Origin: Ectobacillus funiculus
GTDB lineage: Bacteria > Bacillota > Bacilli > Bacillales > Bacillaceae_G
Length of the DNA stretch: 56,405 nucleotides
Assembly: GCF_004138295.1 (NCBI RefSeq)
Contig: NZ_SCFM01000045.1
Coordinates: 1-56,405, forward strand
Direction of reading: 5' to 3'
Position 1 is the first letter of the stretch; the number at the start of each line of letters is the position of its first letter. This document shows, one piece after another, positions 1 to 56,405 of this stretch. Under the pieces are notes generated by a model. That model searched no databases, was not told where the DNA came from, and was given only the letters and a program-made list of their open reading frames with translations. The position numbers and the translations under genes are program-made.

Positions 1-570
1 GATTTAATGAACAGCGAATTTGCCGGCGACAAAAGCCGTCCGGTTGAAAGTGAAGCTGCTTTTGTGAAATCAATGGAAGAGCTAATGCCAATTTTTGAAA
101 GAGAAGGCATCAAGCTTAATTTACAATCCCACCCTAACGATTTTATTGAGTTGAATACAGAAGCAATTCGAATGATTCGTGCACTGGATAAAGACTGGAT
201 TAAACTGGTATACTCTGTTGCACATGCTTTCTTCTATGACGATGGTATTGGCGATGTAGCAAAACACTTAGAAGAAGCAGGAGATTTACTTGCTCATGTT
301 CTAATTGCTGATACTTTGAATCATAAAGCAGGATTCGGATTACGATATATTGTGAATCCTCCGAATGCAAACGTAACAATTCACCAGCATTTGAACCCTG
401 GTGAAGGTGAAATTAACTTTGAAGCATTATATCGACAATTAAGAGAAATGAAGTTCGATGGCATTGTGACAAACTCAGTATTCGCTTACCCTGATAGACC
501 AGAATGGTCCAACGAATTAACGTTGAAGTCCATTAGAGAAGGATTAAATCTACAATCCATTAAACTTTAA
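1..570 (+). CDS. iolH: IolH-like sugar phosphate isomerase/epimerase, C-terminal part
   Basis: The reading frame is open from base 1, so the gene starts left of the window and only about 189 C-terminal residues are present. The protein resembles the TIM-barrel sugar isomerase/epimerase family, and IolH of myo-inositol catabolism in particular. Visible motifs include [36 protein letters not shown] and [13 protein letters not shown]; the His/Asp/Glu residues in these are of the kind that bind metal and sugar in this family. IolH has no firmly assigned reaction that I know of; it is normally encoded in the iol operon. The upstream genes are not visible, so membership of an iol operon is inferred. 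A strong terminator follows 30 bases after the stop. Another AP-endonuclease-2 family isomerase remains possible. Confidence 0.7.
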
Positions 571-600
571 TTAGCTAGCTTTTGCTAATTCTAGCAGTCC

Positions 601-640
601 AGACTGTGGGGAAGATATTCTCCGCAGTCTGTTTCTTTTT
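601..640 (+). terminator. Rho-independent terminator of the iolH-like gene
   Basis: Inverted repeat with arms AGACTGTGGGGA and TCTCCGCAGTCT, followed by GTTTCTTTTT. The T-tract runs directly into dispersed repeat copy 1. Confidence 0.85.
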
Positions 641-746
641 ACACTGTAAGAAAGTATAAATTTCCAGCGAGACGCGAATTTGACGTAGCCAGAAATTTTA
701 AGAATACAGTATAAGTAGGGCTCGTCAATCGGCGAGTTTTCTTTAT
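641..746 (+). repeat. Dispersed terminator-associated repeat, copy 1
   Basis: Begins ACACTGTAAGAAAGTATAAA and ends GGCGAGTTTTCTTTAT. This copy lacks about 30 bases of the linker and second hairpin, so the sequence jumps from GTAGGGCTCG straight into the last hairpin. It lies between convergent genes, directly after the terminator of the left one. Confidence 0.85.
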
Positions 747-804
747 TTGGAAAATGAAAAAGAGTTGGTTCAAAATTCAAACCAACTCTTTTATGTCTTT
801 TTAA

Positions 805-2352
805 TTAACCTAATGTTTTTCTTTGAAAGTCTGCAATGGCATTGTATTCTTCATTCAGCTTACGGGAAACACGCAGGAAAATAGGAACTAATTCACGATA
901 TACTTCAACATGCTCTTTTATCGGACGATGTGTATGGGTAGCTCCTACCATGTTGGAAACAACACGAAGTGAGTCAATTTCTTTTAAGGCATATAGGCCA
1001 AGAATAGCTGCACCAAGGCAAGAACTTTCAAAGCTTTCTGGAACGGTCACTTCTTGATCGAAAATATCTGCCATCATTTGGCGCCATAGTTCTGAGCGTG
1101 CAAAGCCGCCGGTTGCTTGTACCTTCGTCGGCGCACCAATCTGCTCCTCAAGTGCGAGCAAAACGCTATATAGGTTGAAAATTACACCTTCTAATACAGC
1201 ACGAATCATATGTTCTTTTTTGTGATGTAAGGTTAGACCAAAGAAGGAGCCTCTAGCATTGGCATTCCACAACGGTGCGCGTTCTCCAGCTAAATAAGGG
1301 TGGAATAGCAATCCATCTGCACCGGGAGAAACACGTGCTGCAATTCTAGTGAGTACTTCGTATGGATCAACCCCTAAGCTTTTAGCTGTTTCCACCTCAG
1401 CTGCGGCGATTGTATCCCGCACCCAGCGGAATGTCATGCCGCCATTGTTTACAGGGCCGCCAATGACCCAGTGGTCTTCGGTTAAGGCATAACAGAAGAT
1501 GCGTCCTTTTGGATCTGTAACAGGGCGGTCTGTTACGGTACGAATCGCTCCGCTTGTCCCAATTGTTACAGCTACAACTCCAGGATCAATAGCGTTTACA
1601 CCAAGATTGGATAGCACACCATCATTTGCGCCAAGGACAAAAGGAGTAGAAGGAAGAATTCCTAATTCCTTTGCGATATCTTCGTTAAGTCCCTGCAAGT
1701 AGTGAGTGGTAGGAGCGAGCTTAGATAGGTGATCTCTTGTAATGCCGGCCACCTCAAGTGCTTCCTCATCCCAATCTAGGTTGTGTAAGTTCATCATCCC
1801 AGTTGCTGAAGCGATGGAGTGATCGACTACAAATTCTTTAAACAGTTGATAAAATACATACTCTTTAATGGAAATAAACTTAACAGAATTTGCGAAAATC
1901 TCTGGTTTTTCTTCCTTCATCCAGCGGATTTTGCATAACGGCGACATCGGGTGAATCGGTGTTCCCGTACGCATGTAAATGCTATGACCATTCCACTTCT
2001 CTTTAATCGCTTCTGCCCACTTTGTGCTTCTGTTATCCGCCCAAGTGATACAATTTGTAAGAGGCTTTCCTGATTCATCAATTGCAATGACACTGTGCAT
2101 AGCTGAGCTGAATGAAACGCAAAGGAGATCCTCCGGTTGAATGGAGCTTTTTCCAATCGCTTCTTTAATCGTTGCTAGTACTGCTTCGTAAATTTCTCCA
2201 GGGTTTTGCTCAGCAGTTAAAGGCGTTGGAGTTAATAAGGGATATTCAACTGTGTGGTGGGTAATTACTGTGCCGTCCTTTGAGAAAAGGACCGCTTTCG
2301 TACTTGTTGTTCCAATATCAACACCTAACATATATCCAGTTTGCTTCATCAT
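805..2352 (-). CDS. gntK: Gluconokinase (FGGY family)
   Basis: ATP-dependent phosphorylation of D-gluconate to 6-phosphogluconate, feeding the pentose phosphate pathway in the cytoplasm. The 515-aa length matches Bacillus GntK. The N-terminus carries the FGGY phosphate-binding motif GVDIGTTSTKAVLF (residues 10-23). The middle has GANDGVLSNLG with the probable catalytic Asp and then VTIGTSGA; the C-terminal half has the ATP-binding segment ATGGFARSELWRQMMAD. The start ATG follows AGGAGAC at a good distance (a second ATG follows at once). The gene lies 69 bases downstream of the gluconate permease in the same direction, so the two are probably one operon. Xylulokinase-type FGGY proteins are similar, but the permease next door supports gluconate. 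Confidence 0.9.
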   Translation of the reverse strand: MMKQTGYMLGVDIGTTSTKAVLFSKDGTVITHHTVEYPLLTPTPLTAEQNPGEIYEAVLATIKEAIGKSSIQPEDLLCVSFSSAMHSVIAIDESGKPLTNCITWADNRSTKWAEAIKEKWNGHSIYMRTGTPIHPMSPLCKIRWMKEEKPEIFANSVKFISIKEYVFYQLFKEFVVDHSIASATGMMNLHNLDWDEEALEVAGITRDHLSKLAPTTHYLQGLNEDIAKELGILPSTPFVLGANDGVLSNLGVNAIDPGVVAVTIGTSGAIRTVTDRPVTDPKGRIFCYALTEDHWVIGGPVNNGGMTFRWVRDTIAAAEVETAKSLGVDPYEVLTRIAARVSPGADGLLFHPYLAGERAPLWNANARGSFFGLTLHHKKEHMIRAVLEGVIFNLYSVLLALEEQIGAPTKVQATGGFARSELWRQMMADIFDQEVTVPESFESSCLGAAILGLYALKEIDSLRVVSNMVGATHTHRPIKEHVEVYRELVPIFLRVSRKLNEEYNAIADFQRKTLG

Positions 2353-2421
2353 TATAGTCTCCTATCTATGTAGCATAGATCATCTATAAAAGGTTAGAGG
2401 CCTTTTGCTACATTCAAATTG

Positions 2422-3765
2422 TTAAGTAATAAATAAACTAATCAAAAATACAACTACAAATGCTGTGAGGGAGCTTAATGTTTCCATGATTGTCCAAGAG
2501 CGAAGGGTATCTTTTACATCCAATCCAAAATATCGATTGATAAGCCAAAAGCCGGAATCGTTTACATGAGATGCAATGGTGGCACCGGCCGCTATGGAAA
2601 TCGCAATTAATCCTAGAATGGGTCCTTCTAAACCAAGATTGATTATAAAGGGAGATAATAAGCTGCCGGATGTTACCATGGCAACTGTTGCAGAGCCCTG
2701 GGCAATTCTTACAGCGGATGCTATTAGAAATGCAAGGACAATGGGCGGAAGAGAAGAATGTTCCATTGAATTAGCTAATATCTTTCCTACGCCAGAATCC
2801 ATTAGAACCTGCTTAAATACACCGCCAGCACCTGTGACAAGAATAATCATGCCTGCCGGCTCCAGGGCTTTGCTAGCAATCATTTGTACCTCTTGCTTTG
2901 AATATCCGCGTTTAACACCTAAAAAGTAAAATACAAGGATTGTTGAAATAAGCAAAGAGACAAATGGGTGGCCTAAGAATGCAAGGAATGTGCGGATAAT
3001 ATTTCCTTCTTGCAAGACAACCTTTGAAACTGTATTCAAAAGAATCAAAAGTAATGGCACTAAAATAATATTTGCAATGAGTCCAAAGCTTGGCAGTTCT
3101 TGATCATCTTCAATTTCCTCTACATTTATATAGCGCGGAACAGCCACATGTATTTTTTTTGCAATGTATTTTCCAAATAATGGTCCTGCTATTATCATCG
3201 CCGGCAAGCCTGCGATGGTTCCAAATAAAATGACCCATCCAAGATCGGCACCAATTAAATTGGCAACAACAATGGGACCGGGAGTTGGCGGAATGAAGCT
3301 ATGGGTAATAGCCAGGCCGGCAAACAGCGGAATACCATAATAGAGAAGGGAGCGTCCGGTTTTCCTTGCCAGGCGGTAAACAATGGGGACTAAAACAACA
3401 AAGCCGACATCAAAAAAGACGGGAATCCCTACGAGAAACCCTGTAAAACCTAATGCCCAAGGAATTTTGTCTTCTCCAAACTTTTTTATTAGGGTTTTGG
3501 CAAGACGCTCTGCTCCGCCTGATACCTCAAGCATTTGGCCAAACATAGCCCCTAGACCAACGACAACTGCTACAAAACCGAGTGTTTCACCCATACCTTG
3601 TTGCATGGAAGCAATAACCTCATGTAAAGGCATTCCTGCAGCTACTCCAACAAGCAAACTAACAAGAAGAAGTGCGACAAACGCGTGAAGCTTCGTTCGA
3701 ATAACTAAGAATAGAAGTAATGATACCCCAGCGGCAGTGGCTAGAATAGGTATAAATTCGGACAT
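2422..3765 (-). CDS. gntP: Gluconate permease (GntP family)
   Basis: Proton-coupled gluconate uptake across the cytoplasmic membrane. The 447 aa are almost entirely hydrophobic segments, about 12-14 predicted helices, as in the GntP family. Typical stretches are GFLVGIPVFFDVGFVVLVP, FIPPTPGPIVVANLIGADLG and ARIAQGSATVAMVTSG-like sequence near residue 360. The start codon follows CGGAGGACTTACC. It is the first gene of the gntP-gntK pair. A minus-strand promoter, a cre site and RpiR-type boxes lie in the divergent region at 3870-3970. The substrate is assigned mainly from the neighbouring gluconokinase; other GntP members carry idonate or glycerate. Confidence 0.88.
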   Translation of the reverse strand: MSEFIPILATAAGVSLLLFLVIRTKLHAFVALLLVSLLVGVAAGMPLHEVIASMQQGMGETLGFVAVVVGLGAMFGQMLEVSGGAERLAKTLIKKFGEDKIPWALGFTGFLVGIPVFFDVGFVVLVPIVYRLARKTGRSLLYYGIPLFAGLAITHSFIPPTPGPIVVANLIGADLGWVILFGTIAGLPAMIIAGPLFGKYIAKKIHVAVPRYINVEEIEDDQELPSFGLIANIILVPLLLILLNTVSKVVLQEGNIIRTFLAFLGHPFVSLLISTILVFYFLGVKRGYSKQEVQMIASKALEPAGMIILVTGAGGVFKQVLMDSGVGKILANSMEHSSLPPIVLAFLIASAVRIAQGSATVAMVTSGSLLSPFIINLGLEGPILGLIAISIAAGATIASHVNDSGFWLINRYFGLDVKDTLRSWTIMETLSSLTAFVVVFLISLFIT

Positions 3766-3873
3766 GGTAAGTCCTCCGATATCTTATAGAGTGTTACTGC
3801 ATTAGGGCCTCTAAGTGCTCCACTCCAATCCCCCTTCCGATTCTTCATACAGCCATAAGCGTATTTGTTTCGG

Positions 3874-3896
3874 TTTCTCCTCGAGCCGAGGAGAAA
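3874..3896. promoter_or_regulatory. Perfect 10-bp inverted repeat in the gntP leader
   Basis: Arms TTTCTCCTCG and CGAGGAGAAA around AGC. It lies just downstream of the predicted gntP start of transcription, so it would fold as a hairpin in the 5' leader of gntPK or act as a DNA-binding site. It partly overlaps the first RpiR-like box. Confidence 0.55.
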
Positions 3897-3914
3897 AATT
3901 TTTCTGATATGTTC

Positions 3915-3942
3915 ATTATACGAAAAAAAATTCCTTGTGCAA
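3915..3942 (-). promoter_or_regulatory. gntP promoter
   Basis: On the minus strand, -35 TTGCAC and -10 TATAAT with a 16-base spacer. The -35 overlaps the cre site. Confidence 0.65.
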
Positions 3943-3952
3943 TCGTTTCCAA
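3938..3952 (-). promoter_or_regulatory. cre site (CcpA)
   Basis: TTGGAAACGATTGCA on the minus strand fits the cre consensus WTGNAARCGNWWWCA with one mismatch. It overlaps the gntP -35 and suggests glucose repression of gluconate use. Confidence 0.65.
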
Positions 3953-4024
3953 GAAAAAAATTTCTTTGTTAAAGGATTTTAGTTATAATATAGAGTAAGA
4001 TGCTGTGGGAAAGGGGTGAAAAAA

Positions 4025-4867
4025 ATGGAACAGCCTCAACAGTGTTTCACTAGAATCCAGTCCTTTTACCCGGAGCTTAGTGAAACAGAAAAAAAAGTTG
4101 CTGATTATATTTTGCAGTTTCCAGAGAAAATCATGCATCAAACGATTACACAGGTTTCTGAGGATATTGGTGTAGCAACTTCAACTGTTTTTCGCTTTTG
4201 CCAAAGAATGGGTTTTAAAGGATATCAAGCCATGAAAATTGTATTGGCTTCTGAAGTTGCCTTGCCGATTCGAGAAATGGTTCAGGAAAAAATTCAAGAG
4301 CATGATAATGAAAGGGCCGTTACGGAAAAAATCTTTAATACCAGTATTCGGACCTTTAAAGATACGATTCAGATGATGGATTTTTCCCTAATCAAAAAGG
4401 CGGTAAAAGCTATATTACAGGCAGAACGGGTTGAATTTTACGGGATAGGTGGCTCAGGAATCGTAGCGCTTGATGCCCATCATAAATTTATTGGTTCAGG
4501 AATCACTACGGTAGCCTATACGGATCCATATCTACAGCTGCGAGCGGCATCACAGCTTACCGAAAAGGATGTAGCAGTCATTATTTCAGATTCAGGTGCC
4601 AATACAGATACGGTCCAAGTTTGTGAGGCGGCAAAAGAAGCAGGGGCTAAGACAATTGTCATTACTAATTTGACAAAATCCTCTCTCAATAAGAAAGCAG
4701 ATGTCCTTTTGCGTACAGTTTCTAATGGAGTTGAAATGCGCTCTGAGGATGTCTTTTCCAGAATTGTTCAGTTAAGCCTCATTGACGCTTTGTATACAAA
4801 TGTAATCAAAGGTAAAAAGGAAATGGGTCAGGGGCCAATGGGAAGGATTAAAAAGCTATTTGAGTAA
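4025..4867 (+). CDS. RpiR/MurR-family regulator, probably of gluconate genes
   Basis: 280-aa transcription factor with an N-terminal RpiR helix-turn-helix (residues 1-80; LSETEKKVADYIL, then DIGVATSTVFRFCQRMGFKG) and a C-terminal SIS sugar-phosphate-binding domain (from about residue 125; VEFYGIGGSGIVALDAHHKF, later VIISDSGANTDTV). I chose ATG 4025 because AAAGGGGTG lies at the right distance; a GTG at 4016 is in frame but sits inside that ribosome binding site. The gene is divergent from gntPK, with A/T palindromes in between. That suggests it senses a phosphorylated sugar acid such as 6-phosphogluconate and controls gntPK. B. subtilis uses a GntR-type repressor for this job, so the role is an inference from neighbourhood. 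Confidence 0.8.
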   Translation: MEQPQQCFTRIQSFYPELSETEKKVADYILQFPEKIMHQTITQVSEDIGVATSTVFRFCQRMGFKGYQAMKIVLASEVALPIREMVQEKIQEHDNERAVTEKIFNTSIRTFKDTIQMMDFSLIKKAVKAILQAERVEFYGIGGSGIVALDAHHKFIGSGITTVAYTDPYLQLRAASQLTEKDVAVIISDSGANTDTVQVCEAAKEAGAKTIVITNLTKSSLNKKADVLLRTVSNGVEMRSEDVFSRIVQLSLIDALYTNVIKGKKEMGQGPMGRIKKLFE

Positions 4868-4901
4868 TATTTATACAATTAAATAAATAATTACAAAGAG
4901 A

Positions 4902-4930
4902 CCTTGGATGCATATACATCCAAGGTTTTT
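4902..4930 (+). terminator. Terminator of the RpiR gene
   Basis: Arms CCTTGGATG and CATCCAAGG around CATATA, then TTTTT. Dispersed repeat copy 2 starts directly after it. Confidence 0.85.
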
Positions 4931-5069
4931 CACATTGTAAGAGAGTATAATTTTCCAGTTGGAGATGAATTCAGCGTAGTCGGAAATTTTAGGAGTACAG
5001 TGTAAGTGCAACTACACCTCTGTCTTCACCAAAGGTGAGGGCTTGCCAATCCGCGATTTTTCTTTATAT
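4931..5069 (+). repeat. Dispersed terminator-associated repeat, copy 2
   Basis: Full-length copy starting ACATTGTAAGAGAGTATAA and ending GCGATTTTTCTTTAT. The second hairpin reads CACC-AAA-GGTG instead of GCCC-AAG-GGC, a paired change in both arms. Confidence 0.85.
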
Positions 5070-5231
5070 TTTAAGGTTATTCCATCGCTTGTAACCTCGT
5101 ACTTCATTATAATTAAAATCTGCGAAATTTCCCATAAAGAAGTGCTTTGAATTTGATGGGAATAGCTTCTTATTAGTCTTCAACAGGCAGTGTTTCTAGA
5201 GAAAACGATAGAGTATATTATGTATAAATTA

Positions 5232-5260
5232 TTGCGATATTCAGGACAAACCATTATATT
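5232..5260 (+). promoter_or_regulatory. Promoter of the proline symporter gene
   Basis: -35 TTGCGA, 17-base spacer, -10 TATATT, 26 bases before the start codon. The rest of 5070-5231 is AT-rich with no gene that I can support. Confidence 0.6.
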
Positions 5261-5286
5261 AGAAAAGGTGAAAGGAGGAAATATAG

Positions 5287-6750
5287 ATGAAGGTTGAGTT
5301 ATTAGCTTCTATTGGTGTATACATGTTAGGCATGCTCATTATAGGTTACTATGCTTACAAGCGTACGTCCAGTTTGTCTGATTATATGCTAGGCGGAAGA
5401 ACGGTTGGTCCGGCAGTTACTGCAATCAGCGCAGGGGCAGCCGATATGAGCGGATGGTTATTGATGGGGCTTCCAGGAGCTATGTTTGTTCAAGGAATTA
5501 GTGCGTCTTGGATCGCGATTGGTCTTACGTTAGGTGCTTATGCGAACTGGCTGTATGTTGCGCCGCGATTAAGAAGCTATACTGAAGTTGCAAACAATTC
5601 TATGACTATTCCAGCTTTTTTAGAGAACCGTTTCGGTGATGCTTCTAAGATGCTACGTTTAATTTCTGGACTTATTATTATGGTGTTCTTTACATTTTAC
5701 GTATCCTCTGGGATGGTATCCGGCGGGGTCTTGTTTGAAAACACATTTGGTCTGGACTACCATATCGGTCTTTGGATTGTTGCAGGTGTTGTTGTTTTTT
5801 ATACATTGTTTGGCGGGTTTCTTGCGGTAAGCTGGACAGACTTTGTTCAAGGATTAATTATGGTGATTGCTCTTATTATGGTTCCTTTATTTACTGTTAG
5901 GCATACTGGTGGAATTGGATCAGCATTTACTGAGATTAAAACCATTGATCCTACCTTGTTTGATCTGTTTAAAGGGACAAGTCTCTTAGGCATTATTTCT
6001 TTATTTGCATGGGGCCTTGGTTATTTCGGCCAGCCGCATATTATTGTCCGATTTATGGCCATTTCTTCTGTGAAGGAAATTAAAAAAGCACGCGGCATCG
6101 GGATGGGATGGATGATCTTTTCTGTAGGCGGCGCTATGCTTACAGGGTTTGTCGGAATTGCTTATTACTCTAAGCAAGGGTTGAACTTAGCAAACCCAGA
6201 GACAGTATTTATTGAATTGAGTGAAATCTTATTCCATCCTATTATTACTGGATTTTTGCTGGCGGCACTTCTGGCAGCAATTATGAGCACAATTTCTTCA
6301 CAGCTTCTTGTTACTTCAAGTGCGTTGACTGAAGATTTATATAAGACGTTTTTTAGACGTTCTGCAACAGAGAAGGAGCTTATCCTAGTTGGCCGTCTTT
6401 CTGTTTTGCTTGTTTCAATTGTTGCTGTAGTGCTTGCTTACGGTAAAACAGGTACAATTCTATCATTGGTAGGATATGCGTGGGCTGGATTTGGGGCTTC
6501 GTTTGGACCAGTTATTTTATTGAGCCTATACTGGAAGCGGATGAACCGCTGGGGAGCTTTAGCGGGAATGCTGGCAGGGGCAATTACTGTTATCATCTGG
6601 ACAAGCATTCCAGTTTTGAAGGACACACTTTATGAAATGCTTCCAGGATTTGCTGCGAACCTACTTGCTATCTATGTAGTAAGCCTATTAACTCCAAAGC
6701 CAGGTAGGGAGACAGAGGGAAAATTTGAGCAGTATCAGCAATCAGCTTGA
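5287..6750 (+). CDS. putP: Sodium/proline symporter (SSS family)
   Basis: Membrane uptake of L-proline driven by sodium, for nutrition or osmoprotection. The 487 aa fit PutP/OpuE. About 13 hydrophobic segments are visible. Family motifs include DYMLGGRTVGPAVTAISAGA with ADMSGWLLMGLPGA following (residues 30-65), the sodium-site region near GGFLAVSWTDFVQG, and GYFGQPHIIVRFMA around residue 245. The start ATG follows GAAAGGAGGAAATATAG. It is a single-gene unit with its own promoter and a perfect terminator. Pantothenate or other SSS substrates are less likely given the PutP-type motifs. I cannot distinguish PutP from the osmotically controlled OpuE by sequence reading alone. Confidence 0.88.
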   Translation: MKVELLASIGVYMLGMLIIGYYAYKRTSSLSDYMLGGRTVGPAVTAISAGAADMSGWLLMGLPGAMFVQGISASWIAIGLTLGAYANWLYVAPRLRSYTEVANNSMTIPAFLENRFGDASKMLRLISGLIIMVFFTFYVSSGMVSGGVLFENTFGLDYHIGLWIVAGVVVFYTLFGGFLAVSWTDFVQGLIMVIALIMVPLFTVRHTGGIGSAFTEIKTIDPTLFDLFKGTSLLGIISLFAWGLGYFGQPHIIVRFMAISSVKEIKKARGIGMGWMIFSVGGAMLTGFVGIAYYSKQGLNLANPETVFIELSEILFHPIITGFLLAALLAAIMSTISSQLLVTSSALTEDLYKTFFRRSATEKELILVGRLSVLLVSIVAVVLAYGKTGTILSLVGYAWAGFGASFGPVILLSLYWKRMNRWGALAGMLAGAITVIIWTSIPVLKDTLYEMLPGFAANLLAIYVVSLLTPKPGRETEGKFEQYQQSA

Positions 6751-6789
6751 TCTGAAAAGATAAAGAAAGCTTGCTGAGATATTTGAAAG

Positions 6790-6830
6790 ATACCGAGCAT
6801 ATTTTGTAGATATGCTCGGTATTGTTGTTT
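6790..6830 (+). terminator. putP terminator
   Basis: Perfect 12-bp arms ATACCGAGCATA and TATGCTCGGTAT around a 9-base loop, then TGTTGTTT. Confidence 0.88.
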
Positions 6831-6972
6831 TATGAGGAAGAACTGTATGTTAGGAATTTTAAGAATCTATAGGGTAGTTGATTCTTTTAGTCATTATCCG
6901 TTATCATATAAGAAGTATCTTTCTATTTAAGCTACTTGTGTTAAATAGATAATTATTTATTATAAGTTTCTT

Positions 6973-6986
6973 TGTAATCGATTACA
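6973..6986. promoter_or_regulatory. LacI-type operator before the LacI-family gene
   Basis: Perfect palindrome TGTAATCGATTACA with the central CG typical of LacI-family operators, 22 bases before the start codon. Suggests autoregulation. Confidence 0.6.
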
Positions 6987-7008
6987 TCAAGAGGAAGAGT
7001 GAATATAG

Positions 7009-8010
7009 ATGATGAAAATGATTGATGTGGCAAAGCGTGCAAATGTATCTACAGCAACTGTTTCCCGGGTTCTCAGAAAACCGGATAAGGTAAGTAAGGA
7101 TACAAGAGAAAAGGTGTTGGCGGCTATTAAAGAGCTGAATTATCAGCCGAACATGGTGGCCAGACAATTTAGGACAAAAGAAACAAAAACAGTTTTAGTT
7201 GTCATTCCAGACGTCACAAGTCCTTTCTTTTCAGAAGTGCTTAGAGGAATTGAGCATATAGCACTTGAAAGTGGCTATCGGGTGATTTTAGGGGATACAG
7301 AGAACAATATCAACAGGGAACATGAATATATTGAGTTGTTACTTCAGCAGCAAGCGGATGGCATGATTTTATTAACAGCCAGAATGGATCGAGCACGTTT
7401 AGAAGAGATTGCAAATCAATTTCCAGTGGTGCTCGCCTGTGAGTATATTGATGAACTGGATGTTCCGACTGTGTCTATTGACAATATTAGTGCAGCTAGA
7501 AAAGCAACTGAACATTTTATCCAGCTGGGCCATACTAGAATTGCACATATAGCGGGACCTATGAATGTTATATTAAGCCGAGATCGACTGAAGGGCTATG
7601 AACAAGCCCTGATCAGTCACCAATTGCCCATTGACCCTTTGTACATTAAGGAAGGCGATTTTAGCCTTGAGTCCGGTTACAATCAAATGCTGCATTTGCT
7701 TGAGCTAGAGGTTCCGCCTACTGCCGTTTTTGTCTTTAATGATTTAATGGCGATAGGAGCAATTAAAGCCGTAAAAGATAAGGGATTGCGTGTACCGGAG
7801 GATATAGCAGTGGTAGGCTTTGATAATATTAAGATGACTTCCGTATTCGAACCTAACATAACAACGATTGACCAGCCAAAGTATGAGATTGGAAAAAAGG
7901 CAATGGATTTATTACTAAATCTGATGAACGGGGAAACGTTGGAGAGGAAAAAGTTTGTATTAAAGGATGAATTAATTATTAGGGAATCCTCAGGTTTTAA
8001 GAGAATATAG
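7009..8010 (+). CDS. LacI-family transcriptional regulator
   Basis: 333 aa. The N-terminal LacI helix-turn-helix and hinge helix lie in residues 1-60 (IDVAKRANVSTATVSRVLR). The rest is a periplasmic-binding-like sensor domain (VVIPDVTSPFFSEVLRGIE; FNDLMAIGAIKAVKDKG; PEDIAVVGFDNI). The start ATG at 7009 (another follows at 7012) lies after GAGGAAGAG. No sugar genes lie immediately beside it: upstream is putP behind a terminator, downstream a DUF4003-like gene. Its ligand therefore cannot be read from context. A perfect CG-centred palindrome in front of the gene suggests that it controls itself. It is not obviously CcpA, RbsR or MalR. Confidence 0.88.
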   Translation: MMKMIDVAKRANVSTATVSRVLRKPDKVSKDTREKVLAAIKELNYQPNMVARQFRTKETKTVLVVIPDVTSPFFSEVLRGIEHIALESGYRVILGDTENNINREHEYIELLLQQQADGMILLTARMDRARLEEIANQFPVVLACEYIDELDVPTVSIDNISAARKATEHFIQLGHTRIAHIAGPMNVILSRDRLKGYEQALISHQLPIDPLYIKEGDFSLESGYNQMLHLLELEVPPTAVFVFNDLMAIGAIKAVKDKGLRVPEDIAVVGFDNIKMTSVFEPNITTIDQPKYEIGKKAMDLLLNLMNGETLERKKFVLKDELIIRESSGFKRI

Positions 8011-8086
8011 AAAGCAAGCAAGGAATATGCCCTTCCTGTTGCGAATGTATGAGTAAGAGCTATTGTGAGAACGGGAGGGGATTACG

Positions 8087-9073
8087 ATGACAGTGGTACA
8101 GGAGAAACTAGATGAATATAAGCATATATATGAACAATTGAAAGAAAAGCTAAGATGGAAGATTAATGATAAACGCACATTAATGATTGTTGCGTCTATG
8201 TATGTTGTAAATGATAAGCCGTTTCACTTCCCGCAGTTTTTCGAGCTGAGTCAATATGTGAAAGCGCAGGCTGGTTTCTTCTCACCGCTGAAATCGTATT
8301 CACGTTTTACAATAGCAGCTATGCTTGATGTACGTTTTGAGCAGCCGATTGAAGCATTTCATAGACTGCTAGAACTGTATGACAAGCTTGTAGCTGGCGG
8401 CTTTTCGAGAGGAATCTTCACTTATATTGCAGCGGCAGCAATGTTGTCTAATCGAGAGGAGTATGGGGAGATTCTTACACGGTCGTTAACTATATATAAA
8501 GGAATGAAGGCAAAGCATAAGTTTCTAACATCAAGCAGTGACTATCCATTGGCGGTGCTTCTCGGAAAGCATGAGGAACCTGTAGAGCTCCTGCTTGAAC
8601 GGATGGAGGACTTCTATGAAAAGCTAAGTAGGGCAGGCTTTTCAAAGGGAAATGATTTGCAATTTCTAAGCCATATTCTCTCCTTGCATCGTGAAGTAGG
8701 GCAGGATATTTTGATTGGACGCTGCGCTGTATTACTGCAAGCCCTGAAGCAATCGGGGCAGAAGGTAAAGAAGATGCATTATTCTACGATAGGCTTACTT
8801 GCGCTATTAGAGGACGGCACGGAGGTCATAGAAGAGGTTGGTAAAGCTATGGAGCATTTAAATCATGAAAAACGATTTAAAGCTTATCGAGATGTAAACT
8901 TCATGATGGCTGTAAACTTTCTTGTGAGTGATAAAATATCAGATTCACGTATGCTTGAAACAGGGTTATATACGGCAATTGAAGCCATTGTTCAAGCACA
9001 GCAGGCAGCGATGGTTTCGTATGTTGCTGTTATTTCCACAAGCTCTTCCGTTTCCTCCAGCGATGGACCGTAG
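8087..9073 (+). CDS. DUF4003-like protein of unknown function
   Basis: 328 aa, cytoplasmic, mostly helical, without signal peptide or membrane segments. The sequence resembles the DUF4003 family of Bacilli as I remember it. Repeated features are LLELYDKLVAGGFSRGIFTYIAAAAM and, later, EDFYEKLSRAGFSKGNDLQFLSHIL, which look like an internal duplication of a helical unit. The C-terminus is rich in small residues (VAVISTSSSVSSS). The start ATG follows GGGAGGGGATTACG. It lies 76 bases after the LacI-type gene in the same direction and could be co-transcribed; a strong terminator follows. No function is known to me. Confidence 0.6.
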   Translation: MTVVQEKLDEYKHIYEQLKEKLRWKINDKRTLMIVASMYVVNDKPFHFPQFFELSQYVKAQAGFFSPLKSYSRFTIAAMLDVRFEQPIEAFHRLLELYDKLVAGGFSRGIFTYIAAAAMLSNREEYGEILTRSLTIYKGMKAKHKFLTSSSDYPLAVLLGKHEEPVELLLERMEDFYEKLSRAGFSKGNDLQFLSHILSLHREVGQDILIGRCAVLLQALKQSGQKVKKMHYSTIGLLALLEDGTEVIEEVGKAMEHLNHEKRFKAYRDVNFMMAVNFLVSDKISDSRMLETGLYTAIEAIVQAQQAAMVSYVAVISTSSSVSSSDGP

Positions 9074-9093
9074 GAATTTTTTATATGAAAACA

Positions 9094-9124
9094 ACAAAAA
9101 GGAATCAGTTTGATTCCTTTTTGT
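9094..9124 (+). terminator. Terminator after the DUF4003-like gene
   Basis: Perfect 14-bp arms ACAAAAAGGAATCA and TGATTCCTTTTTGT around GTT. The A- and T-rich ends let it work on either strand. Confidence 0.85.
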
Positions 9125-9461
9125 ATTTAATAAGACAATATAATTTTGTGAACACTGTCTGGCTCTTATGATCCGTCTTCATATGCCATACAGGGAAGAA
9201 ACGCTTATCCTCTTTTCGTGGTGTAAGGTGTAACGGAAAAAATAAGTATAAATGCAAATAGTATTAGTGTACAATAAAAATATTGTCAGTGTATAATTTA
9301 ATGAAAACGGTATTTAAAAAATGTACAGTGTTTATTAGAATGGTTGAGAACGCCGCTAAGGAGCGGTAGCTGTTTATTCAGACATAGCATAAGGCTAACG
9401 GCCAGAGTGCAATCCCTTATAAAGAAAAGCTAAGGTATTCTGAAAAGCTGACCCAATCACT
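9125..9461. other. Long intergenic stretch before the licR leader
   Basis: No supportable gene. It holds a probable half operator at 9232-9241 (AACGGAAAAA, same as the right arm of the LicR-type palindromes at 12064 and 15873), preceded by a degenerate left arm near 9213-9219. A small hairpin CCGCT-AAGG-AGCGG lies near 9353-9366. The half site could be a weak regulator-binding site. Confidence 0.35.
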
Positions 9462-9476
9462 TTGAAAGCGTTGACA
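9462..9476 (+). promoter_or_regulatory. cre site (CcpA) at the licR promoter
   Basis: TTGAAAGCGTTGACA fits the cre consensus with one mismatch and ends on the -35 hexamer. Confidence 0.65.
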
Positions 9477-9499
9477 GTTTTTAAAATTCATGTTAATTT
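9471..9499 (+). promoter_or_regulatory. licR leader promoter
   Basis: -35 TTGACA, 17-base spacer, -10 TAATTT. Transcription would start near 9506, about 25 bases before the antiterminator element. Confidence 0.7.
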
Positions 9500-9530
9500 T
9501 TGAATGCAAAATGAACGTGAGGAAAACTTA

Positions 9531-9618
9531 GGATTGTTACTGGTTAAGCAGGCAAAACCTAAATTGCTGGAACAGTAGGACGGTTATTTTCTTACTTTCT
9601 AGTAATTTAGGTTTTTTA
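9531..9618 (+). promoter_or_regulatory. LicT/SacT-type ribonucleic antiterminator (RAT) and overlapping terminator
   Basis: 9531-9559 reads GGATTGTTACTG, five bases, then GCAGGCAAAACC. This is the classical RAT recognised by BglG/LicT-family antiterminators. The 3' part (AAACCTAAATT, 9555-9565) is also the left arm of a terminator whose right arm is AATTTAGGTTT (9604-9614) followed by a T-rich tract. The two structures exclude each other, as in bglP and licS leaders. The next gene is the LicR-like activator. No LicT-type protein is encoded in the window, so the binding protein must be elsewhere. Confidence 0.82.
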
Positions 9619-9720
9619 TTTGTAGATGGATGTAATTTTGAAGTCATGTTTATCTTTAGCAAAATAAGCTCTGAGCATAATATCAAAAGGAAAAATTATA
9701 TATCCAGGGAGAAGGTGATC

Positions 9721-11670
9721 ATGATGTGTAATTCCCGAATAGCTACGATTCTGCGTGAATTAGTAGCTGCGAAGTCTGCTTCATCCGTTGTGACAGGTGA
9801 ATACTTGGCAAACATAAATCGAGTTACCTCCCGGACTGCCAGAAATGATATGAAGGAATTGGATACATTGCTTTCTAAGCATGGTGCTGGGGTTAAATCA
9901 ATAAGAGGGACTGGCTATGAACTAGAGGTTTGGGATGACCAGGCTTTCCACAGGCTGCTACAAGAAATGTTCCGAGATGAATCAATGCAGCAAGGTGGGA
10001 TCCCAGACACACAGGAAGCGCGTGTTCAGTATCTCTTGCAGCGTTTGCTGCTTACAAATGAGTATATGAAGCTTGAAGATTTAGCAGATGAATTATACAT
10101 TAGTAAATCGACTGTTCAAAATGATTTACGGGATGTAAAAAAGATCTTGCAGCAATACGGAATTATTTTAGAAAAGCGCCCCAATTATGGACTGAAACTA
10201 AAAGGGGAAGAAATTAAGCTCCGCTTTTGTATGTCGGAGTATATATTTAATCAGAAGGCAAGAGAGCTAAATAAGATTAATGAGCAGCTTTCTATTATTG
10301 CAAAAGAAGAAATAATAATAATCCGAAATATCATCCTAGGACAAATTAAAGAGTACGGAATCACACTCTCTGATGTAGCACTTAATAATCTTATTATTCA
10401 TATTGCAATTGCTTGTAAACGTATTAGAAGTAGTAATCATGTGTCTATCTATGGAAATGAGCTAGTTCACATTATTAAACAATATGAATATAAAGCAGCA
10501 TTAGAAATTGTTGAAGCCATTGAACAGAGCCTGCAAATATCGTTTCCGCAAACAGAGGTTGCGTATATTGCCATGCATTTGTTAGGGACAAAGCTAGTCA
10601 CCCATACAGACATGGATGAAGAAAACCTCCAAGTGTTAATGGACAAGGAAATCTATCCTCTTACACTCAAGGTTCTAGAGGGGATTGAGAGTAAATTAAA
10701 TTTAGGAATTAGGTATGATAAAGAGCTTATTTTCGGAATTAGTCTGCACCTAAAGCCAGCAATGAATCGATACCGATATGGAATGAATTTACGAAACCCT
10801 ATGCTTGCAGCGATAAAAACAAATTATCCACTCGCTTTTGAGGCAGCAATCCTTGCTGGAATGATTTTAGAAAAAGAATTAGAAATTAAAATAGATGAAA
10901 ATGAAATCGGTTATCTTGCCCTTCATATAGGGGCAGCTATAGAGCGGAAAAAGATGCTGCATCAGCCAAAGAGATGTATGATTGTCTGTGCTTCGGGTGT
11001 AGGAAGTGCCAAGCTCGTATACTATAAGCTGCAATCCAAGTTTGGTTCAAGGATGGAAATAGCAGGAACAACGGAATACTATAAGCTTCATCAGGTACCT
11101 ATGCATACACTTGATTTTATCATTAGTACGATTCCAATCTCCGACTCCTTGCCTATTCCAGTCATTGAAGTGAATACCATTCTAGATGGAAATGATATTC
11201 AAAAGATTGAACATACTATGCTAGATCATTCTAATGAAACACTGGAATACACAAGAGAAGAATTGGTGTTCCTTCAACAAAGGTTTGAAACAAAGGAAGA
11301 AGTGTTGCGGTTTTTAGGGGATAATCTCCAGAAGCAGGGGCTTGTTAAAGAGGGATTTATAGATTCTGTATTTCAAAGGGAAGCTATGTCACCTACTAGC
11401 TTTGGTAATTTAGTAGCTATCCCTCATCCTATTATGCCGGAGACAGATACTACCTTTTGGTCTATTTGTACGTTACAAAGACCTATATTGTGGAAGGACA
11501 AACAGGTCCAGTTTGTCTGTTTGTTAAGTGTAGAAAAAAACAGCACAACAGACCTGCAAAAAATGTATAATTTGCTAGGAAAGGTAGTAGAGGATCAGAG
11601 TTTGGTGCAGCAATTATTGAAATGTAAGAACTATAACGAATTTACTCGCGTGTTTTTAGGGAAAAGATAA
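9721..11670 (+). CDS. licR: LicR-like PRD-containing PTS-controlled activator
   Basis: 649 aa, close to B. subtilis LicR. Domains in order: two N-terminal helix-turn-helix units (about 1-85 and 95-170; LYISKSTVQNDLRDVKKIL), PRD1 (about 190-290) with His in NNLIIHIAIA and AMHLLGTK, PRD2 (about 300-400) with His in GISLHLKPAMNR and YLALHIGAAIER, an EIIB-like domain with Cys in MIVCASGVGSAKLV, and an EIIA-like domain with His in LVAIPHPIM. All expected phosphorylation residues are present. ATG 9721 follows AGGGAGAAGGTGATC; the frame is open further upstream but with no ribosome binding site. Expected role: PTS-regulated activator of the downstream lic genes, probably through the palindromes at 12064 and 15873. 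It is itself behind a RAT/terminator and a cre site. Confidence 0.88.
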   Translation: MMCNSRIATILRELVAAKSASSVVTGEYLANINRVTSRTARNDMKELDTLLSKHGAGVKSIRGTGYELEVWDDQAFHRLLQEMFRDESMQQGGIPDTQEARVQYLLQRLLLTNEYMKLEDLADELYISKSTVQNDLRDVKKILQQYGIILEKRPNYGLKLKGEEIKLRFCMSEYIFNQKARELNKINEQLSIIAKEEIIIIRNIILGQIKEYGITLSDVALNNLIIHIAIACKRIRSSNHVSIYGNELVHIIKQYEYKAALEIVEAIEQSLQISFPQTEVAYIAMHLLGTKLVTHTDMDEENLQVLMDKEIYPLTLKVLEGIESKLNLGIRYDKELIFGISLHLKPAMNRYRYGMNLRNPMLAAIKTNYPLAFEAAILAGMILEKELEIKIDENEIGYLALHIGAAIERKKMLHQPKRCMIVCASGVGSAKLVYYKLQSKFGSRMEIAGTTEYYKLHQVPMHTLDFIISTIPISDSLPIPVIEVNTILDGNDIQKIEHTMLDHSNETLEYTREELVFLQQRFETKEEVLRFLGDNLQKQGLVKEGFIDSVFQREAMSPTSFGNLVAIPHPIMPETDTTFWSICTLQRPILWKDKQVQFVCLLSVEKNSTTDLQKMYNLLGKVVEDQSLVQQLLKCKNYNEFTRVFLGKR

Positions 11671-11770
11671 TAGTTATGGAATATTCCTCTGTTATGAACG
11701 ATTGTAGCGGGGGATTTTTTTATTGCGGAGAGTTATGTGACCCAGCCTTCTTCTACAAAGAATATTCTTT

Positions 11771-11905
11771 TGCACTTCAAGAAAGTATAAATTCCTAGCT
11801 AGAAGTTCATTCGACGTAGTGGGGAATTTTAGGAATAAAGTATAAGTGCAACTAAGCCTCTGTCTTCGCCCAAGAGCAGGGCTCGCCAATCGGCGAGTTT
11901 TCTTA
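11771..11905 (+). repeat. Dispersed terminator-associated repeat, copy 3
   Basis: Full-length copy starting GCACTTCAAGAAAGTATAAA, ending GGCGAGTTTTCTTA. The outer stem uses ACTT/AAGT in place of ACTGT/ACAGT. A small palindrome (AAAGAATATTCTTT) lies directly before it. The rest of 11671-12060 holds no gene that I can support. Confidence 0.85.
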
Positions 11906-12063
11906 TCAATCCGAGGACTGCTTATAGTGACGAAGGGTAAGTGGGGGAGTTGTACTTCCATGTTTCCAGGGATAGATAGGGCATCAGTGCTTATACAGTG
12001 AACAGTTTTATAGTTCTAGTTAGTACCATTTAACCTAATAAATAGTCTAAAGATTCTATTATC

Positions 12064-12087
12064 TTTTTCCGTTGTGTAACGGAAAAA
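12064..12087. promoter_or_regulatory. LicR-type operator palindrome, site 1
   Basis: Perfect arms TTTTTCCGTT and AACGGAAAAA separated by GTGT, upstream of the first EIIB gene. The same palindrome recurs before the second EIIB gene. Binding by the LicR-like protein is inferred from co-location. Confidence 0.7.
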
Positions 12088-12099
12088 GGTTATGTGTAG

Positions 12100-12115
12100 T
12101 TGAAATCGCTTTCAA
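12100..12115. promoter_or_regulatory. cre site (CcpA), perfect
   Basis: TTGAAATCGCTTTCAA; the reverse complement fits every position of the cre consensus. It lies between the LicR palindrome and the EIIB start, near the expected promoter (TATAAA at 12121). Confidence 0.75.
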
Positions 12116-12134
12116 GTTAATATAAAGACACGAA

Positions 12135-12149
12135 AAGGAAACGCTTTCA
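12135..12149 (+). promoter_or_regulatory. Second cre site (CcpA)
   Basis: AAGGAAACGCTTTCA fits the cre consensus with one mismatch, 45 bases before the EIIB start codon. Confidence 0.6.
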
Positions 12150-12193
12150 TGCATGATTACAAAAAGTAGAATATAGCCAAGGAGGAATTTTAC

Positions 12194-12499
12194 ATGAATA
12201 TTTTATTATGCTGCGCTGCAGGAATGTCTACAAGTTTACTAGTTACAAAAATGGAGAAAAGTGCACAAGAGCAAGGTAAAGAGTATAAGATCTGGGCTGT
12301 TTCAGGTGACTCTGTACGAAATCATGTTGATCAAGCAGACATTTTGTTGTTAGGCCCACAAGTACGCTATATGCTTCCTCAATTAAAAAAATTAGGAGAA
12401 GAGAAAAGTATTCCGGTTGATGTGATTAACTCAGTTCACTATGGAACTTGTAACGGTGCAGAGGTAGTGAAATTTGCAGAACAATTAGTTTCTAAATAG
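12194..12499 (+). CDS. licB: PTS EIIB, lactose/cellobiose family
   Basis: 101-aa cytoplasmic phosphocarrier that passes phosphate from EIIA to the incoming beta-glucoside. [16 protein letters not shown] contains the active-site Cys; by alignment with LicB from memory it is Cys7, the second of two adjacent cysteines. [11 protein letters not shown] is typical of the family. The start follows CAAGGAGGAATTTTAC. It is the first gene of the licBCAH-like operon and lies downstream of the LicR palindrome and two cre sites. The likely substrates are oligomeric beta-glucosides or cellobiose; diacetylchitobiose is an alternative. Confidence 0.92.
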
Positions 12500-12512
12500 G
12501 AGCGTGAATGCT

Positions 12513-13847
12513 GTGAGCAAATTTACAGATGTATTAGAAAATAAGGTTATGCCAATCGCTGGTCGTATCGCAGGGCAACGTCATTTACAAGCCCTGCGCG
12601 ATGGAATCGTACTCTCTATGCCCCTTATCATCATCGGTTCTGTTTTCTTAATTCTGGCGAACTTGCCGATACCAGGCTATAACGAATTTATGGCAGGAAT
12701 ATTTGGAGATCAATGGGCAACGAAGCTTTCATATCCTGTAGGAGCAACATTCGACATTATGGCGCTTATTGCCGCATTTGGGATTGCCTATCGATTAGCT
12801 GAAAAATATGGAGTAGACGCACTATCAGCAGGAGCTATTTCTGTTGCTGCTTTCTTACTGGCAACGCCGTACAAAGTATCCTTCCTTGCAGAGGGAGCAA
12901 AGGAAGCTATTTTGGTAGATGGTGGAATTCCTACTGCTTTAATGGGAAGTAAAGGATTATTCGTTGCAATGCTTATCGCAATGCTTTCTACTGAAATTTA
13001 TCGTTGGATTATTCAAAAGGATATCATCATTAAAATGCCAGATGGAGTACCGCCATCTGTAGGAAAATCATTTGCCGCACTCATTCCTGGATTTGCAGTT
13101 ATTACATTGATTTGGGTACTACGTTTACTTGTTGAACAAACAGATTTTCAAAGCTTACACAATATTATCGGAGAAGTATTAGGAAAGCCGCTTGGTATCC
13201 TAGGTGGAACATTAGGTGGAAGTATTGTCGCTGAGCTAGTTGTTGTATTGTTATGGTCTTGCGGCTTGCACGGATCTAACATTGTAAGTGGTGTAATGGC
13301 ACCGATTTGGTATGGCGCAATGGATGAAAACCGTTTAGCCTTCCAAAATCATGAGGCATTACCGAATATTGTAACACAGCAATTTTTTGATAACTTTATT
13401 AACATTGGTGGAAGCGGTGCTACTTTGGCGCTTGTAGTAGCTATGGTTCTACGTTCTAGAAGTACGCAAGGAAAGCAATTAGGAAAATTAGCAATTGGAC
13501 CCGCTATTTTTAATATCAATGAACCGATTATCTTTGGTATGCCGATTGTTATGAACCCTATGCTGATTATCCCGTTCGTCTTAACACCAATTCTTACAGT
13601 AATCGCAACATATATTGGAATGTCAACGGGCTTAGTTGCTAAAACAGCGGGAATTGCAGTGCCTTGGACAATGCCGCCGCTTCTATCAGGATATTTAGCT
13701 ACAGGCGGGAAAATTTCCGGGGCTGTGATGCAGCTGGTAAATATCGCGATTGCGTTTTGTATGTACTATCCATTCTTCAAAATGTGGGATAAGAAGAATT
13801 TCGTTGAAGAAGGCGGAAGTGATGCAACAGGTAATAAGATTGCATAA
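12513..13847 (+). CDS. licC: PTS EIIC, lactose/cellobiose family permease
   Basis: 444-aa membrane channel of the beta-glucoside PTS, with about ten hydrophobic segments. Motifs include GQRHLQALRDGIVLSMPLII at residues 22-41, SCGLHGSNIVSG, and NINEPIIFGMPIVMNPMLI (glucoside-binding region) around residue 335. I chose GTG 12513, which has AGGAG ten bases upstream; the in-frame GTG at 12504 touches that ribosome binding site. It follows the EIIB gene by 13 bases. A 9-bp hairpin (13873-13896) separates it from the EIIA gene. It is the only EIIC in the window and so must serve both EIIB-EIIA pairs, if both are used. Confidence 0.92.
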   Translation: MSKFTDVLENKVMPIAGRIAGQRHLQALRDGIVLSMPLIIIGSVFLILANLPIPGYNEFMAGIFGDQWATKLSYPVGATFDIMALIAAFGIAYRLAEKYGVDALSAGAISVAAFLLATPYKVSFLAEGAKEAILVDGGIPTALMGSKGLFVAMLIAMLSTEIYRWIIQKDIIIKMPDGVPPSVGKSFAALIPGFAVITLIWVLRLLVEQTDFQSLHNIIGEVLGKPLGILGGTLGGSIVAELVVVLLWSCGLHGSNIVSGVMAPIWYGAMDENRLAFQNHEALPNIVTQQFFDNFINIGGSGATLALVVAMVLRSRSTQGKQLGKLAIGPAIFNINEPIIFGMPIVMNPMLIIPFVLTPILTVIATYIGMSTGLVAKTAGIAVPWTMPPLLSGYLATGGKISGAVMQLVNIAIAFCMYYPFFKMWDKKNFVEEGGSDATGNKIA

Positions 13848-13872
13848 GCTCTTTTCAAACAATTTGTCTATA

Positions 13873-13896
13873 TCAGGCAGGAGACAACCTGCCTGA
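13873..13896 (+). promoter_or_regulatory. Intercistronic hairpin between EIIC and EIIA genes
   Basis: Arms TCAGGCAGG and CCTGCCTGA around AGACAA, without a T-tract. More likely an mRNA-stabilising or processing hairpin than a terminator. Confidence 0.5.
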
Positions 13897-13944
13897 CATA
13901 CATTTTATCTGTGTCAAATTGATTTCATAAAGGAGGAATATATC

Positions 13945-14274
13945 ATGAGCAACTTAGAAGAAGTGATTTTTCAAATCATCCTTCATGCCGGAAATGGAAG
14001 AAGCTCCTCAATGGAAGCTATCGCAGCGGCGAAACAGGGTAATTTTGCAGAAGCAAGAGAGAAGCTGAAGGAAGCTGGAGAGGAGCTCAATGGGGCTCAT
14101 CATTTCCAAACATCCTTAATTCAAGGGGAGATTCGCGGGGAGAAGACAGAAATTTCTCTTCTTATGATTCATGCGCAAGACCATTTAATGAATGCGATCA
14201 CAATGAAGGATCTAGCAACAGAGATGGTAGATATGTATGAGCTAATAAAGTTACCCCAAGGTGTCAGTGTTTGA
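13945..14274 (+). CDS. licA: PTS EIIA, lactose/cellobiose family
   Basis: 109-aa helical, probably trimeric phosphocarrier that takes phosphate from HPr to EIIB. The phosphorylation His is in [11 protein letters not shown] (His76 by family analogy). Other family features are AKQGNFAEAREKLKEAGEEL and [14 protein letters not shown]. The start follows AAAGGAGGAATATATC. It belongs to the same operon as the EIIB and EIIC genes. The second EIIA at 16337 is a close paralogue. Confidence 0.92.
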   Translation: MSNLEEVIFQIILHAGNGRSSSMEAIAAAKQGNFAEAREKLKEAGEELNGAHHFQTSLIQGEIRGEKTEISLLMIHAQDHLMNAITMKDLATEMVDMYELIKLPQGVSV

Positions 14275-14280
14275 GCAATT

Positions 14281-14357
14281 TAGCTATGAATGTAGACGAA
14301 GACGATTTGAGTAACATGTTTTCTCCGGGATGTGCTCATAGCTAGGGCTCTTCCCGG
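14281..14357 (+). other. Two interleaved inverted repeats between EIIA and GH4 genes
   Basis: Stem 1: TAGCTATGA (14281-14289) with TCATAGCTA (14337-14345). Stem 2: CCGGGA (14325-14330) with TCCCGG (14352-14357). The arms interleave, so the two stems are alternatives or form a pseudoknot-like fold in the operon mRNA. Function unknown. Confidence 0.35.
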
Positions 14358-14423
14358 TGTTATAACGCATAAACTGGTTGGAATCACTATATACATACCA
14401 CTTATTTAAAGAGGAGGATTACT

Positions 14424-15767
14424 ATGGAAAACAATACATTGAAACAAGGTATCAAAATTGTAACGATTGGTGGAGGATCAAGCTATACACCGGAATTAGT
14501 AGAAGGTTTTATTAAACGCTATGAGGAACTGCCTGTACGTGAATTATGGTTAGTAGACGTAGAAGAAGGAAAAGAAAAGTTAGAAATTGTAGGAAACCTT
14601 GCTAAGCGTATGATTGAAAAAGCAGGTCTAGATATCGAGGTACATTTAACGTTAAATCGAAGAGAGGCCTTGCCTAATGCAGACTTTGTTACAACTCAGT
14701 TTCGTGTAGGATTACTTGATGCTCGTGCGAAGGATGAAAGAATTCCTTTAAGCCATGGAGTATTAGGACAAGAGACAAATGGTCCAGGTGGACTATTTAA
14801 AGGATTACGCACAATTCCAGTTATCTTGGATATTGTAAAGGATATTAAGGAATTATGTCCAAATGCTTGGTTAATTAACTTCACAAACCCGGCTGGTATG
14901 GTAACAGAGGCTGTTCTTCGTTATACAGATCATAGGAAAATCGTTGGTTTATGTAATGTTCCGATTGGAATTGAAATGGGGATTGCAAAGCTGCTAGATG
15001 TGGAGCATTCCCGCATTCGTATTGATTTCGCCGGTCTAAACCATATGGTATACGGATTAGATGTGTATGTAGATGGAGTAAGTGTAAAAGATAAAGTGAT
15101 TGAAATGCTATCAAATCCAGAAAACAGCAGCTTTGTTAAAAATGTAGAAGGACAAGGATGGGAACCGGAATTCATTCGAGCGCTCAACGCTTTAACTTGT
15201 CCATATCATTTGTACTACTACAAAAAAGATGAAATGCTTCAAAAAGAGCTGAAAAACTTTAAAGAGGGTACAACAAGAGCAGAAGTGGTCAAGCAGCTTG
15301 AGGATGAATTATTTGAGCTGTACAAAGATCCTAATTTGGCTGTGAAGCCGCCTCAATTAGAGCAACGCGGCGGGGCTTACTATAGCGATGCAGCTGTTCG
15401 TCTAATTTCTTCTATCTATAATGATAAACGTGATATTCAACCGGTTAATACGATTAATAACGGTGCGATTGCAAGCATTCCACATGACTCTGCTGTTGAG
15501 GTGAGCTGTGTAATTACAAAAGAAGGTCCAAAGCCAATCATTAGCGGAGATTTACCAGTTGCAGTCCGAGGACTCGTACAGCAAATCAAGTCCTTTGAAC
15601 GTGTAGCTGCCGAAGCAGCTGTAACAGGCAGCTATGATACAGCTTTACTTGCTATGACAATTAACCCGCTTGTTCCTTCCGATAAGGTTGGTAAAAAAAT
15701 CTTGGATGAAATGCTAGAAGCACATAAAGATTATTTACCACAATTTTTTGCAAAGGTTGAAGCATAA
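14424..15767 (+). CDS. licH: 6-phospho-beta-glucosidase (GH4)
   Basis: 447-aa cytoplasmic hydrolase of phosphorylated beta-glucosides delivered by the PTS. GH4 enzymes use NAD and a divalent metal. The N-terminus has the Rossmann motif IVTIGGGSSYTPELVEG (residues 12-28). Further family motifs are GQETNGPGGLFKGLRT, INFTNPAGMVTEA, VGLCNVPIG (metal-binding Cys) and FAGLNHMVYG (metal-binding His). The start follows AGAGGAGGATTACT. The lic-type PTS context supports 6-phospho-beta-glucosidase over the alpha- or galactosidase members. A terminator follows and separates it from the second PTS gene set. Confidence 0.92.
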   Translation: MENNTLKQGIKIVTIGGGSSYTPELVEGFIKRYEELPVRELWLVDVEEGKEKLEIVGNLAKRMIEKAGLDIEVHLTLNRREALPNADFVTTQFRVGLLDARAKDERIPLSHGVLGQETNGPGGLFKGLRTIPVILDIVKDIKELCPNAWLINFTNPAGMVTEAVLRYTDHRKIVGLCNVPIGIEMGIAKLLDVEHSRIRIDFAGLNHMVYGLDVYVDGVSVKDKVIEMLSNPENSSFVKNVEGQGWEPEFIRALNALTCPYHLYYYKKDEMLQKELKNFKEGTTRAEVVKQLEDELFELYKDPNLAVKPPQLEQRGGAYYSDAAVRLISSIYNDKRDIQPVNTINNGAIASIPHDSAVEVSCVITKEGPKPIISGDLPVAVRGLVQQIKSFERVAAEAAVTGSYDTALLAMTINPLVPSDKVGKKILDEMLEAHKDYLPQFFAKVEA

Positions 15768-15772
15768 TAGAG

Positions 15773-15818
15773 AGGCTGGTTCCGGTACGAATCAAATTGT
15801 ACCAGGACCAGCCTTTTT
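15773..15818 (+). terminator. Terminator of the first PTS operon
   Basis: Long stem with arms AGGCTGGT and ACCAGCCT and an inner GGTAC/GTACC stem, then TTTTT. Repeat copy 4 starts a few bases later. Confidence 0.85.
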
Positions 15819-15823
15819 GTACC

Positions 15824-15857
15824 ACTGCAGGAAGGTATAAGTTTCCAGACAGTAGTT
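15824..15857 (+). repeat. Dispersed terminator-associated repeat, copy 4 (truncated)
   Basis: Only the head remains (ACTGCAGGAAGGTATAAG, then TTTCCAGACAGTAG). The right arm and later hairpins are missing. It sits directly after the operon terminator. Confidence 0.6.
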
Positions 15858-15872
15858 ATCTTGTATTTAAAC

Positions 15873-15892
15873 TTTCCGTTACATAACGGAAA
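15873..15892. promoter_or_regulatory. LicR-type operator palindrome, site 2
   Basis: Perfect arms TTTCCGTT and AACGGAAA separated by ACAT, upstream of the second EIIB gene. Matches site 1 at 12064. Confidence 0.7.
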
Positions 15893-15906
15893 AAGCATAT
15901 GTTTAA

Positions 15907-15925
15907 TTGTAAGCGTTTTTATAAT
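15907..15925 (+). promoter_or_regulatory. cre site overlapping the -10 of the second PTS operon
   Basis: TTGTAAGCGTTTTTA fits the cre consensus with one mismatch and overlaps TATAAT at 15920-15925. No good -35 is present at 17 bases, which fits an activator-dependent promoter. Confidence 0.55.
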
Positions 15926-15989
15926 AGAATGAAATCATCAAAAAAACACAATTTCATCTCAATTATTAAATAAATGGAGGAATCCTTAT

Positions 15990-16301
15990 ATGAATATTTT
16001 ATTATGTTGTGCAGCAGGAATGTCGACTAGCTTATTAGTAACGAAAATGGAGAAAAGTGCAGAAGCGCAAGGGAAGTCGTATAAAATCTGGGCAGTTCCA
16101 GGGGATGTAGTGAAAAATCATATTGATAGTGCTGACGTGTTATTGCTAGGTCCGCAAGTGCGTTTCTTGCTGCCACAGCTGAAACAGCTAGGGCAACAGA
16201 AGGGGGTTCCAGTTGATGTAATTAATCCTGTTCACTATGGAATGTGCAATGGGGAAGAAGTAGTGAAGGTTGCAGAGCAATTAACAGCTAAAATAGAATA
16301 A
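15990..16301 (+). CDS. Second PTS EIIB, lactose/cellobiose family
   Basis: 103-aa paralogue of the EIIB at 12194: [19 protein letters not shown] is identical, followed by the same GPQVRF-type motif and [14 protein letters not shown]. The probable phosphorylated Cys is retained. The start follows ATGGAGGAATCCTTAT. It begins a short operon (EIIB-EIIA-HPr) with its own LicR-type palindrome and cre site and no EIIC. It may form a second, differently tuned phosphorelay onto the same EIIC or onto one encoded elsewhere. It probably arose by local duplication of the first operon. Confidence 0.9.
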
Positions 16302-16336
16302 GCGAGTTTGCTCATAGTTCAAAGGAGGAAAAGGTT

Positions 16337-16663
16337 GTGGGAAATTCAGAAGAAGTTGTCTTTCAAATTATCCTTCATGGGGGAAATGGTAAAAGCTCAG
16401 CAATGGAGGCTATTGCAGCAGCAAAGAAAGGGGATTTTGCAACTGCAAGAGAAAAGATTCAAGAGGCTGGCGAGGCATTAAATCAGGCTCATCATATACA
16501 AACTTCTTTAATTCAAGGTGAAATTAGAGGAGAAAAGAACGAGATTTCTCTTTTAATGGTTCATGCTCAAGACCATTTAATGAATGCGATTATGATAAAG
16601 GATTTAGCAATGGAATTTGTAGAGTTGTATGAGTATGTTACAACCTCTAAGGATCGGGTATAA
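16337..16663 (+). CDS. Second PTS EIIA, lactose/cellobiose family
   Basis: 108-aa paralogue of the EIIA at 13945, with the phosphorylation His in [11 protein letters not shown] and the same [20 protein letters not shown] segment. The start is GTG 16337, seven bases after AAAGGAGG. It lies 35 bases downstream of the second EIIB, in the reverse gene order relative to the distant first EIIA, so the EIIC gene was lost or never copied. It probably accepts phosphate from the HPr encoded next. Confidence 0.9.
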
Positions 16664-16687
16664 ATATAAATAGTCAGGAGATTGATT

Positions 16688-16954
16688 ATGGTTGAAAAAA
16701 CATTTACAGTGATTGAGGAGGCAGGGATTCACGCACGACCTGCAACTGTATTAGTGAGCCAGGCGAGTAAATGCGCATCTGAAATTACACTGGAGTACAA
16801 CGGGAAAATAGTAAACTTGAAATCGATTATGGGTGTAATGGCTCTTGGGATTCCAGCAGGAGCGAAAGTAAAGATTTCTGCGGAAGGACAAGATGAGGCG
16901 GAAGCTCTTCTAAAGCTGGAAGAGGTATTGAAAAGCGCAAATTTAGTGGCATAA
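16688..16954 (+). CDS. HPr-like PTS phosphocarrier
   Basis: 88 aa, the exact length of Bacillus HPr. His15 lies in [11 protein letters not shown], so it can carry phosphate from enzyme I. Ser46 lies in [11 protein letters not shown], so it can be phosphorylated by HPr kinase and act as CcpA co-repressor. Because both residues are present it is an HPr and not a Crh, which lacks His15. ATG 16688 is seven bases after AGGAG; an upstream in-frame TTG at 16682 is less likely. The usual ptsH partner ptsI is absent. This looks like an extra HPr expressed with the PTS operon; whether another ptsH exists cannot be seen. Confidence 0.9.
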
Positions 16955-16968
16955 GGTATATAAACATA

Positions 16969-17005
16969 AAATGAGGCTGTGGAGAATTTTTTCACAGCCT
17001 CATTT
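16969..17005. terminator. Bidirectional terminator between the HPr gene and glnS
   Basis: Perfect 13-bp arms AAATGAGGCTGTG and CACAGCCTCATTT. Serves the convergent plus-strand PTS operon and minus-strand glnS. Confidence 0.85.
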
Positions 17006-17012
17006 CTACTTA

Positions 17013-18662
17013 TTATATTCTAAATGAGCTTTTCAAGGAAACAATTTGGTTAAACACTATATGATCCTTCGATGTATGTTTAGGATCTACATTAAAGTAA
17101 CCGTGACGGAAAAATTGGAATTTATCCTGAGGCTGTACATCCTTCATATTTTCCTCAATATAGCCTTGTAGAATTTCTAAGGAATTTGGATTTATATGAT
17201 CAAGGAAGGTTTCACCTTCTTCTTGTTTTTGATCATCTAGAATAAGCGGCTCATATAAACGGAATTCAGCTGATATCGCTTTGGAAGCTTCAACCCAGTG
17301 AATCGTTCCTTTTACCTTACGTCCTGTAAAGCCGCTGCCGCTCTTTGTTTCCACATCATACGTACAGTGAAGTTCAATCACATTTCCATTTTCATCCTTC
17401 ACAACATCATTGCATTTAATGAAGTATGCATGCTTTAGGCGTACTTCATTGCCAGGGAAGAGACGGAAATATTTTGCTGGCGGGTTTTCCATAAAGTCAT
17501 CCTGCTCAATGTAAATTTCACGAGAGAACGGAATTTTTCTTATACCCATTTCAGGATTTTCTGGGTTAATTTCCGCATCGAGCCATTCCACTTCGCCTTC
17601 CGGATAGTTTGTAATAACAACCTTTAATGGTCGAACAATCCCCATCGTGCGCGGTGCTTTTAATTTTAAGTCTTCGCGGACAAAATGCTCCAGCATCTGC
17701 GAGTCAACTGTGCTGAATGCCTTTGCGACACCAATTTCACGGCAGAATGTACGAATAGCTTCCGGTGTGTAGCCTTTTCGGCGCAAGCCGGAAATTGTCG
17801 GCATACGTGGATCATCCCAGCCATCTACTATACCTTCATCTACCAATTGCTTTAGCTTTCGTTTGCTCATAACAGTGTTTGTGAGATTTAAGCGACCAAA
17901 TTCAATTTGCTGCGGTTTGCTTTCTGTTTCACAATTCTCGATAATCCAATTGTATAAAGGACGTTGATCTTCAAACTCTGTTGTACAAATAGAGTGCGTA
18001 ACATTCTCAATTGCATCCTCAAGAGGGTGGGCGAATGCGTACATTGGATAGATGCACCATGCATCGCCTGTATTATGGTGCGTTGCATGAGCAATACGGT
18101 AAATAACAGGGTCGCGCAGATTGATATTAGGTGAGGTCATGTCGATTTTAGCCCGTAATACCTTTTCGCCGTCCTTAAATTCCCCGTTGCGCATCTTGTT
18201 AAATAGGTCGAGATTTTCCTCGATAGAACGATTACGGAATGGACTTTCCTTGCCAGGCTGTGTAAGAGTACCACGGTATTCACGGATTTCCGCTGCTGAT
18301 AGGTCATCCACATAAGCCAGTCCCTTTTTAATGAGAAGGACTGCGCGCTCATACATTTCTTCAAAATAGTCAGAAGCGAAGAATAAGCCGTCCCAGTCGT
18401 AGCCGAGCCATGTTACGTCTTCCTTAATGGAGTTTACATATTCGACATCTTCCTTTAAAGGATTCGTATCATCGAATCGTAAATTTGTTTTTCCTTTAAA
18501 TTCATCTGCCAGTTCAAAGTTTAATACAATCGATTTTGCATGACCAATATGCAAGTAGCCGTTTGGCTCTGGCGGGAAGCGGGTAATAACATAATCGCGC
18601 TTACCTGTTTCTAGATCTTCTTTTACAATATTTCGAATGAAGTTAGACGTGTTATGCTCCAT
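17013..18662 (-). CDS. glnS: Glutaminyl-tRNA synthetase
   Basis: 549-aa class I aminoacyl-tRNA synthetase charging tRNA-Gln with glutamine. Class I signatures: the HIGH motif in [20 protein letters not shown] (residues 30-49) and the KMSKS counterpart [15 protein letters not shown]. GlnRS-type features are [49 protein letters not shown] and the long C-terminal beta-barrel domain with [12 protein letters not shown]. The start ATG follows AAGGAGGTTTAAAAG. No T-box is seen upstream. B. subtilis has no GlnRS and makes Gln-tRNA by transamidation of Glu-tRNA, so this gene is unusual for the group and was probably acquired. Inactivation is not apparent. Confidence 0.95.
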
Positions 18663-18796
18663 CTTTTAAACCTCCTTGTAGCACAATTTGTTTCGAACGA
18701 TTTGAAAGCCTTGTTTTTTACGTATTCACAAGTGCTGTTCTCGTCAATATTTTCAGGAACTGAATATATTATAATAATAAATTCCCAAAAAAACTA

Positions 18797-18994
18797 TTAT
18801 ACACCTGTTCTTCGTCGTTGATTGTTTGGTTTTTTCGTCTGCTGGCTTTTCATTGCTTTTGTATTTTTGACAAGACCATTGTCTGTTTTACCAGCTGTCT
18901 GTCCTTGCTTCTTGTTAGCGAGCATCTGTTTCATCGCTTCTTGAAGACTGACTTTCTTTGGAACTGCTTGCTCATTATTTTCTAAATTAGACAT
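18797..18994 (-). CDS. Small basic protein of unknown function
   Basis: 65 aa, strongly charged, with an acidic/neutral N-terminus (MSNLENNEQ), a helical middle (SLQEAMKQMLANKK) and a Lys/Arg/Gln-rich C-terminus ending RRRTGV. No signal peptide, membrane segment or known domain that I recognise. The start ATG follows CGAAGGAGACTTATTTCC. It lies 134 bases upstream of glnS on the same strand and may share its transcript. The good ribosome binding site and clean frame support a real gene. Confidence 0.65.
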   Translation of the reverse strand: MSNLENNEQAVPKKVSLQEAMKQMLANKKQGQTAGKTDNGLVKNTKAMKSQQTKKPNNQRRRTGV

Positions 18995-19215
18995 GGAAAT
19001 AAGTCTCCTTCGTAAATTGTGTCAGTATCTATCATATACTGAAAAGAATCGGAATAAAAGAAAGTGTTGCTGTATTTTCATTCTAAGTAAATTTGCTTCG
19101 TGTAAAAGTATTACAAGTACCCTGTTTAGTCTATCTCTTATAAAAGAGGATTATTTATATGCAATAAGTGCAGCTCACGAACATTCAGATTTATAAGGAA
19201 AATAGGGGGGAGCGC

Positions 19216-21591
19216 ATGGGAGGATACGCGAGTCTTTTACAAGCATTTTTACCGGTTCATGCAAGCTTGCTTATGGATGGCGATCATGCAGTTATCTATG
19301 AGGCCGACATAGAGGGTGACGGAGCAAATGAAATAACTGGTGCCTACAGATGGTATGGGGAGATCTATCTCTTAACCCTGAAGCAGTTTAACCAGGGGTG
19401 GAGGGTAATTGCTCATATACGAGGACGCGGCTATGATATTTCCTATTTATATGTAGCTCCTGTTACAGGAAGAGGGCTGGTGAATATTATTGCAGGCTGG
19501 CAGGTAAGGGAGACTTGGTCAGAGCTTTCCATATATGAGTGGACGCAGAACGGAGTACGAGAAATTACAAGGCCGGGGATCTATTTTAGCGGGATAGAGG
19601 TTGAGGATATGCCGGTCCTAGATGGACAATATGAAATTGCCTTGTGGCTGCGTGAAAATGAAGAGATGTATCAGCTTGGGGTATACAGGTGGAGAAATAA
19701 CAGTTTAGAGCCTGCAGCGGATCTGTATCCATACTACCGAAAAAAGGTTGCAAGATACTATCAGGAAAAGATGAAAGAGATTCCGAATCAAGCCCTCCTA
19801 TCAACCGGTACTGCTACAAGCTTAACTGCTCCTCCTATGCTTAAAGGAGAATGGCCGCAGCTAAGGGAAGAACTATCGAACATGAGGGCGGCCTACTTAT
19901 ACCGTGCTTCCATTCAAACACTACAAGGTGAGAAATGGGGATATATCGATGGCGGGGGACGGTTTATTTTGCCGCCGCAATACGATGATGCGCTTCGTTT
20001 TCAAGCAAATGGCTTGGCCGTTGTGAGAGTCGGGAGGGTATTCGGGGTAATTGATGCATCTGGAGCATTCGTTGTAAAACCTAGATACGGAACCATTTCG
20101 GAATTTTCAGAAGGACGTGCCGCTGTTACAGATAACCGTGGATTTCATGTTATTGATGAGAAAGGAAATGTACTAACGAGCAAGCCCTACAGCTATATTG
20201 GGACATACAAAGAAGGGCGTGCTATATACGCTGATACAAACCAACAGGGTAAATATTTATACGGTTATTTAGACGAACAGGGCAGGGAGGTTATTCCTCT
20301 TTCGTATGAATTAGCTAGGGACTTTAAGGGTGGAAAAGCTGTTGTACAAATAAGTGATTCTCAATTTGCATTGGTTGATAGAAGCGGAACAATTGTCCAT
20401 ACTTATCCGTATGCCTTTGTTGGAGATATCGGGGAAGGTTTATTAGCCTTTCAAGAGAAGTCAGATAGTCGGTATGGGTTTATAGATGAAACCGGACATG
20501 TTGTGATTGAACCGAAATATACAGGAGCACAGACGTTTCAAGAAGGAAGAGCTGTCGTGAATACAGCGGAGAATTACATGAACGCATTTGGACTTATTGA
20601 TAGGAATGGTCGATTGATCATTAAGCCTGCGTATAATGATATTCTGCCTCTTGGAGAAGGTAGGCTTGCGGTAGGGAAGGCACTTGATAAAAAACAACCT
20701 TTTATCGGATCACGCTATGCTATCACAGATACAAGCGGTTTGTTTTTAACGGATTTTGTGTATTATGATGTAGGCAATTATGAGAAGGGGTTAGCTTCTG
20801 TAGATGATGGCAGGAATACCTTTTTTATCGGTAAGAATGGAAAAGCTGAGACGGGTCTACCAATTGTGCATGGAAACGGGACGGTTCGCATCGTTGGAAA
20901 TCTGATTGAAGCAAATGTAGATAATCGTTTATCATATCGAAACAGATTTGGGGATGTCGTATGGCAGCAAAATCGAACGATACGTTTAAATAATTTGTAT
21001 ACAGTGAGGGAAGAAAAATATAAACCGAACCGTCATTATCTTGTATATTATCCGAGAATAGAAGGCATGGAGAATAAAGCTGCACAAGAAGAAGTAAATC
21101 AGGAGTTGAAGCGCCTTTCCCAGGTGAAACCGATTGATAGCACTGCGCAGCAATATAGCTATACAGGGGACTTTTCATTGTCGCTTTTCCAGAAGCATTT
21201 ACTTGTATTAGAGCTGAACGGATATAAATTTCCATTTGGAGCAGCTCACGGTATGCCAACGAAGGTATACGTCCACATAGATGTACGAGATGGGACGATT
21301 TATCAGCTTGAAGACCTATTTATAAAGGACAGTAATTATGAGAAAGTATTAAGTGACATCATCAAACAACAAATTGAAACAGAAAATCAATATTCGTATG
21401 TATTTCCTGATGCGTATAAGGGAATACAAGCAGATCAGCCATTCTATGTAACAGATAAGGCATTATATATTTATTTCAAACCGTATGAAATTGCTCCCTT
21501 TGTAGCAGGTTTTCCAACGTTCACGATCCCTTATATTAGAATAAGAGATATTCTTCATACACAAGGGAAGTTTTGGAGAGCATTTCATTGA
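19216..21591 (+). CDS. WG-repeat protein with C-terminal DUF3298/DUF4163-like domain
   Basis: 791 aa. Residues 1-200 form a beta-rich domain (EADIEGDGANEITGAYRW resembles FG-GAP-like repeats). From about residue 235 to 560 there are eight or nine WG-type repeats, for example WGYIDGGGRFILPPQYDD, FGVIDASGAFVVKPRY, YGFIDETGHVVIEPKY and FGLIDRNGRLIIKPAYND. From about residue 600 the sequence resembles the DUF3298/DUF4163 domain known from RsiV (HLVYYPRIEG-like segment, FPFGAAHGMPTKVYVHIDVRDG). No signal peptide is evident from ATG 19216, which follows AGGGGGGAGCGC; an in-frame GTG at 19168 has no ribosome binding site. The function is unknown; WG repeats usually mediate protein contacts. The gene stands alone. 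Confidence 0.75.
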   Translation: MGGYASLLQAFLPVHASLLMDGDHAVIYEADIEGDGANEITGAYRWYGEIYLLTLKQFNQGWRVIAHIRGRGYDISYLYVAPVTGRGLVNIIAGWQVRETWSELSIYEWTQNGVREITRPGIYFSGIEVEDMPVLDGQYEIALWLRENEEMYQLGVYRWRNNSLEPAADLYPYYRKKVARYYQEKMKEIPNQALLSTGTATSLTAPPMLKGEWPQLREELSNMRAAYLYRASIQTLQGEKWGYIDGGGRFILPPQYDDALRFQANGLAVVRVGRVFGVIDASGAFVVKPRYGTISEFSEGRAAVTDNRGFHVIDEKGNVLTSKPYSYIGTYKEGRAIYADTNQQGKYLYGYLDEQGREVIPLSYELARDFKGGKAVVQISDSQFALVDRSGTIVHTYPYAFVGDIGEGLLAFQEKSDSRYGFIDETGHVVIEPKYTGAQTFQEGRAVVNTAENYMNAFGLIDRNGRLIIKPAYNDILPLGEGRLAVGKALDKKQPFIGSRYAITDTSGLFLTDFVYYDVGNYEKGLASVDDGRNTFFIGKNGKAETGLPIVHGNGTVRIVGNLIEANVDNRLSYRNRFGDVVWQQNRTIRLNNLYTVREEKYKPNRHYLVYYPRIEGMENKAAQEEVNQELKRLSQVKPIDSTAQQYSYTGDFSLSLFQKHLLVLELNGYKFPFGAAHGMPTKVYVHIDVRDGTIYQLEDLFIKDSNYEKVLSDIIKQQIETENQYSYVFPDAYKGIQADQPFYVTDKALYIYFKPYEIAPFVAGFPTFTIPYIRIRDILHTQGKFWRAFH

Positions 21592-21744
21592 AATGATACG
21601 GATCTGTTCCTTATATGATGAATATGAAAAGCTATGATTTAGCGTACACCTATCATTTCCAATTCAAAATTGTAAACATTATATTTGCATATTTCTCTGC
21701 GCAAAGTATAATTGATAATCAATAGTAATAGAGAGGTAGAACAA

Positions 21745-22644
21745 ATGAAACCATATATTCAGAAGCAAATGCAAGCATTTCAGGAGCAAAATCGAAATAG
21801 AGGGCGTTTATTAATTAGCTGCCCTGACCAACCAGGGATTGTGGCAACGGTATCTCGATTCCTATTCGAATATAATGCTAATATTATTGAATCCAGTCAG
21901 TATTCTACAAATCCAGAGGGCGGTATATTTTTCATGCGTGTTGAATTTGAGTGCCCAGGATTAAGCCAAAAAGCAAAAGAGATAGAGCAAGCTTTCGAAG
22001 AGATTGCTGAGCAGTTTTCTATGAAATGGAAGCTATCCTATGTACATGATTTAAAACGCACAGCGATTTTTGTTTCAAAAGAATTGCATTGCTTATTAGA
22101 ATTGCTTTGGGAATGGCAAAGCGGAGGTTTATTAACAGATATCGCTCTTATCGTCAGCAACCATGAGGATGCCCGCGAAACAGCAGAGTCATTTGGCATT
22201 CCTTTTTGCCATGTTCCTGCAAACAAGGAAAATCGTGCAGAGGCAGAAGCACAGCAACTGCGATTGCTAGAGGAGTATAAGATTGATGTAATTATTTTAG
22301 CGCGTTATATGCAAATTCTAACTCCTAATTTTGTAGCTGCACATCCGAATCGAATTATCAATATTCATCACTCGTTTCTTCCGGCCTTTATTGGCGCGAG
22401 ACCTTATGAGCGTGCACATGAGCGTGGGGTAAAGCTAATTGGGGCTACATCTCATTATGTAACGAACGATTTAGATGAAGGACCAATTATTGAGCAGGGG
22501 GTAGAGCGAGTGCGTCATCACCACAATGTGGAGGCGCTTAAAAAAATCGGTCGTTCTATCGAGCGTAGCGTATTGGCGCGTGCTGTGAAATGGCATTTAG
22601 AAGACCGTGTAATCGTTGATCGAAATAAAACAATCGTATTCTAA
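21745..22644 (+). CDS. purU: Formyltetrahydrofolate deformylase
   Basis: Hydrolyses 10-formyl-tetrahydrofolate to formate and tetrahydrofolate, balancing one-carbon units for purine synthesis. 299 aa, the usual length. The N-terminal ACT domain (residues 14-90) has LLISCPDQPGIVATVSRFL. The C-terminal formyltransferase-like domain has RIINIHHSFLPAFIGARPY (catalytic His) and GATSHYVTNDLDEGPIIEQ (catalytic Asp). The start ATG 21745 follows GAGAGGTAGAACAA. Single-gene unit ended by a very strong terminator. Confidence 0.93.
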   Translation: MKPYIQKQMQAFQEQNRNRGRLLISCPDQPGIVATVSRFLFEYNANIIESSQYSTNPEGGIFFMRVEFECPGLSQKAKEIEQAFEEIAEQFSMKWKLSYVHDLKRTAIFVSKELHCLLELLWEWQSGGLLTDIALIVSNHEDARETAESFGIPFCHVPANKENRAEAEAQQLRLLEEYKIDVIILARYMQILTPNFVAAHPNRIINIHHSFLPAFIGARPYERAHERGVKLIGATSHYVTNDLDEGPIIEQGVERVRHHHNVEALKKIGRSIERSVLARAVKWHLEDRVIVDRNKTIVF

Positions 22645-22648
22645 TACT

Positions 22649-22690
22649 AGGAAAAACGCCCGGCTTTGTCATAGGCCGGGCGTTTTTCCT
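22649..22690. terminator. purU terminator
   Basis: Perfect 16-bp arms AGGAAAAACGCCCGGC and GCCGGGCGTTTTTCCT; usable on both strands and shared with the convergent ABC-F gene. Confidence 0.9.
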
Positions 22691-22770
22691 TACACTTTAA
22701 ACTTTGATAGTTTATGCTGAAGATTTTGTGCTGTATTAGCAAGTGTTGCCGAATTGGGATTCCGTTTATA

Positions 22771-24327
22771 TTAAAAGACCTTTGTAGTCCAGGATTCACA
22801 ATTCCAAATATCTGTAGTCACATCGCGGTAAAATTCCGGTTCGTGGCTGATGAGAAGAATGCTGCCCTTATACTCTTTTAAGGCACGTTTTAGTTCTTCC
22901 TTTGCATCTACGTCTAAGTGGTTTGTCGGCTCATCGAGTACAAGAAGGTTTGTCTCCTTGTTGACAAGCTTACAAAGGCGTACCTTTGCCTTTTCTCCAC
23001 CGCTTAGCACTGCTACCTTACTTTCGATATGCTTTGTTGTTAATCCGCATTTCGCGAGGGCGGCGCGTACCTCGTATTGATTAAAGGAAGGGAACTCGTT
23101 CCATACCTCTTCAATACATGTATTATAGTTTGCTTCCTTGATTTCCTGTTCAAAATAGCCGATATGCAGGTGCTCACCTAATTGAACAGAACCAGAAACT
23201 GGCTGAAGTTCACCAAGAATGCTTCTGAGAAGCGTTGTTTTCCCGATCCCGTTTGCTCCGACAAGGGCGATTTTTTGTCCGCGTTCCATCCGCAGGTTTA
23301 ACGGTTTAGAAAGAGGGCTGTCATAGCCAATAACTAGATCCTTTGTTTCAAAAATTAGCTTTCCGGAAGTGCGAGCAGGCTTAAAATGAAATTCTGGCTT
23401 TGGTTTTTCCTGTGCAAGCTCAATAACCTCCATTTTATCCAGCTTTTTTTGGCGAGACATCGCCATATTACGGGTAGAAACGCGTGCTTTGTTGCGAGCT
23501 ACGAAATCCTTCAGATCTGCAATCTCTTGTTGTTGCTTTTTATAAGCTGATTCAAGCTGCTGTTTCTTTACTTCGTATACTTGCATGAAGTTATCATAAT
23601 CACCGACATATCGATTTAACTCTTGATTTTCCATGTGATAAATTAAGTTGATTACATTATTTAAGAATGGGATATCGTGGGATATTAAAATAAAGGCATT
23701 TTCGTATTCCTGTAAATAACGCTTCAACCATTCGATATGCTGCTCATCAAGATAGTTTGTCGGCTCATCCAGTAAGAGAATTTCGGGTTTTTCAAGAAGA
23801 AGCTTAGCAAGAAGAACCTTTGTACGCTGACCGCCGCTCAAATCCTGAACATCTCGATCAAGACCGACATCATCAAGTCCAAGTCCGCGGGCCACCTCTT
23901 CAACCTTAGAATCAATTACATAGAAATCATTGTTAGTTAACATATCTTGAATAACTCCAACGTCTTCAAGCATTTGTTCTAGCTCTTCCGGAGTTGCTTC
24001 CGCCATCTTGACGTAAAATTCATTCATTTGCGCTTCCATATCAAATAAATATTGAAATGCGCTCCGTAATGCATCGCGAATCGTCATACCACGCTGCAGC
24101 ACTGCATGCTGATCCAAGTAGCCAACACGTACGTTTTTCGACCATTCAACCTTTCCTTCATCGGGCTGAAGCTTGCCTGTAATGATATTCATAAATGTTG
24201 ATTTTCCTTCACCATTCGCACCGATGAGCCCAATATGCTCTCCTTTGAGCAATCGAAAGGAGACGTTATTAAAAATAGCACGATCACCGAAGCCGTGGCT
24301 TAAATCTTTTACTGTTAAAATACTCAT
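22771..24327 (-). CDS. ABC-F family ATPase
   Basis: 518-aa soluble protein with two ABC nucleotide-binding domains and no membrane segments, as in ribosome-associated ABC-F proteins. Domain 1: Walker A GANGEGKSTF, signature LSGGQRTKV, Walker B ILLLDEPTNYLD. The linker (about 240-310) is charged and helical (VKKQQLESAYKKQQQEIADL). Domain 2: GANGIGKTTLL, LSGGEKAKVRL, LLVLDEPTNHLD. The start ATG follows AAGGTGCATAGCT. The role is probably translation quality control or relief of stalled ribosomes; I see nothing specific for antibiotic resistance. A YbiT/YkpA-type assignment is possible but not certain. Confidence 0.88.
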   Translation of the reverse strand: MSILTVKDLSHGFGDRAIFNNVSFRLLKGEHIGLIGANGEGKSTFMNIITGKLQPDEGKVEWSKNVRVGYLDQHAVLQRGMTIRDALRSAFQYLFDMEAQMNEFYVKMAEATPEELEQMLEDVGVIQDMLTNNDFYVIDSKVEEVARGLGLDDVGLDRDVQDLSGGQRTKVLLAKLLLEKPEILLLDEPTNYLDEQHIEWLKRYLQEYENAFILISHDIPFLNNVINLIYHMENQELNRYVGDYDNFMQVYEVKKQQLESAYKKQQQEIADLKDFVARNKARVSTRNMAMSRQKKLDKMEVIELAQEKPKPEFHFKPARTSGKLIFETKDLVIGYDSPLSKPLNLRMERGQKIALVGANGIGKTTLLRSILGELQPVSGSVQLGEHLHIGYFEQEIKEANYNTCIEEVWNEFPSFNQYEVRAALAKCGLTTKHIESKVAVLSGGEKAKVRLCKLVNKETNLLVLDEPTNHLDVDAKEELKRALKEYKGSILLISHEPEFYRDVTTDIWNCESWTTKVF

Positions 24328-24443
24328 AGCTATGCACCTTATCCTAAATGTATTTGAAATGTTTCCTTTTAAAATCAGTTTTTATTCATACATAGTTGAT
24401 TATAGCGGAGTTAGGAAGGACAGAAAAGAGGATTAACATGTAA

Positions 24444-24611
24444 AAGCGCCTTAATATTGTAAATGCTGATGAAACATCGACTGGTGCGCAGGAGGTTTCT
24501 CAGGTAACAATGAAGCAATCTGAGAACATTGCAGTCATTGATAAGCTGGCTGAGGATTTAGGGACATGTGCCTGCGAATTAAAACGGAACATTGAACAGT
24601 TTACTAGCTAA
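24444..24611 (+). pseudogene. Relic of a methyl-accepting chemotaxis protein C-terminus
   Basis: The frame has no start codon or ribosome binding site of its own. It translates to NADETSTGAQEVSQVTMKQ, then SENIAVIDKLAEDLGTCACE and LKRNIEQF before the stop at 24609. This is the typical end of a chemotaxis receptor (methylation/coiled-coil helix with TSTGAQEVS, then a short tail). A stop codon precedes it at 24441 and the rest of the receptor is gone. A terminator-like hairpin follows, as expected for the original gene. Confidence 0.65.
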
Positions 24612-24621
24612 GATAAAAGAT

Positions 24622-24650
24622 GGAGCAGTTACACAAGCTGCTCCTATGTC
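24622..24650 (+). terminator. Hairpin after the chemotaxis-receptor relic
   Basis: Arms GGAGCAG and CTGCTCC around nine bases, then TATGTCTT. Probably the old terminator of the lost gene. Repeat copy 5 follows within 20 bases. Confidence 0.6.
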
Positions 24651-24663
24651 TTATATATTAAAC

Positions 24664-24772
24664 AATTTATAAATTTCCAGCTAGAAGTCATCCGAAACAG
24701 TCAGAACTTTTAGGAATACAGTGTAAGTGCAATCACGACGCTGTATTCGCCCAAGGGCAGGGCGGGGGGGTG
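24664..24772 (+). repeat. Dispersed terminator-associated repeat, copy 5 (degraded)
   Basis: The head is lost; recognisable from TTTATAAATTTCCAGCTAGA through TTTTAGGAATACAGTGTAAG to CGCCCAAGGGCAGGGC, then cut off before the last hairpin. Confidence 0.75.
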
Positions 24773-24866
24773 TCTATATGCTAAAGACCTCTATCTATCG
24801 AGGCAAAAGGCGCCTCAGTATGCGAGGAACTGTCTTCCTCAGAAGCGGGGCGACCGTGCGCTTTTC

Positions 24867-25259
24867 CTATCCGAATCGTTTTGCACCGATAAACCTTTCT
24901 TTCCAATTACCCGCAAATTGGACAACAGATACCTTTCCTTCCCTACGAGAGGTGTGGAGCATGCGACCTTGTCCAATATAGATAGCTACATGCCCAATCT
25001 TTTCTATCCCTTGTCTGTTCATACGCCGTGGTGTTGTAAAAAATAACAGGTCTCCCTTTTGTATATTAGAGTAGGGAACGTTGACACCAGCTCGATACTG
25101 CTGCCGTGAGTTTCTTGGAAGAGTGACACCGTGTCGTTTGAAAATGTGCTGCATAAAGGAACTGCAGTCAAAGGTGTTAGTTTGATACGGTGACGAATTA
25201 AATACATATGGTGTTCCTAAGTATTTCATCCCTGTTTTAATAATATTGTCTGAAAGCAC
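24867..25259 (-). CDS. NlpC/P60-family peptidase
   Basis: 130-aa single-domain protein, probably a cell-wall endopeptidase cleaving gamma-D-Glu to diamino-acid links. Catalytic Cys32 lies in TNTFDCSSFMQHIF, the catalytic His in KIGHVAIYIG and the third polar residue in MLHTSRREG. GTG 25259 follows AAGAGGAGATTTGGC. There is no signal peptide and no binding domain, so it is unclear how it would reach the wall; a spore or cytoplasmic role is possible. Short stand-alone NlpC proteins like this are known in Bacillus. Confidence 0.85.
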   Translation of the reverse strand: MLSDNIIKTGMKYLGTPYVFNSSPYQTNTFDCSSFMQHIFKRHGVTLPRNSRQQYRAGVNVPYSNIQKGDLLFFTTPRRMNRQGIEKIGHVAIYIGQGRMLHTSRREGKVSVVQFAGNWKERFIGAKRFG

Positions 25260-25486
25260 GCCAAATCTCCTCTTTTTAAAGAATTCTTCTTTCTATATTA
25301 ATGCAGAAAGAGAGGAGTTGGATTGGACAAGGGTCTTATAAAATGAAAATAAGGCGCCCTTTTGATTAAGAGAGTAGGACCCCTGAGACTGTTGTCTCGT
25401 GCTTGTTTAGGAGAATGAGTGGGTTATGGTTCGTCTGAGTGACGTGATAGAAGGGTAACAAGGTGAGAGAATCGCGAGGGAATATC
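25260..25486. other. Intergenic region without a recognised gene
   Basis: Contains a small hairpin (GAGAC-TGTT-GTCTC near 25386-25399) and nothing else that I can support on either strand. Confidence 0.3.
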
Positions 25487-25518
25487 AAGAGGGGGTACTC
25501 AAAGTAGTCCCCCCTCTT
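25487..25518. terminator. Terminator downstream of the alpha-glucosidase gene
   Basis: Arms AAGAGGGGGTACT and AGTAGTCCCCCCTCTT with a two-base bulge. On the minus strand it lies after the alpha-glucosidase stop. On the plus strand it lies directly before repeat copy 6. Confidence 0.65.
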
Positions 25519-25519
25519 T

Positions 25520-25617
25520 CGCTTTAAGAAAGTATAAGTTTCCCGATCGAAGTTAATTCGACATCATGGAAAATTTTAGGGATGAAGTGTAAGTGCAACT
25601 ACGCTTCTGTGCTCGCT
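25520..25617 (+). repeat. Dispersed terminator-associated repeat, copy 6 (3' truncated)
   Basis: GCTTTAAGAAAGTATAAG through TTTTAGGGATGAAGTGTAAG, then CAACTACGCTTCTG; lost after that. The break lies eight bases from the stop codon of the minus-strand alpha-glucosidase gene. Confidence 0.78.
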
Positions 25618-25624
25618 TATGGTG

Positions 25625-27295
25625 TTACATCATTAAATAGACACGGGTTTCGTAAGGTCTTAGGGTGAGACGCTTAGGCAGAGCTTTATCCACAACTACA
25701 TAGTTATTCATAACAAGTTCTGAAACAGAATGACTGAAACGATTCGGGACTTTAAAACTAGTTTCTGCTTCGCTAAAGTTGCAAATGATTAGGGCTTTTT
25801 GGTTTCCTAATGTGCGAGTGTATACGAATAGCTTCGGATGATTTGGCAATAACAATTCATAAGTGCCATATACAAACACTGGGTTTTCTTTTCGCAAATG
25901 AATCAAGCTTTTATAAAAATGTAAAATAGAGTCAGGATCCTTTAATTGTTCTGTTACGTTAATTTCTTTATAATTTTGATTTACACCTAACCAAGTTTGG
26001 CCCGCGGTTGTAAATCCTCCCATGTTGGTTGCATCCCATTGCATCGGAGTACGGGAATTATCTCGACCTTGTTTCCAAACGACTTCCATAATCTCCTCAT
26101 GGGAACGGCCTTTTGCCGTTTCAACCTTATAGTAGTTAATCATACCGACATCATTGTATTCGTTAATAGACGGAAACTGGACATTCGTCATCCCAATTTC
26201 CTGGCCCTGATAAATAAATGGTGTGCCCTTCATGAGAAAATATAAAGCGCCTAGCATTTTGGCACTCTCTTTCCAATACTCCTGATCATTTCCCCAGCTT
26301 GAAACCCTGCGTGGCTGATCATGGTTTTCGATGAAGAGGGCGTTCCAACCTCTACCTTCTAAACCAGTTTGCCATTTGGTTAATGCTTTTTTTAATGCAC
26401 GTACGTCGACAAGATCTTCTGAATCCTTATCCCAAAGACCTAGAAATTCAAACTGAAAAACCATATTGAAATGGCCATTTTCTTCACCAACCCATTTTTC
26501 GGCATCATCAATCCCTACACCATTTGCTTCTCCAACAGTCATAACATCGTAGTTCTTGATTGTTTTTTGGGAAAGTTCTGTTAGCCATGTATCAATCCCC
26601 TCAACATTCATCATATAAGGAAAGCAGGGAACGTAATCTAAGTTATTTGGGTTCGGCATATCCGGGAAGCCTGGCTCCTTTTTAATATGGGAAATTGCAT
26701 CAACACGGAAACCATCAATCCCTTTTTCCAGCCACCAATTGACCATATCATGTAAAGCATTTCTTACTTCAGAGTTCTCCCAATTTAGGTCAGGCTGTCG
26801 TTCGGAGAAGATGTGCATAAAATATTGTTCTGTTTCTTCATCATACTTCCAAGCAGAACCACTGAAAATAGATTCCCAGTTGTTTGGTTCCTTGCCGTTT
26901 TTGCCATCCCTCCAGATATACCAATCACGCTTTGGATTATCTTTAGAGGAGCGAGATTCAATAAACCAAGGGTGTTCATCGCTTGTATGATTGATGACCA
27001 AATCAAGAATCAATCGCATTCCGCGTTGATGAACTTCTTCTAGCAGTTCATCAAAGTCCGCTAGCGTACCGAATTCCTCCATAATGTCCTGATAATCTGA
27101 AATATCATAGCCATTATCGTCATTTGGAGACTTATACATAGGACATATCCAAATAACATCAATTCCTAATTCTTTTAAGTAATCTAATTTTGAAAGAATT
27201 CCCTTGAGATCCCCAATTCCATCCCCATTACTATCCATAAAGCTTCGAGGATAAATCTGATATACGACACTTTCCTTCCACCATTTTTTCTCCAT
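25625..27295 (-). CDS. malL: Alpha-glucosidase, GH13 (maltase type)
   Basis: 556-aa cytoplasmic hydrolase of maltose and short alpha-glucans. GH13 regions: LILDLVINHTSDEHPWF, region II GIDGFRVDAISHI (nucleophile Asp), YDVMTVGEANGVG (acid/base Glu) and FIENHDQPRRVSSWG (third Asp). Region II reads RVDAIS; from what I know of Bacillus enzymes, Ala after the nucleophile favours alpha-1,4 bonds and Val favours alpha-1,6, so a maltase is more likely than an oligo-1,6-glucosidase. The start ATG follows GAGAAAGGAGAAGAAAT. A cre-like box lies 179 bases upstream. No maltose transporter is nearby. Confidence 0.9.
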   Translation of the reverse strand: MEKKWWKESVVYQIYPRSFMDSNGDGIGDLKGILSKLDYLKELGIDVIWICPMYKSPNDDNGYDISDYQDIMEEFGTLADFDELLEEVHQRGMRLILDLVINHTSDEHPWFIESRSSKDNPKRDWYIWRDGKNGKEPNNWESIFSGSAWKYDEETEQYFMHIFSERQPDLNWENSEVRNALHDMVNWWLEKGIDGFRVDAISHIKKEPGFPDMPNPNNLDYVPCFPYMMNVEGIDTWLTELSQKTIKNYDVMTVGEANGVGIDDAEKWVGEENGHFNMVFQFEFLGLWDKDSEDLVDVRALKKALTKWQTGLEGRGWNALFIENHDQPRRVSSWGNDQEYWKESAKMLGALYFLMKGTPFIYQGQEIGMTNVQFPSINEYNDVGMINYYKVETAKGRSHEEIMEVVWKQGRDNSRTPMQWDATNMGGFTTAGQTWLGVNQNYKEINVTEQLKDPDSILHFYKSLIHLRKENPVFVYGTYELLLPNHPKLFVYTRTLGNQKALIICNFSEAETSFKVPNRFSHSVSELVMNNYVVVDKALPKRLTLRPYETRVYLMM

Positions 27296-27473
27296 ATTTC
27301 TTCTCCTTTCTCTTCTAAAAATAAATAGTTGGCGTTCTTAGCTTCTCCTGAAAGCCTGTTCCACAATTGGGACTTTGGCATTTTTGCTTGTAGGACTCTT
27401 TTTGGATATTTGACATAATCGCTGTATAAAGGGAAAATTGCATTGCTCTTTGATTGAGTGTACTGCATTATTT

Positions 27474-27488
27474 TGGTATCGCTTTCAA
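27474..27488 (-). promoter_or_regulatory. cre-like box upstream of the alpha-glucosidase gene
   Basis: TGGTATCGCTTTCAA on the plus strand; the reverse complement TTGAAAGCGATACCA fits the cre consensus with one mismatch. Could also be a MalR-type site. Confidence 0.55.
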
Positions 27489-27555
27489 AACGAGGTATAA
27501 AAAAATATTTTAAACGTTATTAAAAAATAAACTTAGATAAGAGCTTCTTTTATTT

Positions 27556-27692
27556 AACACTGTAAGAAAGTATAAATTGTCAGCTAGAAGTCAATTCGAC
27601 GTAGTCGGAAATTTTAGGAATACAATAGAAGTGCAACTACGTCTCTGTCTTCGCCTAAGGGCAGGGCTCGCCAATCAGCGAGTTTTCTTTAT
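27556..27692 (+). repeat. Dispersed terminator-associated repeat, copy 7
   Basis: Full-length copy starting ACACTGTAAGAAAGTATAAA and ending AGCGAGTTTTCTTTAT. It lies upstream of the minus-strand alpha-glucosidase gene between two near-identical CG-centred boxes. Confidence 0.88.
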
Positions 27693-27735
27693 CCCGTTCC
27701 TTTTTTCTTAATTCAAACCTAATTTTATTATATTG

Positions 27736-27750
27736 TGGTATCGGTTTCAA
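27736..27750. promoter_or_regulatory. Second LacI/cre-like box
   Basis: TGGTATCGGTTTCAA differs from the box at 27474 by one base but fits the cre consensus less well (two mismatches). The remaining 27751-28108 holds a hairpin (GCCCAT-TTAGG-ATGGGC, 27967-27983) and no other supported element. Confidence 0.4.
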
Positions 27751-28108
27751 TGGTTTTGTCGTCTTATTTTAAAACAAACTGAAGGTTTCTGTATGAAGGC
27801 TATTTATGCATTTATCCATTTTTAGATGTGTATATCAAAAAAAATGCTGTTAAAAAGCCTTGAGAAGCTAACCTTATATCAAAAGCGCTTCCTTGGGGTT
27901 GAAAGTATCTTTAATAGTAGGAGGGATATTTGATGACCTTATATTAGGAAAACGATTCCATGTAGCGCCCATTTAGGATGGGCACAAAATTTATCATTTT
28001 GTATATTATTTAGTATGAACGTTGCATCAATACAGGATGAGAATAAACTCATCATCCTTACAAACAATACAGTTGTATTATGCAATGTAGAGACATGGGG
28101 GATTGGGC

Positions 28109-29317
28109 ATGGTATCCATACAGGATGTTTTCGCAGCGCGGAAGAAAATGAAGGGAATTGTTCACGAAACTCCTTTAGATTATTCCCGTACATTCAGTGA
28201 ATTTACAAACAATGAGGTGTATCTAAAGCTAGAAAATTTACAGAAAACAGGATCGTTTAAGGTGAGAGGTTCCTACAATAAGATTATGTCCTTGTCAGAG
28301 GCTGAGCTTAGAAAAGGGGTCATTGCTGCTTCTGCGGGTAACCATGCCCAAGGTGTAGCGTACTCAAGCAGCATGCTGCAAATTCCGTGTACAATTGTGA
28401 TGCCAAAAGGTGCACCGCTTAGTAAGATTGCAGCAACAAAAGGATACGGCGCAAAGGTAGAACTGCAGGGGAATGTCTTTGATGAGGCACTCGCCTATGC
28501 GCTCCAGCTTAAAGAGAGAACAGGAGCAACGTTTGTACATGCATTCGATGATGCGGCAATTATTGCAGGACAAGGGACAGTCGGCCTAGAAATACTAGAG
28601 GGGATACCCGATGTTGAAGTTATTCTGTGTCCAGCTGGAGGAGGGGGGCTTCTTGCGGGTGTAGCATTAGCCATTAAAGAGCAGAAGCCTTCTGTGAAGG
28701 TATACGGTGTGCAAGTCATAGCCTGTCCAAGTATAAAAAAATCATGGGATGAAAAGCAAGTCACAACAGTTGATGCACTTCCGACAATGGCAGATGGCAT
28801 TGCTGTCAGAAGACCGGGGGAATTAACCTTTCAATTGATTCAAAAATATGTAGATGATATTGTTACCGTTGATGAAATGGAGATCGCCCGTACGATGCTA
28901 ATGGTGTTAGAGCGCAGCAAGCTTCTTGTAGAAGGGTCTGGTGCTAGTGCGCTTGCAGCGCTTCTATACAAAAAGCTTCCGATTGAGGGGAAAAAAATTG
29001 CTGTGATCCTAAGTGGCGGTAACGTAGATGTGAATGTTATCGCTCGCATTATCGAGCGCGGCATGGTAGAAGCTGGCCGCTTTGTCCATTTTTCTACTAC
29101 CTTGCCTGATAAGCCGGGACAATTGCAAAGGGTGCTGCAAATTATCGCGGAGGCTGGAGCAAACGTATTGAATGTTCAACATGAGCGTATTGGCATGAAG
29201 GTATTCCCTGGTTACGCAGAGCTGCATCTTTCACTTGAGACAAAGGATCAGGCTCATATTGATCAGGTTTTTGAAAAGCTGCAGCAAAAGGGCTATTGTA
29301 TACAAATGATCGAATAA
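28109..29317 (+). CDS. ilvA: Threonine ammonia-lyase (TdcB/IlvA-type, with ACT domain)
   Basis: PLP-dependent deamination of threonine to 2-oxobutanoate, for isoleucine synthesis or threonine breakdown. 402 aa. The PLP Lys lies in KTGSFKVRGSYNKI (about residue 52). The phosphate-binding loop is PAGGGGLLAGVALAI; AASAGNHAQGVAYSS is also typical. The C-terminal ACT-type domain (about 325-402) begins FSTTLPDKPGQLQRVLQII. ATG 28109 has GGGGG nine bases upstream; TTG 28103 is closer and less likely. It is a single gene, without ilvBHC neighbours or a T-box, which fits the medium, catabolic-like form better than the biosynthetic operon member. Confidence 0.88.
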   Translation: MVSIQDVFAARKKMKGIVHETPLDYSRTFSEFTNNEVYLKLENLQKTGSFKVRGSYNKIMSLSEAELRKGVIAASAGNHAQGVAYSSSMLQIPCTIVMPKGAPLSKIAATKGYGAKVELQGNVFDEALAYALQLKERTGATFVHAFDDAAIIAGQGTVGLEILEGIPDVEVILCPAGGGGLLAGVALAIKEQKPSVKVYGVQVIACPSIKKSWDEKQVTTVDALPTMADGIAVRRPGELTFQLIQKYVDDIVTVDEMEIARTMLMVLERSKLLVEGSGASALAALLYKKLPIEGKKIAVILSGGNVDVNVIARIIERGMVEAGRFVHFSTTLPDKPGQLQRVLQIIAEAGANVLNVQHERIGMKVFPGYAELHLSLETKDQAHIDQVFEKLQQKGYCIQMIE

Positions 29318-29343
29318 ATGAATTAGAACAACATCTTACTCAG

Positions 29344-29372
29344 GAAGCCGCCAGCAGCGGCTTCTGTGTTTG
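29344..29372 (+). terminator. Terminator after the threonine dehydratase gene
   Basis: Arms GAAGCCGC and GCGGCTTC around CAGCA, then TGTGTTT. The tract is weaker than in its neighbours. Confidence 0.6.
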
Positions 29373-29510
29373 GAAACATAAAGAAGCTGGAGGGCTTTAA
29401 TATCTCTAGCTAAATTTGTAATTAACAGTTCAGCTGCACATAACTTCTTTGCGTTCTGGAATTCGTATTAACATAGTGAAATGAATACATACATATGGAG
29501 GGGACAATAG

Positions 29511-30743
29511 ATGAAACAACTCGAACAAATGCTTGAAAAATATGCTGATTTGGCAGTACGTATCGGAGTAAACATTCAACAAGGACAAACGCTTGTCGTA
29601 AATGCTCCGCTTCCAGCAGCGGAGTTTGTACGTAAAATTGTTACAAAGGCATATGAAGCAGGCGCCAAAAATGTACATGTAGAATTCCAAGATGAAAATA
29701 TCACACGCATTAAATATGAAAAGGCACCAGATGAAGCCTTCACAGAATATCCGATGTGGAGAGCTAAGGGTATGGAGGAAATGGCGGAAAATGGAGCTGC
29801 ATTTTTGTCTATTTATTCTCCGAACCCTGAGCTTTTAAAAGGAATTAATCCGCAGCGTATTTCCATGTGGAATAAAACAGCTGGTACAGCGCTGAAAAAA
29901 TATCGCAGCTATATGATGGCAGATCAAGCACGCTGGTCATTGATTTCAGTTCCAACAGCAGAGTGGGCAGCAAAAGTGTTTTCTGATGTGGAGGAAGCAG
30001 AAGCCATAGAGAAGCTATGGGATGCTATTTTTAAAATTGTCCGTATTGATCAAGAAAATCCGATTGCGGCATGGCATGCACATAATGAAACATTAAAGCA
30101 AAAGGTAACGTACCTAAATGACAAGCAGTATGTGCAGCTTATGTATGAAGCGCAAGGGACGAGTCTTACTGTAAACCTGCCGGAGAATCATGTATGGCAG
30201 GGTGGGGGTTCTGTAGACCAAGGCGGTATACGATTTAATCCAAATATGCCGACGGAGGAAGTATACACAATGCCGCATAAGGATGGCGTAAACGGTACAG
30301 TGCGCAGCACGAAACCGTTGAATTATGGCGGTAACGTAATTAATAACTTTACGCTAACATTTAAAGATGGAGTTGTCGTGGATTTTACAGCAGAAACAGG
30401 CTATGAAACACTAGAGCAGCTGTTAAATATGGATGAAGGTTCACGCCGGCTTGGAGAAGTAGCGCTTGTTCCACATCGTTCCCCGATTTCTAATTCTGGA
30501 TTGACGTTTTATAATACGCTATTTGATGAGAATGCATCAAATCATCTTGCGTTGGGCGAAGCATATCCAGTTAATCTGCAAAATGGAACAGCAATGACAC
30601 CAGAGGAGCTGTCGGAGCGCGGTGCAAACAAAAGCCTTGTGCACGAAGATTTTATGATTGGATCAGCTGATATGAATATCTACGGTGTAACAAAAGATGG
30701 AAAGCGTGAACCGATTTTTAAAAACGGCAACTGGGCATTTTAA
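29511..30743 (+). CDS. ampS: M29-family aminopeptidase
   Basis: 410-aa cytoplasmic metallo-aminopeptidase of the thermophilic (AmpS/AmpT/PepS) family. The N-terminal domain has LAVRIGVNIQQGQTLVVNAP. The metal-binding C-terminal domain has FTAETGYETLEQLLNMDEGS, GEVALVPHRSPISNSGLTF, NTLFDENASNHLALGEAY and HEDFMIGSADMNIYG, which include the expected Glu, His and Asp ligands. The start ATG follows GGAGGGGACAATAG. Single-gene unit with a terminator. The role is general peptide turnover. Confidence 0.92.
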   Translation: MKQLEQMLEKYADLAVRIGVNIQQGQTLVVNAPLPAAEFVRKIVTKAYEAGAKNVHVEFQDENITRIKYEKAPDEAFTEYPMWRAKGMEEMAENGAAFLSIYSPNPELLKGINPQRISMWNKTAGTALKKYRSYMMADQARWSLISVPTAEWAAKVFSDVEEAEAIEKLWDAIFKIVRIDQENPIAAWHAHNETLKQKVTYLNDKQYVQLMYEAQGTSLTVNLPENHVWQGGGSVDQGGIRFNPNMPTEEVYTMPHKDGVNGTVRSTKPLNYGGNVINNFTLTFKDGVVVDFTAETGYETLEQLLNMDEGSRRLGEVALVPHRSPISNSGLTFYNTLFDENASNHLALGEAYPVNLQNGTAMTPEELSERGANKSLVHEDFMIGSADMNIYGVTKDGKREPIFKNGNWAF

Positions 30744-30750
30744 GATAAAG

Positions 30751-30785
30751 AAGAGCAACGAGTATTTGGCTCGTTGCTTTTCTTT
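30751..30785 (+). terminator. ampS terminator
   Basis: Arms GCAACGAG and CTCGTTGC around TATTTGG, then TTTTCTTT. Confidence 0.85.
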
Positions 30786-30935
30786 ATGAGAATGAAGCTT
30801 AAGAAAAATAATTCGTCTTAATACTGCATACTGCTGATGTCATTGCTTTAGGCGGAAAGCATCACTTTTGTGTATAAGCTCTATATTTGATGCTTTGAGG
30901 TAATTCTTGTTTATAGAACAACATTTTCTATAGGT

Positions 30936-31053
30936 TATACTGTAGGAAAATATACAATTCCAGCTTGAAGTCATTTGACGCAGTCGGAAATTGTCGAAAT
31001 ACAGTGTAAGGCAACTACATCTCTGTTTCTGCCAATGATGAGCTTTCTTTAGT
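30936..31053 (+). repeat. Dispersed terminator-associated repeat, copy 8 (diverged)
   Basis: TACTGTAGGAAAATATACAA, then TTCCAGCTTGAAG, with right arm GGAAATTGTCGAAATACAGTG. The left arm change AAATTT to ACAATT is matched by AAATTT to AAATTG on the right, so pairing is kept. The last hairpin is mostly lost. Confidence 0.75.
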
Positions 31054-31177
31054 TTTTGTAGTCCTTTTTTGCTTGTAATAATGAACATTTTCTAAAAAGA
31101 AAACGTTTTTGTTAAGGAATTATCGAAAATTTGACCCGTTTAGGAAAATTTTAACGAATAAAAGTTCAAAAAAGCTA

Positions 31178-31207
31178 TTGAAAAGACCAAGTTGTTTGGA
31201 TTATAAT
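31178..31207 (+). promoter_or_regulatory. glnA promoter
   Basis: -35 TTGAAA, 18-base spacer, -10 TATAAT; transcription would start near 31214. Confidence 0.7.
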
Positions 31208-31214
31208 AAGCCTA

Positions 31215-31231
31215 TGTTAAAAAATATGACA
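31215..31231. promoter_or_regulatory. TnrA/GlnR box
   Basis: TGTTAAAAAATATGACA matches TGTNA-N7-TNACA at every position. It lies at the expected transcription start, where a bound regulator would repress. Confidence 0.8.
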
Positions 31232-31253
31232 CGGAAATGAGAGGGAGAGTAAC

Positions 31254-32612
31254 ATGAGTCAAATTTCTCAAGCAAATAGCGGTACACTTACTCTTGAAAA
31301 AATTAAAGAAATCGTAGAGCAAAAAAATGTGGAGCTTCTTCACTTACAATTTGTAGATATCGAAGGTATTTTAAAGCACGTAACAGTTACATCTGCACAA
31401 TTAGAAGATGTTGTAGAAGGCAAAATGATGTTTGACGGTTCTTCTATTACTGGATTTTCTCCAATCAACAAATCTGACTTATATCTGCAACCAGATTTAA
31501 ATACATTCGCTGTTCTTCCTTGGACAGTAGAAGAAGGCTATTCTGAAGCACGTTTCCTTTGCAGCGCAGCTAACCCAGATGGCACTCCTTATGAAGGCGA
31601 CACTCGTAACGTATTGAAAAAAGTAGTAGAACAAGCAGGTGAACAAGGCTACACAATTTCTGTAGGTCCTGAGCTTGAGTTCTTCTTATTCAAAACAGAC
31701 GACAACGGTAACCCAACAATGGCTTTACATGATAACGCTGGATACTTCGAGCCATCTCCAAAAGACTTTGGCGAGCGCGTTCGTTTAGAAATCTACCGTG
31801 CATTAAAAGCAATGGGCTTCACAATCGAAGCGTCTCACCATGAAGTAGCTGAAGGTCAACATGAAATCAACTTCAAGTATGCAGATGCTTTAGGTGCTGC
31901 AGACAGCTCTACAACTTACAAATGGGTTGTAAAAACAATTGCAGCGAAATATGGTCTTCATGCAACATTTATGCCAAAACCAGTTTTCGGTATTAACGGT
32001 TCTGGAATGCACGTAAACATGTCCTTCTTCAAAGATGGCCAAAATGTATTCTTCGATCCAGCTGATTCTCGCCAGCTTTCTCAAACTGCATACCAATTTA
32101 TCGCTGGTCTAATCGCAAACGTAAAGAGCTTTACAGCGGTTACAAACCCTCTAGTAAACTCTTATAAGCGTCTTGTGCCTGGCTACGAAGCACCTTGCTA
32201 CATCGCATGGTCTGCATCTAACCGTTCTGCATTGATCCGTATCCCTGCAAAACGTGGTCTTGCTACACGCGTTGAGCTTCGTTGTCCAGATCCATCTGCG
32301 AACCCATACCTAACATTTGCGGTAATCGCAGCAGCAGGTTTAGATGGCGTAGAGAAAGGCCTAACTGCTCCAGCTCCAGTTGACGAAGATATCTTCCACA
32401 TGACTGATGCAGTTCGTGCTGAATACGGCATCGACAACCTTCCTGGCAGCTTAGAAACAGCTGTAGCTGAGCTAGAGAACGGTACAATCGGCCGCGCTAC
32501 ATTAGGCGAGCACGTATTTAACGAATACGTTGCATTGAAAAAAGGTGAGTGGGATAGCTATCGTACAGCTGTACACACTTGGGAAATCGAAAAATATCAC
32601 GCGAAATTCTAA
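31254..32612 (+). CDS. glnA: Glutamine synthetase, type I-alpha, divergent paralogue
   Basis: ATP-dependent synthesis of glutamine from glutamate and ammonia. 452 aa. Conserved parts: FDGSSITGFSPINKSD, VGPELEFFLF and EASHHEVAEGQHEINFKYAD (metal ligands), KPVFGINGSGMHVNMS, NSYKRLVPGYEAPCYIAW and RIPAKRGLATRVELR. It lacks the adenylylation loop of the I-beta type. In B. subtilis GlnA, as I remember its sequence, the segment after GSSIEGF is VR, with Arg62 central to glutamine feedback inhibition; here the aligned residues are SP (Pro70). Feedback control may therefore be lost. The upstream gene is an aminopeptidase, not glnR, so this is probably a second glutamine synthetase. A perfect TnrA/GlnR box lies at the promoter. 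Confidence 0.93.
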   Translation: MSQISQANSGTLTLEKIKEIVEQKNVELLHLQFVDIEGILKHVTVTSAQLEDVVEGKMMFDGSSITGFSPINKSDLYLQPDLNTFAVLPWTVEEGYSEARFLCSAANPDGTPYEGDTRNVLKKVVEQAGEQGYTISVGPELEFFLFKTDDNGNPTMALHDNAGYFEPSPKDFGERVRLEIYRALKAMGFTIEASHHEVAEGQHEINFKYADALGAADSSTTYKWVVKTIAAKYGLHATFMPKPVFGINGSGMHVNMSFFKDGQNVFFDPADSRQLSQTAYQFIAGLIANVKSFTAVTNPLVNSYKRLVPGYEAPCYIAWSASNRSALIRIPAKRGLATRVELRCPDPSANPYLTFAVIAAAGLDGVEKGLTAPAPVDEDIFHMTDAVRAEYGIDNLPGSLETAVAELENGTIGRATLGEHVFNEYVALKKGEWDSYRTAVHTWEIEKYHAKF

Positions 32613-32619
32613 TATAAAT

Positions 32620-32654
32620 AAAAAGCCCTCAGTTTTTAAAACTGAGGGCTTTTT
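32620..32654 (+). terminator. glnA terminator
   Basis: AAAAAGCCCTCAG and CTGAGGGCTTTTT arms with further A/T pairing in between. Repeat copy 9 begins directly after it. Confidence 0.9.
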
Positions 32655-32768
32655 GACACTTTAAGAAAATATAAATCTCTAGCCAGAAGACAATTCGACG
32701 TAGTGAGAATTTTAGGAATAAAGTATAAGTGCAGCTACGCCTCTGTCTTCGCCCGAAGGCAGGGCTCG
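32655..32768 (+). repeat. Dispersed terminator-associated repeat, copy 9
   Basis: GACACTTTAAGAAAATATAA through TTTTAGGAATAAAGTATAAG to GCCCGAAGGCAGGGCTCG. Outer stem ACTTT/AAAGT. The last hairpin is missing; an unrelated hairpin (32771-32815) takes its place. Confidence 0.85.
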
Positions 32769-32770
32769 AT

Positions 32771-32815
32771 TATGAACGAATAGCCTGGGAGCTGTAGGCA
32801 GTTTGTTCGTTCATA
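32771..32815. other. Compound hairpin at the end of repeat copy 9
   Basis: Arms TATGAACGAA and TTCGTTCATA enclose a second stem GCCT/AGGC. No T-tract. Could be a small mobile element or a recombination scar. The following 32816-33006 is AT-rich without a recognised element. Confidence 0.45.
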
Positions 32816-33006
32816 GATATAAAAAGTATATGAATAGGATATGTCGCTCATGTCTATAATTAAATAAATGTAATAAAATGATACTTGTATGTATTAAGTG
32901 TTTTTACAAAGCAGCAATAGTAGAGATAAAATGTAATGGAGGAAAATAAGTAACATTTGCAGGAAACAGATAGATAAGACTTTGAAACTGCAAGGGAGGC
33001 GAAACA

Positions 33007-33378
33007 ATGGATATATTCTTAATTATGGCGGAAGAACGCATTCGACAGTCAATACAAAATGGTGATTTTGAGAATTTGCCTGGTGAGGGTAAGCCGTTAA
33101 AACTCGATGACTTATCTGGTGTGCCAGAAGACTTACGAATGGGATATAAGATTTTAAAGAATGCTGGAATGGTTCCAGAGGAGGTTCAGCTTAAAAAGGA
33201 TATGCTGAAGCTTGAAGATTTGCTTGCCTGCTGCATAGATGAACAGGAACGAACTTCAGTGCAAAGCAAGTTAACGGAGAAGGAAATTCGTTTCAATCAA
33301 TTAATGGAAAAGCGAAAGATGCGAAGTACAGGTGCGTTTGGTATGTACCGGGAGAGGCTGCTTCGGAAGTTTCGGTAA
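33007..33378 (+). CDS. DUF1992 (DnaJ-homologue) protein
   Basis: 123 aa. The N-terminal part (residues 5-75) is the DUF1992 domain: AEERIRQSIQNGDFENLPGE, GKPLKLDD, then GYKILKNAGMVPEEV. The C-terminal part is a charged helix (LTEKEIRFNQLMEKRKMR). E. coli YhdN has this domain; no biochemical role is established that I know of. The start ATG follows AAGGGAGGCGAAACA. Single gene with a terminator 0-25 bases after the stop. Confidence 0.85.
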   Translation: MDIFLIMAEERIRQSIQNGDFENLPGEGKPLKLDDLSGVPEDLRMGYKILKNAGMVPEEVQLKKDMLKLEDLLACCIDEQERTSVQSKLTEKEIRFNQLMEKRKMRSTGAFGMYRERLLRKFR

Positions 33379-33405
33379 GGAGAGCAGGATTTCTGCTCTC
33401 CTTTT
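33379..33405. terminator. Terminator between the DUF1992 and methyltransferase genes
   Basis: Perfect 9-bp arms GGAGAGCAG and CTGCTCTCC around five bases, then TTTT. Confidence 0.85.
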
Positions 33406-33427
33406 GTGGATAGGAAGATCAACATGT

Positions 33428-34198
33428 CTATTCCTTAATGCCTATTACGCGAATTCTTTTGTAATCAGCAATCCATTTTCCATCATGAAACAAGCTCTTG
33501 CCAAGATTCTCTTGAACTGCCATAATCATCTGTTCTCTTACATCCTCAGGCACTCCGATAAAAAGTCCACTTCCAAACATATGCAGCCAATTCCGGATTC
33601 CATCCTTCCCCTCTAAAGGTGTCGGTCTATAAAAGTATTGAATATAAGCGACGGTAAAACCTACCTCCTCCATGAGAGCTGCATATTCACCAGTGCTCGG
33701 AAAATACCAAGGAAACTGTGCCATGTCGTATTCTAATTCATAAGCTGCATATTGATTGATCACTTCATCTGTAATCATTTTAATATTACCTTTACCGCCA
33801 AATTCCGCAATAAATCGGCCTCCTTGCTTCAGACTCTGATATATGCTGTGCAGAGCTTGCCTTTGCGGCTTAATCCAGTGAAGTGCCGCATTGGAGAATA
33901 CCGCGTCAAACTCCTCGTGATAATCTAGCGCAGTTGCATCATGAACAGCAAACTGTATCTGTGGATATTTATGCTGTGCTTGCTGGATCATATTCTCTGA
34001 TGCATCAATTCCTATCACTTGGGCTCCAAGCTCGTGAATTTTATTTGCCAAATCTCCTGTACCACAGCCAACATCCAAAATGTGTTCAGCTTCTCTTGGA
34101 GCTAATGCAGTAATTAAGTCCTGACCGAATCTTGAAACGAAGGAGTGGTTTGTGTCATACATTGTAGCGTTCCATGCATCTTGCCCAGCATGCTTCAT
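33428..34198 (-). CDS. Class I SAM-dependent methyltransferase
   Basis: 256 aa. The Rossmann SAM-binding site is ILDVGCGTGDLANKIHELGA (from about residue 38), then VIGIDASENMIQQA and AVHDATALDYHEEFDAVFSNAALHW. The overall sequence resembles trans-aconitate methyltransferase and related small-molecule enzymes, including the start DAWNATMYDTNHSFVSRFG. The substrate is unknown. The start ATG follows AAGGGGGAATAAAAA. It is divergent from the LysR-type gene with about 130 bases between, so that regulator may control it. Confidence 0.82.
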   Translation of the reverse strand: MKHAGQDAWNATMYDTNHSFVSRFGQDLITALAPREAEHILDVGCGTGDLANKIHELGAQVIGIDASENMIQQAQHKYPQIQFAVHDATALDYHEEFDAVFSNAALHWIKPQRQALHSIYQSLKQGGRFIAEFGGKGNIKMITDEVINQYAAYELEYDMAQFPWYFPSTGEYAALMEEVGFTVAYIQYFYRPTPLEGKDGIRNWLHMFGSGLFIGVPEDVREQMIMAVQENLGKSLFHDGKWIADYKRIRVIGIKE

Positions 34199-34334
34199 TT
34201 TTTATTCCCCCTTAGTATCTGTGGTTTACAAATCATGTAGTGTTTGTAATTGTATTGTACAAAAACGGATATATAATGAAAATTAACAAAAGAAAGGGAT
34301 TTTGATAACGCATCGTTATCACGGGGGGATGATT

Positions 34335-35201
34335 TTGGAGATTAAGTGGTTAAAAACATTTATCGTTGCAGCTAAATACGAGAATTTTAGGAAGACGTCT
34401 GAAGAGCTTTTTTTAACGCAGCCTGCTGTCACAAAGCATATCAAACGTCTTGAGGAGGAGCTCCATGTTGAGTTGTTTGAGAGAACAAAGAAAAAATCAG
34501 TTTTAACTGCTGCTGGCTATCAGTTTCTTCCATACGCAAGGAGCATCGTAGATAAATACGAGGAAGGTCGAACCAGTCTCGAGTCATGGAGGCAGGGCTA
34601 TAAGCGGAGGTTAGTAATTGCAGCGGCACCGCAAATTGCATCCTCTATGTTTCCGTCGTTACTAAGGACCTTTATGGATGAAAATCCTGATATAGACGTA
34701 GTGGTTCAGATAACTTCTTCTTTTCAGGTAGGAGAGGAGGTTAGCTTAGGCAGGGCGGATTTGGGCTTAACGCGAGTGGAAGCAATGCAAACAAATATAT
34801 ATAGCGAGGTTGTACATGAGGAACCGGTTGTTTTGGTAGGTCCTTATAATGAGTATTGTCTTGAAGAACATATGGCACTTAGTACATACAGAGTCATTAC
34901 GGATAATCATCCGGATTATTGGGATTATCTTTTACGGCAAATTAAAAGCTATTATCCGAATGTGAGAACGATGGCTGTAAATCAAGTGGAGATTACAAAG
35001 CGTTTTATTGAACAGGGGCTTGGTGTATCTTATTTACCAGTAACGATGGTTAGAGATGAAGTGCAAAATAGCAGACTGAGAGAGATAAGGAGAGAGCAGG
35101 TTATAGCGCCGAAATCGAAAACATATCTGTTGCAAAAGACAAAAACAGAGGAGGCGGAAGTCTTTAGGGTATTTTTGAAAGAGGTGCTTACTAAATTTTA
35201 A
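34335..35201 (+). CDS. LysR-family transcriptional regulator
   Basis: 288 aa. The N-terminal winged helix is EIKWLKTFIVAAKYENFRKT, then LTQPAVTKHIKRLEEELHVELF. The C-terminal part is an effector-binding domain (RRLVIAAAPQIASSMFPSLL). I chose TTG 34335 because GGGGGG lies five bases upstream. ATG 34329 would touch that ribosome binding site, though it cannot be excluded. The likely target is the divergent methyltransferase gene or itself; the effector is unknown. Ends in a strong terminator. Confidence 0.85.
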   Translation: MEIKWLKTFIVAAKYENFRKTSEELFLTQPAVTKHIKRLEEELHVELFERTKKKSVLTAAGYQFLPYARSIVDKYEEGRTSLESWRQGYKRRLVIAAAPQIASSMFPSLLRTFMDENPDIDVVVQITSSFQVGEEVSLGRADLGLTRVEAMQTNIYSEVVHEEPVVLVGPYNEYCLEEHMALSTYRVITDNHPDYWDYLLRQIKSYYPNVRTMAVNQVEITKRFIEQGLGVSYLPVTMVRDEVQNSRLREIRREQVIAPKSKTYLLQKTKTEEAEVFRVFLKEVLTKF

Positions 35202-35220
35202 TTGGAGAGAACATAAACAA

Positions 35221-35270
35221 AAAAGCAGGTCATGTTACAGGAAGCTAGCTATAACATGACCTGCTTTTTT
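35221..35270 (+). terminator. Terminator of the LysR-type gene
   Basis: Perfect arms AAAAGCAGGTCATGTTA and TAACATGACCTGCTTTT, then TT. Repeat copy 10 begins directly after it. Confidence 0.9.
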
Positions 35271-35405
35271 ACAATGCAGGAAAGCATAAATTTTCAGCTA
35301 GGAGTCATTCGACGTAGTCGAAAATTTTAGGGCTACAGTGTCAGGGCAGTTTCGCCTCTGTCTTCGCCCAAGGGCAGGGCTCGCCAATTGACGAATTTTC
35401 TTTAC
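35271..35405 (+). repeat. Dispersed terminator-associated repeat, copy 10
   Basis: ACAATGCAGGAAAGCATAAA to GACGAATTTTCTTTAC. The inner stem is TTTTC/GAAAA in place of TTTCC/GGAAA. Its last bases contain the stop codon of the minus-strand reductase gene (35402-35404). Confidence 0.85.
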
Positions 35406-36394
35406 AACTTTACAATTGTTCTTCCACGCATTTCAGCTTTTAAAATTGAGGAAAGTACCTGAGGCAGTTCATCCAATGTAACTTCTTGAGCAATGTAATT
35501 TAGAAGTGCCTCTGGCTTCAAATCGGTTGCCATACGTTCCCAGAGCGTTTTACGCAGCTCCATTGGGCAGTACACTGAATCAATGCCGAGCAAGTTTACT
35601 CCGCGCAAAATAAAAGGATATACAGTTGTCGGTACATCTCCGCCACCTGTTAAGCCGCTTACTGCAACTGAGCCCCCATATTGCAACATGATTAATATGG
35701 AAGCAAGTGCTTTGCCTCCGACAGGGTCAATTGCAGCTGCCCACCTTTGCTTCCCGAGCACTGGAATTGGGTCAATCGAAAAATCCTCACGAGAAAGTAT
35801 GTCAGCAGCCCCGATTGCTCGCAAGTACTCATGCTCAGATGCCTTGCCTGTGCTGGCAACAACGTGATAGCCGCGTTTTGCGAGCATTGCGACAGCTGTG
35901 CTTCCAACCCCGCCTGTTGCACCTGTTACGAGCACAGGTCCCTTTTCTGGTGTAAGTCCGTTTTCTTCTAAACGATGGATGGATAGGGCTGCTGTAAAGC
36001 CGGCAGTTCCAAATACCATTGCTTCTTTTAACGTTAATCCTTTCGGAAGCGGGACAATCCAGTCACTTGGAACCCGTGCATACTCGCTAAAACCGCCAAA
36101 ATGGGATACCCCAAGCTCATAGCTTGTCACAATAACCTCATCTCCTGCCTGAAAGCGGGAATCATTTGATTCTGTTACTGTACCAGCAAGGTCAATGCCC
36201 GGTATGAATGGATATGATCGAACGATTTTCCCCTTTGGGATACTTGCTAAGCCATCCTTATAATTGACGCTTGAGTAAGCTGTACGGATGGTTACATTTC
36301 CCTCAGGTAAATCATCTAATGTTAGGTGTTGAATATCTGCAGAGAAATTGTCTTCTGTTTTGTTCACAACAAAGGCACGGAATGAATTTGTCAA
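35402..36394 (-). CDS. Zinc-free alcohol dehydrogenase/quinone oxidoreductase (YhdH/YhfP, AcuI-like)
   Basis: 330-aa NADPH-dependent medium-chain reductase. The N-terminal GroES-like domain has YSSVNYKDGLASIPKGKIVR and FIPGIDLAGTV. The nucleotide-binding motif is VLVTGATGGVGSTAVAMLAK, followed by GYHVVASTGKASEHEYLRAI. The catalytic-zinc ligands are absent. YhdH/AcuI enzymes reduce acryloyl-CoA or related enones; the true substrate here is unknown. The start is TTG 36394, after TAGGAGGTGCACTT. The stop codon lies inside repeat copy 10. Single gene. Confidence 0.88.
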   Translation of the reverse strand: MTNSFRAFVVNKTEDNFSADIQHLTLDDLPEGNVTIRTAYSSVNYKDGLASIPKGKIVRSYPFIPGIDLAGTVTESNDSRFQAGDEVIVTSYELGVSHFGGFSEYARVPSDWIVPLPKGLTLKEAMVFGTAGFTAALSIHRLEENGLTPEKGPVLVTGATGGVGSTAVAMLAKRGYHVVASTGKASEHEYLRAIGAADILSREDFSIDPIPVLGKQRWAAAIDPVGGKALASILIMLQYGGSVAVSGLTGGGDVPTTVYPFILRGVNLLGIDSVYCPMELRKTLWERMATDLKPEALLNYIAQEVTLDELPQVLSSILKAEMRGRTIVKL

Positions 36395-36526
36395 AAGTGC
36401 ACCTCCTACATAATTTATATAGTTATAGTATACCTTCGCCTTGAATTAGGCAAAAAATAGAGGTAATTAGCAAGCCTTCTTTAGAACAACAGTGCTATAT
36501 CAAAGATCTAGCCATAATATTAGGAT

Positions 36527-36568
36527 ACATAGCACCCAAAAACATTGGGAAATGTGCTATCTGTTTTA
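36527..36568 (+). other. Hairpin and possible coding relic upstream of repeat copy 11
   Basis: ATAGCAC/GTGCTAT with inner CCCA/TGGG, then CTGTTTTA; terminator-like but without a gene before it. From 36590 the frame reads KGLNQGEIYSHEYKELPDWH, then TEKASITKV and a stop. A shifted frame from 36679 reads KRMEDMLENPFFYKGLISDL and ends at 36769. This could be a broken gene that I cannot identify. 36395-36526 and 36770-36890 hold nothing else supported. Confidence 0.25.
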
Positions 36569-36889
36569 CCTTGAAAGTGACTGTTTGTCGTAAGGGGTTG
36601 AACCAAGGTGAAATTTATTCGCATGAATACAAGGAATTGCCTGACTGGCACACAGAAAAAGCATCGATAACGAAAGTATGAAACGAATGGAAGATATGCT
36701 CGAAAATCCTTTTTTTTACAAAGGATTAATAAGCGATTTACAAACCAATGTTACAGTAGGAAGTGGGTAGGGCAGCATGCGTGGCTGCCAAGGTATAGAG
36801 CGTAGGTGGGGCTGATACCAGGGGCGGGCTAATCATAACGTCCTTTCTATTTTATATTTGAAATTAAAATAAAAGCAAACTATTCCAAG

Positions 36890-36920
36890 AAGCTATCCAA
36901 ATTGTGGACAAGCTTTTTTT
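36890..36920 (+). terminator. Terminator-like hairpin before repeat copy 11
   Basis: AAGCT-A-TCCA, loop AATTG, TGGA-C-AAGCT, then TTTTTT. No plus-strand gene ends nearby; it may have belonged to the possible relic upstream. Confidence 0.6.
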
Positions 36921-37056
36921 ACATTGTAGGAAAGTATAAATTTCCAGCTAGAAGTGAATTCGAAGTAGTCGGAAATTTTAGGAATACAGTATAAGTGCAA
37001 CTATGCCTTTGTCTTCGCCCAAGGGCACGGATCGCCAGTCGGCGAGTTTTCTTTAT
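36921..37056 (+). repeat. Dispersed terminator-associated repeat, copy 11
   Basis: Full length, from ACATTGTAGGAAAGTATAAA to GGCGAGTTTTCTTTAT. Lies between divergent genes, directly after a T-tract. Confidence 0.88.
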
Positions 37057-37630
37057 TTGTATACAAATTTCTTGTACAGAGGTTGTTTGCTCATCAAAAA
37101 GAAGCGAGTATCTGCACTTTTCCTGCTTAGAAGTTTTATGGAATCCTTGATAACTATTTAAACAAACGTTTGATTGAACAGGAATAGAAGCGTATTTTGT
37201 CAAGAAATATTGTCGAAAACCCAAATTTTCCTGGGAAATAAGGAGAAGAGTAAACAACTTAATAAAAAATCTGTCAAAGTAGCTTATTTATGATGGAGGT
37301 TCTTATGGGTTTAAAGTTTGAAAGAGATTGCAAATCATTGGTTATTTTCACTGATAGTGATTGGCTGAAATTTTACATTATGCTTAATAAAAACATGTAA
37401 ACTTTTTACAAATTGTATAATGGAAAGAATTCAGAAAATTATTACAATAAGAACAAGTACAAAAACGACCGGGACATCTGCATACATACAAGGCGATATG
37501 ATTAGGGAATGGATGCGGGGTAGGACCGCAATGCAAAATCAGTTTAGATAGCGATTTGTTTTTGAAATGAAATTCTCACTCTTTTTCATAGAATTCGTTT
37601 TTCCTATTTTCTAAAGGGGGTTGAGGGAGA
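37057..37630. other. Upstream region of the pyrimidine catabolism genes
   Basis: AT-rich. A TATAAT at about 37416-37421 may be a -10 but lacks a convincing -35. About 200 bases of leader follow. No riboswitch or gene recognised. Expected to contain a PucR-controlled promoter. Confidence 0.3.
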
Positions 37631-38998
37631 TTGAATAAAACGAAAAAAGTGGCTCTTTCATTAACAGACTTGCGGTCAAATTTTAAGGAGGTTCAGAGCG
37701 GGCTTTCAAATAGAGAGGCAGCTGAAGAAGCAAATCGTTGTTTATATTGTTACGACGCTCCTTGCATAAAGGCATGCCCGACGGAAATTGATATTCCGAA
37801 ATTTATTAAGAAGATTGCTTCAGGAAATCTAAAGGGATCGGCAGCAACGATTATGCTGTCAAATCCAGTTGGTGCTAGCTGCTCACGTGTATGTCCAACG
37901 GAGGAGCTATGTGAGGGTGCTTGCGTGTTAAACCATGCTACTAAGCCGATTCAGATTGGAAGTTTGCAGCGTTATGCAACGGATTGGGCGATCCGAAATG
38001 AACAGATATTGTTTGAGGTAGGGGAGAAGAAGGGGAAAACAGTAGCGGTCGTCGGTGGAGGGCCTGCAGGCTTGTCGGCAGCAAGGGAGCTTGCTCGTCT
38101 CGGATATACTGTAACCATTTTTGAAGCGGAGGCACAGGCAGGAGGATTGAACACGTACGGCATTGTTTCATTCCGTCTGCCACAGGCTGTGTCTTATTGG
38201 GAAGTAGATCAAGTGAGAAGCTTAGATGTGGAGATTCGAACTAATACATGTGTGGGTCGTGATGTTTCAACAGAGGAGCTTTTGGAACGATATGATGCTG
38301 TTGTGCTTGCAATTGGTATGGGAAAGGTTCCGATGCTTGGCATTGATGGAGAAGAGCTGGACGGTGTGTATGATGCTATTGATTTTGTGAAACGGACAAA
38401 AACAAACGAGCTGACAAACGAATTCATTGGAAAACGAATTGTAGTTATTGGTGCGGGGAATACAGCTATTGATGGTGCGACATGTTCGGTAAGGCTTGGT
38501 GCAGAGAATGTTAAGATTTTATATCGCCGCACACGTGAGGAGATGAGTGCGTACGATTTCGAGTACGAGTTTGCCAAGCAGGATGGCGTAGAATTCCGGT
38601 GGCTGACTGCGCCTAAGCGTATTATTGGTGAGAATGGAAGTGTTACAGGTATCGAGTGCGTGAAAATGGCCCTTGGTGATCCTGATAAGGACGGTAGACG
38701 GCGTCCGGAAGTGGTAGCAGGCTCTGAATTTGTGATTCCTGTGGATGTTGTAATTAAAGCGATTGGCCAATCGCGTTACATAGAGATGATTGAGGGATTT
38801 GGTCTCACACATAGCCACGGTGTTGTAATGGTTACGAAGGGAACATTTCAAACATCAAACCCGAAGGTCTATGCATGTGGTGATGTGACATTTGGTAAAG
38901 GACAAGGCGAGGCGATGGTCGTAACTGCAGCTCAGCAAGGAAAGCTGACGGCTCATGAGATACATAAGCAGTTTGCGTCTGTGACAGAAACCGTTTAA
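37631..38998 (+). CDS. preT: NAD-dependent dihydropyrimidine dehydrogenase, PreT subunit
   Basis: Flavoprotein subunit that passes electrons between NAD(P)H and PreA for reduction of uracil and thymine. 455 aa. The N-terminal iron-sulfur part has CLYCYDAPCIKACPTEIDIP (from residue 37) and CSRVCPTEELCEGACV. The FAD site is VAVVGGGPAGLSAARELARLG; the NAD(P) site is IVVIGAGNTAIDGATCSVRLG. C-terminal CGDVTFGKGQGEAMVV is typical of the GltD-like fold. TTG 37631 follows AAAGGGGGTTGAGGGAGA. First gene of a probable operon preT-preA-hydA-small gene. Confidence 0.9.
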   Translation: MNKTKKVALSLTDLRSNFKEVQSGLSNREAAEEANRCLYCYDAPCIKACPTEIDIPKFIKKIASGNLKGSAATIMLSNPVGASCSRVCPTEELCEGACVLNHATKPIQIGSLQRYATDWAIRNEQILFEVGEKKGKTVAVVGGGPAGLSAARELARLGYTVTIFEAEAQAGGLNTYGIVSFRLPQAVSYWEVDQVRSLDVEIRTNTCVGRDVSTEELLERYDAVVLAIGMGKVPMLGIDGEELDGVYDAIDFVKRTKTNELTNEFIGKRIVVIGAGNTAIDGATCSVRLGAENVKILYRRTREEMSAYDFEYEFAKQDGVEFRWLTAPKRIIGENGSVTGIECVKMALGDPDKDGRRRPEVVAGSEFVIPVDVVIKAIGQSRYIEMIEGFGLTHSHGVVMVTKGTFQTSNPKVYACGDVTFGKGQGEAMVVTAAQQGKLTAHEIHKQFASVTETV

Positions 38999-39021
38999 TT
39001 CAGGAGAAGGGGGAACGGAAG

Positions 39022-40308
39022 ATGGCGGATTTAAAAATAAATTTAGCAGGTATTGAATCTCCAAACCCGTTTTGGCTGGCGTCAGCGCCGCCTACGAATT
39101 CTGGTTACCAAGTACAGCGTGCATTTGAAGCAGGCTGGGGCGGAGCTGTATGGAAAACGCTTGGAGATCCAATTTTAAACGTTTCTTCCCGATTCGCAGC
39201 GGTTAGCTTTAACGGTCAGCGAGTAGCCGGTTTTAATAATATCGAATTGATTACAGACAGGCCATTAGAGGTCAACTTAAAGGAAATTTACGAAACAAAA
39301 AAGAGATTTCCTAATCATGTGATCGTCGCCTCGCTTATGGTTGAACCAAAGCAGGAGAAATGGCATGAAATTGTAAAGCGTGTCGAGGAGGTTGGTGTGG
39401 ATGGACTTGAGTTGAACTTTGGCTGTCCGCACGGTATGGCAGAACGAGGTATGGGCTCTGCTTCCGGTCAGGTTCCTTCTCTTGTTGAAAGACAAACATA
39501 CTGGGTGAAGGAAGTCGCAAAAACACCAGTTATTGTAAAGCTTACGCCAAATATCACCGATATTACAGCAACAGCGGAGGCAGCGGTGAAGGGCGGTGCT
39601 GATGCTGTTAGTATGATTAATACTATTAATAGCTTAATGGGTGTCGATCTTGATACGTGGAATACAATTCCTCATGTTGCTGGAAAAGGAGCTCATGGCG
39701 GCTATTGTGGACCGGCGGTGAAGCCAATTGCGTTAAACATGGTAGCGGAATGTGCTCGTCATCCGCGTATTAATGTGCCCATTTCAGGTATTGGCGGTAT
39801 TTCAAACTGGCAGGATGCTGCAGAATTTTTACTTATGGGTGCGACAGGGGTTCAAGTTTGTACCGCTGCCATGCACCATGGCTTCCGTATTGTTGAGGAT
39901 ATGATCGATGGGCTCAATAACTATCTTGATAGCAAAGGAATTGCTTCTGTCAGGGATATTATCGGAAAATCAGTTCCGCGTTACTCTGACTGGGGAGATC
40001 TTGACTTGAACTATAAGATAGTTGCTCGTATTAATACCGAAACGTGCATTAATTGTAATAAATGCCATATTGCTTGTGAGGATACATCCCATCAATGTAT
40101 TGATATGCTGAGGGACGCATCAGGTAAAGGTTTTCTCCGTGTTCGTGAGGAGGATTGTGTAGGCTGTAATTTATGCTCTATTGTTTGTCCAGTGGACGGT
40201 GCGATTTCAATGGTAGAGCTTCCAAGTGAAATTGCGCCAATGACGTGGAATGAGCGTCAAGCTGCATTGGGGGCTTTATCAGATTGTGAGACTAATATTG
40301 TAAAGTAA
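39022..40308 (+). CDS. preA: NAD-dependent dihydropyrimidine dehydrogenase, PreA subunit
   Basis: Catalytic subunit with FMN in a TIM barrel: NPFWLASAPPTNSGYQVQRA (residues 13-32), VEVGVDGLELNFGCPHGMAE-like segment, and ISGIGGISNWQDAAEFLLMG. The C-terminus has two 4Fe-4S motifs, CINCNKCHIACEDTSHQC and CVGCNLCSIVCPVDGA. 428 aa, typical. The start ATG follows CAGGAGAAGGGGGAACGGAAG, 23 bases after preT. With PreT it reduces uracil to dihydrouracil in the cytoplasm. Confidence 0.93.
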   Translation: MADLKINLAGIESPNPFWLASAPPTNSGYQVQRAFEAGWGGAVWKTLGDPILNVSSRFAAVSFNGQRVAGFNNIELITDRPLEVNLKEIYETKKRFPNHVIVASLMVEPKQEKWHEIVKRVEEVGVDGLELNFGCPHGMAERGMGSASGQVPSLVERQTYWVKEVAKTPVIVKLTPNITDITATAEAAVKGGADAVSMINTINSLMGVDLDTWNTIPHVAGKGAHGGYCGPAVKPIALNMVAECARHPRINVPISGIGGISNWQDAAEFLLMGATGVQVCTAAMHHGFRIVEDMIDGLNNYLDSKGIASVRDIIGKSVPRYSDWGDLDLNYKIVARINTETCINCNKCHIACEDTSHQCIDMLRDASGKGFLRVREEDCVGCNLCSIVCPVDGAISMVELPSEIAPMTWNERQAALGALSDCETNIVK

Positions 40309-40356
40309 GTGAATTGTGAAGGTGAGGCGGAAGATATATAGGGGGGAACTTATACA

Positions 40357-41775
40357 ATGGGAAAGCTGATTAAAAATGGAACAATTGTAACGGCTGCTGA
40401 TATATACGAAGCGGATGTATTGATTGAAGACGGAAAGATAGCAGCTATTGGTACAGATTTGAAGAGTGAGGGTGTAGAGGTAATTGATGCAACAGGACGC
40501 TATTTGTTTCCAGGAGGTATTGATCCGCACACCCACTTGGATATGCCTTTTGGCGGGACAGTTACGAGAGATGATTTTGAGACAGGTACGGTAGCAGCTG
40601 CGTTTGGCGGAACGACTACTATCATTGACTTTTGCTTAACCAATAAAGGGGAGCCGCTAGGCAATGCAATCCAGACATGGCATGAAAAATCAAAGGATAA
40701 AGCGGTTATTGATTATAGCTTCCATTTAATGATTGGCGAAATGAATGATGATGTGCTTAGGGAGCTTCCGCAGGTTATTCATGAGGAAGGGATTACTTCC
40801 TTTAAAGTATTTATGGCTTACAAAAATGTATTTCAGGCAGATGATGGGACGCTATACCGTACGCTGCTCGCGGCAAAGGAGTTTGGTGCGCTTGTCATGG
40901 TTCACGCGGAAAACGGTGATGTGATTGATTATTTAACAAGGCAAGCACTCAAGGAAGGGAATACAGATCCTATCTATCATGCGCTTACAAGACCGCCCGA
41001 AATAGAAGGAGAAGCAACAGGACGGGCTTGCCAGCTGACGGGTCTAGCGAATTCGCAGCTCTATGTTGTACATGTTTCCTGTGCTGATGCAGTCGAGAAA
41101 ATTGCAGAGGCGCGAAATAAGGGTCTTGATGTGTGGGGAGAGACGTGTCCGCAATATTTAGTACTAGATCGCTCCTATTTAGAAAGGCCAAATTTTGAAG
41201 GGGCGAAATATGTATGGTCACCGCCCCTGCGTGAGAAATGGCATCAGGATGTACTATGGAATGCCTTGAAAAACGGTCAGCTGCAAACAATCGGATCTGA
41301 TCAATGTTCCTTTGACTTTAAAGGGCAAAAGGAGCTCGGGCGCGGAGATTTTACAAAAATTCCAAATGGCGGCCCGACAATTGAAGATCGTATGAGCATC
41401 TTGTTTTCTGAAGGTGTGAAACAGGGAAGAATTACGCTCAATCAGTTTGTTGATATTACTTCTACAAGAATTGCGAAGCTGTTTGGTTTATTTCCGCAAA
41501 AAGGGACGATTGCAGTTGGAACAGATGCAGACATTGTCATCTTTGACGCGAATGTAGAGCGTGTCATTTCTAGGGAAACGCATCATATGGCTGTGGATTA
41601 TAACGCGTTTGAAGGCATGAAGGTAATAGGGGAGCCAGTCAGTGTGCTATGTCGCGGTGAATTTGTTGTACGAAACAGGCAATTTGTGGGGAAGGCTGGT
41701 TACGGATCGTATCTGAAGAGAAAAAAATACGGTGAGGATATGAAACACCAGCAGGACTCAATCCCGGTGCAATAA
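40357..41775 (+). CDS. hydA: Dihydropyrimidinase
   Basis: Opens dihydrouracil to N-carbamoyl-beta-alanine. 472-aa binuclear metal amidohydrolase. Metal ligands: GGIDPHTHLDM (two His), the carboxylated Lys in TSFKVFMAYKN, HAENGD, VVHVSCADA and GSDQCSFDFKGQ (Asp). A short N-terminal and a C-terminal beta domain frame the barrel. The start ATG follows AGGGGGGAACTTATACA. 48 bases after preA, same operon. Hydantoinases are close relatives; the PreTA context decides for dihydropyrimidinase. Confidence 0.92.
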   Translation: MGKLIKNGTIVTAADIYEADVLIEDGKIAAIGTDLKSEGVEVIDATGRYLFPGGIDPHTHLDMPFGGTVTRDDFETGTVAAAFGGTTTIIDFCLTNKGEPLGNAIQTWHEKSKDKAVIDYSFHLMIGEMNDDVLRELPQVIHEEGITSFKVFMAYKNVFQADDGTLYRTLLAAKEFGALVMVHAENGDVIDYLTRQALKEGNTDPIYHALTRPPEIEGEATGRACQLTGLANSQLYVVHVSCADAVEKIAEARNKGLDVWGETCPQYLVLDRSYLERPNFEGAKYVWSPPLREKWHQDVLWNALKNGQLQTIGSDQCSFDFKGQKELGRGDFTKIPNGGPTIEDRMSILFSEGVKQGRITLNQFVDITSTRIAKLFGLFPQKGTIAVGTDADIVIFDANVERVISRETHHMAVDYNAFEGMKVIGEPVSVLCRGEFVVRNRQFVGKAGYGSYLKRKKYGEDMKHQQDSIPVQ

Positions 41776-41840
41776 TCTTACTTTCTCAAATTGAAAATTA
41801 TATGTGGGGATAACCGGAAGTGTGAAAAAGGGGTGTGTGC

Positions 41841-42059
41841 ATGTCCTATCAAGAGTTTTTGACGGAGCGCGATAGAATTGATTTTCTTATTCAGAAGGGA
41901 TATAGTATTCGGGCCGTTCAGGAAAACTTAGACGGTGCTTTCGTACAATTTGAGAGACAGAATGATGGGGAAAGCGAAACAGAAACGCTGCATGTTCGGA
42001 CGGCCGATGGAAGGAAGTACTTTTCGGCTTTTTTGATTCGCCAAGGAACAGCAGGATAG
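41841..42059 (+). CDS. Small protein of unknown function in the pyrimidine operon
   Basis: 72 aa, acidic, soluble: it begins SYQEFLTERDRIDFLIQKGY and has a central AVQENLDGAFVQFERQ and a C-terminal HVRTADGRKYFSAFLIRQG. I recognise no domain. ATG 41841 follows AAAAAGGGGTGTGTGC. It lies 65 bases after the dihydropyrimidinase gene and its stop codon touches the perfect palindrome that ends the operon. It is too small to be the missing beta-ureidopropionase. A regulatory or assembly role is possible but not shown. Confidence 0.7.
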   Translation: MSYQEFLTERDRIDFLIQKGYSIRAVQENLDGAFVQFERQNDGESETETLHVRTADGRKYFSAFLIRQGTAG

Positions 42060-42108
42060 TATATGTAAAAGGGATTGACTGCATGCAGTCAATCCCTTTT
42101 ACATATAC
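42059..42108. terminator. Perfect 50-base palindrome at the end of the pyrimidine operon
   Basis: Two 25-base arms meet without a spacer at 42083/42084; the centre is GACTGCATGCAGTC and the ends are GTATATGTAAAAGGG and its complement. The left end is the last base of the stop codon. CCCTTTT on the right arm, and its mirror, would serve as a two-way terminator. Confidence 0.75.
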
Positions 42109-42327
42109 GCGTATGGAGAAATGGCATACAAGCTGGATGTGTATTTAGCAATCCATAAAAGGAAATAGAGTCAGGTAATCTGACAAATCGGTAGAGGGAA
42201 GAGTTTAAATAATTGTATAGTTTCTTATACATAAGGACAAAGCAAGCATTGTTGGGCTATAAAGGGAAAAGTGCTAGTCTGCAAGAATAGTATTAAGAAG
42301 ATTATGTTTTCAAAAAGGAGTGAGAAG

Positions 42328-43929
42328 ATGCAATATCATTTCCAGCTTACCGTAACGGACATATTGAAAAGGAAGCATTTTGAAAACATTCAATTCATTG
42401 CTGGACAGGGGGGACTATATCGAGTTGTGAAATGGGTTCATGTTGTAGAAGTAGCAAAAATCAAATCGCTGCTAAATGGAAATGAACTTATTTTGTCAAC
42501 TGGAGTTGGTTGGCGCGATGATTCGCAGGCCTTTGTAGCTTTTCTGCAGGAGCTGATCGACAGCAACGCCTCTGGACTGTGTATTGATATGGGATCGTCA
42601 GTCTTTCCTATTCCACAGGAAGGAGTTGCATTGGCTAATGCGCATCAATTCCCTATTTTACTTTTTTTAAAGGAAGTTCCTTTCGTTGAAATTACCCACG
42701 ATATCCACTCTCACTTAATTCATCAGCATTATCAAATGATTTCGAATCTAGAAGAGTATTCCCAGCAACTTAATAAGAAATTATTGTCCATCCAGCATCA
42801 TGAAGAAATTTTGTCGCTGCTGCATGATCATCTTGGTCATACAGTGTTGTTCCGGATGAAGGGAAATGATGTGCAGATGGTTCCATCTAGCAGCGATGTT
42901 TCGTATGCCTTTTTGGTAGAATGTCAGGGGAAGGAGTTATTGCAAAAGCGGGTTGCACATCAATCGATCCAAGTGTTAGGGCAGAACTATGCTGATTTGT
43001 ATATTTATGCTGAGGACGAGGAAATTAGTGAATATGATACGTTAATCTTAGATCGGACTTCCACCGCTGTAGCGCAGCACTTATTACGAGATTTATATGT
43101 GGAAGAAAAAAAGCGGGCAGAAGAGGATGAATGGGTGAACAGCTGGCTTCATGGAGAGCATACGGAGATTGAAATTGCTGATTTTTTAAAGAGCTCCTAT
43201 GCAAATGGAAAATGTAAGGGTGGAACAGTATGTATTTGCAAGTTCCATGAATTTCCCCAATCCGGTTCTGATAAAACATATTTTAAGCTGTTGTTTCGGA
43301 CTATTTTTGAGCAACTGGGTTTCTATGCACTATCTATAGAAAAGAGAAATGAAGCGACCTTTATTTTATTAAATTATCGAGAGACTAAAAATCAGAAGCA
43401 GCGTTTAGAGATGGGAATTGAGAAGTTACTAAACTCAGAATTTATTAAGAAACGAAAGACAGTTGTGACAGTCGGGGTAGGAAAACTAATTGAGCAGTTA
43501 TCGGATATGCATAGAAGCTTTAAAACAGCACAGGAAACGATAAGGGTTCAAAATAACCTGGCGAAGGTATGTCATTTTTATGAGGATTTGCATATGTATC
43601 GCATCCTTTCTATGCTGAATGAGCAGAGCGATTTGCAGGGAATTGTTATGGAATATTTGGATCCGGTTGTTCGTTATGATAAGAAATACAATGGGAAGTT
43701 AATGGAAACATTGCGAGTGTATTTATCCTGCAATGGCTCTAAGCAGGAGACAGCAAATCGGCTGTTTGTTGTGCGCCAAACGCTATATCACCGGATTACA
43801 AAGCTGGAGGGCTTGCTTGGCAATGATTTTATGAATTCAGAAAAACGCCTTGTTATCGAGTTTATGCTGCAAGCATATGATTATCTCGTTTCGACGAAGC
43901 AGATGAAACAATATCCTGTTGAAAGATAG
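42328..43929 (+). CDS. PucR-family transcriptional regulator
   Basis: 533 aa. The N-terminal PucR domain (residues 1-125) has VTDILKRKHFENIQFIAGQG, then HVVEVAKIKSLLNGNELIL. The middle part is a GGDEF-like, non-catalytic fold. The C-terminal helix-turn-helix (about 465-505) has SCNGSKQETANRLFVVRQTL, then YHRITKLEGLLG. ATG 42328 follows AAAAGGAGTGAGAAG; the upstream frame has no such site. PucR-type proteins activate purine or pyrimidine catabolic genes, so this one probably activates the surrounding preTA-hydA and downstream dehydrogenase-aminotransferase genes. Confidence 0.87.
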   Translation: MQYHFQLTVTDILKRKHFENIQFIAGQGGLYRVVKWVHVVEVAKIKSLLNGNELILSTGVGWRDDSQAFVAFLQELIDSNASGLCIDMGSSVFPIPQEGVALANAHQFPILLFLKEVPFVEITHDIHSHLIHQHYQMISNLEEYSQQLNKKLLSIQHHEEILSLLHDHLGHTVLFRMKGNDVQMVPSSSDVSYAFLVECQGKELLQKRVAHQSIQVLGQNYADLYIYAEDEEISEYDTLILDRTSTAVAQHLLRDLYVEEKKRAEEDEWVNSWLHGEHTEIEIADFLKSSYANGKCKGGTVCICKFHEFPQSGSDKTYFKLLFRTIFEQLGFYALSIEKRNEATFILLNYRETKNQKQRLEMGIEKLLNSEFIKKRKTVVTVGVGKLIEQLSDMHRSFKTAQETIRVQNNLAKVCHFYEDLHMYRILSMLNEQSDLQGIVMEYLDPVVRYDKKYNGKLMETLRVYLSCNGSKQETANRLFVVRQTLYHRITKLEGLLGNDFMNSEKRLVIEFMLQAYDYLVSTKQMKQYPVER

Positions 43930-43931
43930 GT

Positions 43932-43963
43932 AAGCTGACCTGTATGTATAGGTTGGTTTTTTT
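43932..43963 (+). terminator. Terminator of the PucR-type gene
   Basis: CTGACCT and AGGTTGG arms (with G-T pairs) around GTATGTAT, then a run of T. Repeat copy 12 begins at its end. Confidence 0.6.
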
Positions 43964-44098
43964 TTACTGGAGGAAAGTATAAATTTCTAGCTAGAAGTGA
44001 TTCGACGTAGTCGGAAATTTTAGGAATACAGTATAAGTAGGGCTACGCCTCTGTCTTCGCCCGAGAGCAGGGCTTGCCAATCAGCGAGTTTTCTTTAG
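43964..44098 (+). repeat. Dispersed terminator-associated repeat, copy 12
   Basis: Full length, from TTACTGGAGGAAAGTATAAA to AGCGAGTTTTCTTTAG. Lies between the regulator and the semialdehyde dehydrogenase gene. Confidence 0.88.
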
Positions 44099-44272
44099 CG
44101 TGCGAAAACATTTGTCTATCTGGTTCTGCTTACAGGGGATTGTAGCGTTTTTTCTAGTTGTGCAATGTGTAGAGGAAACTACCGTAAAGGTTTAACGTTC
44201 TGTCTAATGAACATCGTAGTTTCGTGAGAGATAATGGAAAAAAGAGGATAATAGTTCATGAGGGGGAATCAG

Positions 44273-45739
44273 ATGGCAGCTTCTCAAAATGGTACGGTCA
44301 TACTGAAAAACTTCATTAACGGTCAATGGATAGAGGCAGGCGGCAAAGAGGCATTGGAGGTGCCGAACCCAGCAACAGGAAAGGTGTTGGCGAAGGTAGT
44401 TCTCTCGACAAAGGAGGATGTGCAGAGAGCAGTGCGGGCAGCACAGCTGGCCTTTCAAAAGTGGAAGGATGTGCCAGTTCCGAAGCGTGCACGTATTTTA
44501 TATAAATATCATCATTTATTAACAGAGCATCATGAGGAACTAACGCGGCTCATTGTACAGGAGAACGGAAAAGCATATAAGGAAGCATACGGAGAGGTTC
44601 AGCGCGGGATTGAGTGTGTGGAGTTTGCATCCGGAGCACCAACCTTAATGATGGGTGAAACCTTATCATGTATTGCTGAAGAGATTGATTCTGAGATGTT
44701 CCGTTATCCGCTTGGTGTTGTCGGCGGTATTGCACCATTCAATTTTCCGATGATGGTACCGCTTTGGATGTTTCCGCTAGCTATTGCATGTGGGAACACA
44801 TTCGTGTTAAAGCCTTCTGAGCGTACACCGATCTTAGCTAACAGGCTTGCTGAGTTGTTCGCAGAGGCAGGAGCGCCAGCTGGTGTGCTAAATATTGTTC
44901 ATGGTTCGCGCGATGTTGTAAACGGTTTACTCGAGCATGAGGACGTAAGGGCAATTTCGTTCGTAGGTTCACAGCCAGTGGCGAAATATGTGTATGAGCG
45001 CGCGGCTAAAGAGGGAAAGCGGGTTCAAGCTCTTTCAGGTGCAAAAAATCATCATATCGTCATGCCGGATGCGGATATCGAAAAAGCAGTGCAGCATATT
45101 ATTACCTCAGCGTTTGGAAGTGCGGGTCAGCGTTGTATGGCTTGCAGTGCTGTCGTTGTTGTTGGTGATAATGATAGCTTTGTAAGAGTGTTGAAGGAGA
45201 AGGCGGATACACTTATTATCGGGGATGGAATGGAGGATGAAGTACTGCTTACACCGGTTATTCGCCAATCACATCGAGAGAGGGTCATGCATTATATTGA
45301 AGCTGGTGTGAAGGAAGGGGCGGTCCTCGTCCGTGATGGTCGTAAGGACATGACTGGGATGCCAGAAGGTACTTTTATAGGACCGACAATTTTTGATCGT
45401 GTTACTCCTGAGATGATAATCGTAAAGGATGAAATTTTTGCACCTGTTTTAAGTTTACTGCATGCGGCTGATCTTGATGAGGCACTTTTGTATATTCGAA
45501 AGTCACGTTATGGGAACGGTGCAACAATTTACTCAAAGGATGCAAAAGCAATCCGCAAGTTTCGCGAAGAAGCGGATGCAGGCATGCTTGGCGTCAATGT
45601 GGGAGTTCCAGCGACAATGGCATTCTTTCCATTTTCCGGATGGAAGGATTCCTTCTACGGGGACTTGCATGTAAATGGAAAGGACGGCGTAAATTTCTTT
45701 ACACGTAAGAAAATGATTACATCCCGTTTTGATTTTTAA
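44273..45739 (+). CDS. CoA-acylating (methyl)malonate-semialdehyde dehydrogenase
   Basis: 488 aa, the length of MmsA/IolA. The catalytic Cys lies in GSAGQRCMACSAVVV (about residue 283). The usual general-base Glu motif is replaced by ALSGAKNHHIVMPDAD, the mark of the CoA-acylating subfamily. APFNFPMMVPLWMFPLA and LKPSERTP are also typical. It converts malonate semialdehyde to acetyl-CoA and CO2. ATG 44273 follows GAGGGGGAATCAG; ATG 44258 is an alternative. It precedes the aminotransferase by 12 bases, so together they degrade beta-alanine formed from uracil. Confidence 0.9.
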   Translation: MAASQNGTVILKNFINGQWIEAGGKEALEVPNPATGKVLAKVVLSTKEDVQRAVRAAQLAFQKWKDVPVPKRARILYKYHHLLTEHHEELTRLIVQENGKAYKEAYGEVQRGIECVEFASGAPTLMMGETLSCIAEEIDSEMFRYPLGVVGGIAPFNFPMMVPLWMFPLAIACGNTFVLKPSERTPILANRLAELFAEAGAPAGVLNIVHGSRDVVNGLLEHEDVRAISFVGSQPVAKYVYERAAKEGKRVQALSGAKNHHIVMPDADIEKAVQHIITSAFGSAGQRCMACSAVVVVGDNDSFVRVLKEKADTLIIGDGMEDEVLLTPVIRQSHRERVMHYIEAGVKEGAVLVRDGRKDMTGMPEGTFIGPTIFDRVTPEMIIVKDEIFAPVLSLLHAADLDEALLYIRKSRYGNGATIYSKDAKAIRKFREEADAGMLGVNVGVPATMAFFPFSGWKDSFYGDLHVNGKDGVNFFTRKKMITSRFDF

Positions 45740-45751
45740 GAAGGAGAGGTC

Positions 45752-47110
45752 ATGATGATGGTGCAAATGAATCAAGGATACGATATTTTGGCAAAGGACT
45801 CACAATATCTTTGGCATTCCATGAAGCCGTATAACCCTGATGCGACAATGGTTGTGGAGAAGGCGGAAGGGGCGTGGGTTACGGATCATACAGGGAAGCG
45901 GTATTTAGATGCAATGGCAGGCCTTTGGTGTGTGAATGTTGGGTATGGACGGGAGGAGCTTGCAGATGCGGCGTATGAACAGCTGAAGTCACTCGCGTAT
46001 TTTCCACTTACACAAAGTCACGTACCTGCTATTAAGCTTGCAGAAAAATTAAATGAATGGCTTGGAGATGAGTATGTTATCTTTTTCTCCAATAGCGGGT
46101 CAGAAGCAAATGAAACTGCATTTAAAATTGCGCGTCAATATCATCAGCAAAAGGGTGAGCATACACGCTATAAAATCGTATCTCGTTATCGTGCGTACCA
46201 TGGCAATTCCATGGGGGCGTTGGCAGCAACGGGCCAAGCGCAGCGGAAATATAAGTATGAGCCCCTTGCACCAGGATTTCTTCATGTTGCACCGCCGGAC
46301 AGTTATCGCAGTAATGAGGATGGAAAAGAGCTTTGTGAGATGGAATCCGTTAAAGCGATTGATAACGTGATGACGTGGGAATTAAGTGAGACGATTGCAG
46401 CGGTTATTATGGAACCTATCATTACAGGGGGCGGTATTCTCATTCCACCGGACAGCTATATGAGAGGTGTTAAGGAGGTATGTGAAAAGCACGGGGCTTT
46501 GTTCATTGTAGATGAGGTTATTTGCGGCTTTGGGAGAACGGGTCAGCCGTTTGGTTTTAGGAACTATGGCGTAAAGCCGGATATTATTACAATGGCAAAA
46601 GGACTTACGAGCGCATATTTGCCGCTTTCGGCAACAGCTGTAAAACGTGAAATTTACGAAGCATTTAGCGGAACCGAGGAATACGATTTTTTCCGGCATA
46701 TTAATACATTCGGAGGCAGTCCAGCAGCATGTGCGCTTGCATTAAAAAACTTGGAGATTATGGAACGGGAAAATTTAGTTGAGCGCTCTCGTACAATTGG
46801 TGCTCAGTTACTTAGAGAATTAAAGGAAGCACTAAAGAATCATCCGCTTGTCGGTGATGTACGAGGGAAAGGTTTATTAATTGGGATTGAGCTCGTCCGG
46901 GATCAGGCTTCAAAGGCACCGCTGGATGTAAACCTTGTAAATAAAGTAATCTCAGCATGTAAGGAAAATGGCTTGATTATTGGTAAAAATGGTGTAACGG
47001 TAGCGGGTTATAATAATGTGTTAACATTGTCCCCGCCGCTAAATGTTAAAGAGGAGGATCTACAGTTCCTTTTAAAAACATTGGTAGGGGCGCTTGAGCT
47101 AATTAAATAA
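45752..47110 (+). CDS. Class III omega-aminotransferase, probably beta-alanine:pyruvate
   Basis: 452-aa PLP enzyme. The active-site Lys lies in DIITMAKGLTSAYLPLSA (about residue 286). Also seen: SNSGSEANETAFKIARQYH, SRYRAYHGNSMGALAATG and LFIVDEVICGFGRTG (PLP Asp). The start is the first of several ATG codons after AAGGAGAGGTC; 45755 is possible. Clustered with the malonate-semialdehyde dehydrogenase, so the expected reaction is beta-alanine plus pyruvate (or oxoglutarate) to malonate semialdehyde. Other omega-amino donors such as putrescine or GABA are possible. Confidence 0.87.
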   Translation: MMMVQMNQGYDILAKDSQYLWHSMKPYNPDATMVVEKAEGAWVTDHTGKRYLDAMAGLWCVNVGYGREELADAAYEQLKSLAYFPLTQSHVPAIKLAEKLNEWLGDEYVIFFSNSGSEANETAFKIARQYHQQKGEHTRYKIVSRYRAYHGNSMGALAATGQAQRKYKYEPLAPGFLHVAPPDSYRSNEDGKELCEMESVKAIDNVMTWELSETIAAVIMEPIITGGGILIPPDSYMRGVKEVCEKHGALFIVDEVICGFGRTGQPFGFRNYGVKPDIITMAKGLTSAYLPLSATAVKREIYEAFSGTEEYDFFRHINTFGGSPAACALALKNLEIMERENLVERSRTIGAQLLRELKEALKNHPLVGDVRGKGLLIGIELVRDQASKAPLDVNLVNKVISACKENGLIIGKNGVTVAGYNNVLTLSPPLNVKEEDLQFLLKTLVGALELIK

Positions 47111-47194
47111 GCGTCTCCAAACTCGTAATAGCTGTTTAAAAAAGGTTAGCTATATAAGAGATTTCGTCTAGAACGTGTGTCCATTTTTCAATTA

Positions 47195-47266
47195 AGAAAG
47201 AAAATTTGCTGATTAGTGAGCTGTTAGACGAAGACTTACACTGTATTTTTAAAATTTCCCGCAGTG
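47195..47266 (-). repeat. Dispersed terminator-associated repeat, reverse and shortened copy 16
   Basis: Read on the minus strand: CACTG, then GGGAAATTTTAAAAATACAG, TGTAAGTCTTCG and a decayed last hairpin with ATTTTCTTT. The loop of the first hairpin and the linker are deleted. On its own strand it again follows directly behind the terminator at 47267-47303. Confidence 0.6.
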
Positions 47267-47308
47267 AAATAAACCTCTCTTAGCAAAACGGAGAGGTTTA
47301 TTTGTTTG
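47267..47308. terminator. Terminator after the aminotransferase gene
   Basis: Perfect 13-bp arms AAATAAACCTCTC and GAGAGGTTTATTT around 11 bases, then TGTTT. Usable in both directions. Confidence 0.85.
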
Positions 47309-47403
47309 CTCGAGCAAAGTTATCTAATATCTTATAAATCTTTACATTCAACTAATTTAATGTTGAGAATACCTGAAGTTTGGCTGGGAATTTAATAAAA
47401 GTT

Positions 47404-47508
47404 TTACTAAACTAAGTAATGGAAGGAGATGATAGAGAGGGTATGTTTAAAGTTTTAATAAGATGAAAAAGAAAAATATGGGGTGTTTACTTGTTTTTAG
47501 TAAAAACA
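47404..47508. promoter_or_regulatory. Operator-like palindromes upstream of the LacI-type gene
   Basis: 47492-47508 is a 17-base palindrome, TGTTTTTA-G-TAAAAACA, perfect apart from its central base. 47404-47419 has TTACT/AGTAA arms. Related TTTAGT/ACTAA motifs recur up to 47690. They may bind the downstream LacI-type protein, though the CG centre usual for that family is absent. The rest of 47309-47730 is AT-rich without a gene. Confidence 0.4.
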
Positions 47509-47727
47509 TAAAGGGGGAAATCAGGTTATTTTAATAAGGAAAGTCTAGAATTAATGGGGTTTTATTGATTTAATTATAAATTTACTTAAAATTTAGTAAT
47601 AAATATATTGAAAGAGCTTTCATTAACTGGTATATTGTTATCAGGGATTTAGTTAACTTTAGTTAATGGAAAATGAATTTTACTAATTTCTAACATATAA
47701 GATTTGTAAGAAAGAGAGGATCAGTAG

Positions 47728-48750
<1,023 letters not shown>

Positions 48751-48757
48751 ATTAAAT

Positions 48758-48786
48758 ATACAGGGGGAACCTAGCTCCCCTTGTAT
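48758..48786 (+). terminator. Hairpin between the LacI-type gene and msmE
   Basis: ATACAGGGGGA and TCCCCTTGTAT with one mismatch; no long T-tract follows, so probably a partial terminator. An AT-rich region with possible msmE promoter elements follows (48800-48840). Confidence 0.5.
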
Positions 48787-48855
48787 CGAATGAAACACTT
48801 TTTGTTAGCAATAATTTTATATATAAAAATTATACATTATTAGGGGGTTTACGTA

Positions 48856-50091
48856 ATGAAAAAGGTAATACCGTTAGTAATCACTGGAGCTTTATCAATC
48901 GCTGCCCTTAGCGGATGCGGCAAGTCAGACAATACTGCTTCCTCCGATGGTAAGGTGAAAATTGAATTTTTTGAGTATAAATCAGAAGCTAAGGGAACAT
49001 TCCAAGAGCTAGCTAAGAAGTTTGAGAAAGAAAACCCAAATATTGATGTAGTTGTTTCCAATCCACCGGATGCTACAACAGTTTTAAAAACACGTGTTGC
49101 TAAACGCGATATTCCAGACATTATGGGTATCGGTGCAGATAACGTTTTTGCTGATCTCTCAAAAGCGGGAGTATTTACAGATGTTACGAAGGATAAGCGA
49201 TTAGATCAAGTTCAACCGTCCTATGTACAGATGCTAAAAGATGTAACCGCTTCAGATAAGGTGTATGGAATTCCATATGCAACGAATGCTGACGCTGTTA
49301 TTTACAACAAGGCAATCTTCAAGGAGCTAGGACTGGAAGTGCCAAAAACTTGGGATGAGTTCATTGGTGTAGCGAAGAAGGTTCAAGATGCAGGGAAAAT
49401 CCCATTCTATTTCACATTTAAAGATTCTTGGACTACCCTTCCGGCATTCAACGTGCTTGCTGCGAATACACAAGGACCAGACTTCTTTAAAAATTTAAGC
49501 GCAGGCAAGACAACTTTCACGCAAGGATATAAAACAGCGGCAAATAAATTTGCAGAGTTGCTGCAGTATGGCCATAAAGATATGATGGGCAAAGCTTATA
49601 ACGATGGAAACGTAGCGTTTGCAAAAGGTGAAGCCGCTATGTACCTGCAAGGTATTTGGGCAATCTCAGAAATCAAAAAAGCGAACCCGAATATTGATTT
49701 AGGAGTATTCCCATATCCTGTAACAAACAATCCAAATGAAACAAAGGTTGTTTCTGGTGTGGACTTGCTTTTAGGTTTATCCAGCCAAACAAAGCATGCG
49801 AAAGAAGCACAAAAGTTTATCGACTTCCTTTTAACGCAAGAAACTGCAAAAGCATATATTGACGATCAAAAAGCTTTCTCCGCTGTGAAGGGAGTAGAGC
49901 AGAAAGATACGAGTCTTGAAGGCTTGAACGATAGCATTGCGAAGGGTGCGCTTGTAGACTTCCCAGATCACTATATCCCAAGTGCTGTAGGCTTTGACAA
50001 AGTTCTTCAAGAGTTTACACAAAATAAAAATACAAATGACCTCTTAAACAAGTTGGATACTGAATGGAAAAAGGTACAAGGCCGTAAATAG
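48856..50091 (+). CDS. msmE: Sugar ABC transporter substrate-binding lipoprotein
   Basis: 411 aa. N-terminal lipoprotein signal MKKVIPLVITGALSIAALSG with the lipobox Cys at residue 21, so it is membrane-anchored on the outer side. Family 1 oligosaccharide-binding protein: VKIEFFEYKSEAKGTFQELA, KFEKENPNIDVVVSNPPDA, YAVIYNKAIFKELG-like segment, and GEAAMYLQGIWAISEIKK. The start ATG follows TTAGGGGGTTTACGTA. Between it and the first permease is an imperfect GC-rich hairpin (about 50102-50136), often used to raise the amount of binding protein relative to permease. The ligand is probably an alpha-galactoside, from the GH36 gene downstream. Confidence 0.9.
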   Translation: MKKVIPLVITGALSIAALSGCGKSDNTASSDGKVKIEFFEYKSEAKGTFQELAKKFEKENPNIDVVVSNPPDATTVLKTRVAKRDIPDIMGIGADNVFADLSKAGVFTDVTKDKRLDQVQPSYVQMLKDVTASDKVYGIPYATNADAVIYNKAIFKELGLEVPKTWDEFIGVAKKVQDAGKIPFYFTFKDSWTTLPAFNVLAANTQGPDFFKNLSAGKTTFTQGYKTAANKFAELLQYGHKDMMGKAYNDGNVAFAKGEAAMYLQGIWAISEIKKANPNIDLGVFPYPVTNNPNETKVVSGVDLLLGLSSQTKHAKEAQKFIDFLLTQETAKAYIDDQKAFSAVKGVEQKDTSLEGLNDSIAKGALVDFPDHYIPSAVGFDKVLQEFTQNKNTNDLLNKLDTEWKKVQGRK

Positions 50092-50160
50092 ATGAATGGT
50101 TGAGGGGGAATCGAGAGAAATTTCAGTTTCCCTCTCCCTATTATATAAGGAGGTAATCGC

Positions 50161-51093
50161 ATGAACAATGTGGGTAAATTAACCACTGAGAACACAGAGT
50201 CTTCTGTTGTGCCTAAAAGGAAAAAGCTAAAGCAAGGCCACCTTGCGTATTATATTATGGCAGTCCCAGCGGTGCTCTTATTTGCAATCTTCCATACGTA
50301 TCCGGCTCTGCAAGGGATTTATTATTCCTTTACAAACTGGGATGGTCTTAGCTTAAGGTATGACTTTGTTGGTTTAAAAAATTACTTGAGTTTATTTAAG
50401 GATGTCAACGTTCTGAACTCGTATTTATTTACGTTTAAGTTTGCCGTTTTGGCTACTATTTTAGTAAACGTGATTAGTTTGCTGATTGCGATGGGGCTGA
50501 ACGCTAAAATTAAGTATAAAAACTTTTTCCGTGGTGTGTATTTTCTCCCGAACGTTTTAAGTATGCTTATCGTTGGTTTTATTTTTAACTACTTATTTGC
50601 CAATGTTGTACCAGAGTTAGGGAAAAAGCTTGGGATTGCATTGTTTTCCACAAATATTTTAGGAAATGAACACTGGGCATGGGTTGGTGTTGTAATCGTA
50701 GCAGTATGGCAGGCTTGCGCAATGAACACAATTCTTTATCTTTCAGGCTTGCAAACTGTACCGTCTGAATTGTATGAAGCTTCTGGTTTAGATGGTGCAA
50801 ATAAATGGCAGGAATTTTGGCATATCACGTTCCCGATGATTGCACCTTTCTTTACAATCAATATGGTTTTAGCTATGAAAAACTTCTTAATGGTCTTCGA
50901 TCAAATTGTTGCTTTAACGAATGGAGGACCTGGACGTGCTACAGAGTCAATTTCGCTGCTGATCTATAAGGGTGGATTCTCAGGTGGGGAATTTGCGTAT
51001 CAGTCCGCGAACTCTGTTGTATATTTCATCATCATTGTAGTGATCTCTGTATTACAAATTAGATTTTTACAAAAACGAGAGGTGGATATGTAA
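50161..51093 (+). CDS. msmF: Sugar ABC transporter permease, MalF/MsmF type
   Basis: 310 aa with six hydrophobic segments after a charged N-terminus (KRKKLKQGHLAYYIMAVPAV). The ATPase-contact EAA loop is SELYEASGLDGANKWQEFWH, then ITFPMIAP. The start ATG follows AAGGAGGTAATCGC. Its stop codon shares one base with the start of the next permease, so the two are translationally coupled. Forms a heterodimeric channel with MsmG. Confidence 0.9.
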   Translation: MNNVGKLTTENTESSVVPKRKKLKQGHLAYYIMAVPAVLLFAIFHTYPALQGIYYSFTNWDGLSLRYDFVGLKNYLSLFKDVNVLNSYLFTFKFAVLATILVNVISLLIAMGLNAKIKYKNFFRGVYFLPNVLSMLIVGFIFNYLFANVVPELGKKLGIALFSTNILGNEHWAWVGVVIVAVWQACAMNTILYLSGLQTVPSELYEASGLDGANKWQEFWHITFPMIAPFFTINMVLAMKNFLMVFDQIVALTNGGPGRATESISLLIYKGGFSGGEFAYQSANSVVYFIIIVVISVLQIRFLQKREVDM

Positions 51094-51911
51094 TGAGCAA
51101 ACGCGTAAATTGGCCTGTAACTACATTGATTGCTCTCGGATCCTTAGTGATTTTGTTCCCGTTGTATATCGCGGTTATGATTGCCATCAAGTCACCATCT
51201 GAAACTGCCCAATCTGTTCTTTCGTTTCCGAAAGCATTACATTGGGAAAACTTTACGAATGCGATTAAAGCGACCAATTTCTTTCACGCATTTGGGAACA
51301 GTGTGTACATTACTGCAATTACTGTTATTTTTACGATCTTAACAAATTCAATGGTTGCTTATGCCATTGCCCGAAATATGGATAAAAAGTTCTTTAAGGT
51401 TTTGTATTACTACTTTGTAAGTGCGCTTTTTATTCCATTTCCTATTATTATGCTTCCGATTGTCAAACAAACGTCGACATTTGGGATGGATAATCCAAAC
51501 GGATTGATTTTCCTATATGTGGTATATGGAATTGCTTTTAATATCTTTTTATATGTAGGTTATATTCGTTCGATTCCAAGAGAGCTTGAGGAAGCTGCGA
51601 TTGTGGATGGCTGCAGCACGTGGGGTGTATTCTGGAAGGTGATTTTCCCGCTGCTTGCTCCTATGAATGCAACGGTGGCGATTTTGACATGCTTATGGGC
51701 TTGGAATGACTTTTTGCTGCCGCTCATTTTGTTGAACGATGAGTCGCAAATGACGCTACCGCTCGTACAATATGTGTTCCAATCTGAATTTGGAACTGAC
51801 TACAACCTGGCATTTGCTTCGTATTTATTAGCGTTGTCTCCTATGGTGATTGTGTATATCATTGCACAAAAATGGATTATCAGCGGAGTGACAAGAGGAG
51901 CTGTGAAATAG
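51093..51911 (+). CDS. msmG: Sugar ABC transporter permease, MalG/MsmG type
   Basis: 272 aa with six membrane segments. The EAA loop is RELEEAAIVDGCSTWGVFWK, then VIFPLLAP. The start ATG overlaps the stop of msmF by one base and follows AGAGGTGGATATGTA. No ATPase gene is in the window; in Bacillus a shared ATPase (MsmX type) usually energises such importers, and that is inferred here. Confidence 0.9.
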   Translation: MSKRVNWPVTTLIALGSLVILFPLYIAVMIAIKSPSETAQSVLSFPKALHWENFTNAIKATNFFHAFGNSVYITAITVIFTILTNSMVAYAIARNMDKKFFKVLYYYFVSALFIPFPIIMLPIVKQTSTFGMDNPNGLIFLYVVYGIAFNIFLYVGYIRSIPRELEEAAIVDGCSTWGVFWKVIFPLLAPMNATVAILTCLWAWNDFLLPLILLNDESQMTLPLVQYVFQSEFGTDYNLAFASYLLALSPMVIVYIIAQKWIISGVTRGAVK

Positions 51912-51957
51912 GATTGATTTTGATTTAGAAACATTTAGAGAAAAGGTGGGTTATCTT

Positions 51958-54144
51958 ATGGGGATACAATTTGATTCAGCTACACAAACATTTCATTTGC
52001 AAGCAGGTAATACGAGTTATGTAATGCAAGTGAGGTCAGGATACCTTGTTCATTTATACTGGGGAAGAAAGATTCGGAATTTTTCTGGAACGAATGCACT
52101 TCAATTCCTAGATCGAGCATTCTCAGGGAATCCATCTCCTTCTAAGGATCGAACATTCTCTCTTGATACGCTGCCGCAGGAATACCCAAGCTATGGGGCA
52201 ACAGATTTTCGGGTACCAGCTTATCAAGTGCAGTTAGAAAATGGTACGACGGTAACGGATTTGCGTTATCAATCTCACCGGATTGTTCATGGGAAGCCAT
52301 CCCTACCTGGCCTGCCGGCAACATATACAGAACAAGATGAAGAAGCGAGCACTCTAGAAGTGGAAATGAAGGATGAGCTTACAGACTTAATCGTTACCCT
52401 TTCCTACACAGTCTATGAGGAGAGAAACGTAATTACACGTTCGGTATCATATCAAAATAAAGGAAACGAGAACCTAAAGCTATTAAGTGCGTTAAGCGCA
52501 AACGTAGATTTTCGTACAGATAATTTTGATTTTGTTCACCTCTCTGGTGCTTGGGGGAGAGAGCGCTATGTAGAGCGCCATCCATTAAGAGTAGGCATGC
52601 AATCTGTTGAGAGCCGCCGCGGAGCGAGCAGTCATCAACAGAATCCATTTCTAGCATTAGTAAGCAAAGATACAACAGAGGACCACGGAGAAGTATACGC
52701 TTTTAACTTTGTGTACAGCGGGAACTTTATTGCTCAAGCAGAAGTTGATCAATTTCATAATACTCGTGTCTCAATGGGGATTAACTCGTTTGACTTCAGT
52801 TGGAAACTAGAATCGGGTGAAAGCTTCCAGTGTCCAGAGGTTGTTATGGTATATGCGGCGAATGGCTTTAGTGAGATGTCTAAAACCTTCCATGATTTAT
52901 ATAGAACTCGTTTGGCACGCGGTTCGTTCCGTGATAAAGAACGGCCAATTTTAATTAATAACTGGGAAGCGACGTATTTTGACTTCAACGCCGATAAAAT
53001 TGAAGATATTGCAAAGGTTGGAAGCGAATTAGGAATTGAGTTGTTTGTCTTAGATGATGGTTGGTTTGGGAAAAGAGATAATGATACAACTTCCCTTGGC
53101 GATTGGTTTGTGGATCGTGACAAGCTTCCAGAGGGACTTGATGATTTAGCGGAGCGTGTTCGGAACCTAGATATGCAGTTTGGCTTATGGTTTGAGCCGG
53201 AAATGATCTCGGTGGACAGCGATTTATACCGCGAGCATCCGGATTGGTGCTTGCATGTTCCGAATCGCCCGCGCTCAGAAAGCCGTAACCAGTTGGTTCT
53301 TGATTATTCCCGCCCAGAAGTATGTGATGAAATTATTAAGCGTGTATGTGCGATTCTAGCTAGTGCTCCGATTACGTATGTGAAGTGGGATATGAACCGC
53401 CATATGACAGAAATCGGTTCGGCAGCTCTTCCGCCTGAGCGTCAGCGGGAAACAGCACATCGTTATATGCTTGGTTTATACCGAGTGATGGAAGAAATTA
53501 CAGCAGCCTTTCCTCATGTGTTATTTGAAAGCTGCTCAGGCGGCGGCGGACGATTTGATCCAGGCATCCTGCATTATATGCCGCAAACATGGACGAGCGA
53601 CAACACAGATGCAATATCTCGTCTGAAAATTCAGTATGGCACTAGCCTTGTATACCCAATTAGCTCCATGGGATCTCACGTATCAGCTGTTCCGAATCAC
53701 CAGGTGCACCGCGAGACATCCCTTAAGATGCGCGGGGACGTTGCGATGAGCGGAAACTTCGGATATGAGCTTGATTTAACAAAGCTAACGGATCAGGAGA
53801 AGGAAGAGATTACAAAGCAGGTTCTTTTTTATAAGGAAAATCGTCAATTGATTCAGTTTGGAGACTTCTACCGCTTATGCAGCCCATTTGCAGGAAATGA
53901 AACAGCATGGATGTTTGTTTCTGAAGATAAAACAGAAGCCTTAGTATTCTATTATCGAGTATTGGCTGAGGCGAACGCTCCTTTATCGGTTCTTCCTTTA
54001 AAAGGACTAAATCCTGATGCGAACTATACGTTGGATAATGCGGAGGTTCACGGGGGAGATGAGTTGATGTATAGCGGCTTAGCTATTCCTGCAACAGTAC
54101 ACGGCGATTTCCAAAGCGTAGTTTGGAAACTGAAGGCTGAATAA
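51958..54144 (+). CDS. melA: Alpha-galactosidase (GH36)
   Basis: 728-aa intracellular enzyme releasing galactose from melibiose, raffinose and similar sugars. The N-terminal beta-sandwich covers about residues 1-330. The TIM barrel begins NNWEATYFDFNADKI and contains LFVLDDGWFGKRDND, FGLWFEPEMI, the nucleophile Asp in YVKWDMNRHM, FESCSGGGGRFD and the acid/base Asp in WTSDNTDAISR. A C-terminal beta domain follows. ATG 51958 follows AAAAGGTGGGTTATCTT; no signal peptide, so the sugar is imported first. Last gene of the msm operon. Confidence 0.93.
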   Translation: MGIQFDSATQTFHLQAGNTSYVMQVRSGYLVHLYWGRKIRNFSGTNALQFLDRAFSGNPSPSKDRTFSLDTLPQEYPSYGATDFRVPAYQVQLENGTTVTDLRYQSHRIVHGKPSLPGLPATYTEQDEEASTLEVEMKDELTDLIVTLSYTVYEERNVITRSVSYQNKGNENLKLLSALSANVDFRTDNFDFVHLSGAWGRERYVERHPLRVGMQSVESRRGASSHQQNPFLALVSKDTTEDHGEVYAFNFVYSGNFIAQAEVDQFHNTRVSMGINSFDFSWKLESGESFQCPEVVMVYAANGFSEMSKTFHDLYRTRLARGSFRDKERPILINNWEATYFDFNADKIEDIAKVGSELGIELFVLDDGWFGKRDNDTTSLGDWFVDRDKLPEGLDDLAERVRNLDMQFGLWFEPEMISVDSDLYREHPDWCLHVPNRPRSESRNQLVLDYSRPEVCDEIIKRVCAILASAPITYVKWDMNRHMTEIGSAALPPERQRETAHRYMLGLYRVMEEITAAFPHVLFESCSGGGGRFDPGILHYMPQTWTSDNTDAISRLKIQYGTSLVYPISSMGSHVSAVPNHQVHRETSLKMRGDVAMSGNFGYELDLTKLTDQEKEEITKQVLFYKENRQLIQFGDFYRLCSPFAGNETAWMFVSEDKTEALVFYYRVLAEANAPLSVLPLKGLNPDANYTLDNAEVHGGDELMYSGLAIPATVHGDFQSVVWKLKAE

Positions 54145-54204
54145 TTTGGATAACATAGCATAATAGAAAGTTATTTGCCCTTGATAACTAAAGCAACGAC
54201 AGGA

Positions 54205-54250
54205 CAAACAGCCCCTTTCACCTCTTAGAAATGAAAGGGGCTGTTTGATT
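54205..54250. terminator. Terminator of the alpha-galactosidase operon
   Basis: Perfect 16-bp arms CAAACAGCCCCTTTCA and TGAAAGGGGCTGTTTG around 11 bases. Repeat copy 13 follows directly. Confidence 0.88.
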
Positions 54251-54251
54251 T

Positions 54252-54374
54252 GCGCTGTAAAGAAAGTATAAATTTCTAGCTGGAAGCCAACTCGACGTAG
54301 TGAGAAATTTTAGGAATACAGTATAAGTAGGGCCACGCCTCTGTCTTCTCCCAAGAGCAGGGCTCGCCAATCGG
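54252..54374 (+). repeat. Dispersed terminator-associated repeat, copy 13 (3' truncated)
   Basis: GCGCTGTAAAGAAAGTATAA through TTTTAGGAATACAGTATAAG to GGCTCGCCAATCGG. The inner stem is TTTCT/AGAAA. It breaks off in the last hairpin, two bases before the stop codon of the minus-strand transporter gene. Confidence 0.85.
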
Positions 54375-54376
54375 AG

Positions 54377-55645
54377 TCATATATGTTCTTCATGAGAAGC
54401 TGCCGCTCGCTCTGGTACACGTACCAGTAATAGTCCCCCTAGGATAAACAGTACCACTAAACTGAATACGCCGCTGTTTGTATTTCCAGTCATTTGTGCT
54501 GTCACACCAACAAGTGCAGGGCCGATAATAGCTGCGAATTTTCCGCAAATATTATAAAAACCGAAAAATTCATTTGCTGCTTCTTTCGGAACAAGACGAG
54601 CAAAGTAAGCGCGGCTTAACGCTTGGATGCCGCCCTGAGAGGTAGCAACAAGCATAGCAAGAATCCAAAAGTCTAATGTTGTTTTAAGAAAATATGCATA
54701 GATGCAAATGATTATATACATGATAATGCCGACATATAGCATTATTTTTGTATTAAACCTTTCTGCAAGCCTTCCATATAATAATGCAAACGGACAAGCA
54801 ACAACCTGTGTGACGAATAGAATAATTAATAGATTTGTAGAGCTGATCCCTAGGTCTGTTCCGTATGCGGTGGACATTGTAATGATTGTATCCAAACCGT
54901 CAATATAAAAGAAATAAGCGAGCAGGAAAAGAAAGAGGGGCTGCTGCTGCTTTATATTCCGAAAGGTTCCAAATAATCGTCTAAAGCTATTTATAATTGG
55001 ATTTGGCTCTTGCGCGATATAATGACGCTGTTCCACATTTTTTAGCATGGGAATAGTGAACAATCCCCACCAGAGCGCGGTAATAGCAAATGCAGCTTGA
55101 CTTGCAATAGTAACGCTTAACGGGAGTACGCCTTTCTGTGCCAGAATAATGAGGGCGATGGATAAAATAAATGGAATTGTGCTCCCGATATAGCCCATTG
55201 CAAACCCTCTAGCGGAAATTCGATTCATCCGTTCTTCACTCGTTACGTCAACGAGAAATGCATCGTAGAAAATATTAGCTCCTGCAAAGCCGATCACGGC
55301 ACACATATAACAAATCAGCAGCACAATCCACTGCTTTCCAGGGATGATTGCCAGCAGTGTTGTAAAGATTATTCCTAAGAAAAAGAAGAAGGTGAAGAAC
55401 CTTTTCTTAAAATGACGATAGTCAGCAATTGTTCCTAATATAGGAGCGAGAATTGATACAAGCAACGTAGCAATTGAATTGGCGTATCCCCAATATGCAG
55501 TCGAGTTTGCAGCCGTTACCCCTGCGTTCTTTGCTGCTGCCTTAAAGTATATGGGGAAGATAGCTGTTGTGATAATGAGGGAGTAAGCTGAATTTGCCCA
55601 ATCGTAGAAAATCCAGCTTTTTTCTTGCTTCGATATTCCATTCAT
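54377..55645 (-). CDS. MFS transporter, UMF1/Atg22-like family
   Basis: 422 aa with about 11-12 membrane segments. The UMF1 family start is KQEKSWIFYDWANSAYSLII (near residue 5); later comes IGFAGANIFYDAFLVDVTSE, then RMNRISARGFAMGYIGSTIP, which carries the MFS-type loop. ATG 55645 follows GAGGTGTTCTTG; GTG 55654 is an in-frame alternative that lies inside that site. The substrate is unknown; the Atg22 relatives of fungi export amino acids from vacuoles. Single gene; its 3' end abuts repeat copy 13. Confidence 0.86.
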   Translation of the reverse strand: MNGISKQEKSWIFYDWANSAYSLIITTAIFPIYFKAAAKNAGVTAANSTAYWGYANSIATLLVSILAPILGTIADYRHFKKRFFTFFFFLGIIFTTLLAIIPGKQWIVLLICYMCAVIGFAGANIFYDAFLVDVTSEERMNRISARGFAMGYIGSTIPFILSIALIILAQKGVLPLSVTIASQAAFAITALWWGLFTIPMLKNVEQRHYIAQEPNPIINSFRRLFGTFRNIKQQQPLFLFLLAYFFYIDGLDTIITMSTAYGTDLGISSTNLLIILFVTQVVACPFALLYGRLAERFNTKIMLYVGIIMYIIICIYAYFLKTTLDFWILAMLVATSQGGIQALSRAYFARLVPKEAANEFFGFYNICGKFAAIIGPALVGVTAQMTGNTNSGVFSLVVLFILGGLLLVRVPERAAASHEEHI

Positions 55646-55696
55646 CAAGAACACCTCGCTTCTTCTATTTTGGATGTAACGTTATTAAGTACTTTT

Positions 55697-55832
55697 TACA
55701 CTTTAAGAAAGTACAAATTTCTAGCTGGAAGACCATTCGACGTGGTGAGAAATTTTAGGAACAAAGTATAAGTGCAACTAAGCCTTTGTCTTCGCCTAAG
55801 GGCAGGGCTTGCCAATCTGCGGGTTTTTTTAA
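55697..55832 (+). repeat. Dispersed terminator-associated repeat, copy 14
   Basis: Full length, from ACACTTTAAGAAAGTACAAA to TGCGGGTTTTTTTAAT. Outer stem ACTTT/AAAGT, inner stem TTTCT/AGAAA. Confidence 0.87.
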
Positions 55833-56062
55833 TTGATCCGATCAGGTTGTTCCTTTTATGGAGCGCGCCAACCTGCCGAAGGGGGACTGAGTGGCGAATA
55901 AGTAAAATTGTACTACGTTCCCAGAAAGGAAATGGCTCTTTTACAAAAGTGTTACAGCACCTTAATACTCCTGCGGACAAATAAGGGATGAGGGGCAGAG
56001 GTTTATGGAAAAGTAAGCGAGGGATATATGTTTTGATGTATATGCATCCCCCTATTAATATT
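55833..56062. other. Intergenic stretch between repeat copies 14 and 15
   Basis: No gene, promoter or RNA that I can support. A small palindrome GATGTATATGCATC lies just before copy 15. Confidence 0.3.
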
Positions 56063-56200
56063 TACTCTTTAAGAGAGTATAAATTTCTAGTTAGAAGACC
56101 ATTCGACGTAGTGAGAAATGTTAGGAATAAACTATAAGTACAACAACACCTCTGCTTCGCCTAAAGGCAGAGCTTGCCAATCGGCGAGCTTTCTTTATAT
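56063..56200 (+). repeat. Dispersed terminator-associated repeat, copy 15
   Basis: Full length, from TACTCTTTAAGAGAGTATAA to GGCGAGCTTTCTTTATAT. Its end lies about 45 bases before the first rrn promoter. Confidence 0.87.
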
Positions 56201-56245
56201 GATAGAATTATGCAGCTCTCGAAAATAAAAAATAATAAAAAACTA

Positions 56246-56274
56246 TTGCATTCGAATGAATTAATTGATATATT
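56246..56274 (+). promoter_or_regulatory. rrn promoter P1
   Basis: -35 TTGCAT, 17-base spacer, -10 TATATT, with an A-rich UP-like tract directly upstream (56221-56245). Confidence 0.78.
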
Positions 56275-56324
56275 AATATCCGTCGCTGAGAGCAAAACAA
56301 TCTGGAATGAATTAAAAAAGATTG

Positions 56325-56353
56325 TTGACATGGATAGCGTGAAATGATATAGT
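56325..56353 (+). promoter_or_regulatory. rrn promoter P2
   Basis: -35 TTGACA, exactly 17 bases, -10 TATAGT. It is 79 bases downstream of P1, the tandem arrangement known from Bacillus rRNA operons. Confidence 0.88.
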
Positions 56354-56405
56354 ATGAAAGTCGCCTTTGAGCGATGGACAAGTTCTTTGAAAACTGAACA
56401 AAACA
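56354..56405 (+). ncRNA. Start of the rrn leader with boxB-like hairpin and boxA-like motif
   Basis: A TCGC/GCGA hairpin (56361-56374) is followed by GTTCTTTGAAAACT (56382-56395), the boxA-type motif found before 16S rRNA in Bacillus. The 16S gene itself would start beyond the window. Confidence 0.82.

What the first reader, a model, noticed from the sequence alone, without database searches (positions are those of the whole stretch)
641..56200. Unrecognised dispersed ~135-bp repeat family with 16 copies in 56 kb
The same non-coding element occurs at 641, 4931, 11771, 15824 (partial), 24664, 25520, 27556, 30936, 32655, 35271, 36921, 43964, 54252, 55697 and 56063 on the plus strand and, shortened, at 47195 on the minus strand. 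The core reads about ACACTGTAAGAAAGTATAAA, TTTCTAGCTAGAAG, CATTCGACGTAGTCGG, AAATTTTAGGAATACAGTGT, AAGTGCAACTACGCCTCTG, TCTTCGCCCAAGGGCAGGG, CTCGCCAATCGGCGAG, TTTTCTTTAT. One copy per 3.5 kb would mean a very large genomic family if the density holds. No transposase or terminal inverted repeat accompanies it, so it would be mobilised in trans or be an old expanded element. I do not recognise it as a named repeat (the bcr repeats of B. cereus came to mind, but I cannot match it to them).
Basis: partly seen in the sequence, partly recalled or inferred. Interest (0 to 1): 0.85.

Follow-up and report, generated by a model that had tools for sequence, protein, structure and literature searches.

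The report
Small mobile repeat homing to terminators
A 134-letter non-coding repeat found in many Bacillus-type bacteria seems to copy itself into the spot just after the stop signals of genes, without the flanking duplications that most jumping DNA leaves, and what moves it is unknown.

Summary
The repeat is real: 16 copies in the window, 183 in 587 kb of the host genome. Stretches taken at round coordinates carry 14 in 140 kb, so roughly 300-900 genome-wide. A covariance model finds it in 59 of 249 genomes of the order, 36 of 105 genera. A unit runs from CAC..TTAAGAAAGTATAA through a covarying hairpin and a conserved core to its own terminator-like hairpin plus TTTTCTTTA. Copies favour the spot directly 3' of intrinsic terminators, in sense: a hairpin precedes 63 of 108 copies with a T-run against 48 of 500 ordinary intergenic T-runs. 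One clean occupied/empty comparison, five genomes against four, shows precise insertion without target-site duplication. New copies also land on the 3' end of older ones, giving exact tandem arrays. It behaves as a non-autonomous mobile element homing to terminators, as group IIC introns do, but contains no ribozyme. Four candidate mobiliser families show no consistent association, so the enzyme is unidentified. Rfam and the paper searches gave no match; kinship with bcr1 of B. cereus is not excluded. New variant of a known kind.

The parts
600..631 (+). terminator hairpin directly 5' of copy 1
   Evidence: -22.7 kcal/mol, followed by TTTCTTTTTA
641..746 (+). copy 1, both ends present, internal deletion of about 30 nt
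   Evidence: nhmmer 80 bits
4901..4926 (+). terminator hairpin 5' of copy 2
   Evidence: -14.7 kcal/mol
4932..5067 (+). copy 2, full length
   Evidence: 126 bits
11773..11906 (+). copy 3, full length
   Evidence: 144 bits; no hairpin called upstream
15772..15815 (+). terminator hairpin 5' of copy 4
   Evidence: -28.2 kcal/mol
15823..15856 (+). copy 4, only the 5' 34 nt left
   Evidence: 15 bits
24658..24778 (+). copy 5, degenerate ends
   Evidence: 100 bits; no hairpin called upstream
25491..25513 (+). terminator hairpin 5' of copy 6
   Evidence: -10.7 kcal/mol
25520..25650 (+). copy 6, 3' end degenerate
   Evidence: 97 bits
27557..27692 (+). copy 7, full length
   Evidence: 144 bits; no hairpin called upstream
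30938..31066 (+). copy 8, 3' end degenerate
   Evidence: 92 bits; no hairpin called upstream
32624..32650 (+). terminator hairpin 5' of copy 9
   Evidence: -18.4 kcal/mol
32656..32786 (+). copy 9, 3' end lost
   Evidence: 119 bits
35223..35266 (+). terminator hairpin 5' of copy 10
   Evidence: -24.6 kcal/mol
35271..35405 (+). copy 10, full length
   Evidence: 128 bits
36889..36916 (+). terminator-like hairpin 5' of copy 11
   Evidence: -8.0 kcal/mol
36921..37056 (+). copy 11, full length, used as query
   Evidence: 142 bits; 70 matches in own genome in a search that scored only part of its candidates
43932..43959 (+). terminator hairpin 5' of copy 12
   Evidence: -11.3 kcal/mol
43965..44097 (+). 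copy 12, full length
   Evidence: 137 bits
47197..47278 (-). copy 13, 5' half lost
   Evidence: 24 bits
54207..54245 (+). terminator hairpin 5' of copy 14
   Evidence: -23.1 kcal/mol
54252..54387 (+). copy 14, 3' end degenerate
   Evidence: 126 bits
55698..55832 (+). copy 15, full length
   Evidence: 135 bits; no hairpin called upstream
56064..56198 (+). copy 16, full length
   Evidence: 122 bits; no hairpin called upstream

Best explanation
The repeat is a non-autonomous mobile element of about 130-139 nt (134 in this genome's arrays) that homes to intrinsic transcription terminators. SHOWN: the unit is CAC...CTTTA; about half of the copies sit 3' of a hairpin and T-run in the sense orientation; at the cleanest compared site it interrupts a T-rich run with no target-site duplication; the host keeps T-run plus A, G or T on the left and mostly T on the right; its two hairpins covary across genera; its own 3' end, a GC hairpin followed by TTTTCTTTA, resembles the target, and unlike copies stand exactly end to end. 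INFERRED: an enzyme supplied in trans recognises a hairpin followed by a T-run, either as folded single-stranded DNA or at the terminating transcript, and joins the element there. Landing behind a gene's terminator and bringing a second one would make insertion nearly harmless, which would explain hundreds of copies. Identical units inside arrays would then come from unequal recombination. The enzyme is not identified; I rate a single-stranded-DNA (HUH-like) route and a route shared with group IIC introns about equally likely.
For: Hairpin of -8 kcal/mol or better directly upstream: 59 of 113 own-genome copies (tandem copies left out) against 7 of 112, 6 of 111 and 3 of 112 in shifted windows, and 12 of 15 in G015 against 1, 0 and 0 of 15; 63 of 108 copies with a T-run against 48 of 500 intergenic T-runs without the element, p about 1e-26; 47 of 87 distinct copies from other genomes and named contigs against 4 of 86 and 1 of 87 in shifted windows (9 of the 87 by script, 10 by eye, stand behind another copy's own right hairpin, 7 of them among the 47; some of the 87 are orthologous). 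With a hairpin, 51 of 61 upstream ORFs run in the same direction; without, 27 of 55. Junctions of copies with intact ends (30 left, 97 right): T 100% at -3, T 87% at -2, A/G/T at -1, T 77% at +1. Empty sites: present in 5 genomes, absent in 4 at one site, terminator hairpin conserved in all nine, the 7-base T-rich run split 3+4; present in G015, absent in 11 genomes at another. Arrays with unlike neighbours at 85-87% identity followed by near-identical units in 2 of 4 arrays examined; arrays also in G026, spacing 124. Covariation: 14 of 19 pairs with changes on both sides, 93.3% of cells paired against 36-57% when slid by 1-3 columns. Spread: 59 of 249 genomes.
Against: Mobility is inferred from presence/absence at few sites; the nearest dispersed copies are only 95% alike, so no very recent jump was seen. 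In the no-hairpin class (55 of 116 own-genome copies) orientation is random, and over all 163 own-genome copies counted, tandem ones included, the upstream ORF is co-directional in 104, with 30 copies antisense to both neighbours; so the hairpin is favoured, not required. At the clean site the element stands 9 nt beyond the stem's own TTTT, in a second T-rich run. The other readable empty site has T-rich diverged flanks and a copy with an atypical end, so by itself it does not exclude a short duplication; a third site was too diverged to read. No autonomous partner was found in the loci held, and none of four enzyme families tracks the element.
Confidence: 0.78

Rival explanations
1. It is moved as folded single-stranded DNA by a HUH enzyme of the IS200/IS605 or REP-transposase kind: the 5' target TTT(A/G/T) stays in the host, the element carries its own cleavage tetranucleotide TTTA at the 3' end, and subterminal hairpins guide cleavage.
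For: No TSD at the clean site and no clear TIR, hairpins near both ends with covariation, conserved TTTA at the right end, host T-run at the left, exact tandem junctions. The element's right end resembles its target.
Against: No Y1_Tnp match in element-rich G015 (3 contigs), G010, G077, G141, G245; only two pieces in the window's own genome, one broken by stops, one covering 39 of 121 positions. Y1_Tnp is present in 18 of 23 element-rich and 18 of 23 element-poor genomes. A target hairpin and a preferred T at +1 are not part of the IS200/IS605 rule as I recall it.
Confidence: 0.3
2. It is an RNA satellite of group IIC introns: the same terminator target is used, with the integration machinery of the intron supplied in trans.
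For: Of the group II introns looked at in element-bearing genomes, six (L205, L206, L207, L211, L212, L213) stand at hairpin-T-run|intron sites, and L216 holds two in tandem (calling them IIC is my reading from site and size, Rfam names them D1D4-1/-3). Reverse transcriptase matches: 17 of 23 element-rich against 8 of 23 element-poor genomes, p 0.017. PMC4424553 and PMC7923331 (passages) give terminators as the IIC target.
Against: A second panel gave 21 of 36 against 21 of 36; both together p 0.14. Six of 23 element-rich genomes have no RVT_1 match; G198 with 36 RVT_1 matches has one element match. The two G015 introns seen in several copies do not follow a clear terminator. The element has no Rfam group II match and no GUGCG 5' end. 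Hairpin 1 shows no excess of G-U over A-C pairs (11 against 10).
Confidence: 0.27
3. It is a site-specific recombination cassette: a circular form joined CTTTA-CAC recombines with T-rich sites, as suggested in print for bcr elements with their TTTAT motif.
For: The tandem junction CTTTA|CAC equals what a circle would carry; TTTAT at the right end of many copies; [quoted passage not shown]
Against: No shared core sequence beyond T at both junctions in the clean empty-site comparison (TTT|CAC and CTTTA|TTTT). Large serine recombinases: 15 of 24 element-rich, 15 of 23 element-poor, none in own genome. Tyrosine recombinases were not tested.
Confidence: 0.15
4. It is not mobile now and not selfish: a family of backup terminators or structured 3' RNAs kept by selection after old spread.
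For: Ends in a GC hairpin with T-run; core conserved across genera; nearest dispersed copies 95% alike at best.
Against: Patchy spread (59 of 249 genomes), many copies in the window's genome and no match in two congeners G001 and G002, presence/absence at the same site among sister species, many decayed copies (51 of 183 lack an end).
Confidence: 0.12

Closest known systems
Group IIC introns (bacterial class C)
   Same: Insert directly after the hairpin and T-run of intrinsic terminators in sense, with T after the insertion in the cases seen; tandem copies seen once in the same order (L216).
   Different: The introns seen here are about 1.8-2.2 kb with ribozyme and reverse transcriptase; the repeat is 134 bp, has neither, and has different ends.
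bcr1-bcr3 repeats of the Bacillus cereus group
   Same: Size class 100-400 bp, mostly chromosomal and intergenic, many copies, TTTAT motif, suspected mobility (PMC6542083, PMC3446304, passages).
   Different: Reported as restricted to the B. cereus group; this family was found in 36 of 105 genera sampled, and none of the 26 named stretches with the exact core is titled as a B. cereus group member. bcr sequences could not be read, so homology is untested directly.
SPRITE, BOX and RUP of Streptococcus pneumoniae
   Same: Short interspersed intergenic repeats; SPRITE looks like a rho-independent terminator and is enriched near 3' ends of genes (PMC3049150, passages).
   Different: BOX and RUP have TIRs and TSDs; SPRITE has 30 copies, a short AAAA/TTTT TIR and no comparable empty site. 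The passages seen do not describe insertion behind an existing terminator.
PATEs/REPs moved by IS200/IS605-type transposases (recalled, no call)
   Same: No TIR/TSD, subterminal hairpins.
   Different: No Y1 transposase tracks the element; a hairpin in the target is not part of that rule as I recall it.

Membership tests
Group IIC intron | Catalytic domain V / group II RNA structure | tested here: not met
   No Rfam group II match in the window or around copy 11, while group II introns of related genomes score 41-168 bits
Group IIC intron | Insertion after terminator hairpin and T-run | tested here: met
   favoured in about half of the copies, not in all
Group IIC intron | Reverse transcriptase in cis or available in trans | tested here: inconclusive
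   None in cis; 38 of 59 element-bearing against 29 of 59 other genomes have RVT_1, p 0.14
Classical MITE (DDE-type) | Terminal inverted repeats | tested here: not met
   Ends CAC.TTAAGAAAG and TTTTCTTTA are at most weakly complementary (sequence); the repeat finder reported no inverted pair of 40 nt or more, a coarse test
Classical MITE (DDE-type) | Target-site duplication | tested here: not met
   7-base T-rich run split 3+4 at the clean site; one further site compatible but T-rich and diverged, one unreadable
IS200/IS605-type non-autonomous element | Y1 transposase in genomes with recent copies | tested here: not met
   No match in G015, which carries a copy absent from G007, its closest relative
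IS200/IS605-type non-autonomous element | Subterminal hairpins, no TSD, fixed cleavage sequence at right end | tested here: met
   (no-TSD from one clean site)
IS110/IS1111 derivative | DEDD transposase available | tested here: inconclusive
   17 of 24 element-rich, 12 of 23 element-poor; none in own genome
bcr1-bcr18 | Sequence homology to bcr consensus | tested here: inconclusive
   bcr papers not held; indirect: blastn of one copy against 72,556 plasmids hit only CP053689.1
bcr1-bcr18 | Restricted to the B. cereus group | tested here: not met
   Named hosts are Cytobacillus, Neobacillus, Gottfriedia, Evansella, Metabacillus, Fredinandcohnia, Scopulibacillus, Peribacillus, Bacillus sp. and B. 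litorisediminis
Any Rfam family | Score at or above gathering | tested here: not met
   0 matches in the window

The most novel reading that the evidence does not exclude
A widespread class of bacterial SINE-like elements that home to transcription terminators by a new integration route: neither a ribozyme nor any of the usual transposases, recognising the structure hairpin plus T-run, with several sequence families (A and B in this genome) sharing the same ends.
Probability: 0.3. Interest if true: 0.88.

Novelty: new variant of a known kind. Interest (0 to 1): 0.7.

Why it matters
Short repeats without an identified mobiliser are an old puzzle in bacterial genomics. This family offers a concrete insertion rule (hairpin, T-run, one T on the far side, no duplication), a wide host range and a safe-haven logic: land behind a stop signal and bring another. 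It makes testable whether terminator homing is reached by something other than group IIC introns, and it suggests that some double terminators in Bacillales are transposed copies.

Tried and rejected
Rfam at gathering over the window and at E-value 5 around one copy: nothing, and chance matches only. Autonomous partner by split left/right halves: 7 left-right pairs on one strand. Three have gaps over 1 kb (L013, L009, L028): L013 and L009 are separate truncated copies around ordinary genes, and the L028 copy keeps its own right end, with only minus-strand ORFs and one 133-aa plus-strand ORF in between. L021 is a copy interrupted by an unrelated MITE-like insert, L069 one with an unidentified insert, L020 an internal deletion; L134 was not looked into. 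The copy beside the broken IS200-like gene in L073 is chance as far as I can tell. Reverse-transcriptase association: significant in the first panel, gone in the second. Y1, IS110, large serine recombinase: no association. Caveats of the panels: 'element-rich' means 9 or more matches, where at most 13 were scored per genome, plus G015; the element-poor panel includes G003, with one weak match, and G005, G006 judged alone; the 36 poor genomes are those with no match or not among the 59 listed, whose list of empty genomes was cut, and the 36 bearers are mostly low-copy. Viral contigs: 0 exact core matches; phages: none. G-U against A-C as a test of RNA or DNA folding: 11 against 10 in hairpin 1, 23 against 16 in the inner five pairs of the right hairpin, not decisive. 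Segmental duplication: excluded by spread. Paper searches that returned nothing I recognised as this repeat.
Full report
OBSERVATION. A profile of 14 of them finds 169 copies in 447,540 bases made of the window plus 20 stretches chosen because they held matches, and 14 copies in 140,000 bases taken at round coordinates, five of the seven stretches from one contig, two stretches empty. The latter figure gives about 540 copies in 5.45 Mb (Poisson range about 300-900); the window is about three times denser. Of these 183 matches 132 keep both ends, 30 lack the right end, 16 the left end, 5 both.

ANATOMY. The unit in this genome's arrays is 134 nt, from CAC to CTTTA: CAC-T-(G/T)TAAGAAAGTATAAATT, hairpin 1 with an 8-bp stem, a core close to AAGTATAAGTGCAACTACGCCTCTGTCTTCGCC, a short spacer, the right hairpin CTCGCC-AATC-GGCGAG and TTTTCTTTA. 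On 102 distinct copies from other genomes aligned to the covariance model, 93.3% of cells at 19 pairs form standard pairs and 14 pairs show changes on both sides (shuffles: mean 7.0, 0 of 500 as high); sliding by 1-3 columns drops pairing to 36-57%. That alignment was fitted to the structure, so it leans towards it; on the unfitted alignment of 28 sequences 6 of 19 pairs show double changes. RNAalifold on an earlier set of 40 gave only a weak overall fold. Whole stems are exchanged in the right hairpin: CTCGCC/GGCGAG, CTCGGC/GCCGAG, CTTGGC/GCCAAG.

WHERE IT SITS. In the window 9 of the 15 plus-strand copies have a hairpin of -8 kcal/mol or better followed by a T-run directly 5' (the minus-strand copy, which lacks its 5' half, was not tested). 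In the own genome 59 of 113 copies against 7 of 112, 6 of 111 and 3 of 112 in windows shifted by 60, 120 and 200 nt; in G015 12 of 15 against 1, 0 and 0 of 15 (own tandem copies left out). As the T-run alone could explain this, I compared copies with a T-run (108 of 118; 63 with hairpin) with 500 of 3,569 intergenic T-runs without the element (48 with hairpin) (p about 1e-26). Of 87 distinct copies from other genomes and named contigs 47 have the hairpin against 4 of 86 and 1 of 87 in shifted windows. Tandem copies were not removed there: 9 of the 87 by script, 10 by eye, stand behind another copy's right hairpin, 7 of them among the 47, and some of the 87 are orthologous. Orientation: with a hairpin the upstream ORF runs the same way in 51 of 61 cases, without it in 27 of 55 (ORFs are mechanical, 80 aa or more). 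Over 163 own-genome copies, tandem ones included, it is 104 against 59, with 30 copies antisense to both neighbours.

HOW IT INSERTS. At a site in Gottfriedia-type genomes the element is present in G011, G013, G010, G018, G004 and absent in G015, G007, G008, G014, with the terminator hairpin conserved in all nine. The empty sites read AA, seven mostly T bases, C; the occupied ones have three T before CAC (or its variants) and four T after CTTTA, so nothing is duplicated and the ends are exact. The element stands 9 nt beyond the stem's own TTTT. Of the other three genomes looked at, G017 is rearranged there, G012 diverged, and G009 lacks an upstream match. At a second site G015 has the element and 11 other genomes do not; this fits an insertion without duplication but the flanks are T-rich and diverged. 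A third site could not be read to the base. Junctions in other genomes, from copies with intact ends: T at -3 in 30 of 30, T 87% at -2, A, G or T at -1; right side T in 77% of 97. In the own genome the base before CAC is A in 62%, G in 21%, T in 13% of 118.

ARRAYS. Head-to-tail arrays have the exact period 134 here; in G026 three starts are 124 apart. In two of four arrays examined the first units are only 85-87% like the next ones while later units are 98-100% alike: separate insertions onto the 3' end of an older copy, then, I infer, recombinational expansion. Several arrays begin with a copy that has lost its 5' part.

SPREAD. One copy as DNA query: 24 of 60 related genomes, 12 of 45 genera. 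Covariance model: 59 of 249 genomes, 36 of 105 genera, E up to 1e-5, own genome included. An exact 33-nt core pattern in the genome collection: 26 stretches, titled Cytobacillus, Neobacillus, Gottfriedia, Evansella, Metabacillus, Fredinandcohnia, Scopulibacillus, Peribacillus, Bacillus sp. and B. litorisediminis (placement in Bacillales is recalled). One plasmid, no phage, no viral contig with an exact 27-nt core. The congeners G001 and G002 have no match. That genus g2 is Gottfriedia is inferred from equal contig lengths.

FAMILY B. The own genome has a second repeat of about 149 bp, 13 matches in 587 kb, with a similar left end (TAAGAAAGTATAA) and a GC hairpin with TTTTCTTA at the right, but another body; at least 5 of the 13 stand directly behind a family A right end. 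This suggests one machinery moving several bodies with common ends.

WHAT MOVES IT. Y1_Tnp: 18 of 23 element-rich and 18 of 23 element-poor genomes, none in G015, two pieces in the own genome. RVT_1: 17 of 23 against 8 of 23, then 21 of 36 against 21 of 36 in fresh genomes; together p 0.14; two in the own genome, both with group II intron matches. IS110: 17 of 24 against 12 of 23. Large serine recombinase: 15 of 24 against 15 of 23. The own genome, with 919 first-look candidates against at most 114 in the other 60 genomes, has no match to the last two. Group II introns at terminators occur in the same order, as known from the literature for IIC (PMC4424553, PMC7923331, passages read), but reverse transcriptase presence does not track the element. 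Dispersed copies are at most 95% alike, so the mobiliser may have been lost from many hosts; that would blur any association.

KNOWN OR NEW. Rfam: none. Papers: passages of PMC6542083, PMC3446304, PMC2267715, PMC7923331, PMC10969869, PMC3049150, PMC4424553; none of these passages describes this repeat, and none of the eight paper searches listed in Tried and rejected returned a paper that I recognised as describing it. PMC2267715 lists an uncharacterised Bacillus halodurans family, Bhal-1 (74 bp), whose sequence I did not see. The bcr1 papers themselves are not held, so kinship with bcr1-bcr3 remains open; the shared TTTAT motif is suggestive. I therefore call it a new variant of the known kind 'short non-autonomous bacterial repeat', with terminator homing and duplication-free insertion as its distinguishing features.

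Noticed in passing
L015:11149-11297, L016:12601-12749, L018:3345-3498 and others (own genome): Second repeat family B, about 149 bp, 13 matches in 587 kb, sharing the ends of family A but with another body; at least 5 stand directly behind a family A right end.
   Followed up: partly
L021:10428-10563: A separate MITE-like insert with TATATAAGTTGA/TCAACTTATATA ends interrupts a family A copy.
   Followed up: no
L216 (G141 contig 78): Two group II introns in direct tandem, the second directly at the 3' end of the first, the same habit as the repeat.
   Followed up: no
G198: 36 RVT_1 matches in one 5.5 Mb genome of 2 contigs, a large reverse transcriptase expansion, with only one element match.
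   Followed up: no
window 12194-16660: PTS IIB and IIA genes of the lactose/cellobiose type are present twice, around one EIIC gene and a family 4 glycosidase gene; the copies are 75-76% alike over 300 nt.
   Followed up: partly
G021: 31 IS110-type transposase matches in one genome without an element match.
   Followed up: no
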